64,000 nucleotides of DNA from Zoogloea sp. (GTDB taxonomy: Bacteria > Pseudomonadota > Gammaproteobacteria > Burkholderiales > Rhodocyclaceae). This document shows positions 1-64,000 of this stretch, in pieces. Location of the stretch: positions 62,001 to 126,000 of the forward strand of contig NZ_JAQVCN010000004.1 in NCBI RefSeq assembly GCF_028689785.1. Direction: 5' to 3'. The position numbers and the translations under genes are program-made. Each line of letters starts with the position of its first letter. Within the stretch, counting starts at the first letter, position 1. The notes beneath the pieces are model-generated. The model was not told the DNA's origin and did no database searches. It saw nothing but the letters and a program-made list of their open reading frames with translations.

Positions 1-2826
1 CTGGAAAAGAACGCCAACGAAGCCGAAACCGAGGTCCGCGCTGCCGTCAGCCGGGTGCGCTCCGACCTCCCCGCCGACGTGCGCGACCCGGTGGTGGCCA
101 AGATTCTCACCGCCGGCCGGCCCCTCGGGGCGTGGACCCTCACCTCCGACACCCTCGACGAGGAAGCCCTGAGCTGGCTGGTGGATGACACCGTGACCCG
201 CCGCTTGCTGGCGGTGAAAGGTGTCGGGGCCGTCAAGCGCATGGGCGGCCTGACCCGCGAGCTGCGCGTGGAGCTGGACGCCGATCGCATGACCGCCCTG
301 GGGGTCAGCGCCGCAGACGTCTCGCGCCAGCTGCGCAGGGCCCAGCTCGAAGCCCCCGGCGGCCGCGGCGACGTGGGTGGCGGCGAACAGGCCGTGCGCA
401 CCATCGCCACGGTAGCCAGTGCCCAGGCCCTGGCGGCCATGGACGTGCCCCTGCCTGGCGGACGGAGCGTGCGCCTGGAGCGCATCGCCACCATCACCGA
501 CACCACCGCCGAACGCCGCTCGGTGGCCCTGCTCGACGGCAAGCCCGTGGTGGGCTTCGAAGTCTCGCGCACCCGGGGCGCCAGCGAGATCACCGTTACC
601 GAAGGGGTGCTGAAGGCCGTGGCCGAACTACAGGCCGCCCACCCGGAGCTGCGCTTCACCCACGCCTACGACAACGTGGCCGCGGTGCAGGAGAACTTCG
701 ACGGCTCCATGCAGCTGCTCTATGAGGGTGCCCTGCTGGCCGTACTGGTGGTGTGGTGGTTTCTGCGCGACTGGCGCGCCACCATCGTCGCCGCCCTGGC
801 CCTGCCCCTGTCGGTGATTCCAACCTTCCTGGGCATGTACTGGTTTGGCTTCACCCTCAACACCGTCACCCTGTTGTCCCTGGCCCTGGTGGTGGGCATT
901 CTGGTGGACGATGCCATTGTCGAGATCGAGAACATCGCCCGCCACCTGCGCATGGGCAAGACACCCCTGCAGGCAGCCATGGAGGCCGCCGACGAGATCG
1001 GCATGGCGGTCATCGCCACCACCTTCGCCCTCGTCGCCGTGTTCCTTCCAACCGCCTTCATGGCAGGTATCGCCGGCAAGTTCTTCAAGCAGTTCGGGTG
1101 GACCGCCGTGCTCGCCATCGTCGCCTCGCTGGTGGTGGCGCGCCTGCTCACGCCGATGATGGCCGCCTACTTCATGCGCCCGGTGGCCCATGGCGAAGTC
1201 CCGGAAGGCCGCATCATGCGCGGCTACATGCGCAGCATGCAATGGTGCCTGCGCCATCGCCTCCTGACCCTGCTCGGCGCCATCGCCTTCTTTATCGGCT
1301 CGGTGATGCTGATCCCGCTGCTGCCCACCGGCTTCGTGCCTCCCGCCGATCGAGGCCAGACCCTGGTAAACGTGGAGCTGCCCCCGGGCAGTACCCTGAA
1401 GGAGACCTGGGCGGCGGCCGAGACCGCCCGCGCCGCCATCGCCACGATGCCCGACGTGAAGGCAGTGTTCAGCTCCATCGGTGGCGGCGCGGCCGGTGAC
1501 GGCTTCAATCCCGGCGCAGCAGCTGAAGTGCGCCGCGCGGTACTCACCGTCACCCTCAGCCATCGCACCGAACGGCACCGCAATCAGCAGGCGGTGGAGG
1601 TGGAGATGCGCGAACGCCTCGGCGTGCTGCCGGGCGTACGTGTCACCGTCGGCCCGGCCGACTCGGGGGTGAAGATGATCCTGGTGCTCAAGAGCGACGA
1701 CCCGGCCGCCCTGAGTGTCGCCGCCCAGGCTGCCACCCGCGACCTGCGCACCCTGCAGGGGGTTGGCAACATCACCTCCAGCGCCAGCCTGGTGCGCCCC
1801 GAGGTGGTGCTGCGCCCCGACTTCGCCCGTGCTGCCGACCTGGGCGTGACCGCCGACGCCATCGGCGAGACGGTGCGCGTGGCCACCGCCGGCGACTACG
1901 ACGTGGGCCTGGCCAAACTCAACCTGGAGCGCCGTCAGGTACCCATCCGGGTGCGCCTGCCCGATGCGGTGCGTGCCGACCTGGACGCCATCGGCCGCCT
2001 CACCGTACCGGGCAAGAATGGCCCGGTACAGCTCGCCAACGTGGCCAGCATCAGCATGGACAGCGGCCCGGCCCAGGTGAATCGCCTGGACCGCAGCCGC
2101 AACGTGATCCTCGAAGTCGAACTCGGCCAGCGCGAACTGGGCGAGGTTTATAACGAGGCCCTGGCCCTGCCGGCCCTGCAGAACCTGCCCCCCGGCGTGC
2201 GCCTGGCCGACTCCGGCGACGCCGAGATGATGCAGGAGCTGTTCGGCAGCTTCGGGCTGGCCATGGGCATCGGCGTGCTGTGCATCTACATGGTACTGGT
2301 GCTGCTGTTCAAGGGCTTCACCCAACCGGTGACCATCCTCGCGGCCCTGCCCCTGGCCATCGGCGGCGCCTTCGTGGCCTTGCTGGCTACCCGCAGCAGC
2401 TTCTCCATGCCCTCACTGATCGGCCTGCTGATGCTGATGGGGGTGGTGACGAAAAACTCCATCCTGCTCATCGAGTACGCCATCGAAGCCCGTCGCGGCC
2501 GTGGCGGCGTGGCGCTGAACCGCTTCGATGCCCTGGTGGATGCCTGCCGCAAGCGCGCCCGGCCCATCGTCATGACCTCCCTGGCCATGGGCGCCGGCAT
2601 GCTGCCCATCGCCATGGGCCTGGGTGCCGACCCAAGCTTCCGGGCGCCAATGGCGATCGCGGTAATTGGCGGACTGATCAGCTCGACGCTGCTCAGCCTC
2701 CTGGTGGTACCCGCGGTGTACACCTACGTGGATGACCTGGAAGGCCTGCTGGCGCGGGTCTTCCGGCGCACACCCGGGTCTCCCGGACAAGCCGCCTGCA
2801 TTGCCACGGGGAACAAATCGGATTAG
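1..2826 (+). CDS. RND-superfamily efflux permease, 3' part (5' end outside window)
   Basis: Inner-membrane proton-driven RND pump subunit, normally working with a periplasmic adaptor and an outer-membrane channel that are not in this window. The reading frame is open from base 1, so the start lies upstream. About 941 residues are visible, against roughly 1020-1050 for the family. A porter domain leads into a first membrane block near bases 710-1190 that carries the intramembrane Asp pair (VGILVDDAIVEIEN). A second porter domain and a second membrane block follow, with the conserved Lys (MGVVTKNSILLIEY). The Asp pair plus Lys fits hydrophobe/multidrug pumps better than CusA-type metal pumps, but the substrate is unknown. 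The C-terminus is a short non-conserved tail. Confidence 0.93.
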   Translation: MEKNANEAETEVRAAVSRVRSDLPADVRDPVVAKILTAGRPLGAWTLTSDTLDEEALSWLVDDTVTRRLLAVKGVGAVKRMGGLTRELRVELDADRMTALGVSAADVSRQLRRAQLEAPGGRGDVGGGEQAVRTIATVASAQALAAMDVPLPGGRSVRLERIATITDTTAERRSVALLDGKPVVGFEVSRTRGASEITVTEGVLKAVAELQAAHPELRFTHAYDNVAAVQENFDGSMQLLYEGALLAVLVVWWFLRDWRATIVAALALPLSVIPTFLGMYWFGFTLNTVTLLSLALVVGILVDDAIVEIENIARHLRMGKTPLQAAMEAADEIGMAVIATTFALVAVFLPTAFMAGIAGKFFKQFGWTAVLAIVASLVVARLLTPMMAAYFMRPVAHGEVPEGRIMRGYMRSMQWCLRHRLLTLLGAIAFFIGSVMLIPLLPTGFVPPADRGQTLVNVELPPGSTLKETWAAAETARAAIATMPDVKAVFSSIGGGAAGDGFNPGAAAEVRRAVLTVTLSHRTERHRNQQAVEVEMRERLGVLPGVRVTVGPADSGVKMILVLKSDDPAALSVAAQAATRDLRTLQGVGNITSSASLVRPEVVLRPDFARAADLGVTADAIGETVRVATAGDYDVGLAKLNLERRQVPIRVRLPDAVRADLDAIGRLTVPGKNGPVQLANVASISMDSGPAQVNRLDRSRNVILEVELGQRELGEVYNEALALPALQNLPPGVRLADSGDAEMMQELFGSFGLAMGIGVLCIYMVLVLLFKGFTQPVTILAALPLAIGGAFVALLATRSSFSMPSLIGLLMLMGVVTKNSILLIEYAIEARRGRGGVALNRFDALVDACRKRARPIVMTSLAMGAGMLPIAMGLGADPSFRAPMAIAVIGGLISSTLLSLLVVPAVYTYVDDLEGLLARVFRRTPGSPGQAACIATGNKSD

Positions 2827-2899
2827 CCTAGGTCCGGATATACAGGGGGCTGCAGACCACCGACCCACTCACTTTTTTGCCTTTCACCTGGAGCACACC

Positions 2900-3208
2900 A
2901 TGAGCGAAGCACAAGTCACCAAGGAAAAACTGGTTTCCGATTTCAAGGCCGTCGTGGCCGACACCGAAGAGCTGCTCAAGCTCACCGCCGGCCAGGCCGG
3001 GGATAAAGTGGCCGACGTACGTGGCCGTCTGTCCGAAAAGCTGACCTCCGCCAAGTACAAGCTGCAGGATCTGGAGGCCGCCGTGGTTCAGAAAACCAAG
3101 GCTGCAGCCCGCGCCACCGATGACTACGTCCATGACAACCCGTGGAAGGCCGTCGGTGTGGCTGCTGGCGTGGGCTTCCTGCTCGGCCTGCTGGTCAACC
3201 GCCGCTAA
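2900..3208 (+). CDS. DUF883 / YqjD-ElaB family membrane-anchored protein
   Basis: Small protein of 102 residues. The first ~75 residues are charged and helical. A short linker (DNPWKAVGVAAGVGFLLGLLVNRR) then forms one C-terminal membrane segment ending in Arg-Arg, the classic DUF883 layout. E. coli relatives (YqjD, ElaB) are inner-membrane proteins reported to associate with ribosomes in stationary phase; whether that holds here is inference. The ATG at 2900 was chosen because it begins the conserved domain, whereas an upstream in-frame start would run through the intergenic gap. It is followed at 15 bp by the YqjE-like gene, giving the same yqjD-yqjE-yqjK order as in enterobacteria. Confidence 0.85.
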   Translation: MSEAQVTKEKLVSDFKAVVADTEELLKLTAGQAGDKVADVRGRLSEKLTSAKYKLQDLEAAVVQKTKAAARATDDYVHDNPWKAVGVAAGVGFLLGLLVNRR

Positions 3209-3223
3209 GCGGCCGCTCGTCCG

Positions 3224-3607
3224 ATGAGCGATTCCGCGCCCACGCGCCTCGGTGAGTCCCTCAAGGGGCTTGCCGATTCGGGTCTGGCCACGCTCCAGAC
3301 CCGGCTCGAACTCTTCTCCATCGAACTCAAGGAAGAGAAGCTGCGTGCCAGCGGCTTCCTGTTCGATACAGTGCTTGCCGCCCTGTTCATCGGTTTCGGC
3401 ATGGTCTTTCTAATGGCCTTCCTTACCGTGCTGTTCTGGGACAGCCACCGCCTGCTGGCCCTGGGCCTGGCCACTACCGGCCTGTTCATCGCCGGCGTGT
3501 GGGCTGCCACCCGTGCAGCCGCTCGGATGCGCTCCGGCTCGCGCCTGTTTTCCTCCAGCCTGGCCGAGATCGCCCAGGACCGGGAAGCCCTGCGTCCCCG
3601 GGAATGA
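3224..3607 (+). CDS. Phage-holin-superfamily / YqjE-like membrane protein
   Basis: 127 residues. An amphipathic N-terminus (LKGLADSGLATLQTRLELFSIELKEEKLR) is followed by two hydrophobic segments around residues 45-70 and 75-95, then a charged tail. This matches the YqjE / 'phage holin family' (actinobacterial holin-X-like) architecture. It is the second gene of a DUF883-YqjE-YqjK trio, and its stop overlaps the next start as ATGA. Despite the family name there is no sign of lysis genes or a phage nearby, so an envelope role is more likely than holin activity. No specific biochemical function is established. Confidence 0.8.
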   Translation: MSDSAPTRLGESLKGLADSGLATLQTRLELFSIELKEEKLRASGFLFDTVLAALFIGFGMVFLMAFLTVLFWDSHRLLALGLATTGLFIAGVWAATRAAARMRSGSRLFSSSLAEIAQDREALRPRE

Positions 3608-3888
3608 AGCCCGAACTCGTCGAACTGGCCCTGCGCAAGCAGCGCCTGCAGGCCCGCAGCGCAGAACAGCGCGACGCCCTGATTCACCATGCCCAGGCCT
3701 TCACACCCGCGCTGCGCGGCGTCGACCGGGTCGTGAACGGCGTGCTGTGGGCCCGCGACAACGCCCCCCTTCTGTCTGGCCTGGCCATCTTTATGGTGGT
3801 CGCCCGTCCGCGGGCCGCCCTGCGCTGGGCGCGCCGCGGCTGGCTGGGCTGGCAGCTGCTACGCCGTGCCCGCAACCTGATTCCGTGA
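3604..3888 (+). CDS. YqjK-like small protein
   Basis: 94 residues, starting at the ATG that overlaps the YqjE stop (ATGA), which implies translational coupling. The N-terminal half is a charged helix rich in Gln, Arg and Leu (LRKQRLQARSAEQRDAL). The C-terminal half has one moderately hydrophobic segment (APLLSGLAIFMVVARPRAALRWARRGW), a pattern shared with YqjK-like proteins that follow yqjD and yqjE. A longer in-frame reading from 3499 would run inside the previous gene and is rejected. Function unknown; position and co-translation suggest it acts with the two upstream membrane proteins. Confidence 0.7.
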   Translation: MKPELVELALRKQRLQARSAEQRDALIHHAQAFTPALRGVDRVVNGVLWARDNAPLLSGLAIFMVVARPRAALRWARRGWLGWQLLRRARNLIP

Positions 3889-3904
3889 ACTTCACCGTAC
3901 TGCC

Positions 3905-4462
3905 ATGACCGTCGATCTGGAAGAAATCCGCCGTGCCCGTGAGGAAGCGGATTGCCTGTGCACCCCCGCTGAGGTGGATGCCGCCCTCTACCAGCTCGCC
4001 GCCGACATCACGGTGCGCCTGCAGGACAAGAACCCCCTGGTCTACGTGGTGATGAACGGGGGCCTGATCCTGGCCGGGCGCCTGCTGCCACGCCTGCCCT
4101 TTCCCCTTGAACTGGCCTACCTCCACGCAACCCGCTACGGCCATGCCCTGCAGGGCACGCTTCTGGACTGGCGCGTCCGCCCCACCCAAGACCTGCGTGA
4201 CCGCCATGTGCTGGTGCTCGACGACATCCTCGACGAAGGCCACACCCTCGCAGCGATCGTCGACTACCTGAAGCAGGAGGGCGCCCGCGAGGTGCACTCG
4301 GCGGTGCTGGTACACAAGATGCACGATCGCAAAGCCTACCCGGGCATGCGTGCAGACTTTACCGGGCTGGAGGTGGCCGACCGTTTCCTCTTCGGCGGTG
4401 GCATGGACTACAAGGGCTACTGGCGCAACGCACCGGGCATCTACGCGCTGAAGGGCCACTGA
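3905..4462 (+). CDS. hpt: Hypoxanthine-guanine phosphoribosyltransferase
   Basis: Purine salvage enzyme that transfers phosphoribose from PRPP to hypoxanthine or guanine in the cytoplasm. It has 185 residues, a usual length for type I phosphoribosyltransferases. The PRPP-binding loop VLVLDDILDEGHTL is clear, with the acidic pair at D106-D107. An upstream YVVMNGGLILAGRLL segment supplies the pyrophosphate loop. Betaproteobacterial genomes often name this class 'hypoxanthine-guanine phosphoribosyltransferase'; xanthine use cannot be excluded from sequence. It follows the YqjK-like gene by 16 bp and ends in a strong bidirectional hairpin at 4459-4499. Confidence 0.88.
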   Translation: MTVDLEEIRRAREEADCLCTPAEVDAALYQLAADITVRLQDKNPLVYVVMNGGLILAGRLLPRLPFPLELAYLHATRYGHALQGTLLDWRVRPTQDLRDRHVLVLDDILDEGHTLAAIVDYLKQEGAREVHSAVLVHKMHDRKAYPGMRADFTGLEVADRFLFGGGMDYKGYWRNAPGIYALKGH

Positions 4463-4499
4463 AATGCAAAGGGCCCCACTGGGCCCGTTTGCATTTCAG
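4459..4499. terminator. Bidirectional hairpin terminator between hpt and cytochrome c gene
   Basis: A near-perfect inverted repeat. Arm CTGAAATGCAAAGGGCCC (4459-4476) pairs with 4481-4499 around a CACT loop, with a single extra G at 4487. It lies exactly between two convergent 3' ends and runs into A/T-rich flanks of the stem, as expected for a terminator serving both strands. Confidence 0.8.
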
Positions 4500-4510
4500 A
4501 CCTGAAGCAC

Positions 4511-4828
4511 TCAGCTCTTCAGGATCCAGCCCACCACCTCCTTCAGATCGGCATCGCCGATCTTCTCGGCCGGGTTGGGCGGCATGGGGATCTGCCCCCA
4601 GTTGCCTGCCCCGCCCTTGCGCACCTTGTCGCTCAGCTTGGCCACGGCGTCACCCTGGCCCTTGTACTTGGCCGCGATGTCCTTGAAGGACGGCCCTACC
4701 AGTTTCTTGTCCATGGTGTGACAGGCCATGCAGCCGGCCTTCTGGGCTGCCGCAGCCGGATCGGCCGCCAGAGCGGAAGCGCTGCTCAGGGTGGCCAGCA
4801 GCGCGGCACAGGTCAGTGCAATCTTCAT
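4511..4828 (-). CDS. Periplasmic monoheme cytochrome c (c551/c5-like) next to nirS
   Basis: 105 residues with a signal peptide (MKIALTCAALLATLSSASALA, cleavage before ADPAA) and a single heme-c site CMACH (C33, C36, H37). The distal Met ligand is probably M82 in QIPMPPNP. These are features of small class I cytochromes that donate electrons to cd1 nitrite reductase in the periplasm. The start at 4828 is supported by a good ribosome-binding site (GGAGAGACC) and by the signal peptide; the longer upstream reading lacks both. It lies 65 bp downstream of nirS on the same strand, so it is likely co-transcribed as NirS's electron donor (inference; the family match could also be NirM or NirC). Confidence 0.88.
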   Translation of the reverse strand: MKIALTCAALLATLSSASALAADPAAAAQKAGCMACHTMDKKLVGPSFKDIAAKYKGQGDAVAKLSDKVRKGGAGNWGQIPMPPNPAEKIGDADLKEVVGWILKS

Positions 4829-4857
4829 CGGTCTCTCCTTGTGTAAGGGCGTCAGCA

Positions 4858-4877
4858 CCCCGCCCGGGCAGGCGGGG
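4858..4877. other. GC hairpin in nirS - cytochrome c spacer
   Basis: CCCCGCC (4858-4864) and GGCGGGG (4871-4877) form a 7-bp GC stem with a 6-nt loop between nirS and the downstream cytochrome gene. It has no U-tract, so it may be an mRNA-stabilising or partial-termination hairpin that sets the ratio of the two products rather than a full terminator. Confidence 0.45.
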
Positions 4878-4893
4878 CGTACCAGACGCGGGA

Positions 4894-6718
<1,825 letters not shown>

Positions 6719-6775
6719 GTACGAAAAAACAGGCTCACTGATAGATTTCGGTCGTCATGATCCCGGGAGTTCCCC

Positions 6776-7672
6776 ATGTCCCCCCCCCTCGTTGCCCGTG
6801 TCGCCCTGCCCGCAGCCGCCAGCCTGCGTGCCCTCATCGACCCGCTGCTAAGCAGCCACCGGGGGGCCAGCACCAGCCCCATCCGACATACCCCCCCCGC
6901 CCCCCGCTGCGGGTGTGTCGCTCTGGTGGGAGCTGGCCCGGGCGATCCCGAGCTGTTGACCCTGCGCGCAGCCCGCCTGATTGGCGCAGCCGACGTGCTG
7001 GTGGTGGATCACCTGGTGGGAGACGGCGTGCTGGATCTGGCTCGGCCTGGCACTGAACGAATCTATGTGGGCAAGGAATCCGGCCATCACACCCTGCCCC
7101 AGGAGCAGATCAACCAGCTGCTGGTACGCCTGGCCCGGGAGGGCCGGCGAGTAGTGCGCCTGAAGGGGGGCGACCCCTACATCTTCGGCCGCGGTGGCGA
7201 GGAGGTGGAAGAGCTGGTGGCCGCCGGCGTGCCCTTTGAGGTGGTTCCGGGCATCACCTCGGCCTGCGGCGCGGCGGCCTACGCAGGCATTCCCCTGACC
7301 CACCGGGATCATGCCCAGTCAGTGGTGTTCGCCACCGGCCACCGCCGGGAGGGGGAATCGGCCCTCGATTGGGTGGCCCTGGCCCGCCCCCATCAAACGG
7401 CGGTGATCTACATGGGCGTCGGCCAGCTGGCCTCCCACTGTGCCGCGCTGATCGCCCACGGTCGGGGCGCCGGCACACCGGCCGCACTGGTGGAAAACGC
7501 CACCACGCCCCGCCAGCGGGTGCTCACCGGCACGCTAGAGAACCTGCCTGGGCGTGCAGTGGCGGCGGGCATCCGCCCCCCGGCGCTGCTGATCGTCGGT
7601 GAGGTGGTGAGCCTGGCCGGAACCCTGGACTGGTTCACCACAACCCCAGCAACACTGGCAGAGGCCAGGTAA
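6776..7672 (+). CDS. nirE: Uroporphyrinogen-III C-methyltransferase of the nir cluster (NirE)
   Basis: SAM-dependent enzyme converting uroporphyrinogen III to precorrin-2, the first step towards heme d1. It has 298 residues. The SUMT core starts near residue 46 with the P-loop-like [21 protein letters not shown]. It continues with [36 protein letters not shown] and ends in [13 protein letters not shown]. The divergent position beside nirS, and a second SUMT in a cob context at 56.9 kb, argue that this copy is the nir-specific paralogue. Oddities: a 45-residue low-complexity N-terminal extension, and a run of nine C residues directly after the start codon (6780-6788) with another C8 tract at 6891-6898. 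The start is supported by a GGGAG site upstream. Confidence 0.88.
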
Positions 7673-7954
7673 ACAGGGCTGGGGTCGGCCCGCTTGGCAG
7701 GAACGTCAGTCCAAGACTCCGCCTGCCCCAGAAATTGCACCATTGAAGTGCATGGCGAGGTGTCCACAGTGGTGCATGACATCCGCGCGAAACGTCCTGC
7801 AGGGCGCCGGATGCCCCATAACGGCGGCCAAACCCCCCTGCAGGCTGGAGAAACGCAAAACGGGTGCAATACGGGAGGGGTAAACCGGGTGGCGTGAAGC
7901 TTGCTAGAGGTCCAGGCAAGCCTGAAACCCGCAGCCCCAAGAACGGAGTATCCC
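7673..7954. other. Intergenic leader before the transglutaminase/DUF2126 cluster
   Basis: 282 bp without a credible gene. It holds short inverted repeats, for example GCAC/GTGC near 7737-7751 and two CCTGCAGG motifs near 7797 and 7839. I could not match it to a known riboswitch or small RNA. It presumably carries the promoter of the downstream three-gene cluster. Confidence 0.4.
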
Positions 7955-10900
7955 GTGACCATTCACGTTGCCCTCAATCACCTGACCTCCTACAAGTACG
8001 ACCGCCCGGTGAACCTCGGCCCGCAGGTCGTGCGCCTGCGCCCGGCGCCCCACAGCCGCACGCGCATCCTGTCCTACTCCCTCCGGGTGCTGCCCAAGCC
8101 GCACTTCATCAACTGGCAGCAGGACCCCCAGGCCAACTACCTGGCGCGCCTGGTCTTCCCGGAGAAGGTGACCGAGTTCAGCGTGGAGGTCGATCTGGTG
8201 GCCGAGATGTCGGTCATCAATCCTTTTGACTTCTTCCTGGAGCCCGAGGCCGAGAACTTCCCCTTCGAGTACGCTGGTGCCCTGAGCCATGAGCTGGCCC
8301 CCTACCGCTTGAAAGAAGAGGTCACCCCCGAATTCCAGAAGTACCTGGACACCATCCCCCGCGACAAGCTGCGCATGGTGGACTTCCTGGTCAAGATCAA
8401 CGCCGACCTGCAGCAGCACATCGGCTACGTGATCCGCATGGAGCCCGGCGTGCAGACGCCCGAGGAAACGCTGGCCAAGCGCACCGGCTCGTGCCGCGAT
8501 TCGGCCTGGCTGCTGGTCCAGCTGCTGCGCCACCTGGGCCTGGCGGCGCGCTTCGTGTCGGGCTACCTGATCCAGCTGAAGGCCGATGTGAAATCCCTCG
8601 ATGGCCCCTCCGGCACCGAGGTGGACTTCACCGACCTGCACGCGTGGACCGAGGTGTACCTGCCCGGCGCCGGCTGGGTCGGCCTCGATCCGACCTCCGG
8701 GCTGTTTGCCGGCGAGGGGCACATTCCGCTGGCCGCCTCGCCAGACCCGTCCTCCGCCGCTCCGGTGTCCGGCCTCATCGACGAGTGCGAGTGCGAGTTC
8801 GAACACCACATGAAGGTCACCCGGGTGAAGGAAGCACCCCGGGTCACCAAGCCCTACACCGAAGAGCAGTGGGCCGAGATCGAAGCCCTGGGCCACCTCA
8901 TCGACACGGACATCGAAGCCAACGACATGCGCCTGACCATGGGTGGCGAGCCGACCTTCGTGTCCATCGACGATCCGGATGGCGCCGAGTGGAACACCGA
9001 GGCCATGGGCCCCACCAAGCGCGTCCGCGCCGAAGACCTTTATCACCGCCTGCGCGACAAGTACGCCCCCTTCGGCCTGGCCCATTTCGGCCAGGGCAAG
9101 TGGTACCCGGGCGAGCAGCTGCCACGCTGGTCCCTGACCTGCTTCTGGCGCAAGGACGGCCAGCCGGTGTGGATGAACCCCGACCTCATCGGCGACGCCA
9201 ACACCCCCGGCGACGTCAAGGTGGACAAGGCCCACACCTTCCTGGCCGGTGTGGCTGCCCGCCTCGACGTGGACCAGCGCCGGGTATTCCCGGCTTACGA
9301 GGACGCCTTCTACTACCTGTGGCGCGAACGCCGTCTGCCGGGCAACGTAGACCCCTTCGATGCCCGTCTGGACGACCCCCTGGAGCGCGACCGCATCCGC
9401 CGCGTGTATGAGCACGGCCTGCCCAACCCGGTCGGCTACGTACTGCCGATCAGCCTCAACGCCTACACAGGCACCTGGCAGACCGGGCCGTGGTTCCTGC
9501 GTGACGAACGCTGCTACCTGATCCCCGGCGATTCCCCGGTGGGCTATCGCCTGCCGCTCGACTCCCAGCCCTGGGTGGCCAAAGGCGACTACCCCTACGT
9601 CAACCCCACCGACAGCCACCAGTCCTTCCCGCCCCTGCCCGACTACACAACCATCCGCCGTCAGCTGCCCGGTGGCCAGACGGCAGTGCTCAACGCTCTC
9701 AAGGATGACGAGGCCGGCTTTGGCTCCTCTGCCGCAGCCCGGGCCGCTGCCGCATTGAAGGCTGCCCGCGAGGCTGAAAAACTCAGCCCCACCGACCGCC
9801 AGCCCGAGATGTTCAAGTCGGCCGACTGGATCGTGCGCACCGCCATGTGCGCCGAACCGCGCAACGGCACCATGCACATCTTCATGCCCCCCCTGTCCAG
9901 TCTCGAGAAGTACCTCGAACTGGTCACCGCGATCGAGGCCACCGCCGAAGAGCTCGGCATGCCGGTGGTGCTGGAAGGCTACGAGCCCCCGTCCGATCCG
10001 CGCCTGCAGCACTTCCGCATCACCCCCGACCCCGGTGTGATCGAGGTGAACATCCACCCGGCCAGCAACTGGGAAGAGCTGGTGGACCGCACCACCCACC
10101 TCTACGAGTCGGCCCATTACTCGCGCCTGACCACCGAGAAGTTCATGGTCGATGGTCGTCACACCGGCACCGGTGGTGGCAACCACTTCGTGCTCGGCGG
10201 CGCCGTGCCCTCCGATTCGCCCTTCCTGCGACGCCCCGACCTGCTGCGCAGCCTGATCTCCTACTGGCACAACCACCCCAGCCTGTCCTACCTGTTCTCC
10301 GGCATGTTCGTCGGCCCGACCAGCCAGGCACCGCGCATCGACGAAGCCCGCAACGACTCGGTGTACGAAATCGAAACCGCCTTCCGCCAGTTCCCGAAGG
10401 TCGGCGAGAGCGTGCCGCCGTGGCTGATCGACCGCCTGCTGCGCAACCTGCTCATCGACGTCACCGGCAACACCCACCGTTCCGAGTTCTGCATCGACAA
10501 GCTCTACTCGCCGGACGGCCCCACCGGGCGCCTTGGCCTGCTGGAACTGCGCGCCTTCGAGATGCCCCCCCACGCACGCATGTCCCTGGCCCAGCAGCTC
10601 CTGCTGCGCGGCCTGCTGGCACGTTTCTGGGAAACCCCCTACACCCCCGAGCGCCTGGTGCGCTGGGGCACCGAACTGCACGACCGCTTCCTGCTGCCCC
10701 ACTTCGTCGAGCAGGATTTCAACGACGTCATGGAAGACATGCAGGCCCACGGCCTGGCCTTCAAGCCGGAGTGGTTCGCCCCGCACATGGAGTTCCGCTT
10801 CCCGAAGATCGGCGAATTTGCCGTGCGCGGCATCGAGGTCGAGCTGCGCAGCGCCCTCGAACCCTGGCACGTGATGGGCGAGGAAGGGGCCATTGGCGGC

Positions 10901-11335
10901 ACCGTGCGCTTTGTCGACTCCTCCGTCGAGCGTCTGCAGGTGCGGGCCACGGGTATGTCGGACGACCGCTTCCTCCTCGCCGTCAATGGCCGCACCATCC
11001 CTCTGCAGCCCACCGGCACGGTGGGCGAGCATGTGGCCGGGGTGCGCTACCGGGCCTGGCAGCCGCCGTCCTGCCTGCACCCGACCATTCCGCCCCATGC
11101 GCCCCTGGTCTTCGACCTGGTGGATACCTGGACCGGCCGCTCCCTCGGGGGCTGCCAGTACCACGTCTCCCACCCGGGCGGGCGCAGCTTCGAGACCTTC
11201 CCTGTCAACGCCTTCGAGGCCGAAAGCCGGCGCCTGGCGCGCTTCTTCCGCATGGGCCACACCCCGGGCGAACCCCAGGTGAAGGTCTCGCCGGTCGAAC
11301 GGGAATTCCCCTTCACCCTCGATCTGCGGCGCTGA
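7955..11335 (+). CDS. Transglutaminase-like protease fused to DUF2126 putative amidoligase
   Basis: 1126-residue cytoplasmic protein with no signal peptide. Residues ~1-90 are the bacterial transglutaminase N-terminal beta domain ([18 protein letters not shown]). Residues ~150-260 form the papain-like transglutaminase core with triad C180 ([10 protein letters not shown]), H229 (DLHAWTEVY) and D245 (GLDPTSG). The rest is DUF2126, which Pfam describes as a putative amidoligase, with blocks such as [21 protein letters not shown] and [31 protein letters not shown]. The GTG at 7955 was chosen over an upstream TTG because it has GGAG spacing and begins the conserved domain. It is the first gene of a cluster with ATP-grasp/alpha-E and a second transglutaminase. 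Comparative genomics predicts peptide synthesis coupled to cleavage; the biochemical function is unproven. Confidence 0.9.
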
Positions 11336-11358
11336 ACAGCGCAGCGCCAACACGGCCT

Positions 11359-11389
11359 GCAGGCGGGAGGGCCAAGCCCTCCCGCCTGC
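11359..11389. other. Strong GC hairpin between cluster genes
   Basis: GCAGGCGGGAGGG (11359-11371) pairs perfectly with 11377-11389 around a CCAAG loop, just after the DUF2126 stop. No T-tract follows, so it is not a standard intrinsic terminator. It may attenuate or process the transcript ahead of the ATP-grasp gene. Confidence 0.5.
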
Positions 11390-11454
11390 CAAGCGCATGC
11401 GCCCTGCGCATTCCGCCATTTCCCGAATGCCGGCAAGAGTGTTAGTTTCTGCGG

Positions 11455-13980
11455 ATGCCCAGCTCGATCCTTGCCCATTACCCCTACCGCCCCGACAGCT
11501 ACGACGAGCTGTTCGGAGAAGACGGCGTACGCCCCCACTGGCAGGAATTCCTCGATCACATCGACGAAGTCAGTGCCGACACCCTGAAGGCCCGCTCTGC
11601 CCAGCTGTCCCGCGGCATCCAGCAGAACGGCGTCACCTACAACGTTTATGCCGACCCCCGCGGCACTGATCGCCCCTGGTCTCTCGACCTCCTGCCCCTG
11701 ATCCTCCCGGCAGACGAATGGCGCGGCATCTCGGCCGCCATCAGCCAGCGCGTCCGCCTGCTCAACGCGCTGCTGGCCGACCTCTACGGCGCACAGACTA
11801 CCCTGGCCGAGGGCCTGCTGCCCCCCGAGCTGGTCCATGGTCACAAAGGCTTCCTGTGGCCATGCAAGGGCATCCAGCCCATCGGCGACACCTACCTGCA
11901 CCTCTACGCCGCCGATCTGGCCCGCTCGCCCGACGGCCAGTGGTGGGTCATCGCCGACCGCACCCAGTCGCCCTCCGGCGCCGGCTACGCCCTGGAGAAC
12001 CGGCTGCTGGTGTCCCGGGCCTTCCCCGACCTGTTCCGTGACCTCCAGGTTCAAACCCTGGCCGGCTTCTTCCGCGGCCTGCAGCGCAGCCTGGGCAGCC
12101 AGGCTCCGTCGGACGGCGAGCCGCCCCTCACCGTGCTGCTCACTCCCGGCCCCTTCAACGAAACCTATTTCGAGCACGTCTACCTGGCCCGCTACCTGGG
12201 CTTCCCCCTGGTCGAGGGGCAAGATCTCACCGTGCGCAACGACACGGTCTATCTCAAGACCGTCTCCGGCCTGAAGCGGGTGCACGCCATCCTGCGCCGT
12301 CTCGACGACGACTTCTGCGACCCGGTGGAGCTGCGTGCCGACTCGGCCCTGGGCATCCCGGGCCTGCTCAGCGCCGTGCGCGCCGGCCGGGTACTGGTAG
12401 CCAATGCCCTGGGGAGCGGGCTGCTCGAATCCGCGGCCCTGCCCGGCTTCCTGCCCGGCATCTCGCGCCACCTGCTGGGCGAGGAGCTGGCCATGCCCTC
12501 CGTCGCCACCTGGTGGTGCGGCGAAGAGCCCGCCCGGGCCGAAGTGATCAAGAACATCAAGGATCTGGTCATCAAGCCCACCTTCCCCGGAGGCAGCAGC
12601 GAAGTCATCTTCGGCGACCAGCTCAACGACGAGCAGCTGGACGCTCTCACCCGCCGCATCGAGGCCGACCCTTCGGCCTTCGTCGCCCAGGAACTGGTCA
12701 AGCTGTCCCGCGCCCCGGCGTGGTCCGGCGGCCAGCGCCGCAAGCTGATGACCCGGGCCATGGGCCTGCGCGTGTATGCGGCGATCACCCCGGAAGGTTA
12801 CAGCGTGCTGCCCGGCGGCCTGGCCCGGGTGGCCGGGGTGGACAACACCCGCATCCTGACCATGCAGAAGGGCGGCAGCAGCAAGGACACCTGGGTGCTC
12901 TCCGACGGCCCGGTATCCACCTTCAGCCTGCTCCAGAACACCATCCGGGTCGATGACCTGATCGACGAGACCGGCACCCTGTCGTCGCGCCTGGCCGAAA
13001 ACCTGTTCTGGTTCGGGCGCTATGGCGAACGCTGCGACGCCGTGGCCCGCCTTGCCCGCCTGTCCCTGTCGCGCCTCTCCGAAGGGCGTCGCACCGAGCG
13101 GGCCGGCGCCCTGTCGATGATGCTGGAGCTGGCAGCCGGGGCCGGCCTGGTGGAGAAGAAAGTGTCCACCCTGCCCCTGGCCAAGGCCGAGCTGGATCTC
13201 TTTCGCGCAGTGCTCGACCGGCGCTCCGACAGCGGCCTGGCGGCCAACCTGCAGCGCCTTACCTGGTGTGCCACCCAGGCCCGGGAGCACCTCTCCCTCG
13301 ACCACTGGCATGCCCTCAAGCGCCTCTCCGCCGAACTCGAAAGTGCCCGCGGGCGGGTCTCCGACGTCTCGGCCCTGCTTGAATTCCTTGACGAGGCCCT
13401 GACCACCTTCGTGTCCCTGTCCGGCTTCGCCATGGACAACATGACCCGCGACATGGGCTGGCGCCTGCACATCGTCGGGCGGCGCATCGAGCGTCTCGAC
13501 AACCTCTCCGGCAGCCTGGCGCGCTTCCTGCGGCGCCACGTGGATATTGCCGGCCCGCTGCAGCGCGAGCTGGCCGTGGAGGCCCTGCTCGAACTGTGCG
13601 ACTCCATCATCACCTACCGCACCCGCTACCGTGCCCAGCCCGAGCTGCTGCCCGCCATCCACATGCTCACCATGGACGGCGCCAACCCCCATGCCCTGGC
13701 CTTCCAGGTGCGCATGCTCACCAACTACCTGCGCAACTTCGAGGTGGATGGGGGCGACCTGGGCACCGATGAACTGGACGCCAGCTTCTCCGCCCTGCAG
13801 GACTTCCCGTGGGCCAACCTGGAGGCCGCCGGCCCCGAGAGTGAGCGGGCCGAGGCCACCCTCGAACTGGCCAAGCGCCTGGATGACCTGGCCCGGGCCG
13901 GACGCACCCTGTCCGACCGCCTGGCCATGCGCTTCTTCAGCCATGTGGGCGGTGCCGGTCAGGCCACCTTCGCAGCCTGA
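11455..13980 (+). CDS. Circularly permuted ATP-grasp ligase fused to alpha-E domain
   Basis: 841 residues. The first ~480 form the circularly permuted type-2 ATP-grasp domain (COG2308-like). Visible blocks are NGVTYNVYADPRGTDRPWSLDLLPLI, the nucleotide-binding DLVIKPTFPGGSSEVIFG and GGLARVAGVDNTRILTMQKGGSSKDTWVLSDGPVSTFSLL. From about residue 505 the all-helical alpha-E domain follows (LSSRLAENLFWFGRYGERCDAVARLARL). In many genomes these are two adjacent genes; here they are one polypeptide. The ATP-grasp part is expected to form an amide bond through an acyl-phosphate. The alpha-E part has no known activity but always travels with this cluster. It lies 119 bp after the DUF2126 gene and 13 bp before the second transglutaminase gene. 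Confidence 0.9.
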   Translation: MPSSILAHYPYRPDSYDELFGEDGVRPHWQEFLDHIDEVSADTLKARSAQLSRGIQQNGVTYNVYADPRGTDRPWSLDLLPLILPADEWRGISAAISQRVRLLNALLADLYGAQTTLAEGLLPPELVHGHKGFLWPCKGIQPIGDTYLHLYAADLARSPDGQWWVIADRTQSPSGAGYALENRLLVSRAFPDLFRDLQVQTLAGFFRGLQRSLGSQAPSDGEPPLTVLLTPGPFNETYFEHVYLARYLGFPLVEGQDLTVRNDTVYLKTVSGLKRVHAILRRLDDDFCDPVELRADSALGIPGLLSAVRAGRVLVANALGSGLLESAALPGFLPGISRHLLGEELAMPSVATWWCGEEPARAEVIKNIKDLVIKPTFPGGSSEVIFGDQLNDEQLDALTRRIEADPSAFVAQELVKLSRAPAWSGGQRRKLMTRAMGLRVYAAITPEGYSVLPGGLARVAGVDNTRILTMQKGGSSKDTWVLSDGPVSTFSLLQNTIRVDDLIDETGTLSSRLAENLFWFGRYGERCDAVARLARLSLSRLSEGRRTERAGALSMMLELAAGAGLVEKKVSTLPLAKAELDLFRAVLDRRSDSGLAANLQRLTWCATQAREHLSLDHWHALKRLSAELESARGRVSDVSALLEFLDEALTTFVSLSGFAMDNMTRDMGWRLHIVGRRIERLDNLSGSLARFLRRHVDIAGPLQRELAVEALLELCDSIITYRTRYRAQPELLPAIHMLTMDGANPHALAFQVRMLTNYLRNFEVDGGDLGTDELDASFSALQDFPWANLEAAGPESERAEATLELAKRLDDLARAGRTLSDRLAMRFFSHVGGAGQATFAA

Positions 13981-13993
13981 GGCCCTTTCCCCA

Positions 13994-14920
13994 ATGACCC
14001 GCCGCGTTCCCTACACCATCATCCACGAAACCGAGTACGCCCCCTGCGGCGTGCCGGTTTCCCTGGCCCAGCACCTGCTGCACCTGATCCCCCGGGAGCT
14101 GCCCTGGCAGACCCGCGAATCCGGGGGCATCACCATCGAACCCGACCTGGCCCGGCTCAGCGAGGGCGAAGACGCCTTCGGCAACCCGGTGGCCTGGCTG
14201 TCCCTCGACACCCCCCACGACGGCCTGCTGGTACGCGCCGAGAGCCACGTCACGGTGATCGGCCGGCCGCTGCCCAAGGCCGAGGATTCACCCGAGTGGG
14301 AGAGCGTGCGCGACAGCCTGCGCTACCGCCCCGAACCCCGCGACGCCGACACCCTCGACGCCCTGCGCTATCTCTACGCCTCGCCCCGGGTACCCCGGGA
14401 TACCCAGCTGGCCGAGTTTGCCCAGGCCGCCTTCAAGCCCGGCCTGCCCCTGCTGGTGGCCACCCGGGCCCTGATGGAGCTGATCTTCAAGACCTTCACC
14501 TTCGACGCCAAGGCCACCGAGGTGAGCACACCGGTGCACGAGGTGCTGAAGAAGAAACGCGGGGTATGCCAGGATTTCGCCCACCTGATGATCGCCGCCC
14601 TGCGCTCGGTGGGCGTGCCGGCGCGCTACATGTCGGGCTACCTGCTCACCGACCCGCCGCCGGGCAAGCCGCGCCTGATCGGCGCCGACGCCTCCCACGC
14701 CTGGGTCGCGGTGTGGTGCCCGGAGAACGGCTGGGTCGAATACGATCCGACCAACGGCATCCAGCCCGACGTGCGTCACGTCACCCTGGGCTGGGGCCGC
14801 GACTTTCAGGATGTATCGCCCCTGCGCGGGGTGATCCTCGGCGGCCTGGCCCAGGTGCCTGAAGTCCGCGTCACGGTGATTCCCGACGGAGAGAAGGCCG
14901 TTCCCCGGCCGGCGGCCTGA
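13994..14920 (+). CDS. Transglutaminase family protein (small cluster member)
   Basis: 308 residues. An N-terminal beta domain (YTIIHETEYAPCGVPVSLAQHLLHLIPRELP) precedes the transglutaminase core with triad C192 (KRGVCQDFAHLMIAAL), H235 (ASHAWVAVW) and D251 (WVEYDPTNG). The family is usually a cysteine peptidase/amidase rather than a true crosslinker in bacteria. The start at 13994 directly follows the ATP-grasp/alpha-E stop and begins the domain; the long upstream reading overlaps that gene in another frame. It is the last gene of the cluster, converging with the beta-helix gene 12 bp away. No signal peptide, so a cytoplasmic role is likely. Confidence 0.9.
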   Translation: MTRRVPYTIIHETEYAPCGVPVSLAQHLLHLIPRELPWQTRESGGITIEPDLARLSEGEDAFGNPVAWLSLDTPHDGLLVRAESHVTVIGRPLPKAEDSPEWESVRDSLRYRPEPRDADTLDALRYLYASPRVPRDTQLAEFAQAAFKPGLPLLVATRALMELIFKTFTFDAKATEVSTPVHEVLKKKRGVCQDFAHLMIAALRSVGVPARYMSGYLLTDPPPGKPRLIGADASHAWVAVWCPENGWVEYDPTNGIQPDVRHVTLGWGRDFQDVSPLRGVILGGLAQVPEVRVTVIPDGEKAVPRPAA

Positions 14921-14932
14921 GCATCGCAGCCG

Positions 14933-16126
14933 TCACGGCGGAGCGACACCGGTCAGCATCGCCTCTGCCCGCTGGAAGGCCCCGGGCACCCAGCGCGCCG
15001 GTTCCACCAGGGGTGTGCGGCCCACCGGAAAGCGAAACTCCGCCGTCGGTCGCAGGGCTGCCTCGTCCGCCTGCTCCAGCCGGCTTACCCGGCCGCGCAA
15101 CAGCGAGCCGGTGGCCAAGGTGAAATCCAGCCGCAGCGGATCCAACGCCCCGGGCGGCAGGGCGTAGTTGCCCTGGTGCCGGCCCGGCAGCCCCAGGGTA
15201 AAGATGCCGAAACCCACCGTAAGGTTGTTGCGCGTCATGATACGGGTATCGTCAGGCAGCCTGTCACCCCACACCCGGGCAAACAGGGCCGGCCGCCAGC
15301 CCTCGCTGATCAGGGTGTTATGGGCCATGAGCAGGCGGTTCTCCGGCCAGCGGCCACCTTCTGCGCCATAAGCCAGCAGGGTGGGGTTGGCGCTGTCGGC
15401 CCCCTGCCCGATCACATTGCCCACCACCACCGCCACGCCTCCCTCGGGAAACTCCAGCTCATAGGACGCCCGCCCGGCCTGCCCATCCACCAGCAGGTTG
15501 TAGCGGATGTCGTTATGGCGGGCGCGACTTTTCAACAGATGGCCCTGATAGCCGCCATGGAAGCGGCTGCCTTCCACCGACAGACGCCCGATACGGCCCA
15601 CATAGAGCAGATGGTGCAGGGACCGGGAGTCCTGGGGCGCATCCCGGAACACGCTGTCCGCCACTGTGAGCTCGGCATCGGCAAAGTTCGCAGTGAGAAT
15701 ACCGTGCTCGTTGTCCTCGAAAAGGCAGTCTCGCACCTCCAGGCGGCCACGCTCGAAGCGGATGCCAGCGCCGTTGTGGTCGGCCGCGCGGGCACCGCGG
15801 AAGGCGATGTTGCTGACCTTGAAATGCCCGTCGGAAAACACCCAGATGGCCTTGCCCTCCGCCACCGCGCCCCCTGCGTCGAGCACCGGGCGCACGCCCG
15901 CACCGCGGATCTCCAGAGATTTCTGTGGCCACACGGTCACGTCGCCGGTATAGGTGCCGGGCTGGATCAGCACGGTGTCGCCATCCCGGGCCAGGCGGGC
16001 GGCGTCGGCAATGCGGCGCACGCTTTCCAGCGGCCCGACGGCAATCACCGCCGCCTGCCCGGACCCGGCCAGCATGGCCAGGCCAACCAGACCGGCGCAG
16101 CCCCAGCGCAGCAGACCCGGCCTCAT
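14933..16126 (-). CDS. Secreted right-handed parallel beta-helix protein
   Basis: 397 residues with an N-terminal signal peptide (MRPGLLRWGCAGLVGLAMLAGSGQA). The following segments are typical of right-handed beta-helix carbohydrate-active proteins: RDGDTVLIQPGTYTGDVTVWP, SLEIRGAGVRPVLDAGG, RFERGRLEVRDCLFEDNEHGILT and several N-x-(I/L) ladder rungs. No catalytic residues can be assigned. The ATG at 16126 overlaps the stop of the upstream O-antigen-ligase-like gene (ATGA), which shows tight coupling. A longer reading would only add an Ala-Pro repeat encoded by the hexamer tract. Likely works outside the inner membrane on the polysaccharide handled by its neighbour (inference). Confidence 0.8.
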   Translation of the reverse strand: MRPGLLRWGCAGLVGLAMLAGSGQAAVIAVGPLESVRRIADAARLARDGDTVLIQPGTYTGDVTVWPQKSLEIRGAGVRPVLDAGGAVAEGKAIWVFSDGHFKVSNIAFRGARAADHNGAGIRFERGRLEVRDCLFEDNEHGILTANFADAELTVADSVFRDAPQDSRSLHHLLYVGRIGRLSVEGSRFHGGYQGHLLKSRARHNDIRYNLLVDGQAGRASYELEFPEGGVAVVVGNVIGQGADSANPTLLAYGAEGGRWPENRLLMAHNTLISEGWRPALFARVWGDRLPDDTRIMTRNNLTVGFGIFTLGLPGRHQGNYALPPGALDPLRLDFTLATGSLLRGRVSRLEQADEAALRPTAEFRFPVGRTPLVEPARWVPGAFQRAEAMLTGVAPP

Positions 16127-18570
16127 CGCTGGGGCTGGGGCTGGGGCTGGGGCAGGCGCAGGCTCAGGCCCAGCCACAGCACGATCACGATCATCAGGGT
16201 GATGCGCGGCATGTCCAGCAGGCTATCCACCAGACCCACCGTGGTCACGCCAGCCAGGGAAGCCAGCAGCACCGGCGCCAAGGGATGCTGCCGGGTGGGC
16301 ATCCGCAGCAGATGCACCGTGGCCACCAGCAAGGCCAGCACCAGGCTCACCAGGCCGAACAGGCCCTGCTCCACATACACATGCACGAAAACGTTCTTGG
16401 CGTGCCAGGGCAAGTGGTCCCGGTCGGAAGTAAAGAACCAGTAATCCACCCCACCCTCAAAATCGCCGTTGCGCAGCAAGGGGCGCAGTTGACCATCGAA
16501 GGCCTGCACATCGTCGATATCCACCTGACCGTGGCCATCCACCTGGATCGCCAGGCTGGCCGGCCGCGGCGGCCAGCCGGCTCGGGTGAAGGCCTCGCCC
16601 CCGTCCCGCTCCTTCAGCTCAAAGTCCTGCCAGCCGGCCCCCCCCTTGAGACTCACGGCACTGCCAGTGCAGTCCTCCGGGTAGAGCAGTTGCTTGCGAC
16701 ACAGGCTCAGGCTCACGGTCATGTCCACGTCGCTGCGGGCTCTCAGCCGGAAATGGAAGGGCGCCGCCAGACTACCCGAGACACGCTGGGTCAGGCGCAG
16801 GACTTCGCCATAGCCCAGGGTGTGGCGCTCGCCACCGATGCGCATGTAACGCTCGCCAACACCGCCCTGCAGGGCCAGGAAGCCGGGCACGCCCGGGTCG
16901 GGCACGTTCCAGAAGTAGCTGTCCGGGTAGCGCCCCAGGCCCAGGCCGAAGAGCACCGCCCCCGGCCCCTGCACCATGCCGGCGCTCTGGGAAAAATGGG
17001 TGGTGCGGTAATGCAGGTCTTCCCCGGTGTTGGCGAGGCGGCTGCCCATGTAGTAGCTGCCCAGGGTGGCGATGGCCATGCCGCCCACCGCCAGCACTCC
17101 CCCCACCACATGCAGGCTGTGCAGTTGCGGCACCCACAAGGGACGCGGGCTGGCCGACTGCACGACCAGCACCACCAGCACCAAGCCAGCGGCCAGCAGA
17201 GCCTCGGGCAGGTGCACACTTTCACCCCAGTGGGCGCACACCAGCACCACATTCACCGCCGTCCACACCAGCAGGGTGGTGACCAGAGCAGGAGCCGGCG
17301 GTACGCGGTGCAGGAAGCCCTTGACCAGCAGCAGCCCGGCCAGCCCGGCGGACAGGGTATAGATCAGATAAGGCCCCTTGGGTATCCACCACGCCGCCAG
17401 CAGGCTCAAGCCCGCCAGCACCAGCCCGGCCAGCACACCGGTGATCAGAGAACCGGCCCGGGCGGCATGCACGCTGCCGCCCCCCATATAGGTCAACATG
17501 ACCAAACCGCCATAGGCCCCCATACCCCGATAACCACCGGCCTGAAAACTCAGCAGGCAGCCGGCCAGGGCACCACCGGCCAGCAGGGCGAGGCCCCCGA
17601 TCCGGCCACGACGCCCCACCCCGCTTGAGTGGCCAGCATCGGGCTGGAGCATCGCCACCAACCCGATCAGCACGGCCGACGCGAACACCGCCGCATAGAC
17701 GATGCGTGAAAAGGTGGTGAACAAGGCATAACTGCCGACGGCGATCACCACCAGCCCGGCCGCCCGGGCCAGGTTGCTGCGAGCCAGGCGCAGGTACAGC
17801 AAGCTGAAAGGAAAGCTCAGGCACAGCCAGGCATCCAGCGCAGCCCCACCCACATGCATCTCCCAGAAGAGGGCCGTGCTGCGGTAGTCGGAGGCGAAAT
17901 TGGCCAAGCCGGGAAAGCTCATGCGCTCCCACAGGGCGGCCACGGCGCAGGTGGCGAAGCCGAAGGTGAAGCCGGTAACGATATGCCCGAGAGCGACCTC
18001 ACCATCCCGCCGGATGGCCAGATGGATGAAGGGAATCAGGGCGAAGGCCAGCACGAAGCCCTTACCGATCCGCAGGGCGTTGAGGGTGGAGCCGTAACCC
18101 ACCAGGGCCGCGGCATCGAATGCCGGCAGGGGGCTAAGGCCCCGGGCCCCGGACACCACCACACTGAGGGCAAGCAGGCCGAAGACACTGAGCGCCCCCA
18201 GGTTGAGCTTGACCGGCGCCCGCCCGGCCAGTGTCACGGGGGACGGGGCCAGGCATTCCCGCAGACCGAGGGCCGCCAGGGTGACGAGCACCAGGGCGTC
18301 GCTCTCATTCACATGAATATGGCCGCTCCAGGGGGCCAGGTCCACCACGGGCCACAGGATGGGCAGAAGCATCAGGCTGCTGGCGGGCCGAGCCAGTATC
18401 AGCGCCCCACAGGCGGTGAGCAACGCTGCGGCGATCCAGCGATCGAGGGGATAGAGCAGGAACCAGCCCGCCAGCCCAGCCAGCGCCAGCAGGGCCACCA
18501 CGCCCCCGTAAAGGCGCGGACCCATGGCCGGAGGCAGCGGACGGGGGGCAGAATGAGCAGCAGAAGCCAC
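16123..18570 (-). CDS. O-antigen-ligase/Wzy_C-like membrane protein with inserted soluble domain
   Basis: 815 residues, long for the family. There are many hydrophobic segments across residues 20-510 and again at the C-terminus. The Wzy_C signature region is visible as HAKNVFVHVYVEQGLFGLVSL near residue 735, just before the last membrane block. Unusually, about 165 residues of soluble sequence (from GGVGERYMRIGGERHTLG to the Wzy_C motif) sit in the large extracytoplasmic loop. They contain beta-rich motifs (FHFRLRARSDVDMTVSLSLCRKQLL, GWQDFELKERDGG) that resemble a carbohydrate-binding jelly-roll. Likely polymerises or ligates an exported glycan. The C-terminus is a Pro-Gln repeat from the hexamer tract. 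Divergent from the prenyltransferase gene. Confidence 0.75.
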   Translation of the reverse strand: MASAAHSAPRPLPPAMGPRLYGGVVALLALAGLAGWFLLYPLDRWIAAALLTACGALILARPASSLMLLPILWPVVDLAPWSGHIHVNESDALVLVTLAALGLRECLAPSPVTLAGRAPVKLNLGALSVFGLLALSVVVSGARGLSPLPAFDAAALVGYGSTLNALRIGKGFVLAFALIPFIHLAIRRDGEVALGHIVTGFTFGFATCAVAALWERMSFPGLANFASDYRSTALFWEMHVGGAALDAWLCLSFPFSLLYLRLARSNLARAAGLVVIAVGSYALFTTFSRIVYAAVFASAVLIGLVAMLQPDAGHSSGVGRRGRIGGLALLAGGALAGCLLSFQAGGYRGMGAYGGLVMLTYMGGGSVHAARAGSLITGVLAGLVLAGLSLLAAWWIPKGPYLIYTLSAGLAGLLLVKGFLHRVPPAPALVTTLLVWTAVNVVLVCAHWGESVHLPEALLAAGLVLVVLVVQSASPRPLWVPQLHSLHVVGGVLAVGGMAIATLGSYYMGSRLANTGEDLHYRTTHFSQSAGMVQGPGAVLFGLGLGRYPDSYFWNVPDPGVPGFLALQGGVGERYMRIGGERHTLGYGEVLRLTQRVSGSLAAPFHFRLRARSDVDMTVSLSLCRKQLLYPEDCTGSAVSLKGGAGWQDFELKERDGGEAFTRAGWPPRPASLAIQVDGHGQVDIDDVQAFDGQLRPLLRNGDFEGGVDYWFFTSDRDHLPWHAKNVFVHVYVEQGLFGLVSLVLALLVATVHLLRMPTRQHPLAPVLLASLAGVTTVGLVDSLLDMPRITLMIVIVLWLGLSLRLPQPQPQPQR
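16129..16152. repeat. CTGGGG hexanucleotide tract, four copies
   Basis: Four perfect tandem CTGGGG units at the very 3' end of the O-antigen-ligase-like gene, encoding a Pro-Gln repeat at its C-terminus. The tract also occupies the position where the ribosome-binding site of the coupled beta-helix gene would be. Unit changes would stay in frame but shift spacing. Confidence 0.85.
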
Positions 18571-18729
18571 AATGGTGAGCGCGGAAGGGGACAGGCGCCG
18601 ATGCTAACCGATTGCGCCGAGCCTTGTCGCGGGCCGCCCGGCGGCTGCCGCAACGACTTTGTGTCACGGCAACTTGACCCCGGGGCCGTCGCGCCGCAGC
18701 ATTGCGTGTCACCGTCGCCCTCCCTGCCG

Positions 18730-19698
18730 ATGCCCCCGTCCCTCCACCCCACCGAACCCGCGCCCGGCCTGCGTGCCAGACCGCTGCTCGCCGTGCTGCT
18801 GGCCACCCGCCCGGCCTTTCTCGGAGTCACCCTGTTCGCCTGCCTGATCGGGCTGGCCACCGCCCACGGCAGTGGCGTTCTGCTCGACATCCCGAAGGCG
18901 GCGCTGACCGTACTCTTCGCCCTGGTCGCCCACGCCGGCATCAACGTACTCAACGACTACTACGACGCCCGCAGCGGCGCCGACGCGGCCAACACCGAGC
19001 GCCTCTTCCCCTTTACCGGGGGCAGCCGCTTCATCCAGAACGGGGTGCTCAGCGAGGCCGAGACCAGCCGCCTCGGCTACGCCCTGCTGGGCCTGGTGGT
19101 ACCGGCCGGCCTGTGGCTCACGCTGCAGTCGGCGCCGGGCCTGCTGCTTATCGGCCTGGCCGGGCTGTTCCTGGGCTGGGCCTACACCGCGCCGCCCCTG
19201 GCGCTGGTGAGCCGCGGCCTGGGCGAGGCCGCCGTGGCGGCGGGCTGGCTGATCGTGGTGGCGGGGGCCGATTTCGTCCAGCGCGGTGCCTTTTCGAGCA
19301 CGCCCCTGGTGGCCGGCCTGTCCTACGCCCTGCTGGTGGCGGCCATCCTGTTCATCAACGAGTTCCCCGACCGGCGCGGCGATGAAGCCGCCGGCAAGCG
19401 TACCCTGGTGGTTCGCCTGGGGCCCGACAACGCCAAGTGGGCGCTCCTCGGCCTGGTGCTGGTAGCCTACGCCTGGTTGGTACTGATGGTCGGACGCGAC
19501 CGCCTGCCCCAGGGGGCCGGCGCTGCAGCCATGACTCTGGTGTTCTCCTTCCGCGCCGCCCGCAGCCTGATGGCCCACGCCCACGAACCCGCCGAACTGG
19601 CCCCGGCCCTCAAGCTCACCATTCTCGCCGCCAACCTGCACGGCCTGCTGCTGGCGGCCACCCTGGCCTTCGGCCGCTGGCCCGGAACCACCCCATGA
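18730..19698 (+). CDS. UbiA/MenA-superfamily prenyltransferase
   Basis: 322 residues with about eight membrane segments. The first Asp-rich prenyl-diphosphate site is VLNDYYDARSGAD and the second is NEFPDRRGDEAAGKRTLVVRLG. The block LFPFTGGSRFIQNGVLS is typical of the MenA-like branch. Such enzymes attach a polyprenyl chain to an aromatic acceptor, usually for quinones; the acceptor here cannot be told from sequence, and no men genes are nearby. The ATG at 18730 is favoured, but a GTG 24 bp upstream is also in frame and neither has a good ribosome-binding site. Its stop overlaps the HAD gene start (ATGA). Confidence 0.85.
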   Translation: MPPSLHPTEPAPGLRARPLLAVLLATRPAFLGVTLFACLIGLATAHGSGVLLDIPKAALTVLFALVAHAGINVLNDYYDARSGADAANTERLFPFTGGSRFIQNGVLSEAETSRLGYALLGLVVPAGLWLTLQSAPGLLLIGLAGLFLGWAYTAPPLALVSRGLGEAAVAAGWLIVVAGADFVQRGAFSSTPLVAGLSYALLVAAILFINEFPDRRGDEAAGKRTLVVRLGPDNAKWALLGLVLVAYAWLVLMVGRDRLPQGAGAAAMTLVFSFRAARSLMAHAHEPAELAPALKLTILAANLHGLLLAATLAFGRWPGTTP

Positions 19699-20381
19699 AG
19701 CTGCATCTGCCCTTTACCGCCCACGACGTACACGCCGTCATCTTCGACATGGACGGCCTGCTGCTGGACAGCGAACGGGTGGCCCTGGCCACCGTCGCCG
19801 ACGCCGCCGCCGAGCTGGGTGTGCCCTGGCGCTACGAGGTGGGCCTGGCCCTGGTCGGCCTCAACTCCAAGGACGGCCCGGCGGTGATCCGCCAGCACCT
19901 GGGCGAGGACTACCCCACCACCGAACTCTACGAGACCTTCGGCCGCCTTTACGAGCTGGCCATCAACGAGGGCCGCATCCCCCTCAAGCCGGGCGTCCAT
20001 GCCCTCTTCGACGTGCTCGATGCCCTGCCCCTGGGTCGCGTCGTCGCCACCTCCACCCGCCGTTCCCGGGCCGAACCCAAGCTCGCCGCGGTGGGCCTGC
20101 TGCCCCGGGTGCATGGCATGGTGTGCGGTGACGAGGTGGCCCGTGGCAAGCCCGCGCCGGACATCTTCCTGGCTGCAGCTGAACGCCTGGGTGTGGCCGT
20201 GGGCAACTGCCTGGTGCTGGAAGACTCCAATGCCGGCGTGCGCGGTGCCCTGGCTGCCGGTGCCCGAGTGGTGATGGTGCCCGACCTTCTGCAACCTGCT
20301 GACGACCTGCGCCAGGCCGGCGTGCCCGTGGCGGCCAGCCTGCAGGACATCGCCGGCTTCCTGGCCACGAGGGTCGCCTGA
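19695..20381 (+). CDS. HAD-superfamily phosphatase (beta-phosphoglucomutase-like)
   Basis: 228 residues. HAD motif I is VIFDMDGLLLDSE with nucleophile D18 and D20. Motif II is the Thr/Ser of VVATSTRRSR. Motif III/IV comprises the Lys of ARGKPAPDIFLAAA and the acidic LEDSNAGVRGALAAG. The helical C1 cap between motifs I and II places it in the beta-phosphoglucomutase / phosphoglycolate phosphatase-like subfamily. The substrate is not predictable. Start and stop overlap both neighbours (ATGA upstream, TGATG downstream), so it is part of a coupled run prenyltransferase-HAD-secreted protein-GST. Confidence 0.85.
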   Translation: MKLHLPFTAHDVHAVIFDMDGLLLDSERVALATVADAAAELGVPWRYEVGLALVGLNSKDGPAVIRQHLGEDYPTTELYETFGRLYELAINEGRIPLKPGVHALFDVLDALPLGRVVATSTRRSRAEPKLAAVGLLPRVHGMVCGDEVARGKPAPDIFLAAAERLGVAVGNCLVLEDSNAGVRGALAAGARVVMVPDLLQPADDLRQAGVPVAASLQDIAGFLATRVA

Positions 20382-20695
20382 TGCGCGCCGTCCTGCTCCT
20401 CGCCCTGTTGCTGCAGGCCACCGGCACCCTCGCTCAAGCCACCGGCTCCACCGCCTTCTGCCTGTTTCCCGTGCCGGCCGATGGCGGGGTACAGCGCTGG
20501 ATCAACCTGGGCATCGTCCAGTACGTCGAAGCCCGCAACGATGATGTCCGTATCTATTACGGCGGCGGCAACCTGGGGAGCGGCCACGAGGCCCGCATCC
20601 CGGTGAAAAGTCGCGAGGAGGCCGACGCCGTCCTCTCCCGGCTGCGCCGCAGCGCCGCCCTGTGTGCTCAACCTGTCCCCGGAGGCTCACCATGA
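20381..20695 (+). CDS. Hypothetical secreted small protein
   Basis: 104 residues, no family recognised. A clear signal peptide (MRAVLLLALLLQATGTLAQA) is followed by a short domain with two Cys (FCLFPVP and AALCAQP) that could form a disulfide. The middle is beta-strand-like (WINLGIVQYVEARNDDVRIYYGGGNLGSGHEARIPV). The start overlaps the HAD stop by one base and the stop overlaps the GST start, so expression is translationally coupled and the ORF is very likely real. Function unknown; the product should be periplasmic. Confidence 0.7.
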   Translation: MRAVLLLALLLQATGTLAQATGSTAFCLFPVPADGGVQRWINLGIVQYVEARNDDVRIYYGGGNLGSGHEARIPVKSREEADAVLSRLRRSAALCAQPVPGGSP

Positions 20696-21303
20696 AACTG
20701 ATCGGCATGCTGGATTCCCCCTTCGTGCGTCGCACTTTCATCACCGCCAGGATGCTCGGCATTCCTTTCGAGCACGAGTCTCTGTCGGTGTTTCGCAACT
20801 TCGATGCGTTTCACGCCATCAACCCCCTCGTCAAGGCGCCCACCCTGGTCATGGACGACGGCGAGGTAATGGTGGACAGCTCCCAGATCATCGCCTGGCT
20901 GGAGCACAGCGCCGCCCCCGGGCACAGCCTGTGGCCCACCGACAGCGCCCAGTACCGGCGCTGCCTGCAGATCACCAGCCTGGGCCTGGCTGCCGCCGAG
21001 AAGAGCGTGCATCGGGTCTACGAGACCAAGGTGCGCCCGCGGGAATTCCGTGACCCGGACTGGCTACGCCGGGTTGAAGGGCAGATCGCCGACACCTACG
21101 CCGTACTCGAAGAGCACGTGGGCGACGGCGACTGGCTGTGTGGCGAGCGCCCCACCCAGGCCGACATCACGGTGGCAGTGGCCTGGCGGTTCACCCACTA
21201 TTCCGCCCCCGGCCTGGTGGCCGACAGTGACTACCCGGGCATCGCCGCCCTCGCGGCCAACGCCGAGGCCCTGCCAGCCTTCACCGCCGCCGACTACTCC
21301 TAA
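20692..21303 (+). CDS. Glutathione S-transferase family protein
   Basis: 203 residues. The N-terminal thioredoxin-fold domain is [28 protein letters not shown], with the cis-Pro region [12 protein letters not shown] and the glutathione-binding [12 protein letters not shown] helical C-terminal domain includes the capping-box region [17 protein letters not shown]. Cytosolic GST; the specific substrate is unknown. The start ATGA overlaps the secreted protein's stop. It is the last gene of the coupled block before ruvA, from which it is separated by 26 bp. Confidence 0.88.
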
Positions 21304-21329
21304 CCCACGCACTTGCCCTGAAAGCACTC

Positions 21330-21920
21330 ATGATCGGACGCATCACCGGCCGCCTGGCCGAGAAGAACCCGCCCCAGATTCTCGTGGACGTGAATGGCGT
21401 CGGCTACGAACTGGAGGTGCCCATGAGCACCTTCTACGGCCTGCCCGCCACCGGCCAGGCCGTGTCCCTGGCCACTCATCTGGCCGTGAGGGAGGACGGG
21501 CACTTCCTGTACGGCTTCGCCACCGAGGACGAACGCACCGCCTTCCGCCAGCTCCTCAAGGTGGCGGGCATCGGCGCCCGCACCGCCCTGGCGGTGCTCT
21601 CCGGCCTGTCGGTGGCCGACCTGGCCCAGGCCATCACCCTGCAGGAGAGCGGGCGGCTGGTGAAGATCCCCGGCATCGGCAAGAAAACCGCCGAGCGCCT
21701 GCTGCTGGAGCTGCGCGACAAGCTCGCCAAGGCCCTGCCTGCAGTGGCCGGCAACGTCAGCACCAACCTTCCCGGCAACGACCGGAGCGACATCATGAAC
21801 GCCCTGCTGGCCCTGGGTTACAACGAGAAGGAAGCCTTGGGCGCCACCAAGGCCCTGCCCGAGGGCGTCAGCGTCTCGGATGGTATCCGCCAGGCCCTCA
21901 AGGGCCTGTCCAAGGCCTGA
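21330..21920 (+). CDS. ruvA: Holliday junction branch-migration subunit RuvA
   Basis: 196 residues, normal length. RuvA tetramers bind four-way junctions and load the RuvB motor during recombinational repair. Domain I is [35 protein letters not shown]. Domain II holds the helix-hairpin-helix pairs [19 protein letters not shown] and [22 protein letters not shown]. Domain III, which contacts RuvB, is the C-terminal [23 protein letters not shown]. ruvC is not in the window, and two unrelated genes separate ruvA from ruvB, although all run the same way. Confidence 0.97.
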
Positions 21921-21932
21921 ACCAACGCTGCC

Positions 21933-22424
21933 ATGAGCCAGAAACTCAAACAAGGCTTCATGCGCAATGTCATGCTGAGGGCCGGCAGCCTGCGCCTGCT
22001 CATGAACCTGTGGCCGCCCTTCATCGGCGCCGGCATCCACGTGGAGCACATCGCCCCGGGCTACACCGAAGCCCGGGTGCGCATGCGCATGGGCCTGCTC
22101 AACCGCAACTACATGGGCACCCACTTCGGCGGCTCCCTGTATGCCATGACCGACCCCTTCTTCGCCCTGCTGATCATGCACCAGCTGGGGCGCCGCTACG
22201 TGGTGTGGGACAAGGCCTCGGCCATCGACTACAAGCTGCCCGGACGGGGCACCGTGCACGCCACCTTCCGCATCACGCCCGCGCAGGTCGAAGCCATCCG
22301 CCAGGCCACCGCCGGCGGCGACAAGCACGAGCCGGTCTTTTCGGTGGACGTGCTGAACCGCCAGGGCGAGGTGGTGGCAACGGTGGACAAGACAATCTAT
22401 GTGCGGCTGAAGCCGGTTAGCTGA
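21933..22424 (+). CDS. DUF4442 hotdog-fold thioesterase-like protein
   Basis: 163 residues of the DUF4442 family, predicted hotdog-fold acyl-CoA-thioesterase-like proteins. Typical blocks are the N-terminal helix LRLLMNLWPPFIGAGIHVEHIAPGYTEARVRM, the central NYMGTHFGGSLYAMTDPFFALL and the strand GRGTVHATFRITPAQVEAI. Whether it is an active thioesterase is not known. It lies 12 bp after ruvA on the same strand and is probably co-transcribed with it, though no functional link to recombination is obvious. Confidence 0.8.
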   Translation: MSQKLKQGFMRNVMLRAGSLRLLMNLWPPFIGAGIHVEHIAPGYTEARVRMRMGLLNRNYMGTHFGGSLYAMTDPFFALLIMHQLGRRYVVWDKASAIDYKLPGRGTVHATFRITPAQVEAIRQATAGGDKHEPVFSVDVLNRQGEVVATVDKTIYVRLKPVS

Positions 22425-22471
22425 ACGTCATTCCGGCCCATGGCGGCAGTCATGCTGCGAAGCGGAAGAAT

Positions 22472-22486
22472 CAGGGATAATCCCTG
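22472..22486. promoter_or_regulatory. Small palindrome overlapping a -10-like element
   Basis: CAGGGAT-A-ATCCCTG, a perfect 7-1-7 palindrome containing GATAAT, which resembles a -10 hexamer, 25 bp upstream of the AI-2E-type permease start. It could be an operator covering that promoter. No regulator can be assigned. Confidence 0.35.
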
Positions 22487-22510
22487 CATTCCGTTCCGGA
22501 CCTCGCCCCC

Positions 22511-23607
22511 ATGACACCCCGACGCATCGCCCAGCTGGCCATCACTGCCGTGCTGCTCCTCGGCTGCGCCTTCGTGCTCAGCCCTTTCTTCGCAGCCATC
22601 CTGTTTGCCGGTACGGTGTGCATCACCACCTGGCCCCTCTACCAGTCCTTGCTACGCCGATTGGGCGGACGGGACGGGCTGGCGGCCATCACCATGACCC
22701 TGCTCCTCACCGCGGTGCTGCTGGTGCCCATGATCGGCCTCACCGCGTCCCTGACCGAGTCGGCGGTGGATCTGGTGGATTATGTCCGCAGCCTCATCGA
22801 ACAATCCGATGGCCGCCCCCCCGCCTGGCTCAAGGACATTCCGTTAGTGGGCGGCGACGTGGATGCCTATGTCCGCAAACTCACCCACAGCCAGGCCGAG
22901 ATGCGCAAGCTGGCCCTGCAAGCGGTGGAGCCGGCGCGCAAGTTCGCCCTCGGCCTCGGCGGCATGGTCGGCCAGGGACTGCTACAGATATCCCTGGTCC
23001 TGTTCATCGTGTTCTTCCTCTTCCGGGACGGTGCGCGCATTCAGGCTCAGCTGGAGAGTGGCGCAGCACGCCTGGGCGGCGAGCTGTGGGGCGAGCTGCT
23101 GGAGTTGGCCGGCAACACCGTCAAGGCAGTGATGATCGGCATCGTCGGCACCGCCGCTGCCCAGGCCCTGGTAGCCCTGGTGGGCTTCCTGCTTGCCGGC
23201 GTGCCCGGCGCACTGTTGATGGCCGCGGGGGTGTTCTTCCTCTCCCTGGTGCCAGTGGGCCCACCGCTGATCTGGGGTGGCGCGGCTTTCTGGCTGTATC
23301 AGCAGGGCGATAATGGCTGGGCCATCTTCATGGTGCTATGGGGCGTACTGGCCATCAGCTCGGTGGACAACTTCCTCAAGCCCATCCTGATCAGCCGCAC
23401 GGCCAGCCTGCCCATTCTGCTGATCGCCCTGGGCGCCTTTGGTGGCGTGCTGGCCTTCGGCTTCATCGGCATCTTCCTCGGCCCTACCTTCCTGGCCCTG
23501 GGCCAGGCCCTGTTCACCAGCTGGACGGCCAGCCGCCAGCGTGAAGCGGAAGCCGGCACCAACACTCCGCGCAACGCCGACAGCGATCCGGCCCAAGAGG
23601 GACAGGC

Positions 23608-23611
<4 letters not shown>
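22511..23611 (+). CDS. AI-2E transporter family (PerM/YdiK-like) permease
   Basis: 366 residues with about seven or eight membrane segments, a large soluble region between segments 3 and 4 (residues ~90-150), and the signature region [26 protein letters not shown] plus [14 protein letters not shown]. This is the AI-2E/UPF0118 family, whose members export diverse small molecules; autoinducer transport has been shown for only a few. The charged C-terminal tail is variable. The stop overlaps the ruvB start (ATGA), so it is translationally coupled to ruvB. Confidence 0.88.
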
Positions 23612-24681
<1,070 letters not shown>

Positions 24682-24687
24682 CGCGCC

Positions 24688-25200
24688 TCAGGGCTGGCCT
24701 TGCGGGACGCTGGCGATCAGGCGAACCCGGTCTGCCGTGCTGAGGAAATCGGCCAGGTTTTCCTGGTCGAAGGGCTCCAGACACAGGTTGGCGGCCTTGG
24801 CGGTGATGGTCAGGCCACCTTTCTGATCACGGGCGATCCAGCCCAGCTGGATCAGGTGGCTGACCTTTCGGCGCACGGTCTCCCGCGGGATACCGGTGGA
24901 GGAGCTGATCGAGAAGGCGTTGCAGGGGCGCAAGGGCAGCTTGCCGAAATCATCGTCGCTGCAGCGGATGGCGGCCAGGGCCTGATCGTCCAGCCCGAGC
25001 CCGCCCACGTTGTAGAGGCCCACCTCGCCAAGCACGATGGGCAGCAGCAGGTCACCTTCGAAAGCCGCATACAGGCGGACCATATACCGCAGGTTGTAGC
25101 GGGAAAGCAGCAGGGCAGCGATACGTTGCTGGCATCGTGCCTGGGCCCCAGGGTCTTCGTTGGCCATCGGGGCCAAATCGTGGGGCTGCGGGGTGTTCAT
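24688..25200 (-). CDS. Winged-HTH regulator, uncharacterised
   Basis: 170 residues. The middle and C-terminus hold a winged helix-turn-helix (AFSISSSTGIPRETVRRKVSHLIQLGWIARDQKGGLTITAKAANL). The N-terminal half is a hydrophobic helical region (LLLSRYNLRYMVRLYAAFEGDLLLPIVLGEVGLYNV) that may bind a ligand or dimerise. The start at 25200 has a good ribosome-binding site (GGAGATACAG); a longer reading from 25275 would run through the palindromic operator. A 30-bp two-tier palindrome sits just upstream, so autoregulation is likely. Not assignable to a named family with certainty. Confidence 0.75.
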   Translation of the reverse strand: MNTPQPHDLAPMANEDPGAQARCQQRIAALLLSRYNLRYMVRLYAAFEGDLLLPIVLGEVGLYNVGGLGLDDQALAAIRCSDDDFGKLPLRPCNAFSISSSTGIPRETVRRKVSHLIQLGWIARDQKGGLTITAKAANLCLEPFDQENLADFLSTADRVRLIASVPQGQP

Positions 25201-25223
25201 CTGTATCTCCGTGGCATGATCGG

Positions 25224-25253
25224 AACAGCTGAAAGTAACAACTTTTAACTGTT
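25224..25253. promoter_or_regulatory. Two-tier palindromic operator upstream of the HTH gene
   Basis: A symmetrical site AACAG-N3-AAAGT-N4-ACTTT-N3-CTGTT centred at 25238.5, spanning 24 to 53 bp upstream of the HTH gene start in an A/T-rich patch. Both arms are exact, which fits binding by a dimer with two contacts per half-site. The adjacent HTH protein is the obvious candidate. Confidence 0.6.
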
Positions 25254-25324
25254 CATAAGCCCCTTGAGGATACACACCTCAGCCCGGTTTGACGCCTGGA
25301 CGACTACCCGCTTTGAGCAGTGGC

Positions 25325-26509
25325 TCAAACCTGGCAGGCCAGCCCCTTCAGGTATTCCCCTTCGGGCACGGCCAGGCCGATGGGGTGATCCGGGGCGGCG
25401 GATAGACGATGGATGATCCGCGCCTCCACGCCCACGTCGGCAGCGGCGCTGGCGACGATCTTCTGGAACAGCTCCTGCCCGATTCCGCCCGAGCAGGAAT
25501 AGGTCATCAGGATGCCGCCGGGGTTGAGCAGACGAAAGCCCAGCAGGTTGATGTCCTTGTAGGCACGGGCGGCCCGTTCGGCATGGGCGGCCGACGGTGC
25601 GAACTTGGGCGGATCGAGGACGATCAGGTCGAACTTGCGCCCCTCAGCCTTGAAGCCCCGCAGGGCCTGGAACACGTCATCTTCACGCCACTCGGCGCGG
25701 CTCGCATCGAGCTGGGGGTTGTGGGCCACATTGCGTGCAGCAGTGACCAGGGCCGGGCCGGAGGAATCAATCGACAATACGCTCTTCGCGCCACCGGCCA
25801 GGGCCTGCAGGGAGAAGCCGCCGGTATAGCAGAAACAGTTGAGCACATCGCGACCGGCGGCCAGCTGGCCGGTGAGCAGGCGGTTGTCGCGTTGGTCCAG
25901 GTAGAAGCCGGTCTTGTGGCCGCTGACCACGTCCACCTCCATGCGCACCCCGTTCTCGACGATGGTCAGCAGCTCGGGCAGCTCGCCGTGGGCCAGGCCG
26001 GTGACCGGGCCGAGGCCTTCGAGCTTGCGCACGTCCGAATCGGAACGCTCATACACCGTGCTGCAGCCGGTGGCCTGGACCAGCCCGGCGACGATGGCGT
26101 CGCGCCATTTGTCGGCCCCGGCGCTGGTCAGCTGGACCACCACCACCGGACCGAAGCGGTCCGCGATGACCCCGGGCAGACCGTCGGACTCCCCGTGAAT
26201 CAGGCGCACGCCATCCTGCCCGGCCAGCCAGGGATGCGCCGCCCGCCGCGCCACCGACGCCGCCACCGCACGCTTGATGAAGGCATGGTCGATGGACTGC
26301 TCGGGGTCGAAGGTCCACACCCGCGCCCGGATCTGCGACTCCGGCGACCACGCCGCCCGCGCCAGCGGCTTGCCGCGGGAATCCATCACCAGCACCGTAT
26401 CCCCCGGCCGCGCCCGGCCCTCCAGCCGGCCCACCGAACCCGCAAAGATCCAGGGATGCCGCCGCACCACGGTACGGTCACTGCCAGGTTTGAGAATCAG
26501 ATCAGCCAT
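25325..26509 (-). CDS. rlmI: 23S rRNA (cytosine-C5) methyltransferase RlmI
   Basis: 394 residues. SAM-dependent enzyme that makes m5C1962 in 23S rRNA. An N-terminal PUA domain (LILKPGSDRTVVRRHPWIFAGSVGRLEG...GDTVLVMD) is followed by a Rossmann methyltransferase domain with NCFCYTGGFSLQALAGGAKSVLSIDSS (SAM site), DLIVLDPPKFAPS (motif IV) and the catalytic Cys in LMTYSCSGGIGQELF. The length matches E. coli RlmI (396). It stands alone between the HTH gene and a structured intergenic element. Confidence 0.93.
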   Translation of the reverse strand: MADLILKPGSDRTVVRRHPWIFAGSVGRLEGRARPGDTVLVMDSRGKPLARAAWSPESQIRARVWTFDPEQSIDHAFIKRAVAASVARRAAHPWLAGQDGVRLIHGESDGLPGVIADRFGPVVVVQLTSAGADKWRDAIVAGLVQATGCSTVYERSDSDVRKLEGLGPVTGLAHGELPELLTIVENGVRMEVDVVSGHKTGFYLDQRDNRLLTGQLAAGRDVLNCFCYTGGFSLQALAGGAKSVLSIDSSGPALVTAARNVAHNPQLDASRAEWREDDVFQALRGFKAEGRKFDLIVLDPPKFAPSAAHAERAARAYKDINLLGFRLLNPGGILMTYSCSGGIGQELFQKIVASAAADVGVEARIIHRLSAAPDHPIGLAVPEGEYLKGLACQV

Positions 26510-26550
26510 GGGAAATCACCAAACTTCTAGAATAAGGAAGCACCACGCGT

Positions 26551-26663
26551 TCGAGGTGCGCAGAAAGCGTAGCGAGCAGGTCGAGGTTGTGCCGAGAAGC
26601 GCAGCCGTACTGGAGTACGGCGAGCATCGCAGGCGCAAGATCGGCCTGCGCAGTAGCTTTATG
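26551..26663. repeat. Structured intergenic element between DUF484 and rlmI
   Basis: About 110 bp rich in inverted repeats. A perfect hairpin GCCGTAC-TGGA-GTACGGC spans 26604-26621, flanked by a partly matching GC arm pair (GCGCAG near 26559 against CTGCGC near 26646). It is bounded by repeated TGCGC motifs and shows no start codon, ribosome-binding site or T-tract. It looks like a dispersed extragenic repeat or an RNA element rather than a gene. Only one copy is present in this window. Confidence 0.45.
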
Positions 26664-26669
26664 CGCGCC

Positions 26670-27320
26670 TCACCCGAGTTGGCGGCGAAGGATGTGGGAA
26701 ACCATATCGCCGATGCGCGTCACGTAGAGCGTGCCCATCTCGGGATAGAAGCGCTCCGGGTCTTCGCTGCCCATGGCCAGCAGGCCGAAGGCCTGTTCGT
26801 CCCGGCGCAGGGGCACCAGGGCCACCGAGCGGATCTGCCGGCCGGCCGGGCCGAACCAGTTGCTGATCTCCTTGATGGCCGGCGCGCCGCAATAGGGTTG
26901 GACCAAATCGCCGGTAAAGAAGCGCACCTCTTCGCCCACCGGCAAGAACTCGGGCCCGCTGCGCGACAGCACGCTGTTCCACACCCGGAAGGCCACGTGG
27001 GGCACGGCGAAGTCTTCCTTGAGGTGCACATACACCGCGGTACGGATCGACTCGAAGTCCTCGGCTTCGAGCAGGCTCAGGCTGAGGCGATGCACCTTCT
27101 CGCCGATGGCGTCGTTCTCCTCGCCGAAGGACAGCAGTTCGGCGAACTTGTCTTCGAGCTGGGCGATGCGGTCGCGCAGGGCGATGAGCTGGCGCTCGGT
27201 GAGGGAGATGGCCTGCCCGTTGTGCGGATGGGTCACCGTCAGGTCGGTCAGCAGGGTCGAGTTCCGGTCGAAGAAGTCGGGGTTTTCCTGCAGGAACTGG
27301 ATGACGTCGGAAGGATTCAT
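26670..27320 (-). CDS. DUF484 family protein (GAF-like)
   Basis: 216 residues. An N-terminal helical segment MNPSDVIQFLQENPDFFDRNSTLLTDLTVTHP and a coiled-coil-prone stretch (LTERQLIALRDRIAQLEDKFAEL) precede a GAF-like sensor domain (SVALVPLRRDEQAFGLLAMGSEDPERFYPEMGTLYVTRIGD). The family is conserved beside dapF and xerC in proteobacteria but has no proven function. Here dapF is 34 bp upstream as expected, but xerC, which normally follows, is absent; a structured element and rlmI lie there instead. Confidence 0.88.
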   Translation of the reverse strand: MNPSDVIQFLQENPDFFDRNSTLLTDLTVTHPHNGQAISLTERQLIALRDRIAQLEDKFAELLSFGEENDAIGEKVHRLSLSLLEAEDFESIRTAVYVHLKEDFAVPHVAFRVWNSVLSRSGPEFLPVGEEVRFFTGDLVQPYCGAPAIKEISNWFGPAGRQIRSVALVPLRRDEQAFGLLAMGSEDPERFYPEMGTLYVTRIGDMVSHILRRQLG

Positions 27321-27354
27321 GGGGTGGGGCCGGAGCAGGTGAAGCGAGAGGAGT

Positions 27355-28194
27355 TCAGGGGAGGGTCAGGGTGCCGCTGAACACGGTGACCGCCGGGCCG
27401 GTCATCATCACCGGAGTACCGACGCCGTTCCAGGCAATGCTGAGTTCGCCGCCGCGGGTTTCCACGGTGACCGGAGACACCACCAGCTCGCGCAGGATGC
27501 CCGCCACCACTGCGGCACAGGCGCCAGTGCCACAAGCCAGGGTTTCACCGGCTCCCCGCTCGAAGACGCGCAGCCGCACGCGGTGATCGTCGACGATCTG
27601 CAGAAAGCCGGCATTGACCCGGGCAGGGAAGCGCGGGTGGTGCTCGATGAGCGGGCCCTGCTCGGCCACCGGGGCGGTGTCCACATCGGCCACCACCTGC
27701 ACGGCATGGGGGTTGCCCATGCTTACGGCAGTGATCGCCACAACCGTGCCGGCCACATCGAGAGGCTGCACCCAGGCGTCGGAATCGCTGACGAAGGGCA
27801 CATCGGCGGGGTTCAGCACCGGCACGCCCATGTCCACGGTCACCTTGCCGTCGGCTTCCAGGCGCGGGGTGATGATGCCCTTCTTGGTCTCGACACGGAT
27901 CTCGCGCTTGTCGGTGAGGCCCTGGTCGAAAACGAAACGGGCGAAGCAGCGGGCGCCATTGCCGCACTGCTCCACCTCCCCCCCGTCGGCATTGAAGATG
28001 CGGTAACGAAAATCCACCCCTGGCGCCTGGGCTGGCTCGACCACCAGCAGCTGGTCGCAGCCCACCCCGAAATTGCGGTCGGCCAGGTAGCGCACCTGGG
28101 CTTCGGTGAGCTGGATGTCCTGACGCACGGCGTCGATCATCACAAAATCGTTACCGAGGCCATGCATCTTGGTAAAGGCGATTGTTTTGCTCAT
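27355..28194 (-). CDS. dapF: Diaminopimelate epimerase
   Basis: 279 residues. Converts LL- to meso-diaminopimelate for lysine and peptidoglycan synthesis, using two cysteines without a cofactor. Both are present: [14 protein letters not shown] (first catalytic Cys) and [16 protein letters not shown] (second). The N-terminal [17 protein letters not shown] is diagnostic. The start overlaps the stop of the CoA-binding protein gene (ATGA), so the order of translation is CoA-binding protein, DapF, DUF484. Confidence 0.97.
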
Positions 28195-28604
28195 ACAACG
28201 AGCTCCATGTAGTCACGCCACACGCAACGGTCCATCACCACGGTAATGCCAGCGGCCTGGGCGCGGGCGGCAGCGGCTTCGTTGATCACCCCGTCCTGCA
28301 GCCACAGACGCTTCACGCCCAGGGCGATGCACTCATCGACGACCGGGTCGATCTGGTCACCGGCGCGAAATACATCCACCATATCCACGGCGAAGGGAAT
28401 CTCGGAGAGGTTCGCCCAGGCTTTTTCGCCGAGAATTTCGGCAACAGCCGGGCGAACCGGTACGATGCGATAGCCGAAGCCCTGCATCGCGCGGGAAACC
28501 CGGTAACTCGGGCGCTCCGGACGCGGCGACAGGCCGACGACGGCAATGGTCTTGACCTCCTGCAGCAGGCTGCGGATCTGGTCGGGTGAGGGATTGGCAA
28601 ACAT
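28191..28604 (-). CDS. CoA-binding (YccU-like) Rossmann protein
   Basis: 137 residues, a single CoA-binding Rossmann domain: [34 protein letters not shown], then [60 protein letters not shown]. It corresponds to the N-terminal domain of succinyl-CoA synthetase alpha used alone (E. coli YccU type). It binds CoA in related structures, but no reaction is known. Translationally coupled to dapF through an ATGA overlap; divergent from sppA by 87 bp. Confidence 0.9.
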
Positions 28605-28691
28605 GGCGGGATTCTACCGGATTGGCGGTGCCCGCAAACCTTGGAGGCGGCTACAGGCCGCCAGGCCGCAGGGCCTGTTCTGGAGAGTGTG

Positions 28692-30524
28692 ATGGATCGG
28701 AATGCACGGCCGGGTGTCGTGAGAAGTGTTGTCGGGGGGCTGTGGCGGGCGATTGACCGCTTTCGGCAGATCAGTCTCAACCTGCTGTTCATCGCAGTGG
28801 TGGTCTTTCTGGTGGCCGGCTGGCTGGCCGCCCGGCCGACACCCCTGCCTTCGGACGTGGCCTTGCTGATCGCGCCGAGCGGGCAGCTGGTCGAGCAGCG
28901 CACCGTGCGCAGCGCCATGAACGTGCTGCAGGGCGGCGACGGTATCCGCCAGATCCTGATGCGGGACGTAGTGGGCGCCATCCGCGCCGCCGCCACCGAT
29001 CCGCGCATCAAGGCCCTGGTGATCGAAACCGACGGCCTGGCCGGCGCGGGCCTGCCCAAGCTGCAGGAAATCGCCGCGGCAGTGGCCGAATTCCGCAAGA
29101 CGGGCAAGAAGGTCTATGCCCACGGCAAGAACTTCAACCAGGTCCAGTACCACCTGGCCGCCCAGGGCGATGAAGTCTTCGTCAGTCCGGACGGCTACGT
29201 CTTCCTGTCCGGGTTCGGGCGCTTTCCTACCTACTACAAGGGCCTCTTCGAGCAGATCGGGGTGAAGATGCAGATCTTCCGGGTGGGCACCTACAAGTCC
29301 TTTGTCGAGCCCTACACCCGCAGCGACATGTCGCCGGAAGATCGGGAAGCCACCCGCGACTATCTGGACGCGGCCTGGAAGGCCTATCAGGCCGACATCG
29401 TGGCCGTCCGCCCCAAGGCCGCCACCCACCTGGCCCGCTACGTGGGCGACACCGCGGCCCTGCTGGCGGAATCCGGTGGGGACGCGGCCCGCATGGCCCT
29501 GGACGCCGGGCTGGTGGATGGCCTGAAGACAGCCGACGAATGGCGCGACCACCTCAAGGCCCAACTCGGAGCCGGTGAGCAAGGCAAGGGTTACAAGCAC
29601 GTGGACATGGGCACCTATATCTCGCGGATGCGCGATGAAGTCACCCCGCCCGAAGACAAGATCGGCGTGGTGGTGGCTCAGGGCGCCATCGTCGATGGCG
29701 AACAGCCCTCCGGCGTAGTGGGGGGTGACACCGTGGCCGGGCTGATCCGCCAGGCCCGGGAGGACAAGTCGGTCAAAGCCGTGGTGCTGCGGGTGGACAG
29801 CCCCGGAGGCAGCGCCACCGCCTCCGAGGTGATCCGGCGCGAGCTCGATCTGACCCGCCAGGCCGGCAAGCCGGTGGTCGTCTCCATGGGCTCGGTGGCA
29901 GCATCCGGCGGCTACTGGATCAGCATGGCAGCCGACGAGGTATGGGCTGGGCGCAGCACCCTCACCGGCTCCATCGGCATCTTCGCCATGCTGCCGGACC
30001 TGTCGGGCCCCATGAACAAGCTCGGCCTGGCGGTGGACGGCGTGGGCACCACGCCCCTGTCCGGCGGCCTCGACCCGCGTCGCCCCCTCGACCCGCAGGT
30101 GGCCGGCGTGCTCCAGCAAAGCATCGAGTTCGGCTACAAGCGCTTCATCGAGCTGGTGGGCAAAAACCGCAAGATGGACGTGGCCGCCGTGGATCAGGTG
30201 GCCCAGGGTCGCGTGTGGCTGGGCAGTCAGGCCAAGGAGAAAGGCCTGGTAGACAAGATTGGCGGGCTCGACGAAGCCATCAAGGCCGCCGCCAGCCGCG
30301 CCCACATCAAGGATTATGAGGTCAGCTACGTGGAGAAACCGCTGTCCCCGCGGGATCAGCTGCTCTCCAAACTGCTCGACAACGGAGAGGACGCCGAAGG
30401 CGCCCGGGCACAGGTGTCATTGGTGGACAGCATGCTGGCCAAGCTGCGCAGCGAGCTTGAAGGCCTGCGCCTGTGGAACGACCCGGGGCACATGTATCTG
30501 CACTGCCTGTGCGAGGCGCCCTGA
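28692..30524 (+). CDS. sppA: Signal peptide peptidase SppA, 67-kDa type
   Basis: 610 residues. Inner-membrane serine protease with a Ser/Lys dyad that degrades cleaved signal peptides on the periplasmic side. One N-terminal membrane segment (ISLNLLFIAVVVFLVAGWLAA) anchors tandem ClpP-like domains. The general base is K202 in GTYKSFVEPYTR and the nucleophile S405 in SMGSVAASGGYWISMAADEV, as in E. coli SppA. The start at 28692 was chosen for its GGAGAG ribosome-binding site; the longer reading has none. It is followed by a short palindromic element and a convergent gene. Confidence 0.95.
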   Translation: MDRNARPGVVRSVVGGLWRAIDRFRQISLNLLFIAVVVFLVAGWLAARPTPLPSDVALLIAPSGQLVEQRTVRSAMNVLQGGDGIRQILMRDVVGAIRAAATDPRIKALVIETDGLAGAGLPKLQEIAAAVAEFRKTGKKVYAHGKNFNQVQYHLAAQGDEVFVSPDGYVFLSGFGRFPTYYKGLFEQIGVKMQIFRVGTYKSFVEPYTRSDMSPEDREATRDYLDAAWKAYQADIVAVRPKAATHLARYVGDTAALLAESGGDAARMALDAGLVDGLKTADEWRDHLKAQLGAGEQGKGYKHVDMGTYISRMRDEVTPPEDKIGVVVAQGAIVDGEQPSGVVGGDTVAGLIRQAREDKSVKAVVLRVDSPGGSATASEVIRRELDLTRQAGKPVVVSMGSVAASGGYWISMAADEVWAGRSTLTGSIGIFAMLPDLSGPMNKLGLAVDGVGTTPLSGGLDPRRPLDPQVAGVLQQSIEFGYKRFIELVGKNRKMDVAAVDQVAQGRVWLGSQAKEKGLVDKIGGLDEAIKAAASRAHIKDYEVSYVEKPLSPRDQLLSKLLDNGEDAEGARAQVSLVDSMLAKLRSELEGLRLWNDPGHMYLHCLCEAP

Positions 30525-30546
30525 GCAGGCGCCGGATTCAATGATT

Positions 30547-30576
30547 CCGTGGGGTCGAATTTATTCGACCCCACGG
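30547..30576. repeat. Dispersed palindrome, short form (copy A)
   Basis: Perfect 14-bp arms, CCGTGGGGTCGAAT and its reverse complement, around TT. It lies between the convergent 3' ends of sppA and the DUF2782 gene. It is the first of a series of related sites running to 63.8 kb. It could act as a bidirectional terminator-like hairpin. Confidence 0.9.
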
Positions 30577-30595
30577 GGTATGACTCACCAGCGAC

Positions 30596-30934
30596 TCACC
30601 AGCGCTTGATCACCCACTTGGGCACGCGGAGGCCGCTGTCCTGGGCGTCGCGGCGGGTGAAGTCGCCGTTGCCGATGTCGTCGTAGAGGTAGTAGGGCGC
30701 GCCCCCCGGCGGGGTGACCTTGACCATGTAGAGCTGACCATTGACCCGGTACTCCTCCACCGTGTCCTCACCTTTCTTCGTGATTGTGACCTGGGGCTCG
30801 GCGGCCTGGTCAAGCTCCATGCCTGGCGGCGGGGGCGGCGGCTCGGGGAGCGGTTCGAGCTTGGGGGGTTGCTGGGCCCAGGCCGGGGCGGCGAGGGCGA
30901 ACAACAGGGCTGCAATGTAAGGTGCACGGGGCAT
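30596..30934 (-). CDS. DUF2782 periplasmic protein
   Basis: 112 residues. A signal peptide (MPRAPYIAALLFALAAPAWAQ) is followed by a Pro-rich linker (KLEPLPEPPPPPPGMELDQ) and the small DUF2782 domain (PQVTITKKGEDTVEEYRVNGQLYMVKVTPPGGAPYYLYDDIGNGDFTRRD...VPKWVIKRW). This domain is common in betaproteobacteria, typically close to polA, as here. Function unknown. It follows the LOG-family gene by 47 bp on the same strand. Confidence 0.85.
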   Translation of the reverse strand: MPRAPYIAALLFALAAPAWAQQPPKLEPLPEPPPPPPGMELDQAAEPQVTITKKGEDTVEEYRVNGQLYMVKVTPPGGAPYYLYDDIGNGDFTRRDAQDSGLRVPKWVIKRW

Positions 30935-30981
30935 TTCGTGATCTCCTGGCTATGCCGAGATTGTAACCCTTTGCCGTCCGG

Positions 30982-31707
30982 CTACAGGTTGAGCATCAGT
31001 TCGTGCTCTTCGGGAAGCGGCAGGAAACCGCGGCTCTGATAGTGGTCAAAGATGGCATCCACCACCTTCTCCGGTTCGTCAATCAGCTGCACCAGGTCAA
31101 GGTCGTCCGGGTTGATCATGCCCTCCTCTACCAACCTGTCCTTGAACCAATCAATGAGCCCGCGCCAGAAGGGCTCGTGCACCAGGATCACAGGAATCTT
31201 GCGGCTCTTGCCAGTCTGGATCAGGGTCATCGCCTCAAGCAGTTCGTCCAGGGTGCCGAAGCCACCAGGCATCACCACGTAGGCCGTGGCGAACTTGACG
31301 AACATGAACTTGCGCGCAAAAAAGTGCTGGAAAGTCTGGGAGATGTCCTGATAGGGGTTGGCCTGCTGCTCCATGGGCAGCTGGATGTTGAGCCCCACGC
31401 TGGGCGACTTGCCGAAGTAGGCGCCCTTGTTGGCCGCCTCCATGATGCCGGGGCCGCCGCCGGAGATCACCGAGAAGCCCGCGTCCGACAGCAGCCGGGC
31501 AATGCGCTCGGTGGTGGCGTAGTAGGGGTGATCGGGCTTGATGCGGGCGCTGCCGAAGATGGACACCGCCGGGCGGATGGGCTTGAGCCGCTCAGTCGCC
31601 TCGACGAACTCTGCCATAATCCCGAAAATCCGCCACGACTCCCTGGCCGTGAAGTTCTGCGCCGCCGTGCTCGGCGCCATCCGGGGAAGTTTGTCTTTTG
31701 CAGTCAT
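30982..31707 (-). CDS. LOG-family nucleoside 5'-monophosphate phosphoribohydrolase-like protein
   Basis: 241 residues of the TIGR00730/LOG Rossmann family. The active-site signature PGGFGTLDELLEAMTLIQTGK and the upstream GGGPGIMEAANKGAY are intact. These enzymes release the base from nucleotides such as cytokinin riboside monophosphates or AMP-like substrates, and bacterial members are often misannotated as lysine decarboxylases. The start at 31707 is preferred; an upstream ATG at 31767 overlaps the divergent polA start and adds non-conserved sequence. Probably co-transcribed with the DUF2782 gene. Confidence 0.88.
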   Translation of the reverse strand: MTAKDKLPRMAPSTAAQNFTARESWRIFGIMAEFVEATERLKPIRPAVSIFGSARIKPDHPYYATTERIARLLSDAGFSVISGGGPGIMEAANKGAYFGKSPSVGLNIQLPMEQQANPYQDISQTFQHFFARKFMFVKFATAYVVMPGGFGTLDELLEAMTLIQTGKSRKIPVILVHEPFWRGLIDWFKDRLVEEGMINPDDLDLVQLIDEPEKVVDAIFDHYQSRGFLPLPEEHELMLNL

Positions 31708-31765
31708 TGTTTTTCTGATTGAGGAGTGCGGGAGGCCCGGCGTGCCCGGCCCTCCCCGATTGCCC

Positions 31766-34486
31766 ATGCCGACCCTGCTGCTCGTCGACGGTTCCAGTTA
31801 CCTCTACCGCGCCTTCCACGCCCTGCCCGACCTGCGCAACTCGTCCGGCGAACCGACCGGCGCCGTGCGCGGGGTGTTGTCCATGCTACGTCGCCTCGAA
31901 TCCGACTACAAGGCGGAGTATCGCGCCTGCGTATTCGACGCCAAGGGCAAGACCTTCCGCGACGACTGGTTTCCAGACTACAAGGCCCAGCGCCCGCCCA
32001 TGCCCGACGACCTGCGGGCCCAGATCGAGCCCCTGCACGAGGCCGTGAAGGCCGAGGGCTGGCCGCTGCTGATGGAAGAGGGCGTGGAGGCCGACGACGT
32101 GATCGGCACCCTCACCCGCCAGGCCGTGGACGCCGGCTGGGAGGTGGTGATCTCCACCGGCGACAAGGACCTCACCCAGCTCGTGCAGCCCGGCGTACGC
32201 TGGGTGAACACCATGAGCGAGGAAGTGCTGGATGAAGCCGGCGTCACCGCCAAGTTCGGCGTGCCGCCGAATCTCATCGTCGACTACCTCGCACTGATCG
32301 GCGACACCGTGGACAACGTACCTGGCGTGGAAAAGTGCGGCCCCAAGACCGCCGTCAAATGGCTCACCGAATACGGCAACCTGGACAATCTGGTGGCCAA
32401 CGCCGACAAGGTGGGCGGCAAGGTGGGCGAGAACCTGCGCAAACACCTGGACTTCCTGCCCCTGGGCCGCAAGCTGGTCACCGTGGTCACCGACCTGCCC
32501 CTGCCGGTAGGCCCCGCCGACCTGCCCGCGCGGGATGACGACAAGGACGCCCTGGCGGCCATCTACCGGCGCATGGAGTTCAAGGGCTGGCTGAAGGAGC
32601 TGGAAGAGGGCGTACACCGCCCTGCCCCGGCGGCGGGCGAAACCCCGGCCATCGAGGCCCCGGGCGAACCCGGCGCCCACCGCACGGGCTACGAGACCCT
32701 GCTCGACCGCGCCGCCCTGGACGCCTGGCTGGCCAGGATCTCCGCCGCCAACCTCACCGCCTTCGACACCGAAACCACCGGCCTCGACCCCATGGTGGCC
32801 ACCCTGGTGGGCATGTCCTTCGCCACCGTCGAAGGTGAGGCTGCCTACCTGCCCCTGGCCCACGGCTATGCCGACGCCCCGGCCCAGCTGCCCCTGGCCG
32901 AAGCACTCGACGTGCTGCGCCCCTGGCTCGAATCCGACACCCACCACAAGGTCGGCCAGAACCTCAAATACGACGCCCACATCCTGGCCAACCACGGCAT
33001 CGCCCTGGCCGGCATTGCCGACGACACCCTGCTTGAGTCCTACATCCTCGAGAGCGACAAGTCCCACGACATGGACTCCCTGGCCAGCCGCCACCTGGGC
33101 CTCAAGACCCTCACCTATGCCGAGGTCTGCGGCAAGGGCGCCAAGCAGATCGGCTTTGGCGAGGTGGAGCTGGCCCGGGCCACCGAATACGCCGCCGAGG
33201 ACGCCGACATCACCCTGCGCCTGCACCACGCCCTGTCGCGCCAGCTGGAGGCCGAACCCACCCTTGCCGCCCTCTACCGGGACGTGGAGCTGCCCACCGC
33301 CCGGGTGCTCTTCGAGATGGAGCGCAACGGCGTGCTCATCGACGACTTCCTGCTCGCCCAGCACTCCGAAGAGCTCGGCCGCCGCCTGCACGAGCTGGAG
33401 CTGCAGGCCCATGAACTGGCCGGCCAGCCCTTCAACCTGGGCTCCCCCAAGCAGCTCGGTGAAATCCTGTTCACCAAACTGGGCCTGCCCGTGGTCAAGA
33501 AGACCGCCACCGGCCAGCCGTCGACGGACGAAGACGTGCTCACCCAGCTGGCCGACGACTACCCGCTGCCCAAGCTGCTGCTGGAGCACCGCAGCCTGGC
33601 CAAGCTCAAGAACACCTACACCGACAAGCTGCCGCTGATGGTCAACCGCAAGACCGGCCGGGTGCACACCAGCTTCAGCCAGGCCGTGGCCGTCACCGGG
33701 CGCCTGGCCAGCACCGAACCCAACCTGCAGAACATCCCCATCCGCACGCCCGAAGGCCGCCGCATCCGCGCCGCCTTCATCGCCCCGGCCGGCCACCGTA
33801 TCGTTTCTGCCGACTACTCCCAGATCGAACTGCGCATCATGGCCCACCTGTCCGCCGACCCGGGCCTGCTCAAAGCCTTCGCCGAAGGCGAGGACGTGCA
33901 CCGCGCCACCGCCGGCGAGATCTTCGGCGTGACGCCCCTGGAAGTCACCAGCGAGCAGCGCCGCTACGCCAAGGTGATCAACTTCGGCCTGATCTACGGC
34001 ATGAGCGCCCACGGCCTGGCCAAAAACCTGGGCATCGACCGGGTAGCCGCCGCCAACTACATCGACCGCTACTTCGCCCGCTACCCCGGCGTCGCCGCGT
34101 ACATGGAGCGCACCCGCACGGAGGCCAAGGTCCAGGGCTATGTCGAAACGGTGTTCGGGCGCCGCCTGCACCTGCCCGAGATCCGCGCCCAGCAGGTGGG
34201 CCGCCGTCAGGCTGCCGAGCGGGCCGCCATCAACGCGCCCATGCAGGGCACCGCCGCCGACCTGATCAAGAAGGCCATGATCGCCACCTCGGCCTGGCTC
34301 AAGGCCAGCGGCGTCAAGTCAAAGCTGATCCTGCAGGTACACGACGAGCTGGTGCTCGAAGTGCCGGACGACGAAGTCGCCCTGATCCGCGAACAGCTGC
34401 CAAGACTGATGGCCGGCGTGGCGCAACTTTCCGTGCCCCTGGTTGCCGAAGTGGGCGTCGGCGCAAACTGGGACGAAGCCCATTGA
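31766..34486 (+). CDS. polA: DNA polymerase I
   Basis: 906 residues. Three domains in order. The 5'-3' nuclease is MPTLLLVDGSSYLYRAFHALPDL...GVEADDVIGTLTRQA...GDTVDNVPGVEKCGPKTA. The 3'-5' proofreading exonuclease has an intact first motif, AFDTETTGLDP. The family A polymerase has motif A VSADYSQIELRIMAHLS, the O-helix RRYAKVINFGLIYGMSAHGLA and motif C ILQVHDELVLEVPDDE. All key carboxylates are seen, so proofreading should be active. It removes primers and fills gaps in repair. The start at 31766 begins the nuclease domain; an upstream in-frame extension overlaps the divergent LOG gene. Confidence 0.98.
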   Translation: MPTLLLVDGSSYLYRAFHALPDLRNSSGEPTGAVRGVLSMLRRLESDYKAEYRACVFDAKGKTFRDDWFPDYKAQRPPMPDDLRAQIEPLHEAVKAEGWPLLMEEGVEADDVIGTLTRQAVDAGWEVVISTGDKDLTQLVQPGVRWVNTMSEEVLDEAGVTAKFGVPPNLIVDYLALIGDTVDNVPGVEKCGPKTAVKWLTEYGNLDNLVANADKVGGKVGENLRKHLDFLPLGRKLVTVVTDLPLPVGPADLPARDDDKDALAAIYRRMEFKGWLKELEEGVHRPAPAAGETPAIEAPGEPGAHRTGYETLLDRAALDAWLARISAANLTAFDTETTGLDPMVATLVGMSFATVEGEAAYLPLAHGYADAPAQLPLAEALDVLRPWLESDTHHKVGQNLKYDAHILANHGIALAGIADDTLLESYILESDKSHDMDSLASRHLGLKTLTYAEVCGKGAKQIGFGEVELARATEYAAEDADITLRLHHALSRQLEAEPTLAALYRDVELPTARVLFEMERNGVLIDDFLLAQHSEELGRRLHELELQAHELAGQPFNLGSPKQLGEILFTKLGLPVVKKTATGQPSTDEDVLTQLADDYPLPKLLLEHRSLAKLKNTYTDKLPLMVNRKTGRVHTSFSQAVAVTGRLASTEPNLQNIPIRTPEGRRIRAAFIAPAGHRIVSADYSQIELRIMAHLSADPGLLKAFAEGEDVHRATAGEIFGVTPLEVTSEQRRYAKVINFGLIYGMSAHGLAKNLGIDRVAAANYIDRYFARYPGVAAYMERTRTEAKVQGYVETVFGRRLHLPEIRAQQVGRRQAAERAAINAPMQGTAADLIKKAMIATSAWLKASGVKSKLILQVHDELVLEVPDDEVALIREQLPRLMAGVAQLSVPLVAEVGVGANWDEAH

Positions 34487-34516
34487 GCCCCAACCCGGAC
34501 CTGAAAACCCTCCCCC

Positions 34517-35041
34517 ATGTACCACCGCTTTGCCGTTTTCCTGCTGAGCTTTGCTCTCGCGGCCTGCAGCAGCTTGTCGTCCAAGCCCAAGGACGAGAGC
34601 TATAAACTCGAGAACTTCACGCCCGACTCGCCCTATGAGCAATCCTTCGAGATCAAACCCGAAGCCGCGTGCGAGGCCGGACGCCGGGCGCTGCTCAGCC
34701 AGGGCTACCTGATCGACGAGAGCAAGCCGGACTCGGTGCGCGCCCGCAAATACTTCCAGCCCGACCGCAGCACCCAGATCCAGCTCACCTTCAGCCTGTT
34801 CTGCCTGGCAGAGGAGCAGGGTGATCACCAAGGCTCTGCAGTCTATGCCAACGTCCGCCAGGTGCGCGAAGAGCTCAAGGCCGGCTCCGCCAGCACCGGC
34901 CTCAGCGTCACCGGCATCGGCTCCCTGTCCCTGCCCTTCGGCGGCAACAACGAATCCCTGGTCAAGGTCGGCGAAGAAACCGTCACCGACGCCGAGTTCT
35001 ACGGGCGCTTCTTCGCCCTGATGCAGTCCTTCATCCGATGA
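34517..35041 (+). CDS. DUF2242-like lipoprotein
   Basis: 174 residues with a lipoprotein signal (FLLSFALAACSS, lipidated Cys at C17), so it is membrane-anchored in the envelope. The mature part has no clear catalytic motif: EIKPEAACEAGRRALLSQGYLIDESKPDSVRARKYFQPD, then a Gly/Ser-rich stretch (SASTGLSVTGIGSLSLPFGGNNESLVKVGEETVTDAEFYGRFF). This matches the DUF2242 family as I recall it; function unknown. It follows polA by 30 bp and its stop overlaps the lytic transglycosylase start (ATGA). Confidence 0.75.
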   Translation: MYHRFAVFLLSFALAACSSLSSKPKDESYKLENFTPDSPYEQSFEIKPEAACEAGRRALLSQGYLIDESKPDSVRARKYFQPDRSTQIQLTFSLFCLAEEQGDHQGSAVYANVRQVREELKAGSASTGLSVTGIGSLSLPFGGNNESLVKVGEETVTDAEFYGRFFALMQSFIR

Positions 35042-36372
35042 TAAAGCCCAGCTTGCCCCCCTCTCATACAGGCACCCCTCTCCCTGCAGAGGCAACGTGT
35101 AGGGGCGACTTCAGTCGCCCATCCGCGCGCAATACTCTGCGCCGTTCGTTGCTCGACGTCAGTGGGCGACTGAAGTCGCCCCTACAGGGGGTAGCACTGG
35201 CGCTGTTCCTTGCCTCCGCCGCCCACGCCGCCGACACCCCCGACCCCGCCCGCTTCGCCCCCTGCGTGGCCGAGCTCAAATCCGGCGCCCTGGCCCGGGG
35301 GGTGTCCGCTGCCGGCTACGAGCGCCTCACCGCCAGCCTGCAGCCCGACCTGAAGGTGCTGGATTTCCTCGACTACCAGCCCGAGTTCCGCACCCCCATC
35401 TGGGACTACCTCTCCGGCCTGGTGGACGACGAGCGCGTGACCGACGGCCAAGCCATGCTCAAACAATGGGGCGACACCCTCAATGCCGTGGCCGCCCGCT
35501 ACAAGGTAGACCCGGCCACCGTGGTCGCCGTGTGGGGAGTGGAAAGCAACTTCGGCCGCAACTTCGGCAGCCGTCCCCTGCTCACGTCCTTGTCCACCCT
35601 GTCCTGCTACGGGCGCCGCCAGGCCTACTTCCGTGGCGAGTTCTACGACGCCCTGAAGATCGTAGATGCCGGCGACGTGAAGGCCGAGCAGATGGTCGGC
35701 TCCTGGGCCGGCGCCTTCGGCCACACCCAGTTCATGCCCTCCACCTTCCTGCGTCTGGCCGTGGACTTTGACGGCGACGGCCGCCGCGACCTGGTGGGCA
35801 GCATCCCCGACGCCCTCGCCTCCACCGCCAACTTCCTCAAGAAAGCCGGCTGGCGCGAAGACGAAGTGTGGGGCTTTGAGGTGCGCCTGCCCGCCGGCTT
35901 CGACGCCAGCGGCGCCGGCCGGCGCAACAAACAGGCCCTGTCCGCCTGGGCCGCCCGGGGCGTCAAGCGCAGCGACGGCAGCCCCCTCGCTGGCGACGGC
36001 AGTGCCGGCCTGCTGCTGCCCGCCGGCCCCAAGGGCCCGGCCTTCCTGGTGTTCCGCAACTTCGACGCCATCTACGGCTACAACGCCGCCGAAAGCTACG
36101 CCCTGGCCATCGCCCACCTGTCCGACCGCCTGCGCGGCGGCGGCCCCTTCGCCACCCCCTGGCCCACCGACGACGCCGGCCTCTCCCGCGCCGAACGCCG
36201 GGAGGTACAGACCCTGCTCGCCGCCCGCGGTCACGCCATCGGCGCCATCGACGGCATGCTCGGCGACGCGAGCCGCGCGGCGATCCGGGTCGAACAGCAG
36301 CGCCTGGGGCATAACGTGGATGGGCGGGCGGGGCAGAAGCTGTTGAAGGCGCTCAAGGAGAATCGTGGATGA
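35038..36372 (+). CDS. Lytic murein transglycosylase, MltB family, with REP-like insert in leader
   Basis: 444 residues. Cleaves the MurNAc-GlcNAc bond with release of anhydro-muropeptides in the periplasm. The catalytic region AVWGVESNFGRNFGSRPLLTSLSTL holds the general-acid Glu, followed by SWAGAFGHTQFMPSTFLRLAVDFDGDGRRDL. A peptidoglycan-binding domain forms the C-terminus (LSRAERREVQTLLAARGHAIGAIDGMLGD). Odd point: a palindromic REP-like unit (35098-35186) is translated as residues ~21-50, ahead of the hydrophobic core VALALFLASAAHA of the export signal. The ATG at 35038 overlaps the lipoprotein stop; an alternative TTG at 35149 would give a compact normal signal peptide. Confidence 0.88.
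   Translation: MIKPSLPPSHTGTPLPAEATCRGDFSRPSARNTLRRSLLDVSGRLKSPLQGVALALFLASAAHAADTPDPARFAPCVAELKSGALARGVSAAGYERLTASLQPDLKVLDFLDYQPEFRTPIWDYLSGLVDDERVTDGQAMLKQWGDTLNAVAARYKVDPATVVAVWGVESNFGRNFGSRPLLTSLSTLSCYGRRQAYFRGEFYDALKIVDAGDVKAEQMVGSWAGAFGHTQFMPSTFLRLAVDFDGDGRRDLVGSIPDALASTANFLKKAGWREDEVWGFEVRLPAGFDASGAGRRNKQALSAWAARGVKRSDGSPLAGDGSAGLLLPAGPKGPAFLVFRNFDAIYGYNAAESYALAIAHLSDRLRGGGPFATPWPTDDAGLSRAERREVQTLLAARGHAIGAIDGMLGDASRAAIRVEQQRLGHNVDGRAGQKLLKALKENRG
35098..35186. repeat. REP/BIME-like inverted repeat inside a coding leader
   Basis: Arm TGTAGGGGCGACTTCAGTCG (35098 onward, 24 bp in all) recurs perfectly inverted at 35163-35186 around a 41-bp spacer. Each arm is itself an imperfect palindrome (GGCGACT-TC-AGTCGCC), the classic layout of a REP pair. 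It is in frame and stop-free within the transglycosylase leader. Confidence 0.85.
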
Positions 36373-37208
36373 GTGCCCCCCATCAACCCGACGCCTCCCC
36401 CCTCGGCAAGGCCGTCTCCTACGCCGAGCACTACGCCCCCGAGCTGCTCTTTCCCATCTCTCGCCAGGGCAAGCGGGACGAGATCGGCATCGCCCCCGGC
36501 GCCCTGCCCTTCGTCGGCGAAGACCTGTGGACAGCCTTCGAGCTGTCGTGGCTCAGCCCCCGGGGCAAGCCCGAGGTCGCCCTGGCCCACTTTCGGGTGC
36601 CGGCGGATTCGCCCAACATCGTCGAATCCAAGTCCTTCAAGCTCTACCTGAACGCCTTCAACCAGACCAGCGTGGCCAGCGTGGCCGAGCTGGAGGCGAC
36701 CCTGGCGCGGGATCTGTCGGCTGCGGCCGGCGCGCCGGTGATGGTGCAGGTGGAGCCCCTGTCGGGCCGGCCCCGGCGGGCCATCGGCTATCCCGAGGGT
36801 GTGCTGCTGGACACCCTGGACATCGCGGTAGACCGCTACACCCCCGACCCCGGCCTGCTGCGCGCCGCCGCCGGCCAGCCGGAGGTGGAGGAGACCCTGT
36901 ATTCCCACCTGCTCAAGTCCAACTGCCTGGTTACCGGCCAGCCGGACTGGGGCATGGTGGTGATCCGCTACCGGGGCGCGCCCATCGACCGGGAAGGGCT
37001 GCTGCGCTACATCATCTCCTTCCGCCGCCACAACGAATTCCACGAGCAGTGCGTGGAGCGCATCTACACCGACCTGCTGCGCCAGTGCCGGCCCAGCGAG
37101 CTGTGCGTGTGGGCCCGCTACACCCGCCGCGGCGGGCTGGACATCAACCCCTGCCGACGTACTGCAGGTCTATCTGCCCCGGCCCCCATCGCCGAGGTTA
37201 GACAATGA
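36369..37208 (+). CDS. queF: NADPH-dependent 7-cyano-7-deazaguanine reductase
   Basis: 279 residues, the long two-domain form of QueF. Reduces preQ0 to preQ1 in queuosine synthesis for tRNA. The nucleophile is C186 in [23 protein letters not shown]. The substrate-binding Glu lies in the QSF-like/[14 protein letters not shown] region ([12 protein letters not shown]), and the tail [11 protein letters not shown] is near the usual family terminus. Start and stop overlap both neighbours (ATGA each), so it is coupled to the lytic transglycosylase and murB. The last ~15 residues diverge from the family norm. Confidence 0.95.
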
Positions 37209-38263
37209 GCCGCAATCCCACCGTCTCCGCCGACAGCCTGCTGCGCCAGGGCGTGGCCCTCGACAGCCTCAACACCCTGCGCCTGCCCGCCCGGGCCGCC
37301 TGGTTCGCCGCGGTGGATGACGTGGACGGCCTGCGCGCCGTGCTCGACGACCCGCGGGTGGCCGGCCTGCCCCGGCTGGTGATCGGCGGTGGCTCCAACC
37401 TGGTGCTCACCGGCGACTTTCCCGGCCTGGTGCTGCACGTGGTCTTCCACGGCCGCAGCCGGGTGCAGGAAGACGCCGAGGCCTTCTTCGTCCGCGCAGG
37501 TGGTGGCGAGAACTGGCACGACTTCGTGCGCTGGACCCTGGAGATGGGCTGGCCCGGCCTGGAGAACCTGTCCCTGATCCCCGGCACCGTCGGCGCCGCG
37601 CCTGTGCAGAACATCGGCGCCTACGGCATCGAGATGGCCGAGCATTTCTACAGCCTGCGCGCCTACGACCTCGAAACCGGCAAGACCGTCGGCTTCGACA
37701 AGCGCGACTGCGCCTTCGGCTACCGGGACAGCTTCTTCAAGCAGGCTGGCAAGGGTCGCTACCTGATCGCCGCCGTCACCTTCCGCCTGCCCAAGGCGTG
37801 GAAAGCCAACACCGGCTACGCCGACGTGGCCCGGGAGCTGGAGGCCCGGGGCATCGCCGAGCCCAACGCCCTGCAGGTGTCGGACGCGGTCATCGCCATC
37901 CGCCGCCGCAAGCTGCCCGACCCGGCCGAGATCGGCAACGCCGGCAGCTTCTTCAAGAACCCGGTGGTGAGCGCCACCGAGCACGCACGCCTCATCGCCC
38001 TGCACCCGGGCCTGCCCAGCTATCCGCAGCCCGACGGCCGGGTCAAGCTGGCTGCCGGCTGGCTGATCGAACAGGCCGGCTGGAAGGGCCGGCGCCTGGG
38101 CCCGGTGGGCTGCTACGAGAAGCAGGCCCTGGTGCTGGTGAACCACGGGGGCGCCACCGGCGCCGACGTGATCGCCACCAGTGCCGCCGTGCGTGCCGAT
38201 GTGCGCACCCGCTTTGGCGTCGAGCTGGAACCCGAGCCGGTGTTTGCCGGCCCCGCCGCCTGA
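37205..38263 (+). CDS. murB: UDP-N-acetylenolpyruvoylglucosamine reductase
   Basis: 352 residues, type I (E. coli-like) MurB. FAD enzyme that makes UDP-MurNAc in the cytoplasm for peptidoglycan. The FAD-binding segments are [22 protein letters not shown] and [21 protein letters not shown]. The catalytic Ser region is [12 protein letters not shown]. The C-terminal substrate domain includes [40 protein letters not shown]. Its start overlaps the queF stop and its stop overlaps the start of a small membrane protein gene. Confidence 0.97.
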
Positions 38264-38607
38264 TGCCGCCCCTGCCCCCCGAGGACACTCCGGTGCCCGC
38301 CGCCCCGCGCCCGCCCGCCCGCTTTCTGACCAAGCTGCTACGGCCCGGCCCCTTCCTGTTCATCGGCATCGTCTTCATCGCCCTGGGCCTGACCGCCCTC
38401 AGCTATACGGCCGTGCCCGCCTTCGAGAACCTGGTCGCCGCCTTCTCCGGTGGCGTGGACCACCCGGACGGCCTCAATACCGAGGCCAACTGGAGCATGT
38501 TCATGGGCATGGCCTTCGGGCTGGTGGCCTTCGTCGGTGGCGTGCTGGTGATGGGTGGCAGCTTCCTGATCCGCACCCACGTACGGGATTACGACAACCT
38601 GTCCTGA
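38263..38607 (+). CDS. Hypothetical two-TM membrane protein after murB
   Basis: 114 residues, no family recognised. A Pro-rich N-terminus ([21 protein letters not shown]) precedes two hydrophobic segments (FLFIGIVFIALGLTALSYTAV and MFMGMAFGLVAFVGGVLVMGGSFLI), separated by a short loop that should face the periplasm. The ATG overlaps the murB stop (TGATG), implying coupled translation. It converges with panE 8 bp away. Function unknown. Confidence 0.7.
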   Translation: MPPLPPEDTPVPAAPRPPARFLTKLLRPGPFLFIGIVFIALGLTALSYTAVPAFENLVAAFSGGVDHPDGLNTEANWSMFMGMAFGLVAFVGGVLVMGGSFLIRTHVRDYDNLS

Positions 38608-38615
38608 GGCGCCGC

Positions 38616-39491
38616 TCAGGTTTGAGAAAGCCTCCGGACCAGGGTGAACACGGCCCGGTGGGTAGGCAGCTCGACACCACCGGCCTCCGCCATGGCCAGC
38701 AGGGTGCCGGTGATGGCATCGATCTCGGTGCGCCGGCCGGCCAGTACGTCCTGCAGCATGCTGGCGCGGTTGCCCGCCGTGGCGGTCGCCACGGCCACCA
38801 CGCGGGCCAGTGCCGCGCCTTCGTCCAGATCCAGCCCGGCAGTCCGCAGCACCGGCCAGGCCTCACGCACCAGGGCCTCCAGCAACACCCGATGCGGAGG
38901 TTCCAGCAAAGCCCCGTTGGGTACCCGGAAGAGGGCGGCCAGCGGGTTGATGGCCACATTCACCAGCAGCTTGGCCAGGCGTGCAGCGGCAATAGCGGGC
39001 TCCGTCCGGGCACGGAAACCCGCCGCCGACAAGCATTCGACCACCGCCTCGAAGCCTGGCGGCAGCAGGGTCTCGCCAGCCCCGGCAGGCTGCACTCGTA
39101 GCCCATCATGAAACGCGCCCTCGGTGGTGATGCCCTGGCCCACCGGCAGGCTGCCGCATTCGGCCCGCAAGGTCGCCTCGACCAGCCCGTTCTGCAGCGA
39201 CAGCACGCCCCGCGGCTGCAGGGCCAGGGCGGTACGGGCGGCCCCGGCGGTGTCGCCGGTCTTCACCAGCAGGATCACCCAGTCGGCTTCGGGCAATGCC
39301 CCCGGGGCGAAGACCTCGGGCACGAACAGCCGCGACCCCACCTGCACCCCGGCACGCAGCGCGTCTGCCCGGGCGGCATTGCGCGCCACCAGGGCCACCG
39401 GACCGAATGCCGCCAGGCGGGCTGCAAAGTGCAGCCCCAGGGCGCCGGCACCGACGATGGCCAGGGGGTAGCGGCAGGGGGTGGTCATCAC
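38616..39491 (-). CDS. panE: 2-dehydropantoate 2-reductase family protein
   Basis: 291 residues. NADPH-dependent reductase that makes pantoate for CoA synthesis, or a related ketopantoate-reductase-like oxidoreductase. The Rossmann motif LAIVGAGALGLHFAARLAAFG is at the N-terminus, LLVKTGDTAGAARTAL gives the conserved motif near the cofactor, and ARLAKLLVNVAINPLAALFRVPNG carries the catalytic Lys. Several paralogues of this fold exist, so true PanE activity is probable, not proven. Its start overlaps the upstream protease stop (ATGA). Confidence 0.85.
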   Translation of the reverse strand: MMTTPCRYPLAIVGAGALGLHFAARLAAFGPVALVARNAARADALRAGVQVGSRLFVPEVFAPGALPEADWVILLVKTGDTAGAARTALALQPRGVLSLQNGLVEATLRAECGSLPVGQGITTEGAFHDGLRVQPAGAGETLLPPGFEAVVECLSAAGFRARTEPAIAAARLAKLLVNVAINPLAALFRVPNGALLEPPHRVLLEALVREAWPVLRTAGLDLDEGAALARVVAVATATAGNRASMLQDVLAGRRTEIDAITGTLLAMAEAGGVELPTHRAVFTLVRRLSQT

Positions 39492-40150
39492 CGCGCGCCC
39501 ACTGCGGGTGAAACAGTCAGGCGCCGCCCTTCCTGCGCCAGGTTGAAGTGCTTCAGCACGTTCATGCCCAGCAAGGCCTGCTCACCCATGCCGGGCATCA
39601 CCGCGACGCTGGCGTTGCGCACCTCGAAGGGGCCGAAACGCAAGGACGGCACACGGCCGACGCAGGCTTCGGTGGTGCCGTTGGCGGTGTGGAAGGTCTG
39701 CTTGCGGCAGCAGCCGGGCTCGCTGCCGGCGCTGAGGTCGAAGCCAATGGCGGGGCATTCGCGAATGCCGATGCGCTCCCCCAGCTGACGGGGAATGGCG
39801 GTGACGCTGGCTCCCGTGTCCACCAGGAACTGGATGGGCACGGCGCCCACCGCGCCGCTCACCTCATAGTGGCCGCCCCGCCCCATACGCAATTCGAGGC
39901 TGCCGTCGGCCACCACCTGGAAAGTGGTGTCACCCTTGCTGCCCGACAGCCAGTAGCTGGCGCCCAGGGTGCCCAGGCCGATCAGCGCCGTCCAGAACAC
40001 GGCCGGCAGCAGCCAACCGCCGCCAGTGCGCGGGACAGGAGCAGCCTGGCCGTCCACGCGCAGACGTGCCCGCACCTCCTGCAGGCGGCGTTCCTTCTCC
40101 TCATCAGGCAGGGTGAAACGCCGTGCCTCCTGTTGATCCCTGTCATCCAC
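39488..40150 (-). CDS. Membrane-anchored retropepsin-like aspartic protease
   Basis: 220 residues. A charged cytoplasmic N-terminus (EEKERRLQEVRARLRVDG) is followed by one membrane segment (WLLPAVFWTALIGLGTLGASYWL) and a retropepsin-like domain with the active-site triplet FLVDTGASVTAIP and the C-terminal QALLGMNVLKHFNL. This is the TIGR02281/clan AA arrangement. A Cys pair (PGCCRKQTFH) is unusual. The protease domain should be periplasmic; the substrate is unknown. It lies between the class A PBP and panE on the same strand. Confidence 0.88.
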   Translation of the reverse strand: MDDRDQQEARRFTLPDEEKERRLQEVRARLRVDGQAAPVPRTGGGWLLPAVFWTALIGLGTLGASYWLSGSKGDTTFQVVADGSLELRMGRGGHYEVSGAVGAVPIQFLVDTGASVTAIPRQLGERIGIRECPAIGFDLSAGSEPGCCRKQTFHTANGTTEACVGRVPSLRFGPFEVRNASVAVMPGMGEQALLGMNVLKHFNLAQEGRRLTVSPAVGAR

Positions 40151-40174
40151 CAGACTGTCTCCTTGCCCCGGGGC

Positions 40175-42514
40175 TCATTGTTGCGCCGGGATGATAGCGG
40201 GTTCGGGCGCCGTCTCAGCGTCAGGGGCCGGCGGCGGCGAGGATGGCGGCACGGTCTCCACGGGCTGCGGCGGCGGCACCGGCTGAATCGGCGCCTGAGA
40301 TGGCACCTGAGGTCTGGGACGCCGGGGAGCAGGCCTGGGTTCCGGCTCGGGTTCGGGAGTGGCCCACAGGCTGCTCACCCAGCGCCAGCCGCGCTGCAGC
40401 AGGCTGGGCTCCTCCCGGGACACGAAGCGCTGGCGCGGATCGATGAGACGGTTGGCGAGGGCGTAGTGAAAGGCATCGCCGACGATGGGCAGGGCACTGC
40501 GGGCACCCTGCCCCCAGTAGTCGCTGCGCAGGGTGATGCGGTTATCGTTGAAGCCGACCCAGGCGCCGGCCACCAGTTGCGGGTGCATCAGGATGAACCA
40601 GCCGTCGGTGTTGTCCTGGGTGGTGCCGGTCTTGCCGGCCAGGTCGGCGCGCAGGCCGAACTGGTTGCGGATGGCCGCACCGGTACCCCGGTCCACCACG
40701 CCACGCATCACGTCGAGCAGGGTGTAGGCCACGCCGGGGTCGAGGGCGGCCTCCGGCGCCACCGGGGCGAACTCTTCCAGCACCTGCCCACTGCGGTCCT
40801 CGATGCGGGTGACCAGCACCGGCTCGGTGTAGCCGCCGCCATTGGCCAGGGTGGCGTAGGCCGCCACCATCTCCCTGAGGGTCACGGGACTGGTGCCCAG
40901 GGCCAGGGAAGGCACCTCCTCCAGGGGGCTCTGGCGCACACCCATCTTCTTCGCCAACCGGGCCACCTGGGCCGGACCGATCTCGTCCATCAGCTGGGCG
41001 GTGATGCGGTTGCGGGAGTACACCAGGCCGTCGCGCAAACTTACCGGCTTGCCACTGGGCGGGGATTCGTCGGTGGGGCGCCACACCTCGCCGTCGCGCA
41101 GGGGAATCTCCACCTCCCTGTCGATGATGGTATCGGCGGGCGTCATGCCCTTGTCGAAGGCCGCGCCATACACGAAAGGCTTGAAGGTGGAGCCCGGCTG
41201 GCGGCGGGCCTGGGCCACGTGGTCGAAGGGGTCACTCTGAAAGTCCCGGCTGCCCACCCAGGCGCGCACCTGGCCGGTCCGCGGGTCGAGGGCCAGGAAG
41301 CCCACCTGAAGACGGGTTTTGTCCTGCCGCAGGGCCTCGGTAAAGGCCCGGTCGGCCAGCAGGCGAGCCAGGGCCGCGTCGGCGGCCTCGCCTCGGGCCA
41401 AGGCGGCACGATAGTCCTTGGACTCCCGGGCCAGGGCCTCCACCAGCTCCGGGCTGCCCACCCAGCCCTTGCGCCCGGACCAGGCCTGATCCGCCAGGGC
41501 CTGGAGCTGACGGCCCCGGCGCTGCACCGCCTGGGTGGCCTGGGCCTGCAGGCGGCTGTCCAGGGTGGTGCGCACCACCAGCCCGTCAGCGTAGATGTTG
41601 TACCCGTGGCTGTCGGCCCAGGCGATGAGCTGCTTGCGGATCTGCTGGGCGAAATGGGGCGCCGGGCCGGGGGCTTCCAGCTGGCGCTCGAAGTCGATGC
41701 GCAGGGGCTTCTTCTGCAGGGCCGCCAGGCGGGCCTCGTCGAGCTTGCCGCGCTTGACCATCTGGGCCAGCACGGTGTTGCGCCGGGCCACCGCCCGCTC
41801 CGGGTTGAGCACCGGGTTGTAGTAGCTGTTGCCCTTGAGCATGCCCACCAGAGTGGCGGCTTCCAGCACGTCCAGGCTGCGCGCCGGCTTGTCGAAATAG
41901 GTGCGCGCCGCCATCTCGATGCCCCAGGCGTTGTAGAGAAAGGGCACGGTGTTGAGGTAGGTCTCGAGGATCTCGTCCTTGGAGTACAGAGCCTCGATCT
42001 TGAAGGCGGTGATGGCCTCCTTGAGCTTGCGGGTCAGGGTGGGTGCCCGGCCGATCTCGTCGGGGAAGAGGTTGCGTGCCAGTTGCTGGGTGAGGGTCGA
42101 GCCGCCCTGCTTGTCACCGCTGAAGGTATGCAGGGCCGCCCCGCCCAGGCGGTAGAAGTCGATGCCATGGTGCTCGTAGAAGCGGTGGTCCTCGGTGGCG
42201 ATCAGGGCCGCCGTCACCTGGGGCGAGATCCGCTCCAGCCCCACCCACTCCCGGTTGGCCCACTTGAACACCGCCAGCTCCTTGCCATCGGCCGACAGCA
42301 CCCGTGCCGGCTGCTCCAGCTTGGCCTTGCGGATGTCGCGGATACCCGGGGTGAAGGGGATCAGGATGAGGCTGTAGACCAGCAGCAGCGCCGGCAGGGC
42401 AGCAAGCCCCAGCAGCAGCTCCCGGCGGGTCGGGCGACGCAGACGGGACAGCCAGGGAGCAGGGACACGCGGCAGACCGGCAAGAGCCTGCCTCAGGCGG
42501 AGGAGCAAAGACAT
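40175..42514 (-). CDS. Class A penicillin-binding protein (PBP1A/1B-like)
   Basis: 779 residues. Bifunctional cell-wall synthase anchored by one N-terminal membrane segment (ELLLGLAALPALLLVYSLILI). The glycosyltransferase domain has IATEDHRFYEHHGIDFYRL (catalytic Glu) and KQGGSTLTQQLARNLF. The transpeptidase has RQPGSTFKPF (SxxK nucleophile), the SxN motif in VYSRNRITAQL, and AGKTGTTQDNTDGWF (KTG). The C-terminal ~70 residues are a Pro/Glu-rich disordered tail (PEPEPEPRPAPRRPRPQ). It transcribes away from the AraC regulator 3' end, with a dispersed palindrome in the gap. Confidence 0.95.
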   Translation of the reverse strand: MSLLLRLRQALAGLPRVPAPWLSRLRRPTRRELLLGLAALPALLLVYSLILIPFTPGIRDIRKAKLEQPARVLSADGKELAVFKWANREWVGLERISPQVTAALIATEDHRFYEHHGIDFYRLGGAALHTFSGDKQGGSTLTQQLARNLFPDEIGRAPTLTRKLKEAITAFKIEALYSKDEILETYLNTVPFLYNAWGIEMAARTYFDKPARSLDVLEAATLVGMLKGNSYYNPVLNPERAVARRNTVLAQMVKRGKLDEARLAALQKKPLRIDFERQLEAPGPAPHFAQQIRKQLIAWADSHGYNIYADGLVVRTTLDSRLQAQATQAVQRRGRQLQALADQAWSGRKGWVGSPELVEALARESKDYRAALARGEAADAALARLLADRAFTEALRQDKTRLQVGFLALDPRTGQVRAWVGSRDFQSDPFDHVAQARRQPGSTFKPFVYGAAFDKGMTPADTIIDREVEIPLRDGEVWRPTDESPPSGKPVSLRDGLVYSRNRITAQLMDEIGPAQVARLAKKMGVRQSPLEEVPSLALGTSPVTLREMVAAYATLANGGGYTEPVLVTRIEDRSGQVLEEFAPVAPEAALDPGVAYTLLDVMRGVVDRGTGAAIRNQFGLRADLAGKTGTTQDNTDGWFILMHPQLVAGAWVGFNDNRITLRSDYWGQGARSALPIVGDAFHYALANRLIDPRQRFVSREEPSLLQRGWRWVSSLWATPEPEPEPRPAPRRPRPQVPSQAPIQPVPPPQPVETVPPSSPPPAPDAETAPEPAIIPAQQ

Positions 42515-42562
42515 CGGGGCAAGGGTGACGCTCGGAAGCCACGGGTTTTAACACATATCCCG

Positions 42563-42598
42563 GTGGGGTCGTCCGTGGCCGAGTGAATTCGACCCCAC
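42563..42598. repeat. Dispersed palindrome, spaced form (copy B)
   Basis: GTGGGGTCG (42563-42571) and CGACCCCAC (42590-42598) bracket an 18-bp spacer. The right half reads GAATTCGACCCCAC like the other copies. It lies just 3' of the AraC gene and upstream of the PBP gene. Confidence 0.8.
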
Positions 42599-42615
42599 GT
42601 GCGCCGGTTCCGGGC

Positions 42616-43545
42616 TCAGTCAGGCAGCTGGCTCTCGCTGAAACCCCACAGGCGGTAAGCCCAGAAGCTTTCGTCGGCAAAGATGCGGCGGCGCAGTTCG
42701 GCGGGGGGGAAGCCGGTAACACGACGGCTCTGGCGGGACAGGTGGGATTGATCGGCGTAGCCGCTGCTGCTGGCCACGTCGCTCCAGTTCACCTCCCCGG
42801 AGCGGCCTGCCACCACGGCATCGAAGAAGGCCTGCTCGGAACGGCCCATGCCGCGCAGCTCGCGCAGGGGCTGGCCTGTCCATTGCTTGATGCGTCGCTC
42901 CACCTGCCGCACGCTGCGCCCCCAGCCCGACACCGACGCGCGCAGGGCGAGATTGCGCGACCAATCGGCATACACCCGGACTGGCGAAGTCGCGTCGGGG
43001 CGGAGCTGCTGCCAGCGGGGCGTCAGAAAAGCATCCATGAGGGCGACCCGGCTCGCATCATCGGGAGCCTCATCCACCGCCCGGCACAGGGCCATCCACG
43101 GCGCATCGAGTACCTCGGCGGCGGGCACGATGCGGTTGAGGAAGGCGCCCGGGTCCAGGCCGGTGAGCTGGCCCAGGGCGTCGGGCATGAGCATCAATAT
43201 CATGGCGTGCATGGGCCCCGGGTTGCGGCTGATCACCGGCCGGTTGAAGGGGCCGCAGAAGGTGATGCGGTCCGGCAGGGGCCGGCCGGGCGTGTCGGGG
43301 GCGGCAGGCCGGTGAGGGTCGAGCATCTCCGCCTCGCCGCTGAAGTACCAGACCAGGGAGCACACCGGGGTGGCGGGAAAGTGGTTGTAGCGGTCGCGCT
43401 CGGCCAGCTGCACGCCGCGGGTGTCGCGGCTCATCACCGCGCGCAGGCAGGACGACAAGGCAGCGCGGGGCAACCACAGCTCGGAACGGGCGGTGGAGAG
43501 CGAGGTAGCCCGCTCATCGAAGGGGGTCGGGTCGATCCTGAACAT
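42616..43545 (-). CDS. AraC-family transcriptional regulator
   Basis: 309 residues. The C-terminus carries the paired helix-turn-helix typical of AraC regulators (VNWSDVASSSGYADQSHLSRQSRRVTGFPPAELRRRIF), here slightly divergent in helix 1. The N-terminal region (FDERATSLSTARSELWLPRAAL...VWYFSGEAEML) is the effector/dimerisation part. The start at 43545 (MFRIDPTP) is preferred to a longer reading through the promoter. It is divergent from the ABC-LolA-like-barrel operon across a 140-bp gap, so it is a candidate regulator of that operon; a TACAAT -10-like box at 43602-43607 faces the operon. Confidence 0.85.
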   Translation of the reverse strand: MFRIDPTPFDERATSLSTARSELWLPRAALSSCLRAVMSRDTRGVQLAERDRYNHFPATPVCSLVWYFSGEAEMLDPHRPAAPDTPGRPLPDRITFCGPFNRPVISRNPGPMHAMILMLMPDALGQLTGLDPGAFLNRIVPAAEVLDAPWMALCRAVDEAPDDASRVALMDAFLTPRWQQLRPDATSPVRVYADWSRNLALRASVSGWGRSVRQVERRIKQWTGQPLRELRGMGRSEQAFFDAVVAGRSGEVNWSDVASSSGYADQSHLSRQSRRVTGFPPAELRRRIFADESFWAYRLWGFSESQLPD

Positions 43546-43685
43546 GCCCGCAGTATAGGGAGCGCAGCCGGCCGCGGCAGCCCTCCGCGATGTCGGAAAC
43601 GTACAATACCCCCCTTCTGCCCGCTGGGTAGGATGCGCTCCGGTCGGCCCGGGGTCGGCCATGCCCAGAGTCTTCAGGAAATGCC

Positions 43686-44393
43686 ATGCATCCGGTCAGT
43701 TTGCGTCAGGTAGGCAAGACCTACCGTCTCGGGTCGGTGGACGTACCGGCCCTCAGCGACATTACCCTCGACATCCGCCAGGGTGCCTTCACGGTGCTGG
43801 CCGGCCCCTCGGGCAGCGGCAAGACCACCCTGCTCAACCTCATCGGCTGCATCGACACCCCCGACCAGGGCGAGATCACCGTAGCCGGGCATCAGGTGCA
43901 GTCGATGCCCGACGACGCCCTGTCGGATTTCCGTGCCCGCCACATCGGCTTCATCTTCCAGAACTTCAACCTGATCCCGGTGCTCAGCGCCCGGGAGAAT
44001 GTGGAATATCCCCTGGTCCTGGCCGGCGTGGCCGCCAGCGAGCGCCACCGCCGGGTGCAGGCCCTGCTGGACGCGGTAGGCCTGTCGGACCGCCAGCACA
44101 ATCTGCCGGCCCAGCTCTCCGGCGGCCAGCGCCAGCGGGTGGCGATTGCCCGGGCCCTGGCCACCGCGCCGCGGCTGGTGCTGGCCGACGAGCCCACCGC
44201 CAACCTGGACAGCCACACCGGCGCCGACATCATCACCCTGATGCGCCGCCTGCAGCGCGAACAGGACGTGTCCTTCGTGTTCTCGTCCCACGACCCCCAG
44301 GTGCATGCCGAGGCCGACGAGATCATCTTCATCCGCGACGGGCGCATCACCGGCATCGAAGCGGGCCGCGACACGACGAGAGGCCAAGCGTGA
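43686..44393 (+). CDS. ABC transporter ATP-binding protein (LolD/MacB-like)
   Basis: 235 residues. Walker A is LAGPSGSGKTTLLNLIGCIDTPDQG, the Q-loop FIFQNFNLIPVLSARENVEYPL, the ABC signature LSGGQRQRVAIARAL, Walker B LVLADEPTANLD and the H-loop FVFSSHDPQV. These place it in the MacB/LolD/FtsE-type (mechanotransmission) subfamily that powers lipoprotein, lipid or peptide movement across the envelope rather than import. Its stop overlaps the permease GTG start (GTGA), which shows the pair is one transporter. Confidence 0.93.
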   Translation: MHPVSLRQVGKTYRLGSVDVPALSDITLDIRQGAFTVLAGPSGSGKTTLLNLIGCIDTPDQGEITVAGHQVQSMPDDALSDFRARHIGFIFQNFNLIPVLSARENVEYPLVLAGVAASERHRRVQALLDAVGLSDRQHNLPAQLSGGQRQRVAIARALATAPRLVLADEPTANLDSHTGADIITLMRRLQREQDVSFVFSSHDPQVHAEADEIIFIRDGRITGIEAGRDTTRGQA

Positions 44394-45778
44394 ATACCGT
44401 ATCCCTGGCCCTGCGCAACCTGCTGCGCAACCGCCGCCGCTCCCTCACCACCCTGCTCGCCATGGTGGTGGGCCTGGTGGCTATCCTGCTGTTCGGCGGC
44501 TATCGCTCCAACATCATCTACGGAACGCAGACCGGCTTCGTGCAGCAGACCGGCCACCTGCAGATCCAGCGCCGGGGCTACTTCGTCGATGGGGGCGACA
44601 ACCCCACCGCCTACGGCATTGCCGACTACCCGCGCCTGCTCGAACGGATCCGCCAGGCCCCGGCGCTGGCCCCCATGCTGGTGATTGCCACGCCCACCCT
44701 GCAGCTGGGTGGCATTGCCGGCAACTTTTCCGCCGGGGTGTCCCGCTCGGTGATGGCCACCGGCCTGATCCCCGAAGACCGCAACCGCATGATGCAGTGG
44801 AACGACCTGGGCGTGGTGAGCTATGCCCAGCCCCTGCCCCTGGCCGGTGCCGCCGAGGACACGGTGGTGGTCGGCACGGGGGTGGCGCGCAAGCTTCAGC
44901 TGTGTGCGCTGCTCGACGCCGCAGACTGTCAGCCGGCAGCTGCCCCCACCGTGCTGGACGGAGCGGCGCTGCCCGACGACATCGCCGCCCTGTCGCTCCT
45001 AGAAAAGGCCGGCCCGACCGCCCCCCCCGGCAATCGCATCGAAATGCTCGCCGCCACCGCCCGGGGCGCGCCCAACGTGGCCAGCCTCAACGTAATCAAG
45101 GCCAGCAACATGGGCATCAAGGCCCTCGACGACATGTACATGGCCATGCACCTGGCCCAGGCCCAGCGCCTGATCTTCGGCACCGGCACGCCCCAGGTCA
45201 CCGCCATCCTGGTACAGCTCAAGCACACGGCGCAGATCCCGCCCGCCCGCGAGGTGCTGAGCCGGCTGCTGGCCGAGCACTTTCAGGACGCCGACCTGGA
45301 GATCCTCGACTTCGATACCCTCAACCCGATCTACCGGCAGACCAATGAGTTCATGGACTCCATGTTCGGCTTCATCGCCCTGCTGATTGGCGTGATCGTG
45401 CTGTTCACCATCGGCAACACCATGAGCACGGCGGTGGTGGAGCGCACCACCGAGATCGGCACCCTGCGGGCCATGGGCCTGCGCCGCGCCGGCATCCGCC
45501 GCCTGTTCGTGTGTGAGGCCCTGCTGCTGGGGATCGCCGGGTCGGTGCTGGGAGTGCTGGGTGCGCTGCTCATCGCCTACGCCATCAACCACAGCGGCTG
45601 GTCGTGGACGCCGCCGGGCTATTCCTACGCCTACCTGATCCTGGTGCGTGTCGGAGAGGATCTGCCCCTGCTTCTCGGCAGCGTGACCGGCATGCTGGCC
45701 GTTACCCTGCTGTCCGCCTGGTGGCCGGCGCGCCGCGCAGCCCGCCTGGTGATCGTCGACGCCCTGCGCCACGCCTGA
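44390..45778 (+). CDS. ABC transporter permease, FtsX/LolC-like
   Basis: 462 residues in the MacB/LolC topology. One N-terminal membrane segment (TTLLAMVVGLVAILLFGGY) leads into a large periplasmic region (residues ~45-310), followed by three C-terminal segments (FMDSMFGFIALLIGVIVLFTIGN, LLLGIAGSVLGVLGALLIAYAI, LLLGSVTGMLAVTLLSAWWPARR). A GTG start is used because it overlaps the ATPase stop and directly precedes the conserved N-terminus. With the LolA-like and barrel genes downstream it may extract a lipidic or lipidated substrate from the inner membrane (inference). Confidence 0.88.
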   Translation: MNTVSLALRNLLRNRRRSLTTLLAMVVGLVAILLFGGYRSNIIYGTQTGFVQQTGHLQIQRRGYFVDGGDNPTAYGIADYPRLLERIRQAPALAPMLVIATPTLQLGGIAGNFSAGVSRSVMATGLIPEDRNRMMQWNDLGVVSYAQPLPLAGAAEDTVVVGTGVARKLQLCALLDAADCQPAAAPTVLDGAALPDDIAALSLLEKAGPTAPPGNRIEMLAATARGAPNVASLNVIKASNMGIKALDDMYMAMHLAQAQRLIFGTGTPQVTAILVQLKHTAQIPPAREVLSRLLAEHFQDADLEILDFDTLNPIYRQTNEFMDSMFGFIALLIGVIVLFTIGNTMSTAVVERTTEIGTLRAMGLRRAGIRRLFVCEALLLGIAGSVLGVLGALLIAYAINHSGWSWTPPGYSYAYLILVRVGEDLPLLLGSVTGMLAVTLLSAWWPARRAARLVIVDALRHA

Positions 45779-45781
45779 AGC

Positions 45782-46582
45782 ATGAAGACACCCATGAGAA
45801 CACTCCGCCATCTCATCGCCCCCGTGCTGGCCTGCACCGGCCTGATGCTGGCCGCCCCCGCCACCCGGGCGGCGCCCAGCCCCCAGGAGATCCTGGTGGC
45901 CAGTGACGCGGTGCGCAACCCGGACTTCCCCTTCGGCCTCACCAACACCCTCACCGAGTACCGCCAGGGCAAGCAGACCGACAGCAGCACCCTGGCCATC
46001 TACTCCCGGGCCGACCCCCACGGCGGGCAGTTCCGCAGCCTGGTGCGCTACGTGGCCCCGGCCCGGGACGCCAGCAAGCTGATTCTCTTCAACGGCAAGG
46101 ACCTGTGGTTCTACGACCCGGCCAGCAAGGCCAGCATCCGCCTGTCGCCCCAGCAGCGCCTGCTCGGCCAGGCCTCCAACGGCGACGTGGTGACGGTGAA
46201 CCTGGCCCGGGACTACCAGGCCACCAGCGCCGTCGAGGAAGACACCCAGGACGGCGACCGCCAGACCCGCCGCAGCCACCGCCTCAGCCTGTCGGCCAGC
46301 ACCCCGGACGCCACCTACGCGCGCATCGACATGTGGGTTGACCTGAGCACCGCCCGCCCCCTCAAGGCGCGCTTCTACGCCGACAGCGGCAAACTCCTGA
46401 AGACCGCCTACTACCGCCGCTATCAGAGCATCTTCGGCATCCAGCGCCCCACCGAGACCGTGATCATCGACGGCCTGGAGCCCCACTGGGTCACCGTGAT
46501 GCGCTACACCGACTGGGTCAAGCGCGAGGTACCCGAAGCCTGGCTGCAACGGGACTACCTGCCCCGCTTCAAGCCCGAATGA
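45782..46582 (+). CDS. LolA-like outer-membrane lipoprotein-sorting protein
   Basis: 266 residues with a signal peptide (LIAPVLACTGLMLAAPATRA). The mature protein is a LolA/LolB-like half-barrel (the 'outer membrane lipoprotein-sorting protein' family): EILVASDAVRNPDFPFGLTNTLTEYRQGKQ, ILFNGKDLWFYDPASKASIRLSPQQRLLGQASNGDV, and RIDMWVDLSTARPLKARFYADSGKLLKTAYYRRY. Such proteins carry a hydrophobic cargo through the periplasm, here probably between the ABC permease and the outer-membrane barrel encoded next. It is separated from that gene by the 480-bp mobile element copy 1. Confidence 0.87.
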   Translation: MKTPMRTLRHLIAPVLACTGLMLAAPATRAAPSPQEILVASDAVRNPDFPFGLTNTLTEYRQGKQTDSSTLAIYSRADPHGGQFRSLVRYVAPARDASKLILFNGKDLWFYDPASKASIRLSPQQRLLGQASNGDVVTVNLARDYQATSAVEEDTQDGDRQTRRSHRLSLSASTPDATYARIDMWVDLSTARPLKARFYADSGKLLKTAYYRRYQSIFGIQRPTETVIIDGLEPHWVTVMRYTDWVKREVPEAWLQRDYLPRFKPE

Positions 46583-46604
46583 CCCTGCCCGGCGCCCTCT
46601 GCCC

Positions 46605-46636
46605 CCCGTGGGGTCGAATTCATTCGACCCCACGGG
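46605..46636. repeat. Dispersed palindrome, short form (copy C)
   Basis: 15-bp perfect arms around TC directly after the LolA-like stop. It forms the left edge of the long-form copy 1, showing that the short palindrome and the long element share termini. Confidence 0.9.
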
Positions 46637-47084
46637 AGAGTCGCGCTGGCCGTTGATGACCTGCATTTCCGGTCCCCTCTGGCGCGCCGACTGGAGGGCT
46701 CGGCAGGCGGAAAAGGGCTGCGCATGTCTGAGCCCGCTGGGCGAGTTTGCGCAGACCCCGCCTGACGGGCCCGGAAAGAGGGAACCCCCGAAGGGGGCGC
46801 GACAGCGGGGTACGTTTTCTTGCCTTCTTCTTTGTCGTACAACAAAGAAGAAGGTCGCCCGCCGGGGGCGAGTCCCCGGCCAATGTGACGTAAGAGAACG
46901 AAAAACCGTCCCGTAAGCGCTCACCGGTTCGCGGCCGAACAAACGGAATGAGTCAACAATGTTCGGGCGAACGTCCAGAAATCGCTTCCACCCCGGAAGC
47001 CAAGGCTCTCCAAGCCCAGCGGGCCTGCTCGGGATAGTGTTTACATACCGAATGCGAACAGTGCCAATGAATTCGACCCCACGG
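46605..47084. mobile_element. Long-form dispersed element, copy 1
   Basis: Begins with a perfect short-form palindrome (46605-46636, 15-bp arms CCCGTGGGGTCGAAT and reverse complement) and ends in a right-terminus half (TGAATTCGACCCCACGG, 47068-47084). Between them, 46646-46913 matches 55112-55379 almost base for base, and 46995-47063 matches 55379-55447. An 81-bp segment (46914-46994) is extra here. It contains a strong hairpin at 46823-46854 (CCTTCTTCTTTGT and its complement, 6-nt loop). No transposase or credible ORF; fragments coding for Arg/Lys-rich peptides are noise. This fills the 46583-47137 gap between the LolA-like and barrel genes. Confidence 0.85.
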
Positions 47085-47137
47085 AGAAAATCCCTGAGCC
47101 CAGAGTGTCAGACGAACTCGTGCAGAGGGGAAACAGG

Positions 47138-48421
47138 ATGAATCCAGCCCCACCGACCTCTCCACCCACCCTCGGACTGGCCGTAGTCCTGCTGCTGGCT
47201 GCCAGCCCGGCGGCCGCCCAGGACGCCGACCTCGACGCCCTGACGCTCGCTGACACCACACCCAGCGAGGTCGCCGCCCCCAGCGACTGGCGGCGTTTCA
47301 TGGAGATCGGCCTAGGCAGCAGCCACCTGCGCGGCAGCGGCGACACCCGGAGCAACCGCCGCCTGTCCCTCGACATCCAGTACGACGGCACATTGGCCCC
47401 CGGCTGGCGCGCCCTGCTGGCCAACCGCCTGGACCTCAGCCAGCCCGCCCTGCGGGACGGCGAGCACGCCATCAACACCCTCAAGGAAGCCTACCTGAGC
47501 TGGCGCGCCCGGCCGGACAGCCTCATCGACCTGGGGCGCATCAACGTTCGCCACGGTGTGGCCACGGGCTACAACCCCACCGACTACTTCCGTGCCGGCG
47601 CGGTGCGGGCCGCCGTTTCCATCAACCCCGCCAGCCTCAAGGAAAACCGCCAGGGCAGCGTAATGCTGCGCGGCCAGCAGCTATGGGAGGGCGGCTCCCT
47701 GAGCGCACTGCTGTCACCGGGCCTGGGCCACGCGCCGGAGCCCGAAGGCCTCAACCCCGACCTGGGCGCCACCAACCGGCAACACCGCGGCCTGCTGGTT
47801 CTGAGCCAGCGCGTCGGCAACCTCACCCCCCAGCTGCTGGCCTACCAGCAGGAAGGCCAGCCCACCCAGCTCGGCCTGAATCTCACCAGCCTTGTCGGCG
47901 CGGCCACGGTGCTACACCTGGAAAGCAGCAGCGGGCGCAGCCCCGATCAGCTTGCCCAAGCCCTGCCTGCCCTGGCTCCCTGCTCCTGCAACGGCTGGCA
48001 CAACCGCCTGTCCGCCGGCCTCACCCACACCACCGCCAGCAAGCTGACCCTCACCGCCGAATACCACCACAACAGCGCCGGACTGGACGGGGACGACTGG
48101 CGGCGCCTGCGCCAGGGCCCCACGCCGGTCTATGCCCTGTATCGCCAGTGGGCCGCCAGCGCCCAGGAGATGCCCACCCGGCGGGCCCTATTTGTGCACG
48201 GCACCTGGCAGGACGCCCTGCTCCCCCGCCTCGACCTGAGCGCCATGCATACCCTCGACCTCACCGACCGGAGCCGGCGCAGCTGGCTGGAGGCTCGCTA
48301 CCACCAGGAGCGGCTGGATTACGCCCTCCAGTGGCAGGCCCACAGCGGCGGCGGCACCAGCGTCTTCGGCGCCCTGCCCGAGCGGCGCGGCTGGCAGCTC
48401 AGCCTGCGCTACTACTTCTAG
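47138..48421 (+). CDS. Putative outer-membrane beta-barrel protein
   Basis: 427 residues. A signal peptide (LGLAVVLLLAASPAAAQ) is followed by many alternating-polarity strands (RLSLDIQYDGTLAPGWRALLANRLDLSQP, INTLKEAYLSWRARPDSLIDLGRINVRHG, KLTLTAEYHHNSAGLDG) and the C-terminal motif GWQLSLRYYF ending in Phe, which is the barrel-insertion signal. No named family was recognised. As the last gene after ABC ATPase, permease and LolA-like protein, it may be the outer-membrane exit or receptor of that route. The ATG at 47138 was chosen for the signal peptide; a longer reading from 47105 adds non-signal residues. Confidence 0.75.
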   Translation: MNPAPPTSPPTLGLAVVLLLAASPAAAQDADLDALTLADTTPSEVAAPSDWRRFMEIGLGSSHLRGSGDTRSNRRLSLDIQYDGTLAPGWRALLANRLDLSQPALRDGEHAINTLKEAYLSWRARPDSLIDLGRINVRHGVATGYNPTDYFRAGAVRAAVSINPASLKENRQGSVMLRGQQLWEGGSLSALLSPGLGHAPEPEGLNPDLGATNRQHRGLLVLSQRVGNLTPQLLAYQQEGQPTQLGLNLTSLVGAATVLHLESSSGRSPDQLAQALPALAPCSCNGWHNRLSAGLTHTTASKLTLTAEYHHNSAGLDGDDWRRLRQGPTPVYALYRQWAASAQEMPTRRALFVHGTWQDALLPRLDLSAMHTLDLTDRSRRSWLEARYHQERLDYALQWQAHSGGGTSVFGALPERRGWQLSLRYYF

Positions 48422-48481
48422 CCCGGAACCGCGCAGAACGGTGCCGGTCTCACTGGCTCCTCGCCTTACGGGAAGCCCCCC

Positions 48482-49315
48482 ATGACCGTTCCCCTCGCCC
48501 CCAGCCTGACCCTCACCAACGGTGTCCGCGTCCCCCTGCTCGGCCTCGGCACCTGGCCCATGAACGACGACGAAGCCGCCGTCACCGTTGCCGAAGCCCT
48601 GCGCCTGGGCTACCGCCACCTGGATACCGCCGAGAACTACGGCAACGAACGCGGTGTGGGCGAAGGCCTGCGCCGCGCCGGCCTGCCCCGCGAAGAAGTC
48701 TTCATCACCACCAAGTTCAACCGTCAGTGGCACAGCGTGGACGGTGCACGCCAGGCCTGCGAGGCCAGCCTGGCCCGGCTCGGCGTGGACTACATCGACC
48801 TGCTGCTGGTGCACTGGCCCAACCCCGACCAGGGCCGCTATGTCGAGGCCTTCCAGGGGCTGGTGAAGCTGCAGGAGGCGGGCAGGGTACGCGCCATAGG
48901 CACCTCCAACTTCAAGCCGGCCCACCTGCAACGCCTCTTCGACGAAGGCCTGGTGCCCCACCTCAACCAGATCCAGCTCGACCCCTGGCATCACCGCGAC
49001 GACCTTCTGGCCATCCATCACCAGAAAGGCATCACCACCGGCGCCTGGCGCCCCCTGGGCTGCGGCAACGCGATGCTCGCCGACCCGGTCATCACCGCCA
49101 TCGCCACCGCCCATGCACGCACCCCGGCGCAGGTGGTGCTGCGCTGGATCGTGCAGCAGGGCATCATCGCCACGCCCAAGTCCGCCAACCCACTACGCCT
49201 CGCCCAGAACCTGGACATCTTCGGCTTCACCCTGAGCCCTGCCGAGATGGCCGCCCTCGACACCCTCGACCGCCCCGACCCCGACATGCTCGACGCAGAC
49301 AGCTTCGGGCACTGA
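48482..49315 (+). CDS. Aldo/keto reductase
   Basis: 277 residues, a single (beta/alpha)8 NADPH-dependent reductase of the 2,5-diketo-gluconate-reductase-like branch. The catalytic tetrad regions are present: GYRHLDTAENYGNERGVG (Asp and Tyr), EEVFITTKFNRQW (Lys) and DLLLVHWPNPDQG (His). The cofactor segment is ATPKSANPLRLAQNLDIFGFTLSPAEMAAL. The substrate is unknown. It lies 60 bp after the barrel gene and just upstream of the GbsR-like regulator, whose palindromic operator may also mark its 3' boundary. Confidence 0.92.
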   Translation: MTVPLAPSLTLTNGVRVPLLGLGTWPMNDDEAAVTVAEALRLGYRHLDTAENYGNERGVGEGLRRAGLPREEVFITTKFNRQWHSVDGARQACEASLARLGVDYIDLLLVHWPNPDQGRYVEAFQGLVKLQEAGRVRAIGTSNFKPAHLQRLFDEGLVPHLNQIQLDPWHHRDDLLAIHHQKGITTGAWRPLGCGNAMLADPVITAIATAHARTPAQVVLRWIVQQGIIATPKSANPLRLAQNLDIFGFTLSPAEMAALDTLDRPDPDMLDADSFGH

Positions 49316-49352
49316 AACACGTCACCCCGCACCGGCGAAGCGGCACCCCAAT

Positions 49353-49390
49353 CCGTCAGTTATTTCTGTATTGACAGAAATAACTGACGG
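49353..49390. promoter_or_regulatory. Operator 1: 17-bp-arm palindrome before the GbsR-like gene
   Basis: CCGTCAGTTATTTCTGT (49353-49369) is perfectly inverted at 49374-49390 with a 4-bp gap, ending 6 bp before the regulator's start codon. Its core TTTCTGT-N4-ACAGAAA recurs at 49989-50006 before the next gene, so it is more likely an operator than a terminator; no T-tract follows. Confidence 0.75.
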
Positions 49391-49396
49391 CGTACC

Positions 49397-49933
49397 ATGT
49401 TCGCCATGGAACTGAAACCGATAGCCGAACGCTTTGTGCTCCACTGGGGCGAGATGGGCTCACGCTGGGGCGTCAATCGCACCGTGGCCCAGGTGCACGC
49501 CCTGCTCTACCTGTCGGGCCGCCCCATGGACGCCGAGGAGATCACCGAAACCCTCGGCGTGGCACGCTCGAATGTCAGCACCAGCCTCAAGGAGCTGCAG
49601 TCCTGGAACCTGGTGCGGGTGGTGCACCTGAAGGGCGAGCGCCGCGACCACTTCGAAACCTCGGCCGACGTCTGGGAGCTGTTCAAGCTGATCGTCGCCG
49701 GCCGGCGCCAGCGGGAGATCGACCCGACCGCCACGGCCCTGCGGGAATGCCTGGCCAACCCGGCCATTGCCGATGAAGAAGAAGGCACCCGCCAACGCAT
49801 CGAGGACACCCTCAAGTTCATCGAGATCATGAGCAGCCTGGCCGACGAGATGCTCCGCTACAAACCCGAAACCCTGATGAAGACCCTGGGCGTCAGCGCC
49901 CGCATCAGCCAGGCCATCCGCCGCAAGGACTGA
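49397..49933 (+). CDS. GbsR/MarR-like transcriptional regulator
   Basis: 178 residues with a winged helix-turn-helix (VHALLYLSGRPMDAEEITETLGVARSNVSTSLKELQSWNLVRVVHLKGERRDHFETS), the GbsR-type domain. A C-terminal helical region (RQRIEDTLKFIEIMSSLADEMLRYKPETLMKTLG) is suited to dimerisation. Such proteins usually repress their own gene and a neighbour, releasing DNA on binding a small ligand. Two matching palindromes frame the gene: one just before its start and one before the SDR gene downstream. An alternative start 9 bp later is possible. A terminator follows the stop. Confidence 0.88.
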   Translation: MFAMELKPIAERFVLHWGEMGSRWGVNRTVAQVHALLYLSGRPMDAEEITETLGVARSNVSTSLKELQSWNLVRVVHLKGERRDHFETSADVWELFKLIVAGRRQREIDPTATALRECLANPAIADEEEGTRQRIEDTLKFIEIMSSLADEMLRYKPETLMKTLGVSARISQAIRRKD

Positions 49934-49951
49934 CCCGCCCCTTACAGCCAG

Positions 49952-49977
49952 AACGGGCTTTGCCGCCCGTTTTTTTT
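49952..49977 (+). terminator. Rho-independent terminator after the regulator gene
   Basis: Stem AACGGGC (49952-49958) / GCCCGTT (49965-49971) with a 6-nt loop, followed by a run of eight T from 49970. Textbook intrinsic terminator separating the regulator from the SDR gene. Confidence 0.9.
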
Positions 49978-49988
49978 GGGCCTTTTTA

Positions 49989-50013
49989 TTTCTGTTTTTA
50001 CAGAAAATTCTGT
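49989..50013. promoter_or_regulatory. Operator 2 before the SDR gene
   Basis: TTTCTGT-TTTT-ACAGAAA (49989-50006), the same 7-4-7 core as operator 1. A second overlapping palindrome ACAGAA-AA-TTCTGT runs to 50013. It ends about 15 bp before the SDR start codon and just ahead of its AAAGGA ribosome-binding site, a natural repressor position. Confidence 0.75.
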
Positions 50014-50028
50014 CTGAAAGGATTGAAC

Positions 50029-51321
50029 ATGCGCGATTCACACCCTCCGGCAAGACCACTGAGCATCCTGGTGTGCGGCGCCTCAGGCTTTCTCGGCCGA
50101 GCCATCTGCACCCGGCTGAGCCGCGCCGGCCATCAGGTGATCCGCGGCGTGCGCCAGGCCTGCCACCCCGGGGACATGGCCATCGATTTTCGCACCGACA
50201 CCACCGTGGCCCACTGGCGCGAGCGTCTGAACGGTATCCAGGTGGTGGTGAACGCCGTCGGCATCATTGCCGAAACCCGCGACATGCCCTTCGACGCCCT
50301 CCACCACCGCGGCCCCACCGCCCTGTTTGCAGCCTGCGTCGAAGCCGGGGTGGAGCGGGTGATCCAGATCTCGGCCCTGGGCGCCGACACCTGCACCACC
50401 CCCTACTTCCGCAGCAAACACGCCGCCGACCAGGCCCTGATGGGCCTGCCCATCGCCTGGCAGATCCTGCGCCCCTCCATTGTCCATGGTGCCGACGGCG
50501 CCTCCGCCAGGCTGTTCCGCCTGCTCGCCAGCCTGCCCCTGCTGCCGGTGCCGGCCCTGAGAGATGCCTGCTTCCAGCCCGTGGAGGTGAGCGATGTGGC
50601 CGAGGCCGTGCTGCGGGCCATGGACCCACACCACCCCACCGGCCAGCAGATCGATGTGGTCGGGGCGACCCGGGTCAGCTTCGGCCGCATGCTTGAGCAC
50701 TACCGGCACAGCATGGGCCTGCCCCCCACCCGCCGGCTGCCGGTGCCGGCCCCGGTAATGGCTCTGGCCGCCCGCCTGGGCGGCTGCATCCCGGGTGGGC
50801 CGCTCAACCCGGACACCTGGCGCATGCTGCGGGCCGGCAATACCGGCGACCCCGCCGCCCTGACCCGTCTGCTCGGACGGCCGCCCCGGGGCATCGCCGG
50901 CTTCATCCCCCCCGCCCAGGCCGAGACCCTGCGCGGGCGCGCCCTGGCGGCCTGGCGCACGCCGCTGCTGCGCTACGTCCTGGCCGCGGTGTGGCTGGCG
51001 ACCGCCTGGGTGAGCTTCGCCGTGTATCCCCGCGACGCCAGCCTGGCCCTGCTCGCCGGAGTGGGCCTGAGCGGCACCCTCGCGGAGCAGACCCTGAACG
51101 CCGCCGTCGCCCTTGACCTGGCCATGGGCCTGGCCTGCCTGTTCCGCCCCGGCCGTCGCCTGTGGTGCCTGCAGGCCGCACTGGTGCTGGGCTACACCGC
51201 CATCATCGCCGTCGCCCTGCCGGCCTTCCTGGCCCACCCCTTTGGCCCGGTTCTCAAGAACTTGCCCATCCTCGCCATCCTCCTCATCCTCATGTCGGAG
51301 CCTCAACCATGGACTACCTGA
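50029..51321 (+). CDS. NAD(P)-binding SDR/epimerase fused to DoxX-like membrane domain
   Basis: 430 residues. Residues 1-~280 are an atypical SDR (SILVCGASGFLGRAICTRLSRAGHQVIRG nucleotide-binding loop; VNAVGIIAET; RVIQISALGADTCTTPYFRSKHAADQALM). After a linker, four hydrophobic segments (from LLRYVLAAVWLATAWVSFAVYP to FGPVLKNLPILAILLILM) resemble the DoxX-like C-terminal domain seen in this kind of fusion. The substrate is unknown. The start at 50029 has an AAAGGA ribosome-binding site directly after operator 2. The last 13 bases overlap the DUF2269 gene, so the two are an operon controlled by the GbsR-like protein (inference). Confidence 0.85.
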   Translation: MRDSHPPARPLSILVCGASGFLGRAICTRLSRAGHQVIRGVRQACHPGDMAIDFRTDTTVAHWRERLNGIQVVVNAVGIIAETRDMPFDALHHRGPTALFAACVEAGVERVIQISALGADTCTTPYFRSKHAADQALMGLPIAWQILRPSIVHGADGASARLFRLLASLPLLPVPALRDACFQPVEVSDVAEAVLRAMDPHHPTGQQIDVVGATRVSFGRMLEHYRHSMGLPPTRRLPVPAPVMALAARLGGCIPGGPLNPDTWRMLRAGNTGDPAALTRLLGRPPRGIAGFIPPAQAETLRGRALAAWRTPLLRYVLAAVWLATAWVSFAVYPRDASLALLAGVGLSGTLAEQTLNAAVALDLAMGLACLFRPGRRLWCLQAALVLGYTAIIAVALPAFLAHPFGPVLKNLPILAILLILMSEPQPWTT

Positions 51322-51773
51322 GCATCAAGACCCTGCACATCCTGTCATCAGTATTGATGGTCGGCACCGGCTTCGGCACGGCCTTCTACCTGTTCTTTGC
51401 CAACCGCTCGGGCTCGGTGGAGGCGATTGCCGTGGTGTCGCGCCTGGTGGTGCGGGCCGACTGGTGGTTCACCACCCCGGCGGTGATCATCCAGCCCCTC
51501 TCCGGTGCCTGGCTGATCCACCGGGCCGGCTATCCCCTGGATTCCCTGTGGATCATGGCCTCCCTGGGGCTGTATGCCCTGGCCGGGCTATGCTGGCTGC
51601 CGGTGGTGTGGTACCAGATCCGGATGGGGAAGATGGCCGTGGCGGCCCACGCCGAAGGGCGGCCACTGCCGGCCCAGTACTGGGTCTGGGCACGCCGCTG
51701 GGAGCGGCTCGGCTACCCGGCCTTCACGGCGATGGTGGGGGTGTACGGCCTGATGGTGTTCAAACCCGTATGA
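51309..51773 (+). CDS. DUF2269 family membrane protein
   Basis: 154 residues with four membrane segments (IKTLHILSSVLMVGTGFGTAFYLFF, WFTTPAVIIQPLSGAWLI, LWIMASLGLYALAGLCWLPVVWY, YPAFTAMVGVYGLMVF). The conserved H of TLHILSS and the G-rich first helix are typical of DUF2269. Function unknown; often next to SDR/DoxX-type genes. It starts inside the SDR gene (13-bp overlap) and its 3' end overlaps the convergent GGDEF gene by 14 bp. Confidence 0.88.
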   Translation: MDYLSIKTLHILSSVLMVGTGFGTAFYLFFANRSGSVEAIAVVSRLVVRADWWFTTPAVIIQPLSGAWLIHRAGYPLDSLWIMASLGLYALAGLCWLPVVWYQIRMGKMAVAAHAEGRPLPAQYWVWARRWERLGYPAFTAMVGVYGLMVFKPV

Positions 51774-53406
51774 AGGGCCGGGCAGGTGCCTGGGGGGTGC
51801 GGGCGCCGGGTGCTGTGGCGTGGCGGCCACGGCCGGCCTGCTTGGCCTCGTACATGGCCTGATCGGCGGCCTGCAGCACGGCCTCGGGCTCGTCGTCGGC
51901 CTCACTCAGGGCGATGCCGATGGAGACCCCCAGAATGCATGAGCTGTCCTGCAGGCTCAAAGGTGGCAGCAGGGCATCAATGCAGCGCTCGGCCAACACA
52001 GGGATGTGCGCCTCCTCCTCCCGGGTCACGTCGGTGACCAGCAGCACAAACTCGTCTCCCCCCACCCGGGCCAGGGTGTCGCTCTGGCGCAGCACGCTGG
52101 AGAGGCGGCGGGCCACCTCCACCAGAGCCTGGTCACCCACTCCATGCCCAAGGCGGTCATTGATGGGCTTGAAGCCATCCAGGTCGAGATAGAGCACGGC
52201 GATGCGCACATCATGGCGCCGGGCACGGGCCAACCCCTGGCGCATCCGGTCGGCCAGCAGGACGCGATTGGGCAGGCCGGTAAGCTCGTCGTGATGGGCC
52301 ATGCGTTCGAGCTTCACCTGGCTGCGGGTGAGCTTGTCGAGCAGCTTGTTGAAGGCCGTGGTCAGGCGCCCCACCTCGTCATCACGCACCACCGGCAGGG
52401 GCCGCATGGGGATCTCGCCATGGGTCATCGCGTCGGCCAGCGTGGCCGCATGCTTCAGCGGGCCGAGCATCACGCGCACCATGAAACCGACCACCAGAAA
52501 CACCAGCAACATGGCCGTTACGCTGTGGCGGATCACCACGTCCTGGGCGCGACGGACCGGAGCAAAGGCTTCCGTGGTGGGCAGCCGGGCCACCACGAAC
52601 CAGCCGGTGCTGGGCACACCGACGATGCTCGACAGCTCCTCGATGCCTTTGGCGTTGCGGGTGATGCCGCTGCCCCGAAAGCCCGCCATGGCTTGGTCGT
52701 GGAGCAGATTGATGCCCGGGGCAGGGGTCGGCTTGAGCACCAGGTCCGGGTCGCCGGCCGCAATGAAAAGCTTGTCGGCCGGTGAAATCAGCAGAAAGCC
52801 GCCGCTCTCGCCGATACGACCGTGGGTGATGCGATCGAGGAAGCCCGGCGCCCCCAGGGCGGAGATGCCGAGCACCACGGCCCGCACGCTGCCGTCGGGG
52901 GCCCGCAGCGGTACCCCCATGGGCAGGACCGACTGCCGCGTGAACGGCCCCAGGCGTGGCCTGCCCACCCCACTTTCGCCCTGGGCCACGCGCACGAAGT
53001 CGGGGTTGTCGGCGATGGATGAGCCGACGCGCCCCGCCACTTTCGGATAGTCCGCCAGCACCCGCCCGCGGGTGTCCACCACCAGCACGCCGAGGGAAAA
53101 CACCGGGTTCAGCTGGTAGCGCTCACCGAGCCAGGCCTGCAGGGCCTCGGGCTGATCAAGCAGGGCCGGAGGCAGGGTCAGGGCGAGGCGTTCGAGCAGA
53201 CGCAGGCGGTCCTGGATCTTGGTGTCGATGTCCTGGGCCACCGCCTCGGCCAGCGCGGTCTGCTGGGACGACACCAGCTGGGTCAGGTCCTCGCGCAGGA
53301 AGCGCGCCTGGAAGTAATAACGCGTGCCGCCGCCCAGGACCACCAGCAGCAGGCCGAACAGGATGATGCGGGCGAAAAGGCTGTTGCCGTAGCGTTTCAG
53401 GTTCAT
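51760..53406 (-). CDS. Membrane diguanylate cyclase (dCache-like/HAMP/GGDEF)
   Basis: 548 residues. Makes cyclic di-GMP. The N-terminal membrane segment (SLFARIILFGLLLVVLGGGTRYY) precedes a periplasmic sensor of ~250 residues. Then come a second membrane segment (HSVTAMLLVFLVVGFMVRVMLGPL), a HAMP-like linker (ADAMTHGEIPMRPLPVVRDDEVGRLTTAFNKLLDKL) and a GGDEF domain starting MAHHDELTGLPNR. The active-site motif is intact (VGGDEFVLL), and an inhibitory I-site RxxD (RQSD) sits five residues ahead of it. The signal sensed is unknown. The start at 53406 begins the first membrane helix. Confidence 0.93.
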   Translation of the reverse strand: MNLKRYGNSLFARIILFGLLLVVLGGGTRYYFQARFLREDLTQLVSSQQTALAEAVAQDIDTKIQDRLRLLERLALTLPPALLDQPEALQAWLGERYQLNPVFSLGVLVVDTRGRVLADYPKVAGRVGSSIADNPDFVRVAQGESGVGRPRLGPFTRQSVLPMGVPLRAPDGSVRAVVLGISALGAPGFLDRITHGRIGESGGFLLISPADKLFIAAGDPDLVLKPTPAPGINLLHDQAMAGFRGSGITRNAKGIEELSSIVGVPSTGWFVVARLPTTEAFAPVRRAQDVVIRHSVTAMLLVFLVVGFMVRVMLGPLKHAATLADAMTHGEIPMRPLPVVRDDEVGRLTTAFNKLLDKLTRSQVKLERMAHHDELTGLPNRVLLADRMRQGLARARRHDVRIAVLYLDLDGFKPINDRLGHGVGDQALVEVARRLSSVLRQSDTLARVGGDEFVLLVTDVTREEEAHIPVLAERCIDALLPPLSLQDSSCILGVSIGIALSEADDEPEAVLQAADQAMYEAKQAGRGRHATAPGARTPQAPARPFIRV

Positions 53407-53545
53407 GGGCCTGTCGAAGCTGCACGGACCTGCGCCGGGTGGCGGGCCAGGCGGGATGGTAGCGCCAATGCCCCCACACCCCAAGGGGTCACCCCATCGG
53501 GGCCGTTTCCGGCGACACTCGCGGCTCTGCCCGACGAGTCAGCCC

Positions 53546-54760
53546 ATGCCCCATCACGATACCCTTACCGTTCCCGGCGGCGCCCCGATCAAGCTGTGGA
53601 CCCGCGGCGTGCCGGTGGAGGACGCCGCCCGCCAGCAACTCATGAACACCGCCCGCCTGCCCTTCATCTACAAGCACCTGGCGGTCATGCCGGACGTGCA
53701 CCTGGGCAAGGGCTCGACCATAGGCAGCGTCATCCCCACCCTCGGCGCCATCATTCCTGCAGCGGTGGGGGTGGATATCGGCTGCGGCATGATCGCCGCA
53801 CGCACCTCGCTGGTGGCCGCCGACCTGCCCGACGCCCTGCATCGCCTGCGCAGCGCCATCGAGGCGGCGGTGCCCCACGGCAAGACCTTCGGCAAGCGCG
53901 ACAGCGGTGCGTGGAGCGAGGCACCGGCAGCCGTGGATGCCAGGTGGCAGGCCCTGGCCCCCGGCTTCCGGCGCATCACCGACAAGCACCCGAAACTGGC
54001 GCGCAGCAACAACCGCCTGCACCTGGGCACCCTGGGCACCGGCAACCACTTCATCGAGGTGTGCGTGGATGAGGCCGACGGGGTGTGGTTCATGCTCCAC
54101 TCGGGCTCCCGCGGGGTGGGCAACGCCATCGGCAGCCTGTTCATCGAGCTGGCCCAGGCCGACATGCGCCAGCACATCGCCAATCTGCCCGACCGTGACC
54201 TGGCCTACTTCACCGAGGGCAGCCGCCATTTCGACGACTATGTGGAGGCCGTCGGCTGGGCCCAGGACTACGCCCGGCACAATCGGACGCTGATGATGGA
54301 GGCGGTGGTGGCCGCCGCCCGCCGGGAGATATCCAAGCCCTTCAGCGTCGACCTGGAGGCGGTGAACTGCCACCACAACTATGTGCAGCGGGAGACCCAC
54401 TTCGGCCGCGAGGTGCTGGTGACGCGCAAGGGAGCGGTGTCGGCCCAGCGGGGTCAGCTGGGCATCATCCCCGGCTCGATGGGCGCCAAGAGCTTCATCG
54501 TGCGCGGGCTCGGCCATGCAGAGGCCTTCTGCTCCTGCAGCCATGGCGCCGGCCGGCGCATGAGCCGTACCCAGGCGAAGAAACAGTTCAGCCTGGCCGA
54601 CCAGGTGCGCGCCACCGCCGGCGTGGAGTGCCGCAAGGACGAGGCCGTGATCGACGAGATACCGATGGCCTACAAGGACATCGACGCGGTGATGGCCGCC
54701 CAGTCCGAACTGGTGGAGATCGTCCACACCCTGCGCCAGGTGGTCTGCGTGAAGGGGTGA
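53546..54760 (+). CDS. rtcB: RNA-splicing ligase RtcB
   Basis: 404 residues, close to E. coli RtcB (408). Joins 2',3'-cyclic-phosphate or 3'-phosphate ends to 5'-OH RNA ends, using GTP and Mn2+. Metal and GMP ligands are visible: GVDIGCGMIA (metal Cys C80), NRLHLGTLGTGNHFIEV, LHSGSRGVGN, DLEAVNCHHNYVQRE, and the nucleophilic-His region CSCSHGAGRRMSRTQAKKQF. No rtcA or sigma54 activator rtcR is adjacent, so regulation differs from the E. coli operon. The start at 53546 is the first codon that fits the family. It is followed by the long repeat copy 2. Confidence 0.95.
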   Translation: MPHHDTLTVPGGAPIKLWTRGVPVEDAARQQLMNTARLPFIYKHLAVMPDVHLGKGSTIGSVIPTLGAIIPAAVGVDIGCGMIAARTSLVAADLPDALHRLRSAIEAAVPHGKTFGKRDSGAWSEAPAAVDARWQALAPGFRRITDKHPKLARSNNRLHLGTLGTGNHFIEVCVDEADGVWFMLHSGSRGVGNAIGSLFIELAQADMRQHIANLPDRDLAYFTEGSRHFDDYVEAVGWAQDYARHNRTLMMEAVVAAARREISKPFSVDLEAVNCHHNYVQRETHFGREVLVTRKGAVSAQRGQLGIIPGSMGAKSFIVRGLGHAEAFCSCSHGAGRRMSRTQAKKQFSLADQVRATAGVECRKDEAVIDEIPMAYKDIDAVMAAQSELVEIVHTLRQVVCVKG

Positions 54761-54763
54761 AGG

Positions 54764-55528
54764 CCCGTGGGGTCGAATTTATTGGCGATGTTCGCGTTAA
54801 GCGTGGAAAGCGTTTTCGCCCCGACAGGGAAGGCTCACCAATCCTGGCGTGACGTTGGCCGGGAATTCGCCCCGGCGGGCGACCTTCTTCTTTGCTTCGC
54901 CAAAGAAGAAGGCAAGAAAGGCGACCCGGCCACCCCGGTCATTCGCTGCGCGAATGACTCCCCTGCGCTGCTCCCAGCAGGCGGCCGGCGCGGAACTCGC
55001 CCTTCGGGCTCAGACAGCCGCGCCGGACTTCCCCGCCCGCTGGTGCGCTGCTCGGCGGGTCGGAACGGGCTTTTCGGATGCACCGAGCCCCTGCGGAAAT
55101 CGAGTCGGGCACTGGCCGTTGATCACCTGCATTTCCTTTCCCCTCTGGCGCGCCGACTGGAGGGTTCGGCAGGCGGAAAAAGGGCTGCGCATGTCTGAGC
55201 CCGCAGGGCGAGTTTGCGCAGACCCCGCCTGACGGGCCCGGAAAGAGGGAACCCCCGAAGGGGGCGCGACAGCGGGGTACGTTTTCTTGCCTTCTTCTTT
55301 GTCGTACAACAAAGAAGAAGGTCGCCCGCCGGGGCGAGTCCCTGGCCAATGTGACGTAAGAGAACGGAAAACCGTCCCGGAAGCCAAGGCTCTCCAAGCC
55401 CAGCGGGCCTGCTCGGGATAGTGCTTACATACCGAACGCGAACAGAGCCAATTTATTCGACCTGCTCACGCCAATCACCGGCAAGCCGCTGACCAAAGTC
55501 CGCGGTCGAATGAATTCGACCCCACGGG
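54764..55528. mobile_element. Long-form dispersed element, copy 2 (inverted dimer)
   Basis: Occupies the 834-bp gap between rtcB and cobB. The left terminus is CCCGTGGGGTCGAATTTATT (54764-54783) and the right terminus is 55435-55462, with a further palindromic half GGTCGAAT-GA-ATTCGACC at 55504-55521. Matching arms: 54771-54798 with 55435-55462, 54851-54918 with 55286-55355, and 54994-55016 with 55192-55214 (one mismatch), all centred near 55103. The whole is therefore a long imperfect palindrome of two opposed units. The right half equals copy 1 from 46646. Hairpins with arms CCTTCTTCTTTG occur in both halves (54883-54912 and 55290-55321). No transposase or credible gene. Confidence 0.85.
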
Positions 55529-55594
55529 GAACGCCACGGAGCCCAAGGTGGCAGACAACTTCAAACCAAGGAAAGTAGGCTGACTAGCCAGCGC

Positions 55595-56899
55595 TCAGGC
55601 GCCGAACAGGGCCGCCACCGTCGCCGGATTGGACGGGAAGTAGAAGTGCACATAGGAGGCAGTGAGGCGGCCGAGGCGGTAGATGGCCTCGCCCTCGCGG
55701 CCGGCTGGCGTGGTGGCGCGGGCCAGGGGCGCCAGGGGCGTCTCGCTCTTCGAATAGTGGAAGGTGTGGCCGGTGAGGCGCCCTTCCGGCAGCTCGGCCA
55801 CCTGGGTGCCCAAGGCGGCCAGGCGGGCCTGCATGCGGGTGTGGCCGGGGAGCAGACCGGCGCCCGGATGGGTGGTGCCCTCCCGGTCGGTGATGCTTTC
55901 AAACAGGCTCATCATGCCACCGCACTCTGCCAACAGGGGCTTGCCGGCGGCCTGGTGGGCCTTCAGCCCGGCCTGCCAGCCGGCGTTGGCGGCCAGGGCT
56001 TCGGCATGGAGCTCGGGGTAGCCGCCCGGCAACCACAGGGCATCGCAATCGGGCACGACCTCGCCGGCCAGGGGAGAGAAGAAGATCGGCTCGGCCCCGA
56101 GGGAGGCCAGGGTGTCCAGGTTGGCCGGATAGATGAAGCCGAAGGCAGCGTCCCGGGCGATGGCGACACGCCGCCCCTGAAGCAGGGGCGCCACGTGGGG
56201 CGCCGGCGCGTCGGGGAAGGCCACCGCCACCGGGCGGTCGGCAGCGCCAGTACGCGCCAGATGGTCGGCCAGGCGATCCAGGCGGGCGTCCAGATCGGCG
56301 ATCTCGGCGGCCTGGAGCAGGCCCAGGTGGCGCTCGGGCAGCGCCGCGTCGGCGTCCCGCGGGAGGGCGCCATACCAGGCGATGCCGGGGCGCAGGCTGT
56401 CCTGCAGCAGGCGGGCGTGGCCCTCGCTGCCCACATGGTTGGCGAGCACCCCCGAGAAGGGCAGGTCCGGCTGCCAGGTGGCCAAGCCGTGGACCAGGGC
56501 CCCGAAGGTCTGGGCCATGGCCTTGGCGTCGATCACCGCCATCACCGGCACGCCGAAGAGGCGGGCAATGTCGGCCCCGGAGGGGCTGCCATCAAACAGG
56601 CCCATCACCCCTTCGATGAGGATCAGGTCGGAACTGCGGGCCGCCGCGTGCAGGCGCCAGGCTGCGTCAGCGGAGCCGCACATGCCCAGGTCCAGGTTAT
56701 AGACCGGCGCCCGGCTGGCCACCGCATGGATCTGTGGGTCCAGAAAATCCGGCCCGCACTTGAACACCGTCACGCGGCGCCCCTGGCGGGTGTGCAGACG
56801 GGCCAGAGCGGCGGTGACAGTGGTCTTGCCCTGACCGGACGCCGGTGCGGCGACAAACAGGGCGGGGCACAGGGCGGGGTCGCGCAACGGGCTATTCAT
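55595..56899 (-). CDS. cobB: Cobyrinate a,c-diamide synthase
   Basis: 434 residues, typical length for CobB/CbiA. ATP-dependent amidation of the a and c side chains of (hydrogeno)cobyrinate in cobalamin synthesis. The N-terminal dethiobiotin-synthetase-like domain has the P-loop [19 protein letters not shown] and [17 protein letters not shown]. The C-terminal class-I-like glutaminase has the Cys in [16 protein letters not shown] plus [11 protein letters not shown] and [10 protein letters not shown]. The start at 56899 overlaps the cobA stop by 8 bp, so the two are co-translated. Only part of the cobalamin pathway is seen here; the rest must lie elsewhere. Confidence 0.93.
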
Positions 56900-57677
56900 C
56901 AGGGTGGAACCAGGCGAGGCGGGGCTGCAGGCTGACCACGTCACCGACGATGGTCAGGGCCGGAGGGGTGATACCGGCGGCCTTGACGGCAGCCGGCAGA
57001 CCGGCGAGATCGGAGGTGACGACCCGCTGCTCACGGGTGGTGCCGCGCCGCACCACCGCCGCCGGCGTGGTCGCCGCCAGGCCATGGGCAGTGAGCTGGG
57101 CGCAGATCTCCGCCATCTGGGTGATGCCCATGTAGAACACCAGGGTCTGCTTTCGCCGGGCCAGCATCTCCCAGTCCAGGTCCACCGAACCATCCTTGAG
57201 GTGACCGGTGACAAAGATGCACGACTGCGCAAAGTCCCGGTGGGTCAGGGGAATGCCGGCGTAGGCGCCAATGCCCGCCGCCGCAGTGATGCCGGGGATG
57301 ACCTCGAAGGGCACACCGGCCTTGACCAGCTCCTCCACCTCTTCACCACCACGCCCGAAGATGAAGGGGTCTCCGCCCTTCAGGCGTACCACCTTGCGGC
57401 CCTCCCCGGCCAGCTTCACCAGCAGGGCATTGATGCCTTCCTGGGGCAGGGAATGATTGGAGGCTTTCTTGCCTACGTAGATGCGCTCGGTGGCCGTCGG
57501 CACGCAGGCCAGGACCTCCTTGCTGACCAGGTTGTCGTAAACCAGCACGTCGGCCTCAAGCAGCAGACGCGCAGCGCGCAGGGTGAGCAGTTCCGGGTCG
57601 CCGGGGCCGGCACCCACCAGGTACACCCACCCCGGCCGGGCCGGGGAACGTTCGCGGGGGAAGGAGGAATCGGGCAC
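56892..57677 (-). CDS. cobA: Uroporphyrinogen-III C-methyltransferase (second paralogue)
   Basis: 261 residues. SAM-dependent formation of precorrin-2, the branch point to siroheme, cobalamin and heme d1. Motifs are [58 protein letters not shown] and a C-terminal [20 protein letters not shown]. It lacks the low-complexity N-terminal extension of the nirE copy at 6.8 kb. Position between the CobL-like gene and cobB suggests cobalamin or siroheme supply. The stop overlaps the cobB start by 8 bp. It is a stand-alone SUMT, not the CysG fusion. Confidence 0.93.
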
Positions 57678-57701
57678 GTCAGCGCTCCAGCAAGGAATGT
57701 T

Positions 57702-59603
57702 TCAGGATAGCGCCGGCTTGCGCCACAGGGCCAGACGAACCGGGGCGCTGGGTGCAAAGCGCAGACGCCCCGCCACCGTCTCGCCCCGGGACAGGCTGAG
57801 CTCCTGCCAGGCCTCGGCGGGCACCTGGTTGGCAAAGGCAAGGAGATCGGCGCGGGCCTGATCGTCTTCGGCCGTGGCGACCAGCCGGCCGCCCGGCGCA
57901 AGACGCGCCCAGGCTGCGGCCAACCAGTCGCTGAGGCCAACCCCGCCGCGGATGAACACAGCTTCGGGCACCGGCCACTCGCGGCAGCGCAGGGGCGAGG
58001 CCGAGGGAATGGCGGAGAGCTTGTCCCCCACCCCGGCGCGGGCCATGCTGACGCCCAACAGGGTGGGCTCGATGCCCACGGCCCGCACTCGGGCGGTGGG
58101 CACGGCACGGGCCCACTCCAGAGCCAGGCTGGCTTCGCCCTCGCTGATGACCCAGCCCGTTTCCCAGGCGGCAGGCTGCAGCCAGGCCATGGCCAGGACG
58201 CGGGCAGCCAGGGGCAGCGCCGCGCCTGCTTCGTCACCGAAGGCCGCATCGGACAGGCCGGGCAGCTCGGCAAACACGCCGGAAGACGGGCCGGTGGCGA
58301 CAATCAGCACGGCGTGGGTATCGAAGGCCTCACGCATCTCCACCAGCTCGCTGGCCAACCAGGCGCGGGCCTGCAAGCTGCCGGCGATGAACTCGCAAAC
58401 CCACACCCGGGCCCCCGCAAAGCCGCTGTCGAGCAGCAGTCGGGCCACTGCCGCAGGCCCTTCGGCATCGGCCAGGGGCAGGGCAAACAGACAATGGGCG
58501 CGCAGGCGGCCGCGCAGGCCCGCCAGGGGCGCACGGCGCAGATCCACCACCGTGACCACCTCGGCCGACAGGCCCAGGGCGGCGCAGGCGGCCTGCACCC
58601 GGCCCACGCCGGGCAGCACGCGCACATAGGCCGGGCCCAGGTCGGCCAGCAGCTCGGGGGCCGGGCCGTCGCCGGCGCCATCACCGACCACCGCCAGCAC
58701 GCTGCCGGCGTGACCGACGACGCGCACATCCATGTGGGCAGAATCGGCGGCGCACAGCTGCTGGGGCGCCTCCAGGCCCAGGCCGGAAAGGCGGTCGAGG
58801 GCGTCGGCAGTGCCGAGAATCACCCGGGCGCCACGCAGGGCTTCGAGGGCCGCGGCGGACAACACCGGCGGCAGTTCGAGGCCCAGGCTGACAACAGTGA
58901 GAGGGGGCAGAGACTCCTCAGGCGTGGCGGCGACTTCGGGCGCGACGCCGGTATCTGCATCGGCAGCAGGTTCGGAGACGATCTCGAGGGTGATCCCGGG
59001 CTCGGACTCCCCGTCCGGCTCGGAGGGCAACCCGGTCGCGCCATCGGCCAGGCCGGGCATCTCGATCTGCTCACCGCGGGCAGCCTCCCGGTCAGCACCA
59101 CCCTTGCCACGGCGACGCTTGCGCTTGCGCCTGGGGCCTGCCGGGCCTTCTTCACCTTCGGAGGCGTCGTCGAACGGGGCATAGGCGCCATCGGAATGCT
59201 CCGCGCTGTCAGGGGCGTGAGAGGCCTCGTCACCGACAGCGACGACAGCACCTGGCTCGGGGCGGAGCTCGGCGACAGACACCTCCGGCGCGGGAAGCAG
59301 GGCGGGCGCGACGTCCGGCGTAGGAGCCGCGGCACCGGCAGGCTCCGCGAACAGATCGGCCGTGACTTCGTCGGGCTGCGCCTCGGCCGGCTTGGCCTTA
59401 GGCTTGCGCGGTGCTCGACGGGCCTTGGGTTTGGCTTCGGCCGCGTCGGCGACAGGCTCGACTGCGACGGCGTCTACGGTGGCCTCGGCCGGGGTGGCCG
59501 GGGCCTTCTTCTTGCGGGGGCTGCGGGCCGGGGCCTTGCGCGGAGCCGGGTTCGTCACCTCGGCCAACTCGGCCACCGGGGCGGAATTCTGTTCGTCGCT
59601 CAT
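57702..59603 (-). CDS. CobL/CbiE-CbiT-like protein with long disordered N-terminus, probably degenerate
   Basis: 633 residues. The first ~230 are Ala/Pro/Glu-rich with basic clusters (RSPRKKKAPATP, KPKARRAPRKPKAKPAE, PRRKRKRRRGKGG) and look disordered. From about residue 230 the sequence resembles CobL. A CbiE-like tetrapyrrole-methylase part (LTVVSLGLELPPVLSAAALEALRGARVILGT...VLPGVGRVQAACAALGL) precedes a CbiT-like part (EWPVPEAVFIRGGVGLSDWLAAAWARLAPGGRLVATAED). The usual CbiE signature (GxGxDG-type start and GRMSQL-like segments) and the CbiT SAM loop are weakened; the latter reads WETGWVISEGEASLALEWARAVP. It may be a scaffold or a diverged methyltransferase. Upstream of cobA by 24 bp on the same strand. 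Confidence 0.6.
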   Translation of the reverse strand: MSDEQNSAPVAELAEVTNPAPRKAPARSPRKKKAPATPAEATVDAVAVEPVADAAEAKPKARRAPRKPKAKPAEAQPDEVTADLFAEPAGAAAPTPDVAPALLPAPEVSVAELRPEPGAVVAVGDEASHAPDSAEHSDGAYAPFDDASEGEEGPAGPRRKRKRRRGKGGADREAARGEQIEMPGLADGATGLPSEPDGESEPGITLEIVSEPAADADTGVAPEVAATPEESLPPLTVVSLGLELPPVLSAAALEALRGARVILGTADALDRLSGLGLEAPQQLCAADSAHMDVRVVGHAGSVLAVVGDGAGDGPAPELLADLGPAYVRVLPGVGRVQAACAALGLSAEVVTVVDLRRAPLAGLRGRLRAHCLFALPLADAEGPAAVARLLLDSGFAGARVWVCEFIAGSLQARAWLASELVEMREAFDTHAVLIVATGPSSGVFAELPGLSDAAFGDEAGAALPLAARVLAMAWLQPAAWETGWVISEGEASLALEWARAVPTARVRAVGIEPTLLGVSMARAGVGDKLSAIPSASPLRCREWPVPEAVFIRGGVGLSDWLAAAWARLAPGGRLVATAEDDQARADLLAFANQVPAEAWQELSLSRGETVAGRLRFAPSAPVRLALWRKPALS

Positions 59604-59688
59604 GCTCTGTCAGCCACCACATTCGCAGCCGGAAAAACGGGGGTCGCAGGATAGCATGAAGCGTTTTCAGGCCAAGAGCAGCCGAACC

Positions 59689-59714
59689 GTGGGGTCGAAT
59701 TCAATCGACCCCAC
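59689..59714. repeat. Dispersed palindrome, short form (copy G)
   Basis: GTGGGGTCGA (59689-59698) and TCGACCCCAC (59705-59714) around ATTCAA, 12 bp beyond the stop of the FAD/Fe-S oxidoreductase gene. A CbiE/CbiT-like gene starts on the far side. Confidence 0.88.
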
Positions 59715-59726
59715 AAGGGCACCGGT

Positions 59727-62700
59727 TTACAGCAGCACGCGTTCGATGCCGCCCTGATTGGCCTTGGCGACGTAGTCGGACATCCAGCTGTCACCGAGGA
59801 TGTGCTTGGCCATCTCGACCACGATGTAGTCGGCATCCACGCCACCGGCATCGCTGCTGTAGCGGGACAGGCCCTGCAGGCAGCTCGGGCAGGAGGTGAG
59901 GATCTTGACCTGGGCGGTGGCGTCGGCGCCGCGGAGCTTCTCGGCACCCTTCTCGATCTCCTCCTGCTTGCGGAAGCGCACCTGGGTGGAGATGTCGGGG
60001 CGGGCCACGGCCAGGGTGCCGGATTCGCCGCAGCAACGGTCCGACAGATCGACCCGCGTACCCATCAGCTCGTTGGCCACCTTGATGCCGGAATGGACCT
60101 TCATGGGGGTGTGGCAGGGCTCGTGGTACATGTAGCGGGTGCCGGTGATGCCGTCGAGCTTGAGGCCCTTTTCCATGAGGTACTCGTGGATGTCGAGCAG
60201 CCGGCAGCCGGGGAAGATCTTTTCGAACTGGTACTTCTGCAGCTGATCCATGCAGGTGCCGCAGGACACGATCACCGTCTTGATGTCGAGATAGTTGAGC
60301 GTGTTGGCGACCCGGTGGAAAAGCACCCGGTTGTCGGTGGTGATCTTCTGGCCGGCATCCTCCTCGCCCGCGGCGGTCTGCGGATAGCCGCAGCACAGGT
60401 AACCCGGCGGCAGCACGGTGGTGGCCCCCACCTGGTAGAGCATGGCCTGGGTGGCGAGGCCCACCTGGCTGAACAGACGCTCGGAGCCGCAGCCAGGGAA
60501 GTAGAACACGGCCTCGGATTCGTCACGCTTGACCTGCGGGTTGCGGATCACCGGGACGATGGCGTCGTCCTCGATATCGAGCAGGGCCCGGGAGGTGCGC
60601 TTGGGCAGGCCGCCCGGCATGGGCTTGTTGATGAAGTGGATGACCTGGGCCTTGACCGGCGGCTTGCCCAGGGTAGCGGGCGGGTGCTGGACCTGATCCT
60701 GGATCAGCCCGAGGCTCTTGCCGATGCGGTGCCCCAGGCGCTGGGCCTTGTAGCCCCAGCCGATCATGCCGCTGCGGATCAGCTTGATGGTGGCCGGATC
60801 TTTGGCGGTGAGGAAGGCCATGGCCGCGGCCTTGCCGGGGTTGAAGGACTTCTTGCCCTGCTCGCGCAGCAGGTTGCGCATCTTGATCGACACGTCGCCG
60901 AAGTCGATGTCCACCGGGCAGGGCTTCTCGCACTTGTGGCACACGGTGCAATGGTCGGCCACATCCTCGAACTCCGCCCAGTGGGCCAGAGACACGCCGC
61001 GGCGGGTCTGCTCTTCGTAGAGGAAGGCCTCGATCAGCAGCGAGGTGCTGAGGATCTTGTTGCGCGGGCTGTAGAGCAGGTTGGCGCGGGGCACGTGGGT
61101 GGAGCACACGGGCTTGCACTTGCCACAGCGCAGGCAGTCCTTGATGTCGTGAGAGATCTCGCCGATGGCGGTCTGCTCCATGATCAGCGACTCATGCCCC
61201 ATCAGGTTGAAGCTGGGGGTGTAGGCGTTGTCGAGGTTGCCCTTGATCGGCCCGTTGCGCATCAGCTTGCCGCGGTTGAAGCGGCCTTCCGGGTCCACCT
61301 TCTGCTTGTAGGCCCAGAAGTTGGCCATCTCGGCGTCGGTGAGGTAGTCGAGCTTGGTGATGCCGATGCCGTGCTCACCGGAAATCACGCCATCAAGACT
61401 GCGGGCCAGCTCCATGATGCGGTCCACGGCCTTGTTGGCCGTTTGCAGCATCTCGTAGTTGTCGGAGTTGACCGGAATGTTGGTGTGCACATTGCCGTCG
61501 CCCGCGTGCATGTGCAGGGCCACGAAGACGCGGCCGCGGAGCACCTGCTTGTGCAGCTTCTTGATCTCCTCACGCACGGGCCCGAACAGCTGGCCGTCGA
61601 AGATCTTGTCGAGACGGGGCTTGAGTTCGGTCTTCCAGCCTGTGCGCACGGAGTAATCCTGCAGGCGGTGGAACAGGCGCGGGTTGGCCGCCCGGTTGGA
61701 CAGTTCGGCAGCCTGGATGCCGTAGTCGGCAAACTGCGGCTCGGCCTGGGCCAGAGGCAGGTCCAGGTTGTCGAGGAGCCACTGCCAGCGGCGACGCACG
61801 CTGGCCACGTAGTCCAGCGCGTCCTTGCGGCGCTCGCCGATGAGCTCGTCCCGGGAGATGGTGGCGTCACCGGTGTCCAGGGGCAGATCGCCCTGCAGCA
61901 GCTCGGCAAGGGCGTCGCACAGGGCCAGCTTGTTCTGGGTGGACAGCTCGATGTTGATGCGCTCGATGCCGTCGCAGTAGTCGCCCATGCGCGGCAGCGG
62001 AATCACCACGTCCTCGTTCACCTTGAAGGCGTTGGTGTGGCGGGAGATGGCGGCGGTGCGGGAGCGGTCGAGCCAGAACTTCTTGCGCTGCTCGGGGCTG
62101 ACGGCGATGAAGCCCTCGGCGCCGCGGGTGTTGGTCATGCGGATGACTTCGGAGGCGGCGGTCATCACCGCGTTCTCGTCGTGGCCGACGATGTCGCCGA
62201 TCAGCACCATCTTGGGCCGCCCGTGGCGCTTGGCCTTGGTGGTGTAGCCCACCGCCTTCACGTAGCGCTCGTCCAGGTGCTCCAGGCCGGCCAGCAGCAC
62301 GCCGGCAGCGTTGCCGGCACCGCCGGGCTTGAAGTAGTCGGTGATTTCGACGATGGCCGGCACGGCCTCGCGCACCTGGCCGAAGAACTCCAGGCACACG
62401 GTGCGGGTAACCGGCGGCATCTTGTGCAGCACCCAGCGCGAGGCGACGATGAGGCCGTCGGTGCCTTCCTTCTGCACGCCCGGCACGCCACCCAGGAACT
62501 TGTCGGTCACGTCCTTGCCCAGGCCGTCCTTGCGGCAGGAGGCGCCGGGCAGGGAGAGGATTTCTTCGGAAATGAACTTGTAGCCCCTGGCGTCGAAGCG
62601 CTTGAGGCGGAAGTGCACGGTTTCCTGTTCGTGGATCTTGCCGAAGTTGTGGTCGAGGCGTTCCACCTCCAGCCAGTTGCCGTCCGGCGTGACCATCTTC

Positions 62701-63629
62701 CACCAGGCCAGGTTGTCGAGGGCAGTGCCCCACAGCACGGCTTTCTTGCCGCCGGCGTTCATGGCGATGTTGCCGCCGATGCACGAAGCGCTGGCGGAGG
62801 TGGGGTCCACGGCAAACACACGGCCAGCGGCCGAGGCGGCTTCGGAGACGCGCTCGGTGACCACACCGGCACCGGTGCGGATGGTGGCGTAGGGGGCGCT
62901 CATGGGGCCGTTGAGGCCGGGCAGCACCACGTCCTCGACCGGTCCGAGGGTAATGAGCTTTTCGGTGTTGATGACCACCGATTTGGCGTCCAGCGGCACG
63001 GCGCCCCCGGTATAGCCGGTGCCGCCCCCGCGGGGGATGATGGTCAGGCCGAGCTCGATGCAGCTCTTCACCAGCGGGGCCATCTCTTCCTCGGTGTCGG
63101 GGTAGAGAACTACGAAGGGGTACTCGACACGCCAGTCGGTGGCGTCGGTAACGTGAGACACCCGGGCGTGGCCGTCAAAACAGATGTTGTCCTTGCGGGT
63201 GTGGCGAACCAGCTCGCGCTGCACGCGCTTGCGCAGCTCGGCGGTGTCCTGGAAAAGCTTGGCAAAGCGGTCGACGGCACCATGGGCCGCCACCACCAGG
63301 CTGGCCACCTTGGCACTGCGCTCGGGGTCTTCGGCACTGGATTCCTCGCGGCGCTTCTCGACCTCATGCAGGCGGTGGCGCAGCGCCCCGATCAGGGCAC
63401 CCTGGCGATCCCGGTTGCCGAGCAGGTCGTCCTGCAGGTAAGGGTTGCGCTGAACCACCCATACATCCCCCAGCACCTCGTAGAGCATTCTCGCGGAGCG
63501 GCCGGTGACGCGCTCGGAACGCAAGGCGTCCAGGGTTTTCCACGCCTCCTGGCCGAGCAGTCGAATGACGATCTCCCGGTCGGAGAACGAGGTGTAGTTG
63601 TAGGGAATTTCACGCAGGCGCTGAGTCAT
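59727..63629 (-). CDS. DUF3683 FAD-linked / Fe-S oxidoreductase
   Basis: 1300 residues, one of the largest proteins here. An N-terminal DUF3683 region ([26 protein letters not shown]) is followed by a PCMH-type FAD domain ([18 protein letters not shown]...[18 protein letters not shown]) and an FAD-oxidase C-terminal domain ([28 protein letters not shown]). Two 4Fe-4S motifs ([16 protein letters not shown] and [15 protein letters not shown]) come next, then two CCG domains ([16 protein letters not shown] and [15 protein letters not shown]). This is the layout of a D-lactate/glycolate-type dehydrogenase fused to a GlpC-like electron-transfer part. The substrate is unknown. The start at 63629 begins the conserved region; upstream in-frame sequence is intergenic. 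Confidence 0.9.
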
Positions 63630-63801
63630 CGGGATACCTGGGTCTGTGCAGCGGAGAACGGAGTATTTTAACGGACCGCTCCGCCTTCTGTCGAAAAACA
63701 AAGCCTTACGGAATCTGGGGGTTTGCCCGACAGGGCCGAAAGGAATACCAGGACACCTATTTTTGACTTCCCTGCCAGCGGCCGGTTCCGGCATGCCCTT
63801 C

Positions 63802-63831
63802 CCGTGGCGTCGAACTCAATCGACCCCACGG
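63802..63831. repeat. Dispersed palindrome, short form (copy H)
   Basis: CCGTGG-C-GTCGA (63802-63813) pairs with TCGACCCCACGG (63820-63831) around ACTCAA, with one mismatch (C for G). It sits 11 bp from the 3' end of the RidA-like gene. Confidence 0.82.
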
Positions 63832-63841
63832 AGATTGCAGC

Positions 63842-64000
63842 CTAGTCGCGCAATGCTGCCTGCACCGCAATTTCCACACGCCAGCCGGGTTTGGCCAGGC
63901 GCACCACCTGTACACAGGCCCGGCTCGGCGCCGTTCCGGCGGGCACCCAGGCGTCCCACACGGCGTTGACCACGTCGTAGTCGGCCATGTCGGTGAGGTA
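63842..64000 (-). CDS. RidA/YjgF-family protein, 3' part (5' end outside window)
   Basis: The last 52 residues are visible (YLTDMADYDVVNAVWDAWVPAG, then TAPSRACVQVVRLAKPGWRVEI, ending QAALRD). The P-x-R-x-C-x-Q-V-x-x-L-x-x-P-x-W-x-V-E-I pattern is the RidA/YjgF signature, including the Arg and Glu that line the active pocket in true RidA enamine deaminases. The gene continues beyond base 64000, so length and start are unknown. It is transcribed on the minus strand, ending just before palindrome copy H. Confidence 0.85.
   Translation of the reverse strand, partial: YLTDMADYDVVNAVWDAWVPAGTAPSRACVQVVRLAKPGWRVEIAVQAALRD

Follow-up and report, generated by a model that had tools for sequence, protein, structure and literature searches.

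Inverted pairs of REPs that share a short spacer, fold into one hairpin and lie outside genes have been described in Pseudomonas fluorescens SBW25 as REPINs or GI-GIII REP doublets, and singlets have been taken as their remnants, according to the sections of that study used here (Bertels and Rainey, 2011; PMC3116915). In the sections consulted of a second study, REP-associated tyrosine transposases (RAYTs) are called obligately associated with REPs, and the RAYT-flanking REPs carry a GTRG head (GT(A/G)G) followed by a palindrome (Nunvar et al., 2010; PMC2817692). For a Marinomonas TnpAREP, excerpts of PMC8266576 report GTGG together with CC cleavage shown in vitro. A superfamily of GTAG palindromes includes members from Thauera (excerpts of PMC3733652).

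The stretch of Zoogloea DNA analysed here, 64 kb in length and referred to as the window, contains palindromes that form a new REP/REPIN family, of an already known kind of bacterial repeat. Zoogloea is an activated-sludge genus, and Thauera is one of its relatives. Literature searches gave no REP study for Zoogloea among the papers listed and none with the present motif, and Zoogloea is not named in the excerpted text of PMC3733652. The Zoogloea elements are like the SBW25 REPINs in each of the respects listed above, whereas they differ in sequence, no host RAYT was found and 13 of 57 are 26-bp palindromes (PMC3116915, same sections). With the REPs of Nunvar et al. they share the head and palindrome, and the Haliea and Parahaliea RAYTs adjoin this very hairpin; however, the sequence is another one and Zoogloea REPs occur where no RAYT was found (Haliea does not occur in the consulted text of PMC2817692). 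As in the group 3 TnpAREP/REPtrons described in PMC8266576 (excerpts), a perfect palindrome stands directly behind the tetranucleotide and, in the Zoogloea genome itself, CC is favoured before GTGG; the RAYTs considered here are putative members of that group. The Thauera elements are alike in style, but GTAG-1 stems there are 5 bp long (PMC3733652, excerpts).

Exact copies of GTGGGGTCGAAT or ATTCGACCCCAC lie in the window at 30549 and 30563, 42587, 46608 and 46622, 47071, 54767, 55514 and 59689, with near-matches at 59703 and 63818 (one mismatch each) and 63804 (two mismatches). When up to two mismatches were allowed, the window gave 15 matches against a shuffle mean of 5.1, a number that none of 100 shuffles reached; the remaining two-mismatch matches, at 14730, 16443 and 31933, are at chance level. 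The features that these copies belong to are collected in the table. All copies listed in a preliminary description of this DNA proved real, lying within about 10 bases of where they had been placed or in the element named there, and the first 30 kb, said to be free of them, contains no exact copy. The family keeps to the right half, as had been proposed, within the window; on the same contig there are elements outside it, at C38:28672 and C38:50453. The 'long elements' of that description, said to share these termini, turned out to be partly REPINs and partly REPs split by an insertion element.

Features of the REP/REPIN family and of the associated insertion element in the window
Feature	Position	Strand	Remark
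26-bp REP palindrome, GTGG-hairpin-CCAC	30549..30574	.	between convergent genes
Spaced REP pair, decayed	42563..42598	.	fold z only -2.6
26-bp REP palindrome	46608..46633	.	
REP-targeting insertion element, truncated	46634..47065	.	right end 47065
Outer part of REP unit	47066..47082	-	'half' at 47068; severed in the centre by insertion
Left part of the REPIN's REP unit	54767..54783	+	'half' at 54764; terminates in AATTTATT
666-bp insertion element	54784..55449	.	ends GGCnnTGTTCGCGTT; AATTTATT on both sides
Rest of interrupted REPIN	55450..55525	.	left-REP remainder, 41-nt spacer, right REP 55504-55525
26-bp REP palindrome	59689..59714	.	
26-bp REP palindrome, decayed	63804..63829	.	

The REP unit consists of a GTGG head and a perfect 8-bp hairpin, GGTCGAAT-NN-ATTCGACC (an 18-nt perfect palindrome), and has the GTAG/GTGG-type head, short palindrome and total length of 20-40 bp of a REP. 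The hairpin of the 30549 palindrome is calculated at -12.1 kcal/mol (z -7.3). Genome-wide, the exact 12-mer GTGGGGTCGAAT occurs 61 + 61 = 122 times, not a mere handful, against 0 + 0 for the reversed control, and the element loci are strongly clustered. The 416 kb of sequence fetched (overlaps included) hold 265 REP-like matches at ≤4 mismatches, many of those with three or four mismatches being the other-strand reading of the same hairpin, and 146 at ≤2; the reversed pattern gave one. Our catalogue of 57 elements (60 rows minus three nested or spurious ones), which takes in 115 of the 122 exact 12-mers, falls into size classes of 26 bp (n = 13), 67-68 bp (n = 4) and 83-88 bp (n = 40). The two longer classes, 44 elements in all, are REPINs, with inverted REPs and a near-fixed spacer, and one 85-bp copy folds as a long hairpin (z -7.5).

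Variation in the stem across eight chosen REP types is compensatory, with five of the eight pairs altered on both sides and 64 of 64 cells paired; GTCGGACT and GTCAGAAT were left out of this comparison, as their stems follow a different register. Behind a GTGG or GTAG head the hairpin is written GGTCGAATTCATTCGACC; GGGCGAAT and GGGCGACT are further REP types. The two bases preceding GTGG are CC in 67 of 128 heads in the genome itself (background 10%), as the GTGG guide would favour. This preference does not hold throughout: the dinucleotide ahead of GTGG is mostly CT in 8_bin.35 (91, with CC in 9), and Haliea mostly has TC (8, with CC in 4).

All copies had been described as intergenic and close to 3' ends, and this was borne out: all 59 elements fall outside the called genes, and the median distance to a 3' end is 24.5 nt. 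Since the genes were called with our own simple codon model, which may have missed some, a few in-gene exceptions could be hidden. Forty elements lie between tandem genes, 17 between convergent and one between divergent genes, with one at the window edge; the scarcity of divergent placement is significant (binomial p 2e-4), and in tandem gaps 33 of 39 elements are closer to the 3' end (p 1e-5). Many copies and intergenic placement are as expected of REPs. Intrinsic, possibly bidirectional, terminators that had converged independently on one sequence would likewise form strong hairpins just past gene 3' ends, including the 17 of 59 flanked by convergent genes. We consider such an origin very improbable, since the palindromes lack the U-tract that accompanies the GC-rich hairpin of an intrinsic terminator, terminator scans over 30000-64000 did not pick out a single whole palindrome, and neither family-wide identity nor discrete lengths nor empty sites would be expected. 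One scan match, at 54762-54774, overlaps the left-hand portion of the REP that the insertion element splits. The earlier suggestion that the palindromes double as bidirectional terminators is not supported, on the same two points, the U-tract and the scans. No Rfam family matched at gathering scores. The palindromes may nevertheless affect mRNA 3' ends.

Evidence on the type of mobility comes from the genes beside the hairpin. In Haliea (L212), five exact GTGG units in tandem adjoin a RAYT interrupted by the contig end, and in Parahaliea (L209) GTAG units flank a RAYT on both sides. The identical REP beside the former and the GTAG-headed versions around the latter point to this as the likely cognate enzyme type. 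These neighbours also bear on whether the elements are MITEs of a classical DDE insertion sequence, their ~28-bp inverted ends serving as terminal inverted repeats. The small size would suit a MITE, but at either end a GTGG head is followed by a separate hairpin, and HUH-type RAYT genes lie next to the same hairpin, so that this origin is scarcely credible. Inspection of the empty-site alignments, which was unsystematic, revealed no target duplication.

The Parahaliea RAYT scores 147 bits against NF047646 REP_Tyr_transpos (cut-off 80), compared with 150 bits for the RAYT of congener G021. In the draft assembly of the genome itself (G000), three models (PF01797, A1 and NF047646) detected no RAYT, and no REP-flanked RAYT was found there; the cognate RAYT envisaged in the preliminary description thus has its counterpart in Haliea and Parahaliea but not in the host. 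Nor was a RAYT found in congeners G001, G010 and G015, all of which carry the REP, and this exact hairpin flanks none of the fetched Zoogloea RAYT loci. Identity between the Parahaliea RAYT and five Zoogloea/Rhodoferax RAYTs is 43-56%, and five of the Zoogloea/Rhodoferax RAYTs are 53-62% identical to the sixth; in view of these identities we do not claim recent transfer. The 22-mer common to such distant bacteria could reflect horizontal spread of RAYTs or convergence in a small stem space. Spacers differ between the lineages, and the distribution of the REP across genomes in the contig scan is at least as wide as the matches listed.

Comparison with congeners revealed both presence and absence of REPINs at orthologous positions. 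Sixteen sites were comparable with G010, the closest congener searched (interspecies identity about 90%): six are empty there (C10:712, C81:25427, C90:249091+249221, C90:256490, and window 46608-47082 and 54767-55525), five hold a different REP type, four are shared and one is rearranged. Together with the REP/REPIN anatomy and copy number, the empty sites uphold the earlier view of a non-autonomous extragenic palindrome family. At each site the difference may be a gain or a loss, and an empty G010 site can represent loss: a decayed REP-like hairpin is present at C10:712 in G005 and REP-like sequence at C90:249091 in G022. These are differences between species rather than strains, and no transposition intermediate was seen.

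Within the window, G010 and G005 lack the 46608 palindrome in their orthologous intergenic region, where G022 carries a GGGCGACT-type pair; the same two congeners lack the 54767-55525 block as a whole, and in G022 a GGGCGACT-type REPIN occupies the slot. The G010 slot of the 30549 element contains a different 26-bp REP (GTAGGGGCGACT type) with poorly alignable flanks (0.40/0.43), the 42563 pair is matched in position by a decayed homologue in G010, and the 59689 palindrome is shared with G010, where it is present as the exact reverse complement. For 63804, C10:17552 and C81:19613 the flank-pair search gave no pairing with congeners. At C10:13526 there is an 87-bp REPIN, in the place of which G010 has a 26-bp form that shows slight decay.

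The comparison also bears on whether gene conversion between copies, and not RAYT-driven copying, is the main process by which REPs persist and are homogenized. At C10:3845-3992 the units of the genome itself are of GGTCGAAT type, and those of G022 (with alignable flanks), G010 and G005 are of GGGCGACT type, which would fit conversion, as would a genome in which no RAYT was found. We nevertheless think it unlikely as the main process, since empty sites reflect gain or loss of whole elements, flank-supported change in place was seen at one locus only, and elsewhere spacer similarity lends no support to orthology of REPINs that differ in type but occupy the same slot (ranks 14, 18, 11, 7, 2, 40 and 6 of 41). 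Existing REPs of an ancestral GGGCGACT-type population may still have turned partly into GGTCGAAT type in place in the lineage of the window, retaining flanks and spacer remnants, whether through gene conversion or through RAYT-templated strand exchange. As the spacer test was unsupportive, C10:3845-3992 is the sole basis for this proposal, which we put forward tentatively and at somewhat less than even chances. Of all the results, this switch of REP type in place, at one locus, was the least expected.

In the 'half' copies in the window, an insertion element interrupts a REP at the centre of its hairpin. The element's complete copy in the window has no long reading frame and contains a ~530-bp dispersed repeat; across copies, length is 666-769 bp and the longest stop-to-stop frames are 148-210 aa. 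Identical 8-bp flanks occur in three of seven two-ended copies. The count of ends is biased towards REP-linked copies, the loci having been chosen for resemblance to the window or for REPs, and a looser scan for ends gave mostly chance matches among those listed. IS1397, IS621, ISPpu9/10 and ISRm22 are also located in REPs; the Zoogloea element differs from them in its size, its frames and its position at the hairpin centre (excerpts of PMC1525189).

We consider it very probable that these REPs spread as REPINs through a RAYT now lost, or else absent from the draft assembly. Because three models found none, RAYT activity in this genome is something we infer. The mobile unit would be the REPIN, two inverted REPs with a spacer of ~41-43 nt (or 23-24 nt), most likely spreading as single-stranded hairpins copied by the RAYT, an HUH endonuclease. 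This enzyme is predicted to bind and cut the REP as ssDNA, and would have recognized GTGG plus hairpin, with its cut placed behind a CC/CT dinucleotide. A REPIN could shrink to the 26-bp palindrome by deletion between its two hairpins, near-direct repeats of one another; the insertion element that splits REPs at their hairpin centre is unrelated. The family is probably now an orphan population, no longer mobile, that is decaying and being remodelled.

Overall, the interpretation in the preliminary description is partly supported. A REP/REPIN family is added for Zoogloea. Its REPIN population, in which no RAYT is detectable, stands beside congeners whose RAYTs go with sister REP types, and an orthologous pair ties a REPIN to a 26-bp palindrome. 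The insertion element at the hairpin centre reveals the REP family as a landing site for another mobile element. A 1988 review reportedly posed in its title the question 'evolution by gene conversion?', for which C10:3845-3992 offers a locus for a direct test; if the in-place change is true, the family would evolve through conversion as well as insertion.

The dispersed palindromic motif of the preliminary description is real: the window holds 15 matches with up to two mismatches, compared with a mean of 5.1 after shuffling (none of 100 shuffles reached 15), and 122 exact 12-mers occur genome-wide against none for the reversed pattern. The reported restriction to the right half of the window is only local; the first 30 kb do lack an exact copy, but elements lie to the left of the window on the same contig, at C38:28672 and C38:50453. 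Element loci are strongly clustered, 77 being counted in the fetched sequence at up to two mismatches and none on 2.46 Mb of contigs where about 37 are expected, although 7 of the 122 exact sites fall outside the fetched sequence and a few 'empty' contigs may hold one. Contigs C10, C63 and C81, for example, carry copies, whereas other contigs have none.

Each REP unit consists of GTGG followed by the hairpin GGTCGAAT-NN-ATTCGACC, and two inverted units around a spacer form a REPIN, an anatomy shared with the REPs and REPINs described in sections of PMC3116915 and PMC2817692. Sixty pairs were catalogued in this genome, and removal of one nested and two spurious pairs left 57, with sizes of 26 bp (n = 13), 67-68 bp (n = 4) and 83-88 bp (n = 40). 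A single 85-bp copy taken as representative folds into one long hairpin (z -7.5). Fold z-scores were -7.3, -6.2 and -4.8 for the 26-bp window forms at 30549, 46608 and 59689, and -2.6 and -3.1 for the decayed forms at 42563 and 63804. At C15:16013, C35:39352, C48:44741 and C12:5276 the second half of the unit is ATCCTA in place of ATTCGACC, which suggests mixing with another REP type. A tail of about 55 bp (GAGCCCAAGGTGGCAGAC...) recurs beyond the REP end at window position 55538, on C97 and at C90:256490, C81:19613 and C66:8034, with a variant at window position 47095, as if one sub-lineage took its flank along.

Placement was assessed for 59 elements (the 57 catalogued, plus the interrupted and the spaced element of the window) relative to genes from a simple codon-model caller. 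As first described, the copies are intergenic and close to gene 3' ends: none lies inside a called gene, and median distances are 24.5 nt for 3' ends (n = 74) and 109 nt for 5' ends (n = 42); a few outliers reach as far as 1621 nt, where genes were possibly missed. Forty elements are in tandem gaps, 17 are convergent, one is at the window edge and one is divergent, though divergent gaps make up 17% of the intergenic length there (p 2e-4). Within tandem gaps, 33 of 39 elements occupy the half proximal to the 3' end. Eight of nine neighbouring proteins in the window have a Pfam match (including Peptidase_S49, RtcB, LolA-like and CobB/CobQ-like amidotransferase) and one has none.

The 'half' copies noted at 47068 and 54764 are REPs that an insertion element has split in the middle of the hairpin. 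This element is 666-769 bp long, lacks a long reading frame, has the ends GGCnnTGTTCGCGTT and is seated in REP hairpin centres; the window copy (54784-55449) measures 666 bp, with AATTTATT on either side. In the fetched loci, a sample biased to REP-linked copies, 18 of 21 strict end motifs adjoin GGTCGAATNNATT (16 with no mismatch, two with one); the other three, at 8-9 mismatches to it, appear to match by chance. In the window, the ends at 55449 and 47065 do not fit the strict motif, yet they too adjoin a REP. Among seven two-ended copies, 8-bp flanks are identical in the window, L325 and L328 and not in L326, L327, L330 and L332. REP-targeting insertion sequences are already known, as part of PMC1525189 reports. 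The insert contains a repeat of about 530 bp that also occurs elsewhere (see Table). This repeat has inverted segments (CTTCTTCTTTG/CAAAGAAGAAG), is also found without the outer element and has many copies in congeners.

A cognate RAYT (REP-associated tyrosine transposase), envisaged in the preliminary description, was not matched in the draft genome by PF01797, a six-sequence RAYT profile (A1) or NF047646. RAYTs in other congeners are flanked by sister REPs, namely GGGCGAAT (loci L187/L204), GGGCGACT (L206, L207) and GTCGGACT (L205, L208). The 22-mer GTGGGGTCGAATNNATTCGACC is present in 9 of 120 genomes, these being our own plus 8 of the 22 congeners; all 97 genomes from the family and order beyond the genus lack it. 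Among the matches listed, it occurs in distant bacteria, chiefly Gammaproteobacterium 8_bin.35, Haliea, Parahaliea and Rhodoferax, with a single occurrence in a Rhodopirellula bin. Five exact GTGG units stand in a tandem row after a RAYT truncated at the contig end in Haliea Ww141 (L212), and GTAG units with the identical hairpin lie to either side of a RAYT in Parahaliea (L209), where two other stem types are also present. The Parahaliea protein scores 147 bits against NF047646 REP_Tyr_transpos (cut-off 80) and weakly matches TnpArep (PDB 4er8, E 8e-6). Across eight REP types, chosen by hand with two in another register left out, compensatory change is seen at five of eight stem pairs and all 64 cells are paired. 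The identical REP also forms same-direction tandem arrays, with a 38-44-bp period, at L102 and L138 (8_bin.35) and at L123 and L212 (Haliea Ww141), the last two probably being one array seen twice. At L210/L226 (contig C111 of congener G022) a RAYT homologue is broken across two reading frames, which may reflect either a pseudogene or an error in sequencing, and no perfect REP was detected nearby.

The two bases 5' of the head are CC in 67, CT in 21 and TT in 18 of 128 GTGG units in this genome, where the intergenic background of CC is 10%. Before GTGG we counted CT 91 versus CC 9 in 8_bin.35, TC 8 versus CC 4 in Haliea, and near parity in SZAS-78 (CC 16, CT 14). GTAG heads of sister type GTCGGACT are preceded by CT in 12 of 12 cases, largely from one tandem locus, and those of GGGCGACT by TT in six and CT in five of 15. 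Given the CC excess here and other dinucleotides elsewhere, a GTGG/CC guide rule fits this genome but does not hold generally. In vitro, Marinomonas TnpAREP cut a GTGG substrate at CA and CC, according to part of PMC8266576.

Empty orthologous sites, which the preliminary description had proposed looking for, were found in congener G010, the closest of 16 searched (~90% identity): six of 16 comparable sites from four regions are empty there, with classes assigned by eye and three more sites not pairable. Two of these, C90:249091+249221 and C90:256490, are also empty in G005, which favours gain in our lineage. At C10:712, a decayed REP-like hairpin is present in G005 and a GGGCGACT-type REPIN in G022, and G010 may therefore have lost its copy. 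Deletion between the two near-directly repeated hairpins of a REPIN would yield the 26-bp palindrome. At C10:13526 our genome has an 87-bp REPIN and G010, at the same spot, a slightly decayed 26-bp palindrome; at 59689 our palindrome is the exact reverse complement of that in G010, as expected if each lineage retained a different hairpin. We infer that collapse runs from REPIN to 26-bp palindrome.

Table. Sites compared with G010, and copies of the dispersed repeat (plain numbers, window; C-numbers, contigs of the same draft genome)
Class	Sites	Basis or remark
Empty in G010 (6)	46608-47082; 54767-55525; C10:712; C81:25427; C90:249091+249221; C90:256490	alignment
Other REP type in G010 slot (5)	30549; C10:3845/3971; C10:14747; C81:27696; C81:29649	alignment
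Type common to both (4)	42563 (decayed); 59689; C10:13526; C81:25373 (degenerate)	alignment
Rearranged (1)	C90:263899	~1.9 kb of other DNA in G010
~530-bp dispersed repeat	~54845-55378; ~46638-46918; C128; C12; C23; C71; C84; C35 (part)	

At C10:3845-3992 the units are of the GGTCGAAT type in our genome and of the GGGCGACT type in G022 and, where alignable, in G010 and G005. The 30 bp on each side of every aligned unit are 63-93% identical to ours in G022; in G010, identity is 73% for three flanks and 30% for one. A truncated spacer after C10:3971 is common to G005, G022 and, partly, G010. Such a pattern is hard to account for by re-insertion. At other loci, a spacer test on entire REPINs sharing a slot did not show orthology, and the claim of in-place change therefore rests on this one locus, pointing to rewriting of the REP type in place.

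Literature searches, mostly outside subscription journals, found no paper for the motif GTGGGGTCGAAT and none for REPIN with Haliea; matches for Zoogloea with 'repetitive extragenic palindromic' were judged unrelated by their listing. The elements are a new REP/REPIN family, ordinary in kind, which is apparently orphan in this draft genome. Sections of PMC3686654 describe REP classes that are abundant without their RAYT, as well as REP types altered by 'orthoswitch', and the orphan-like population here fits that picture.
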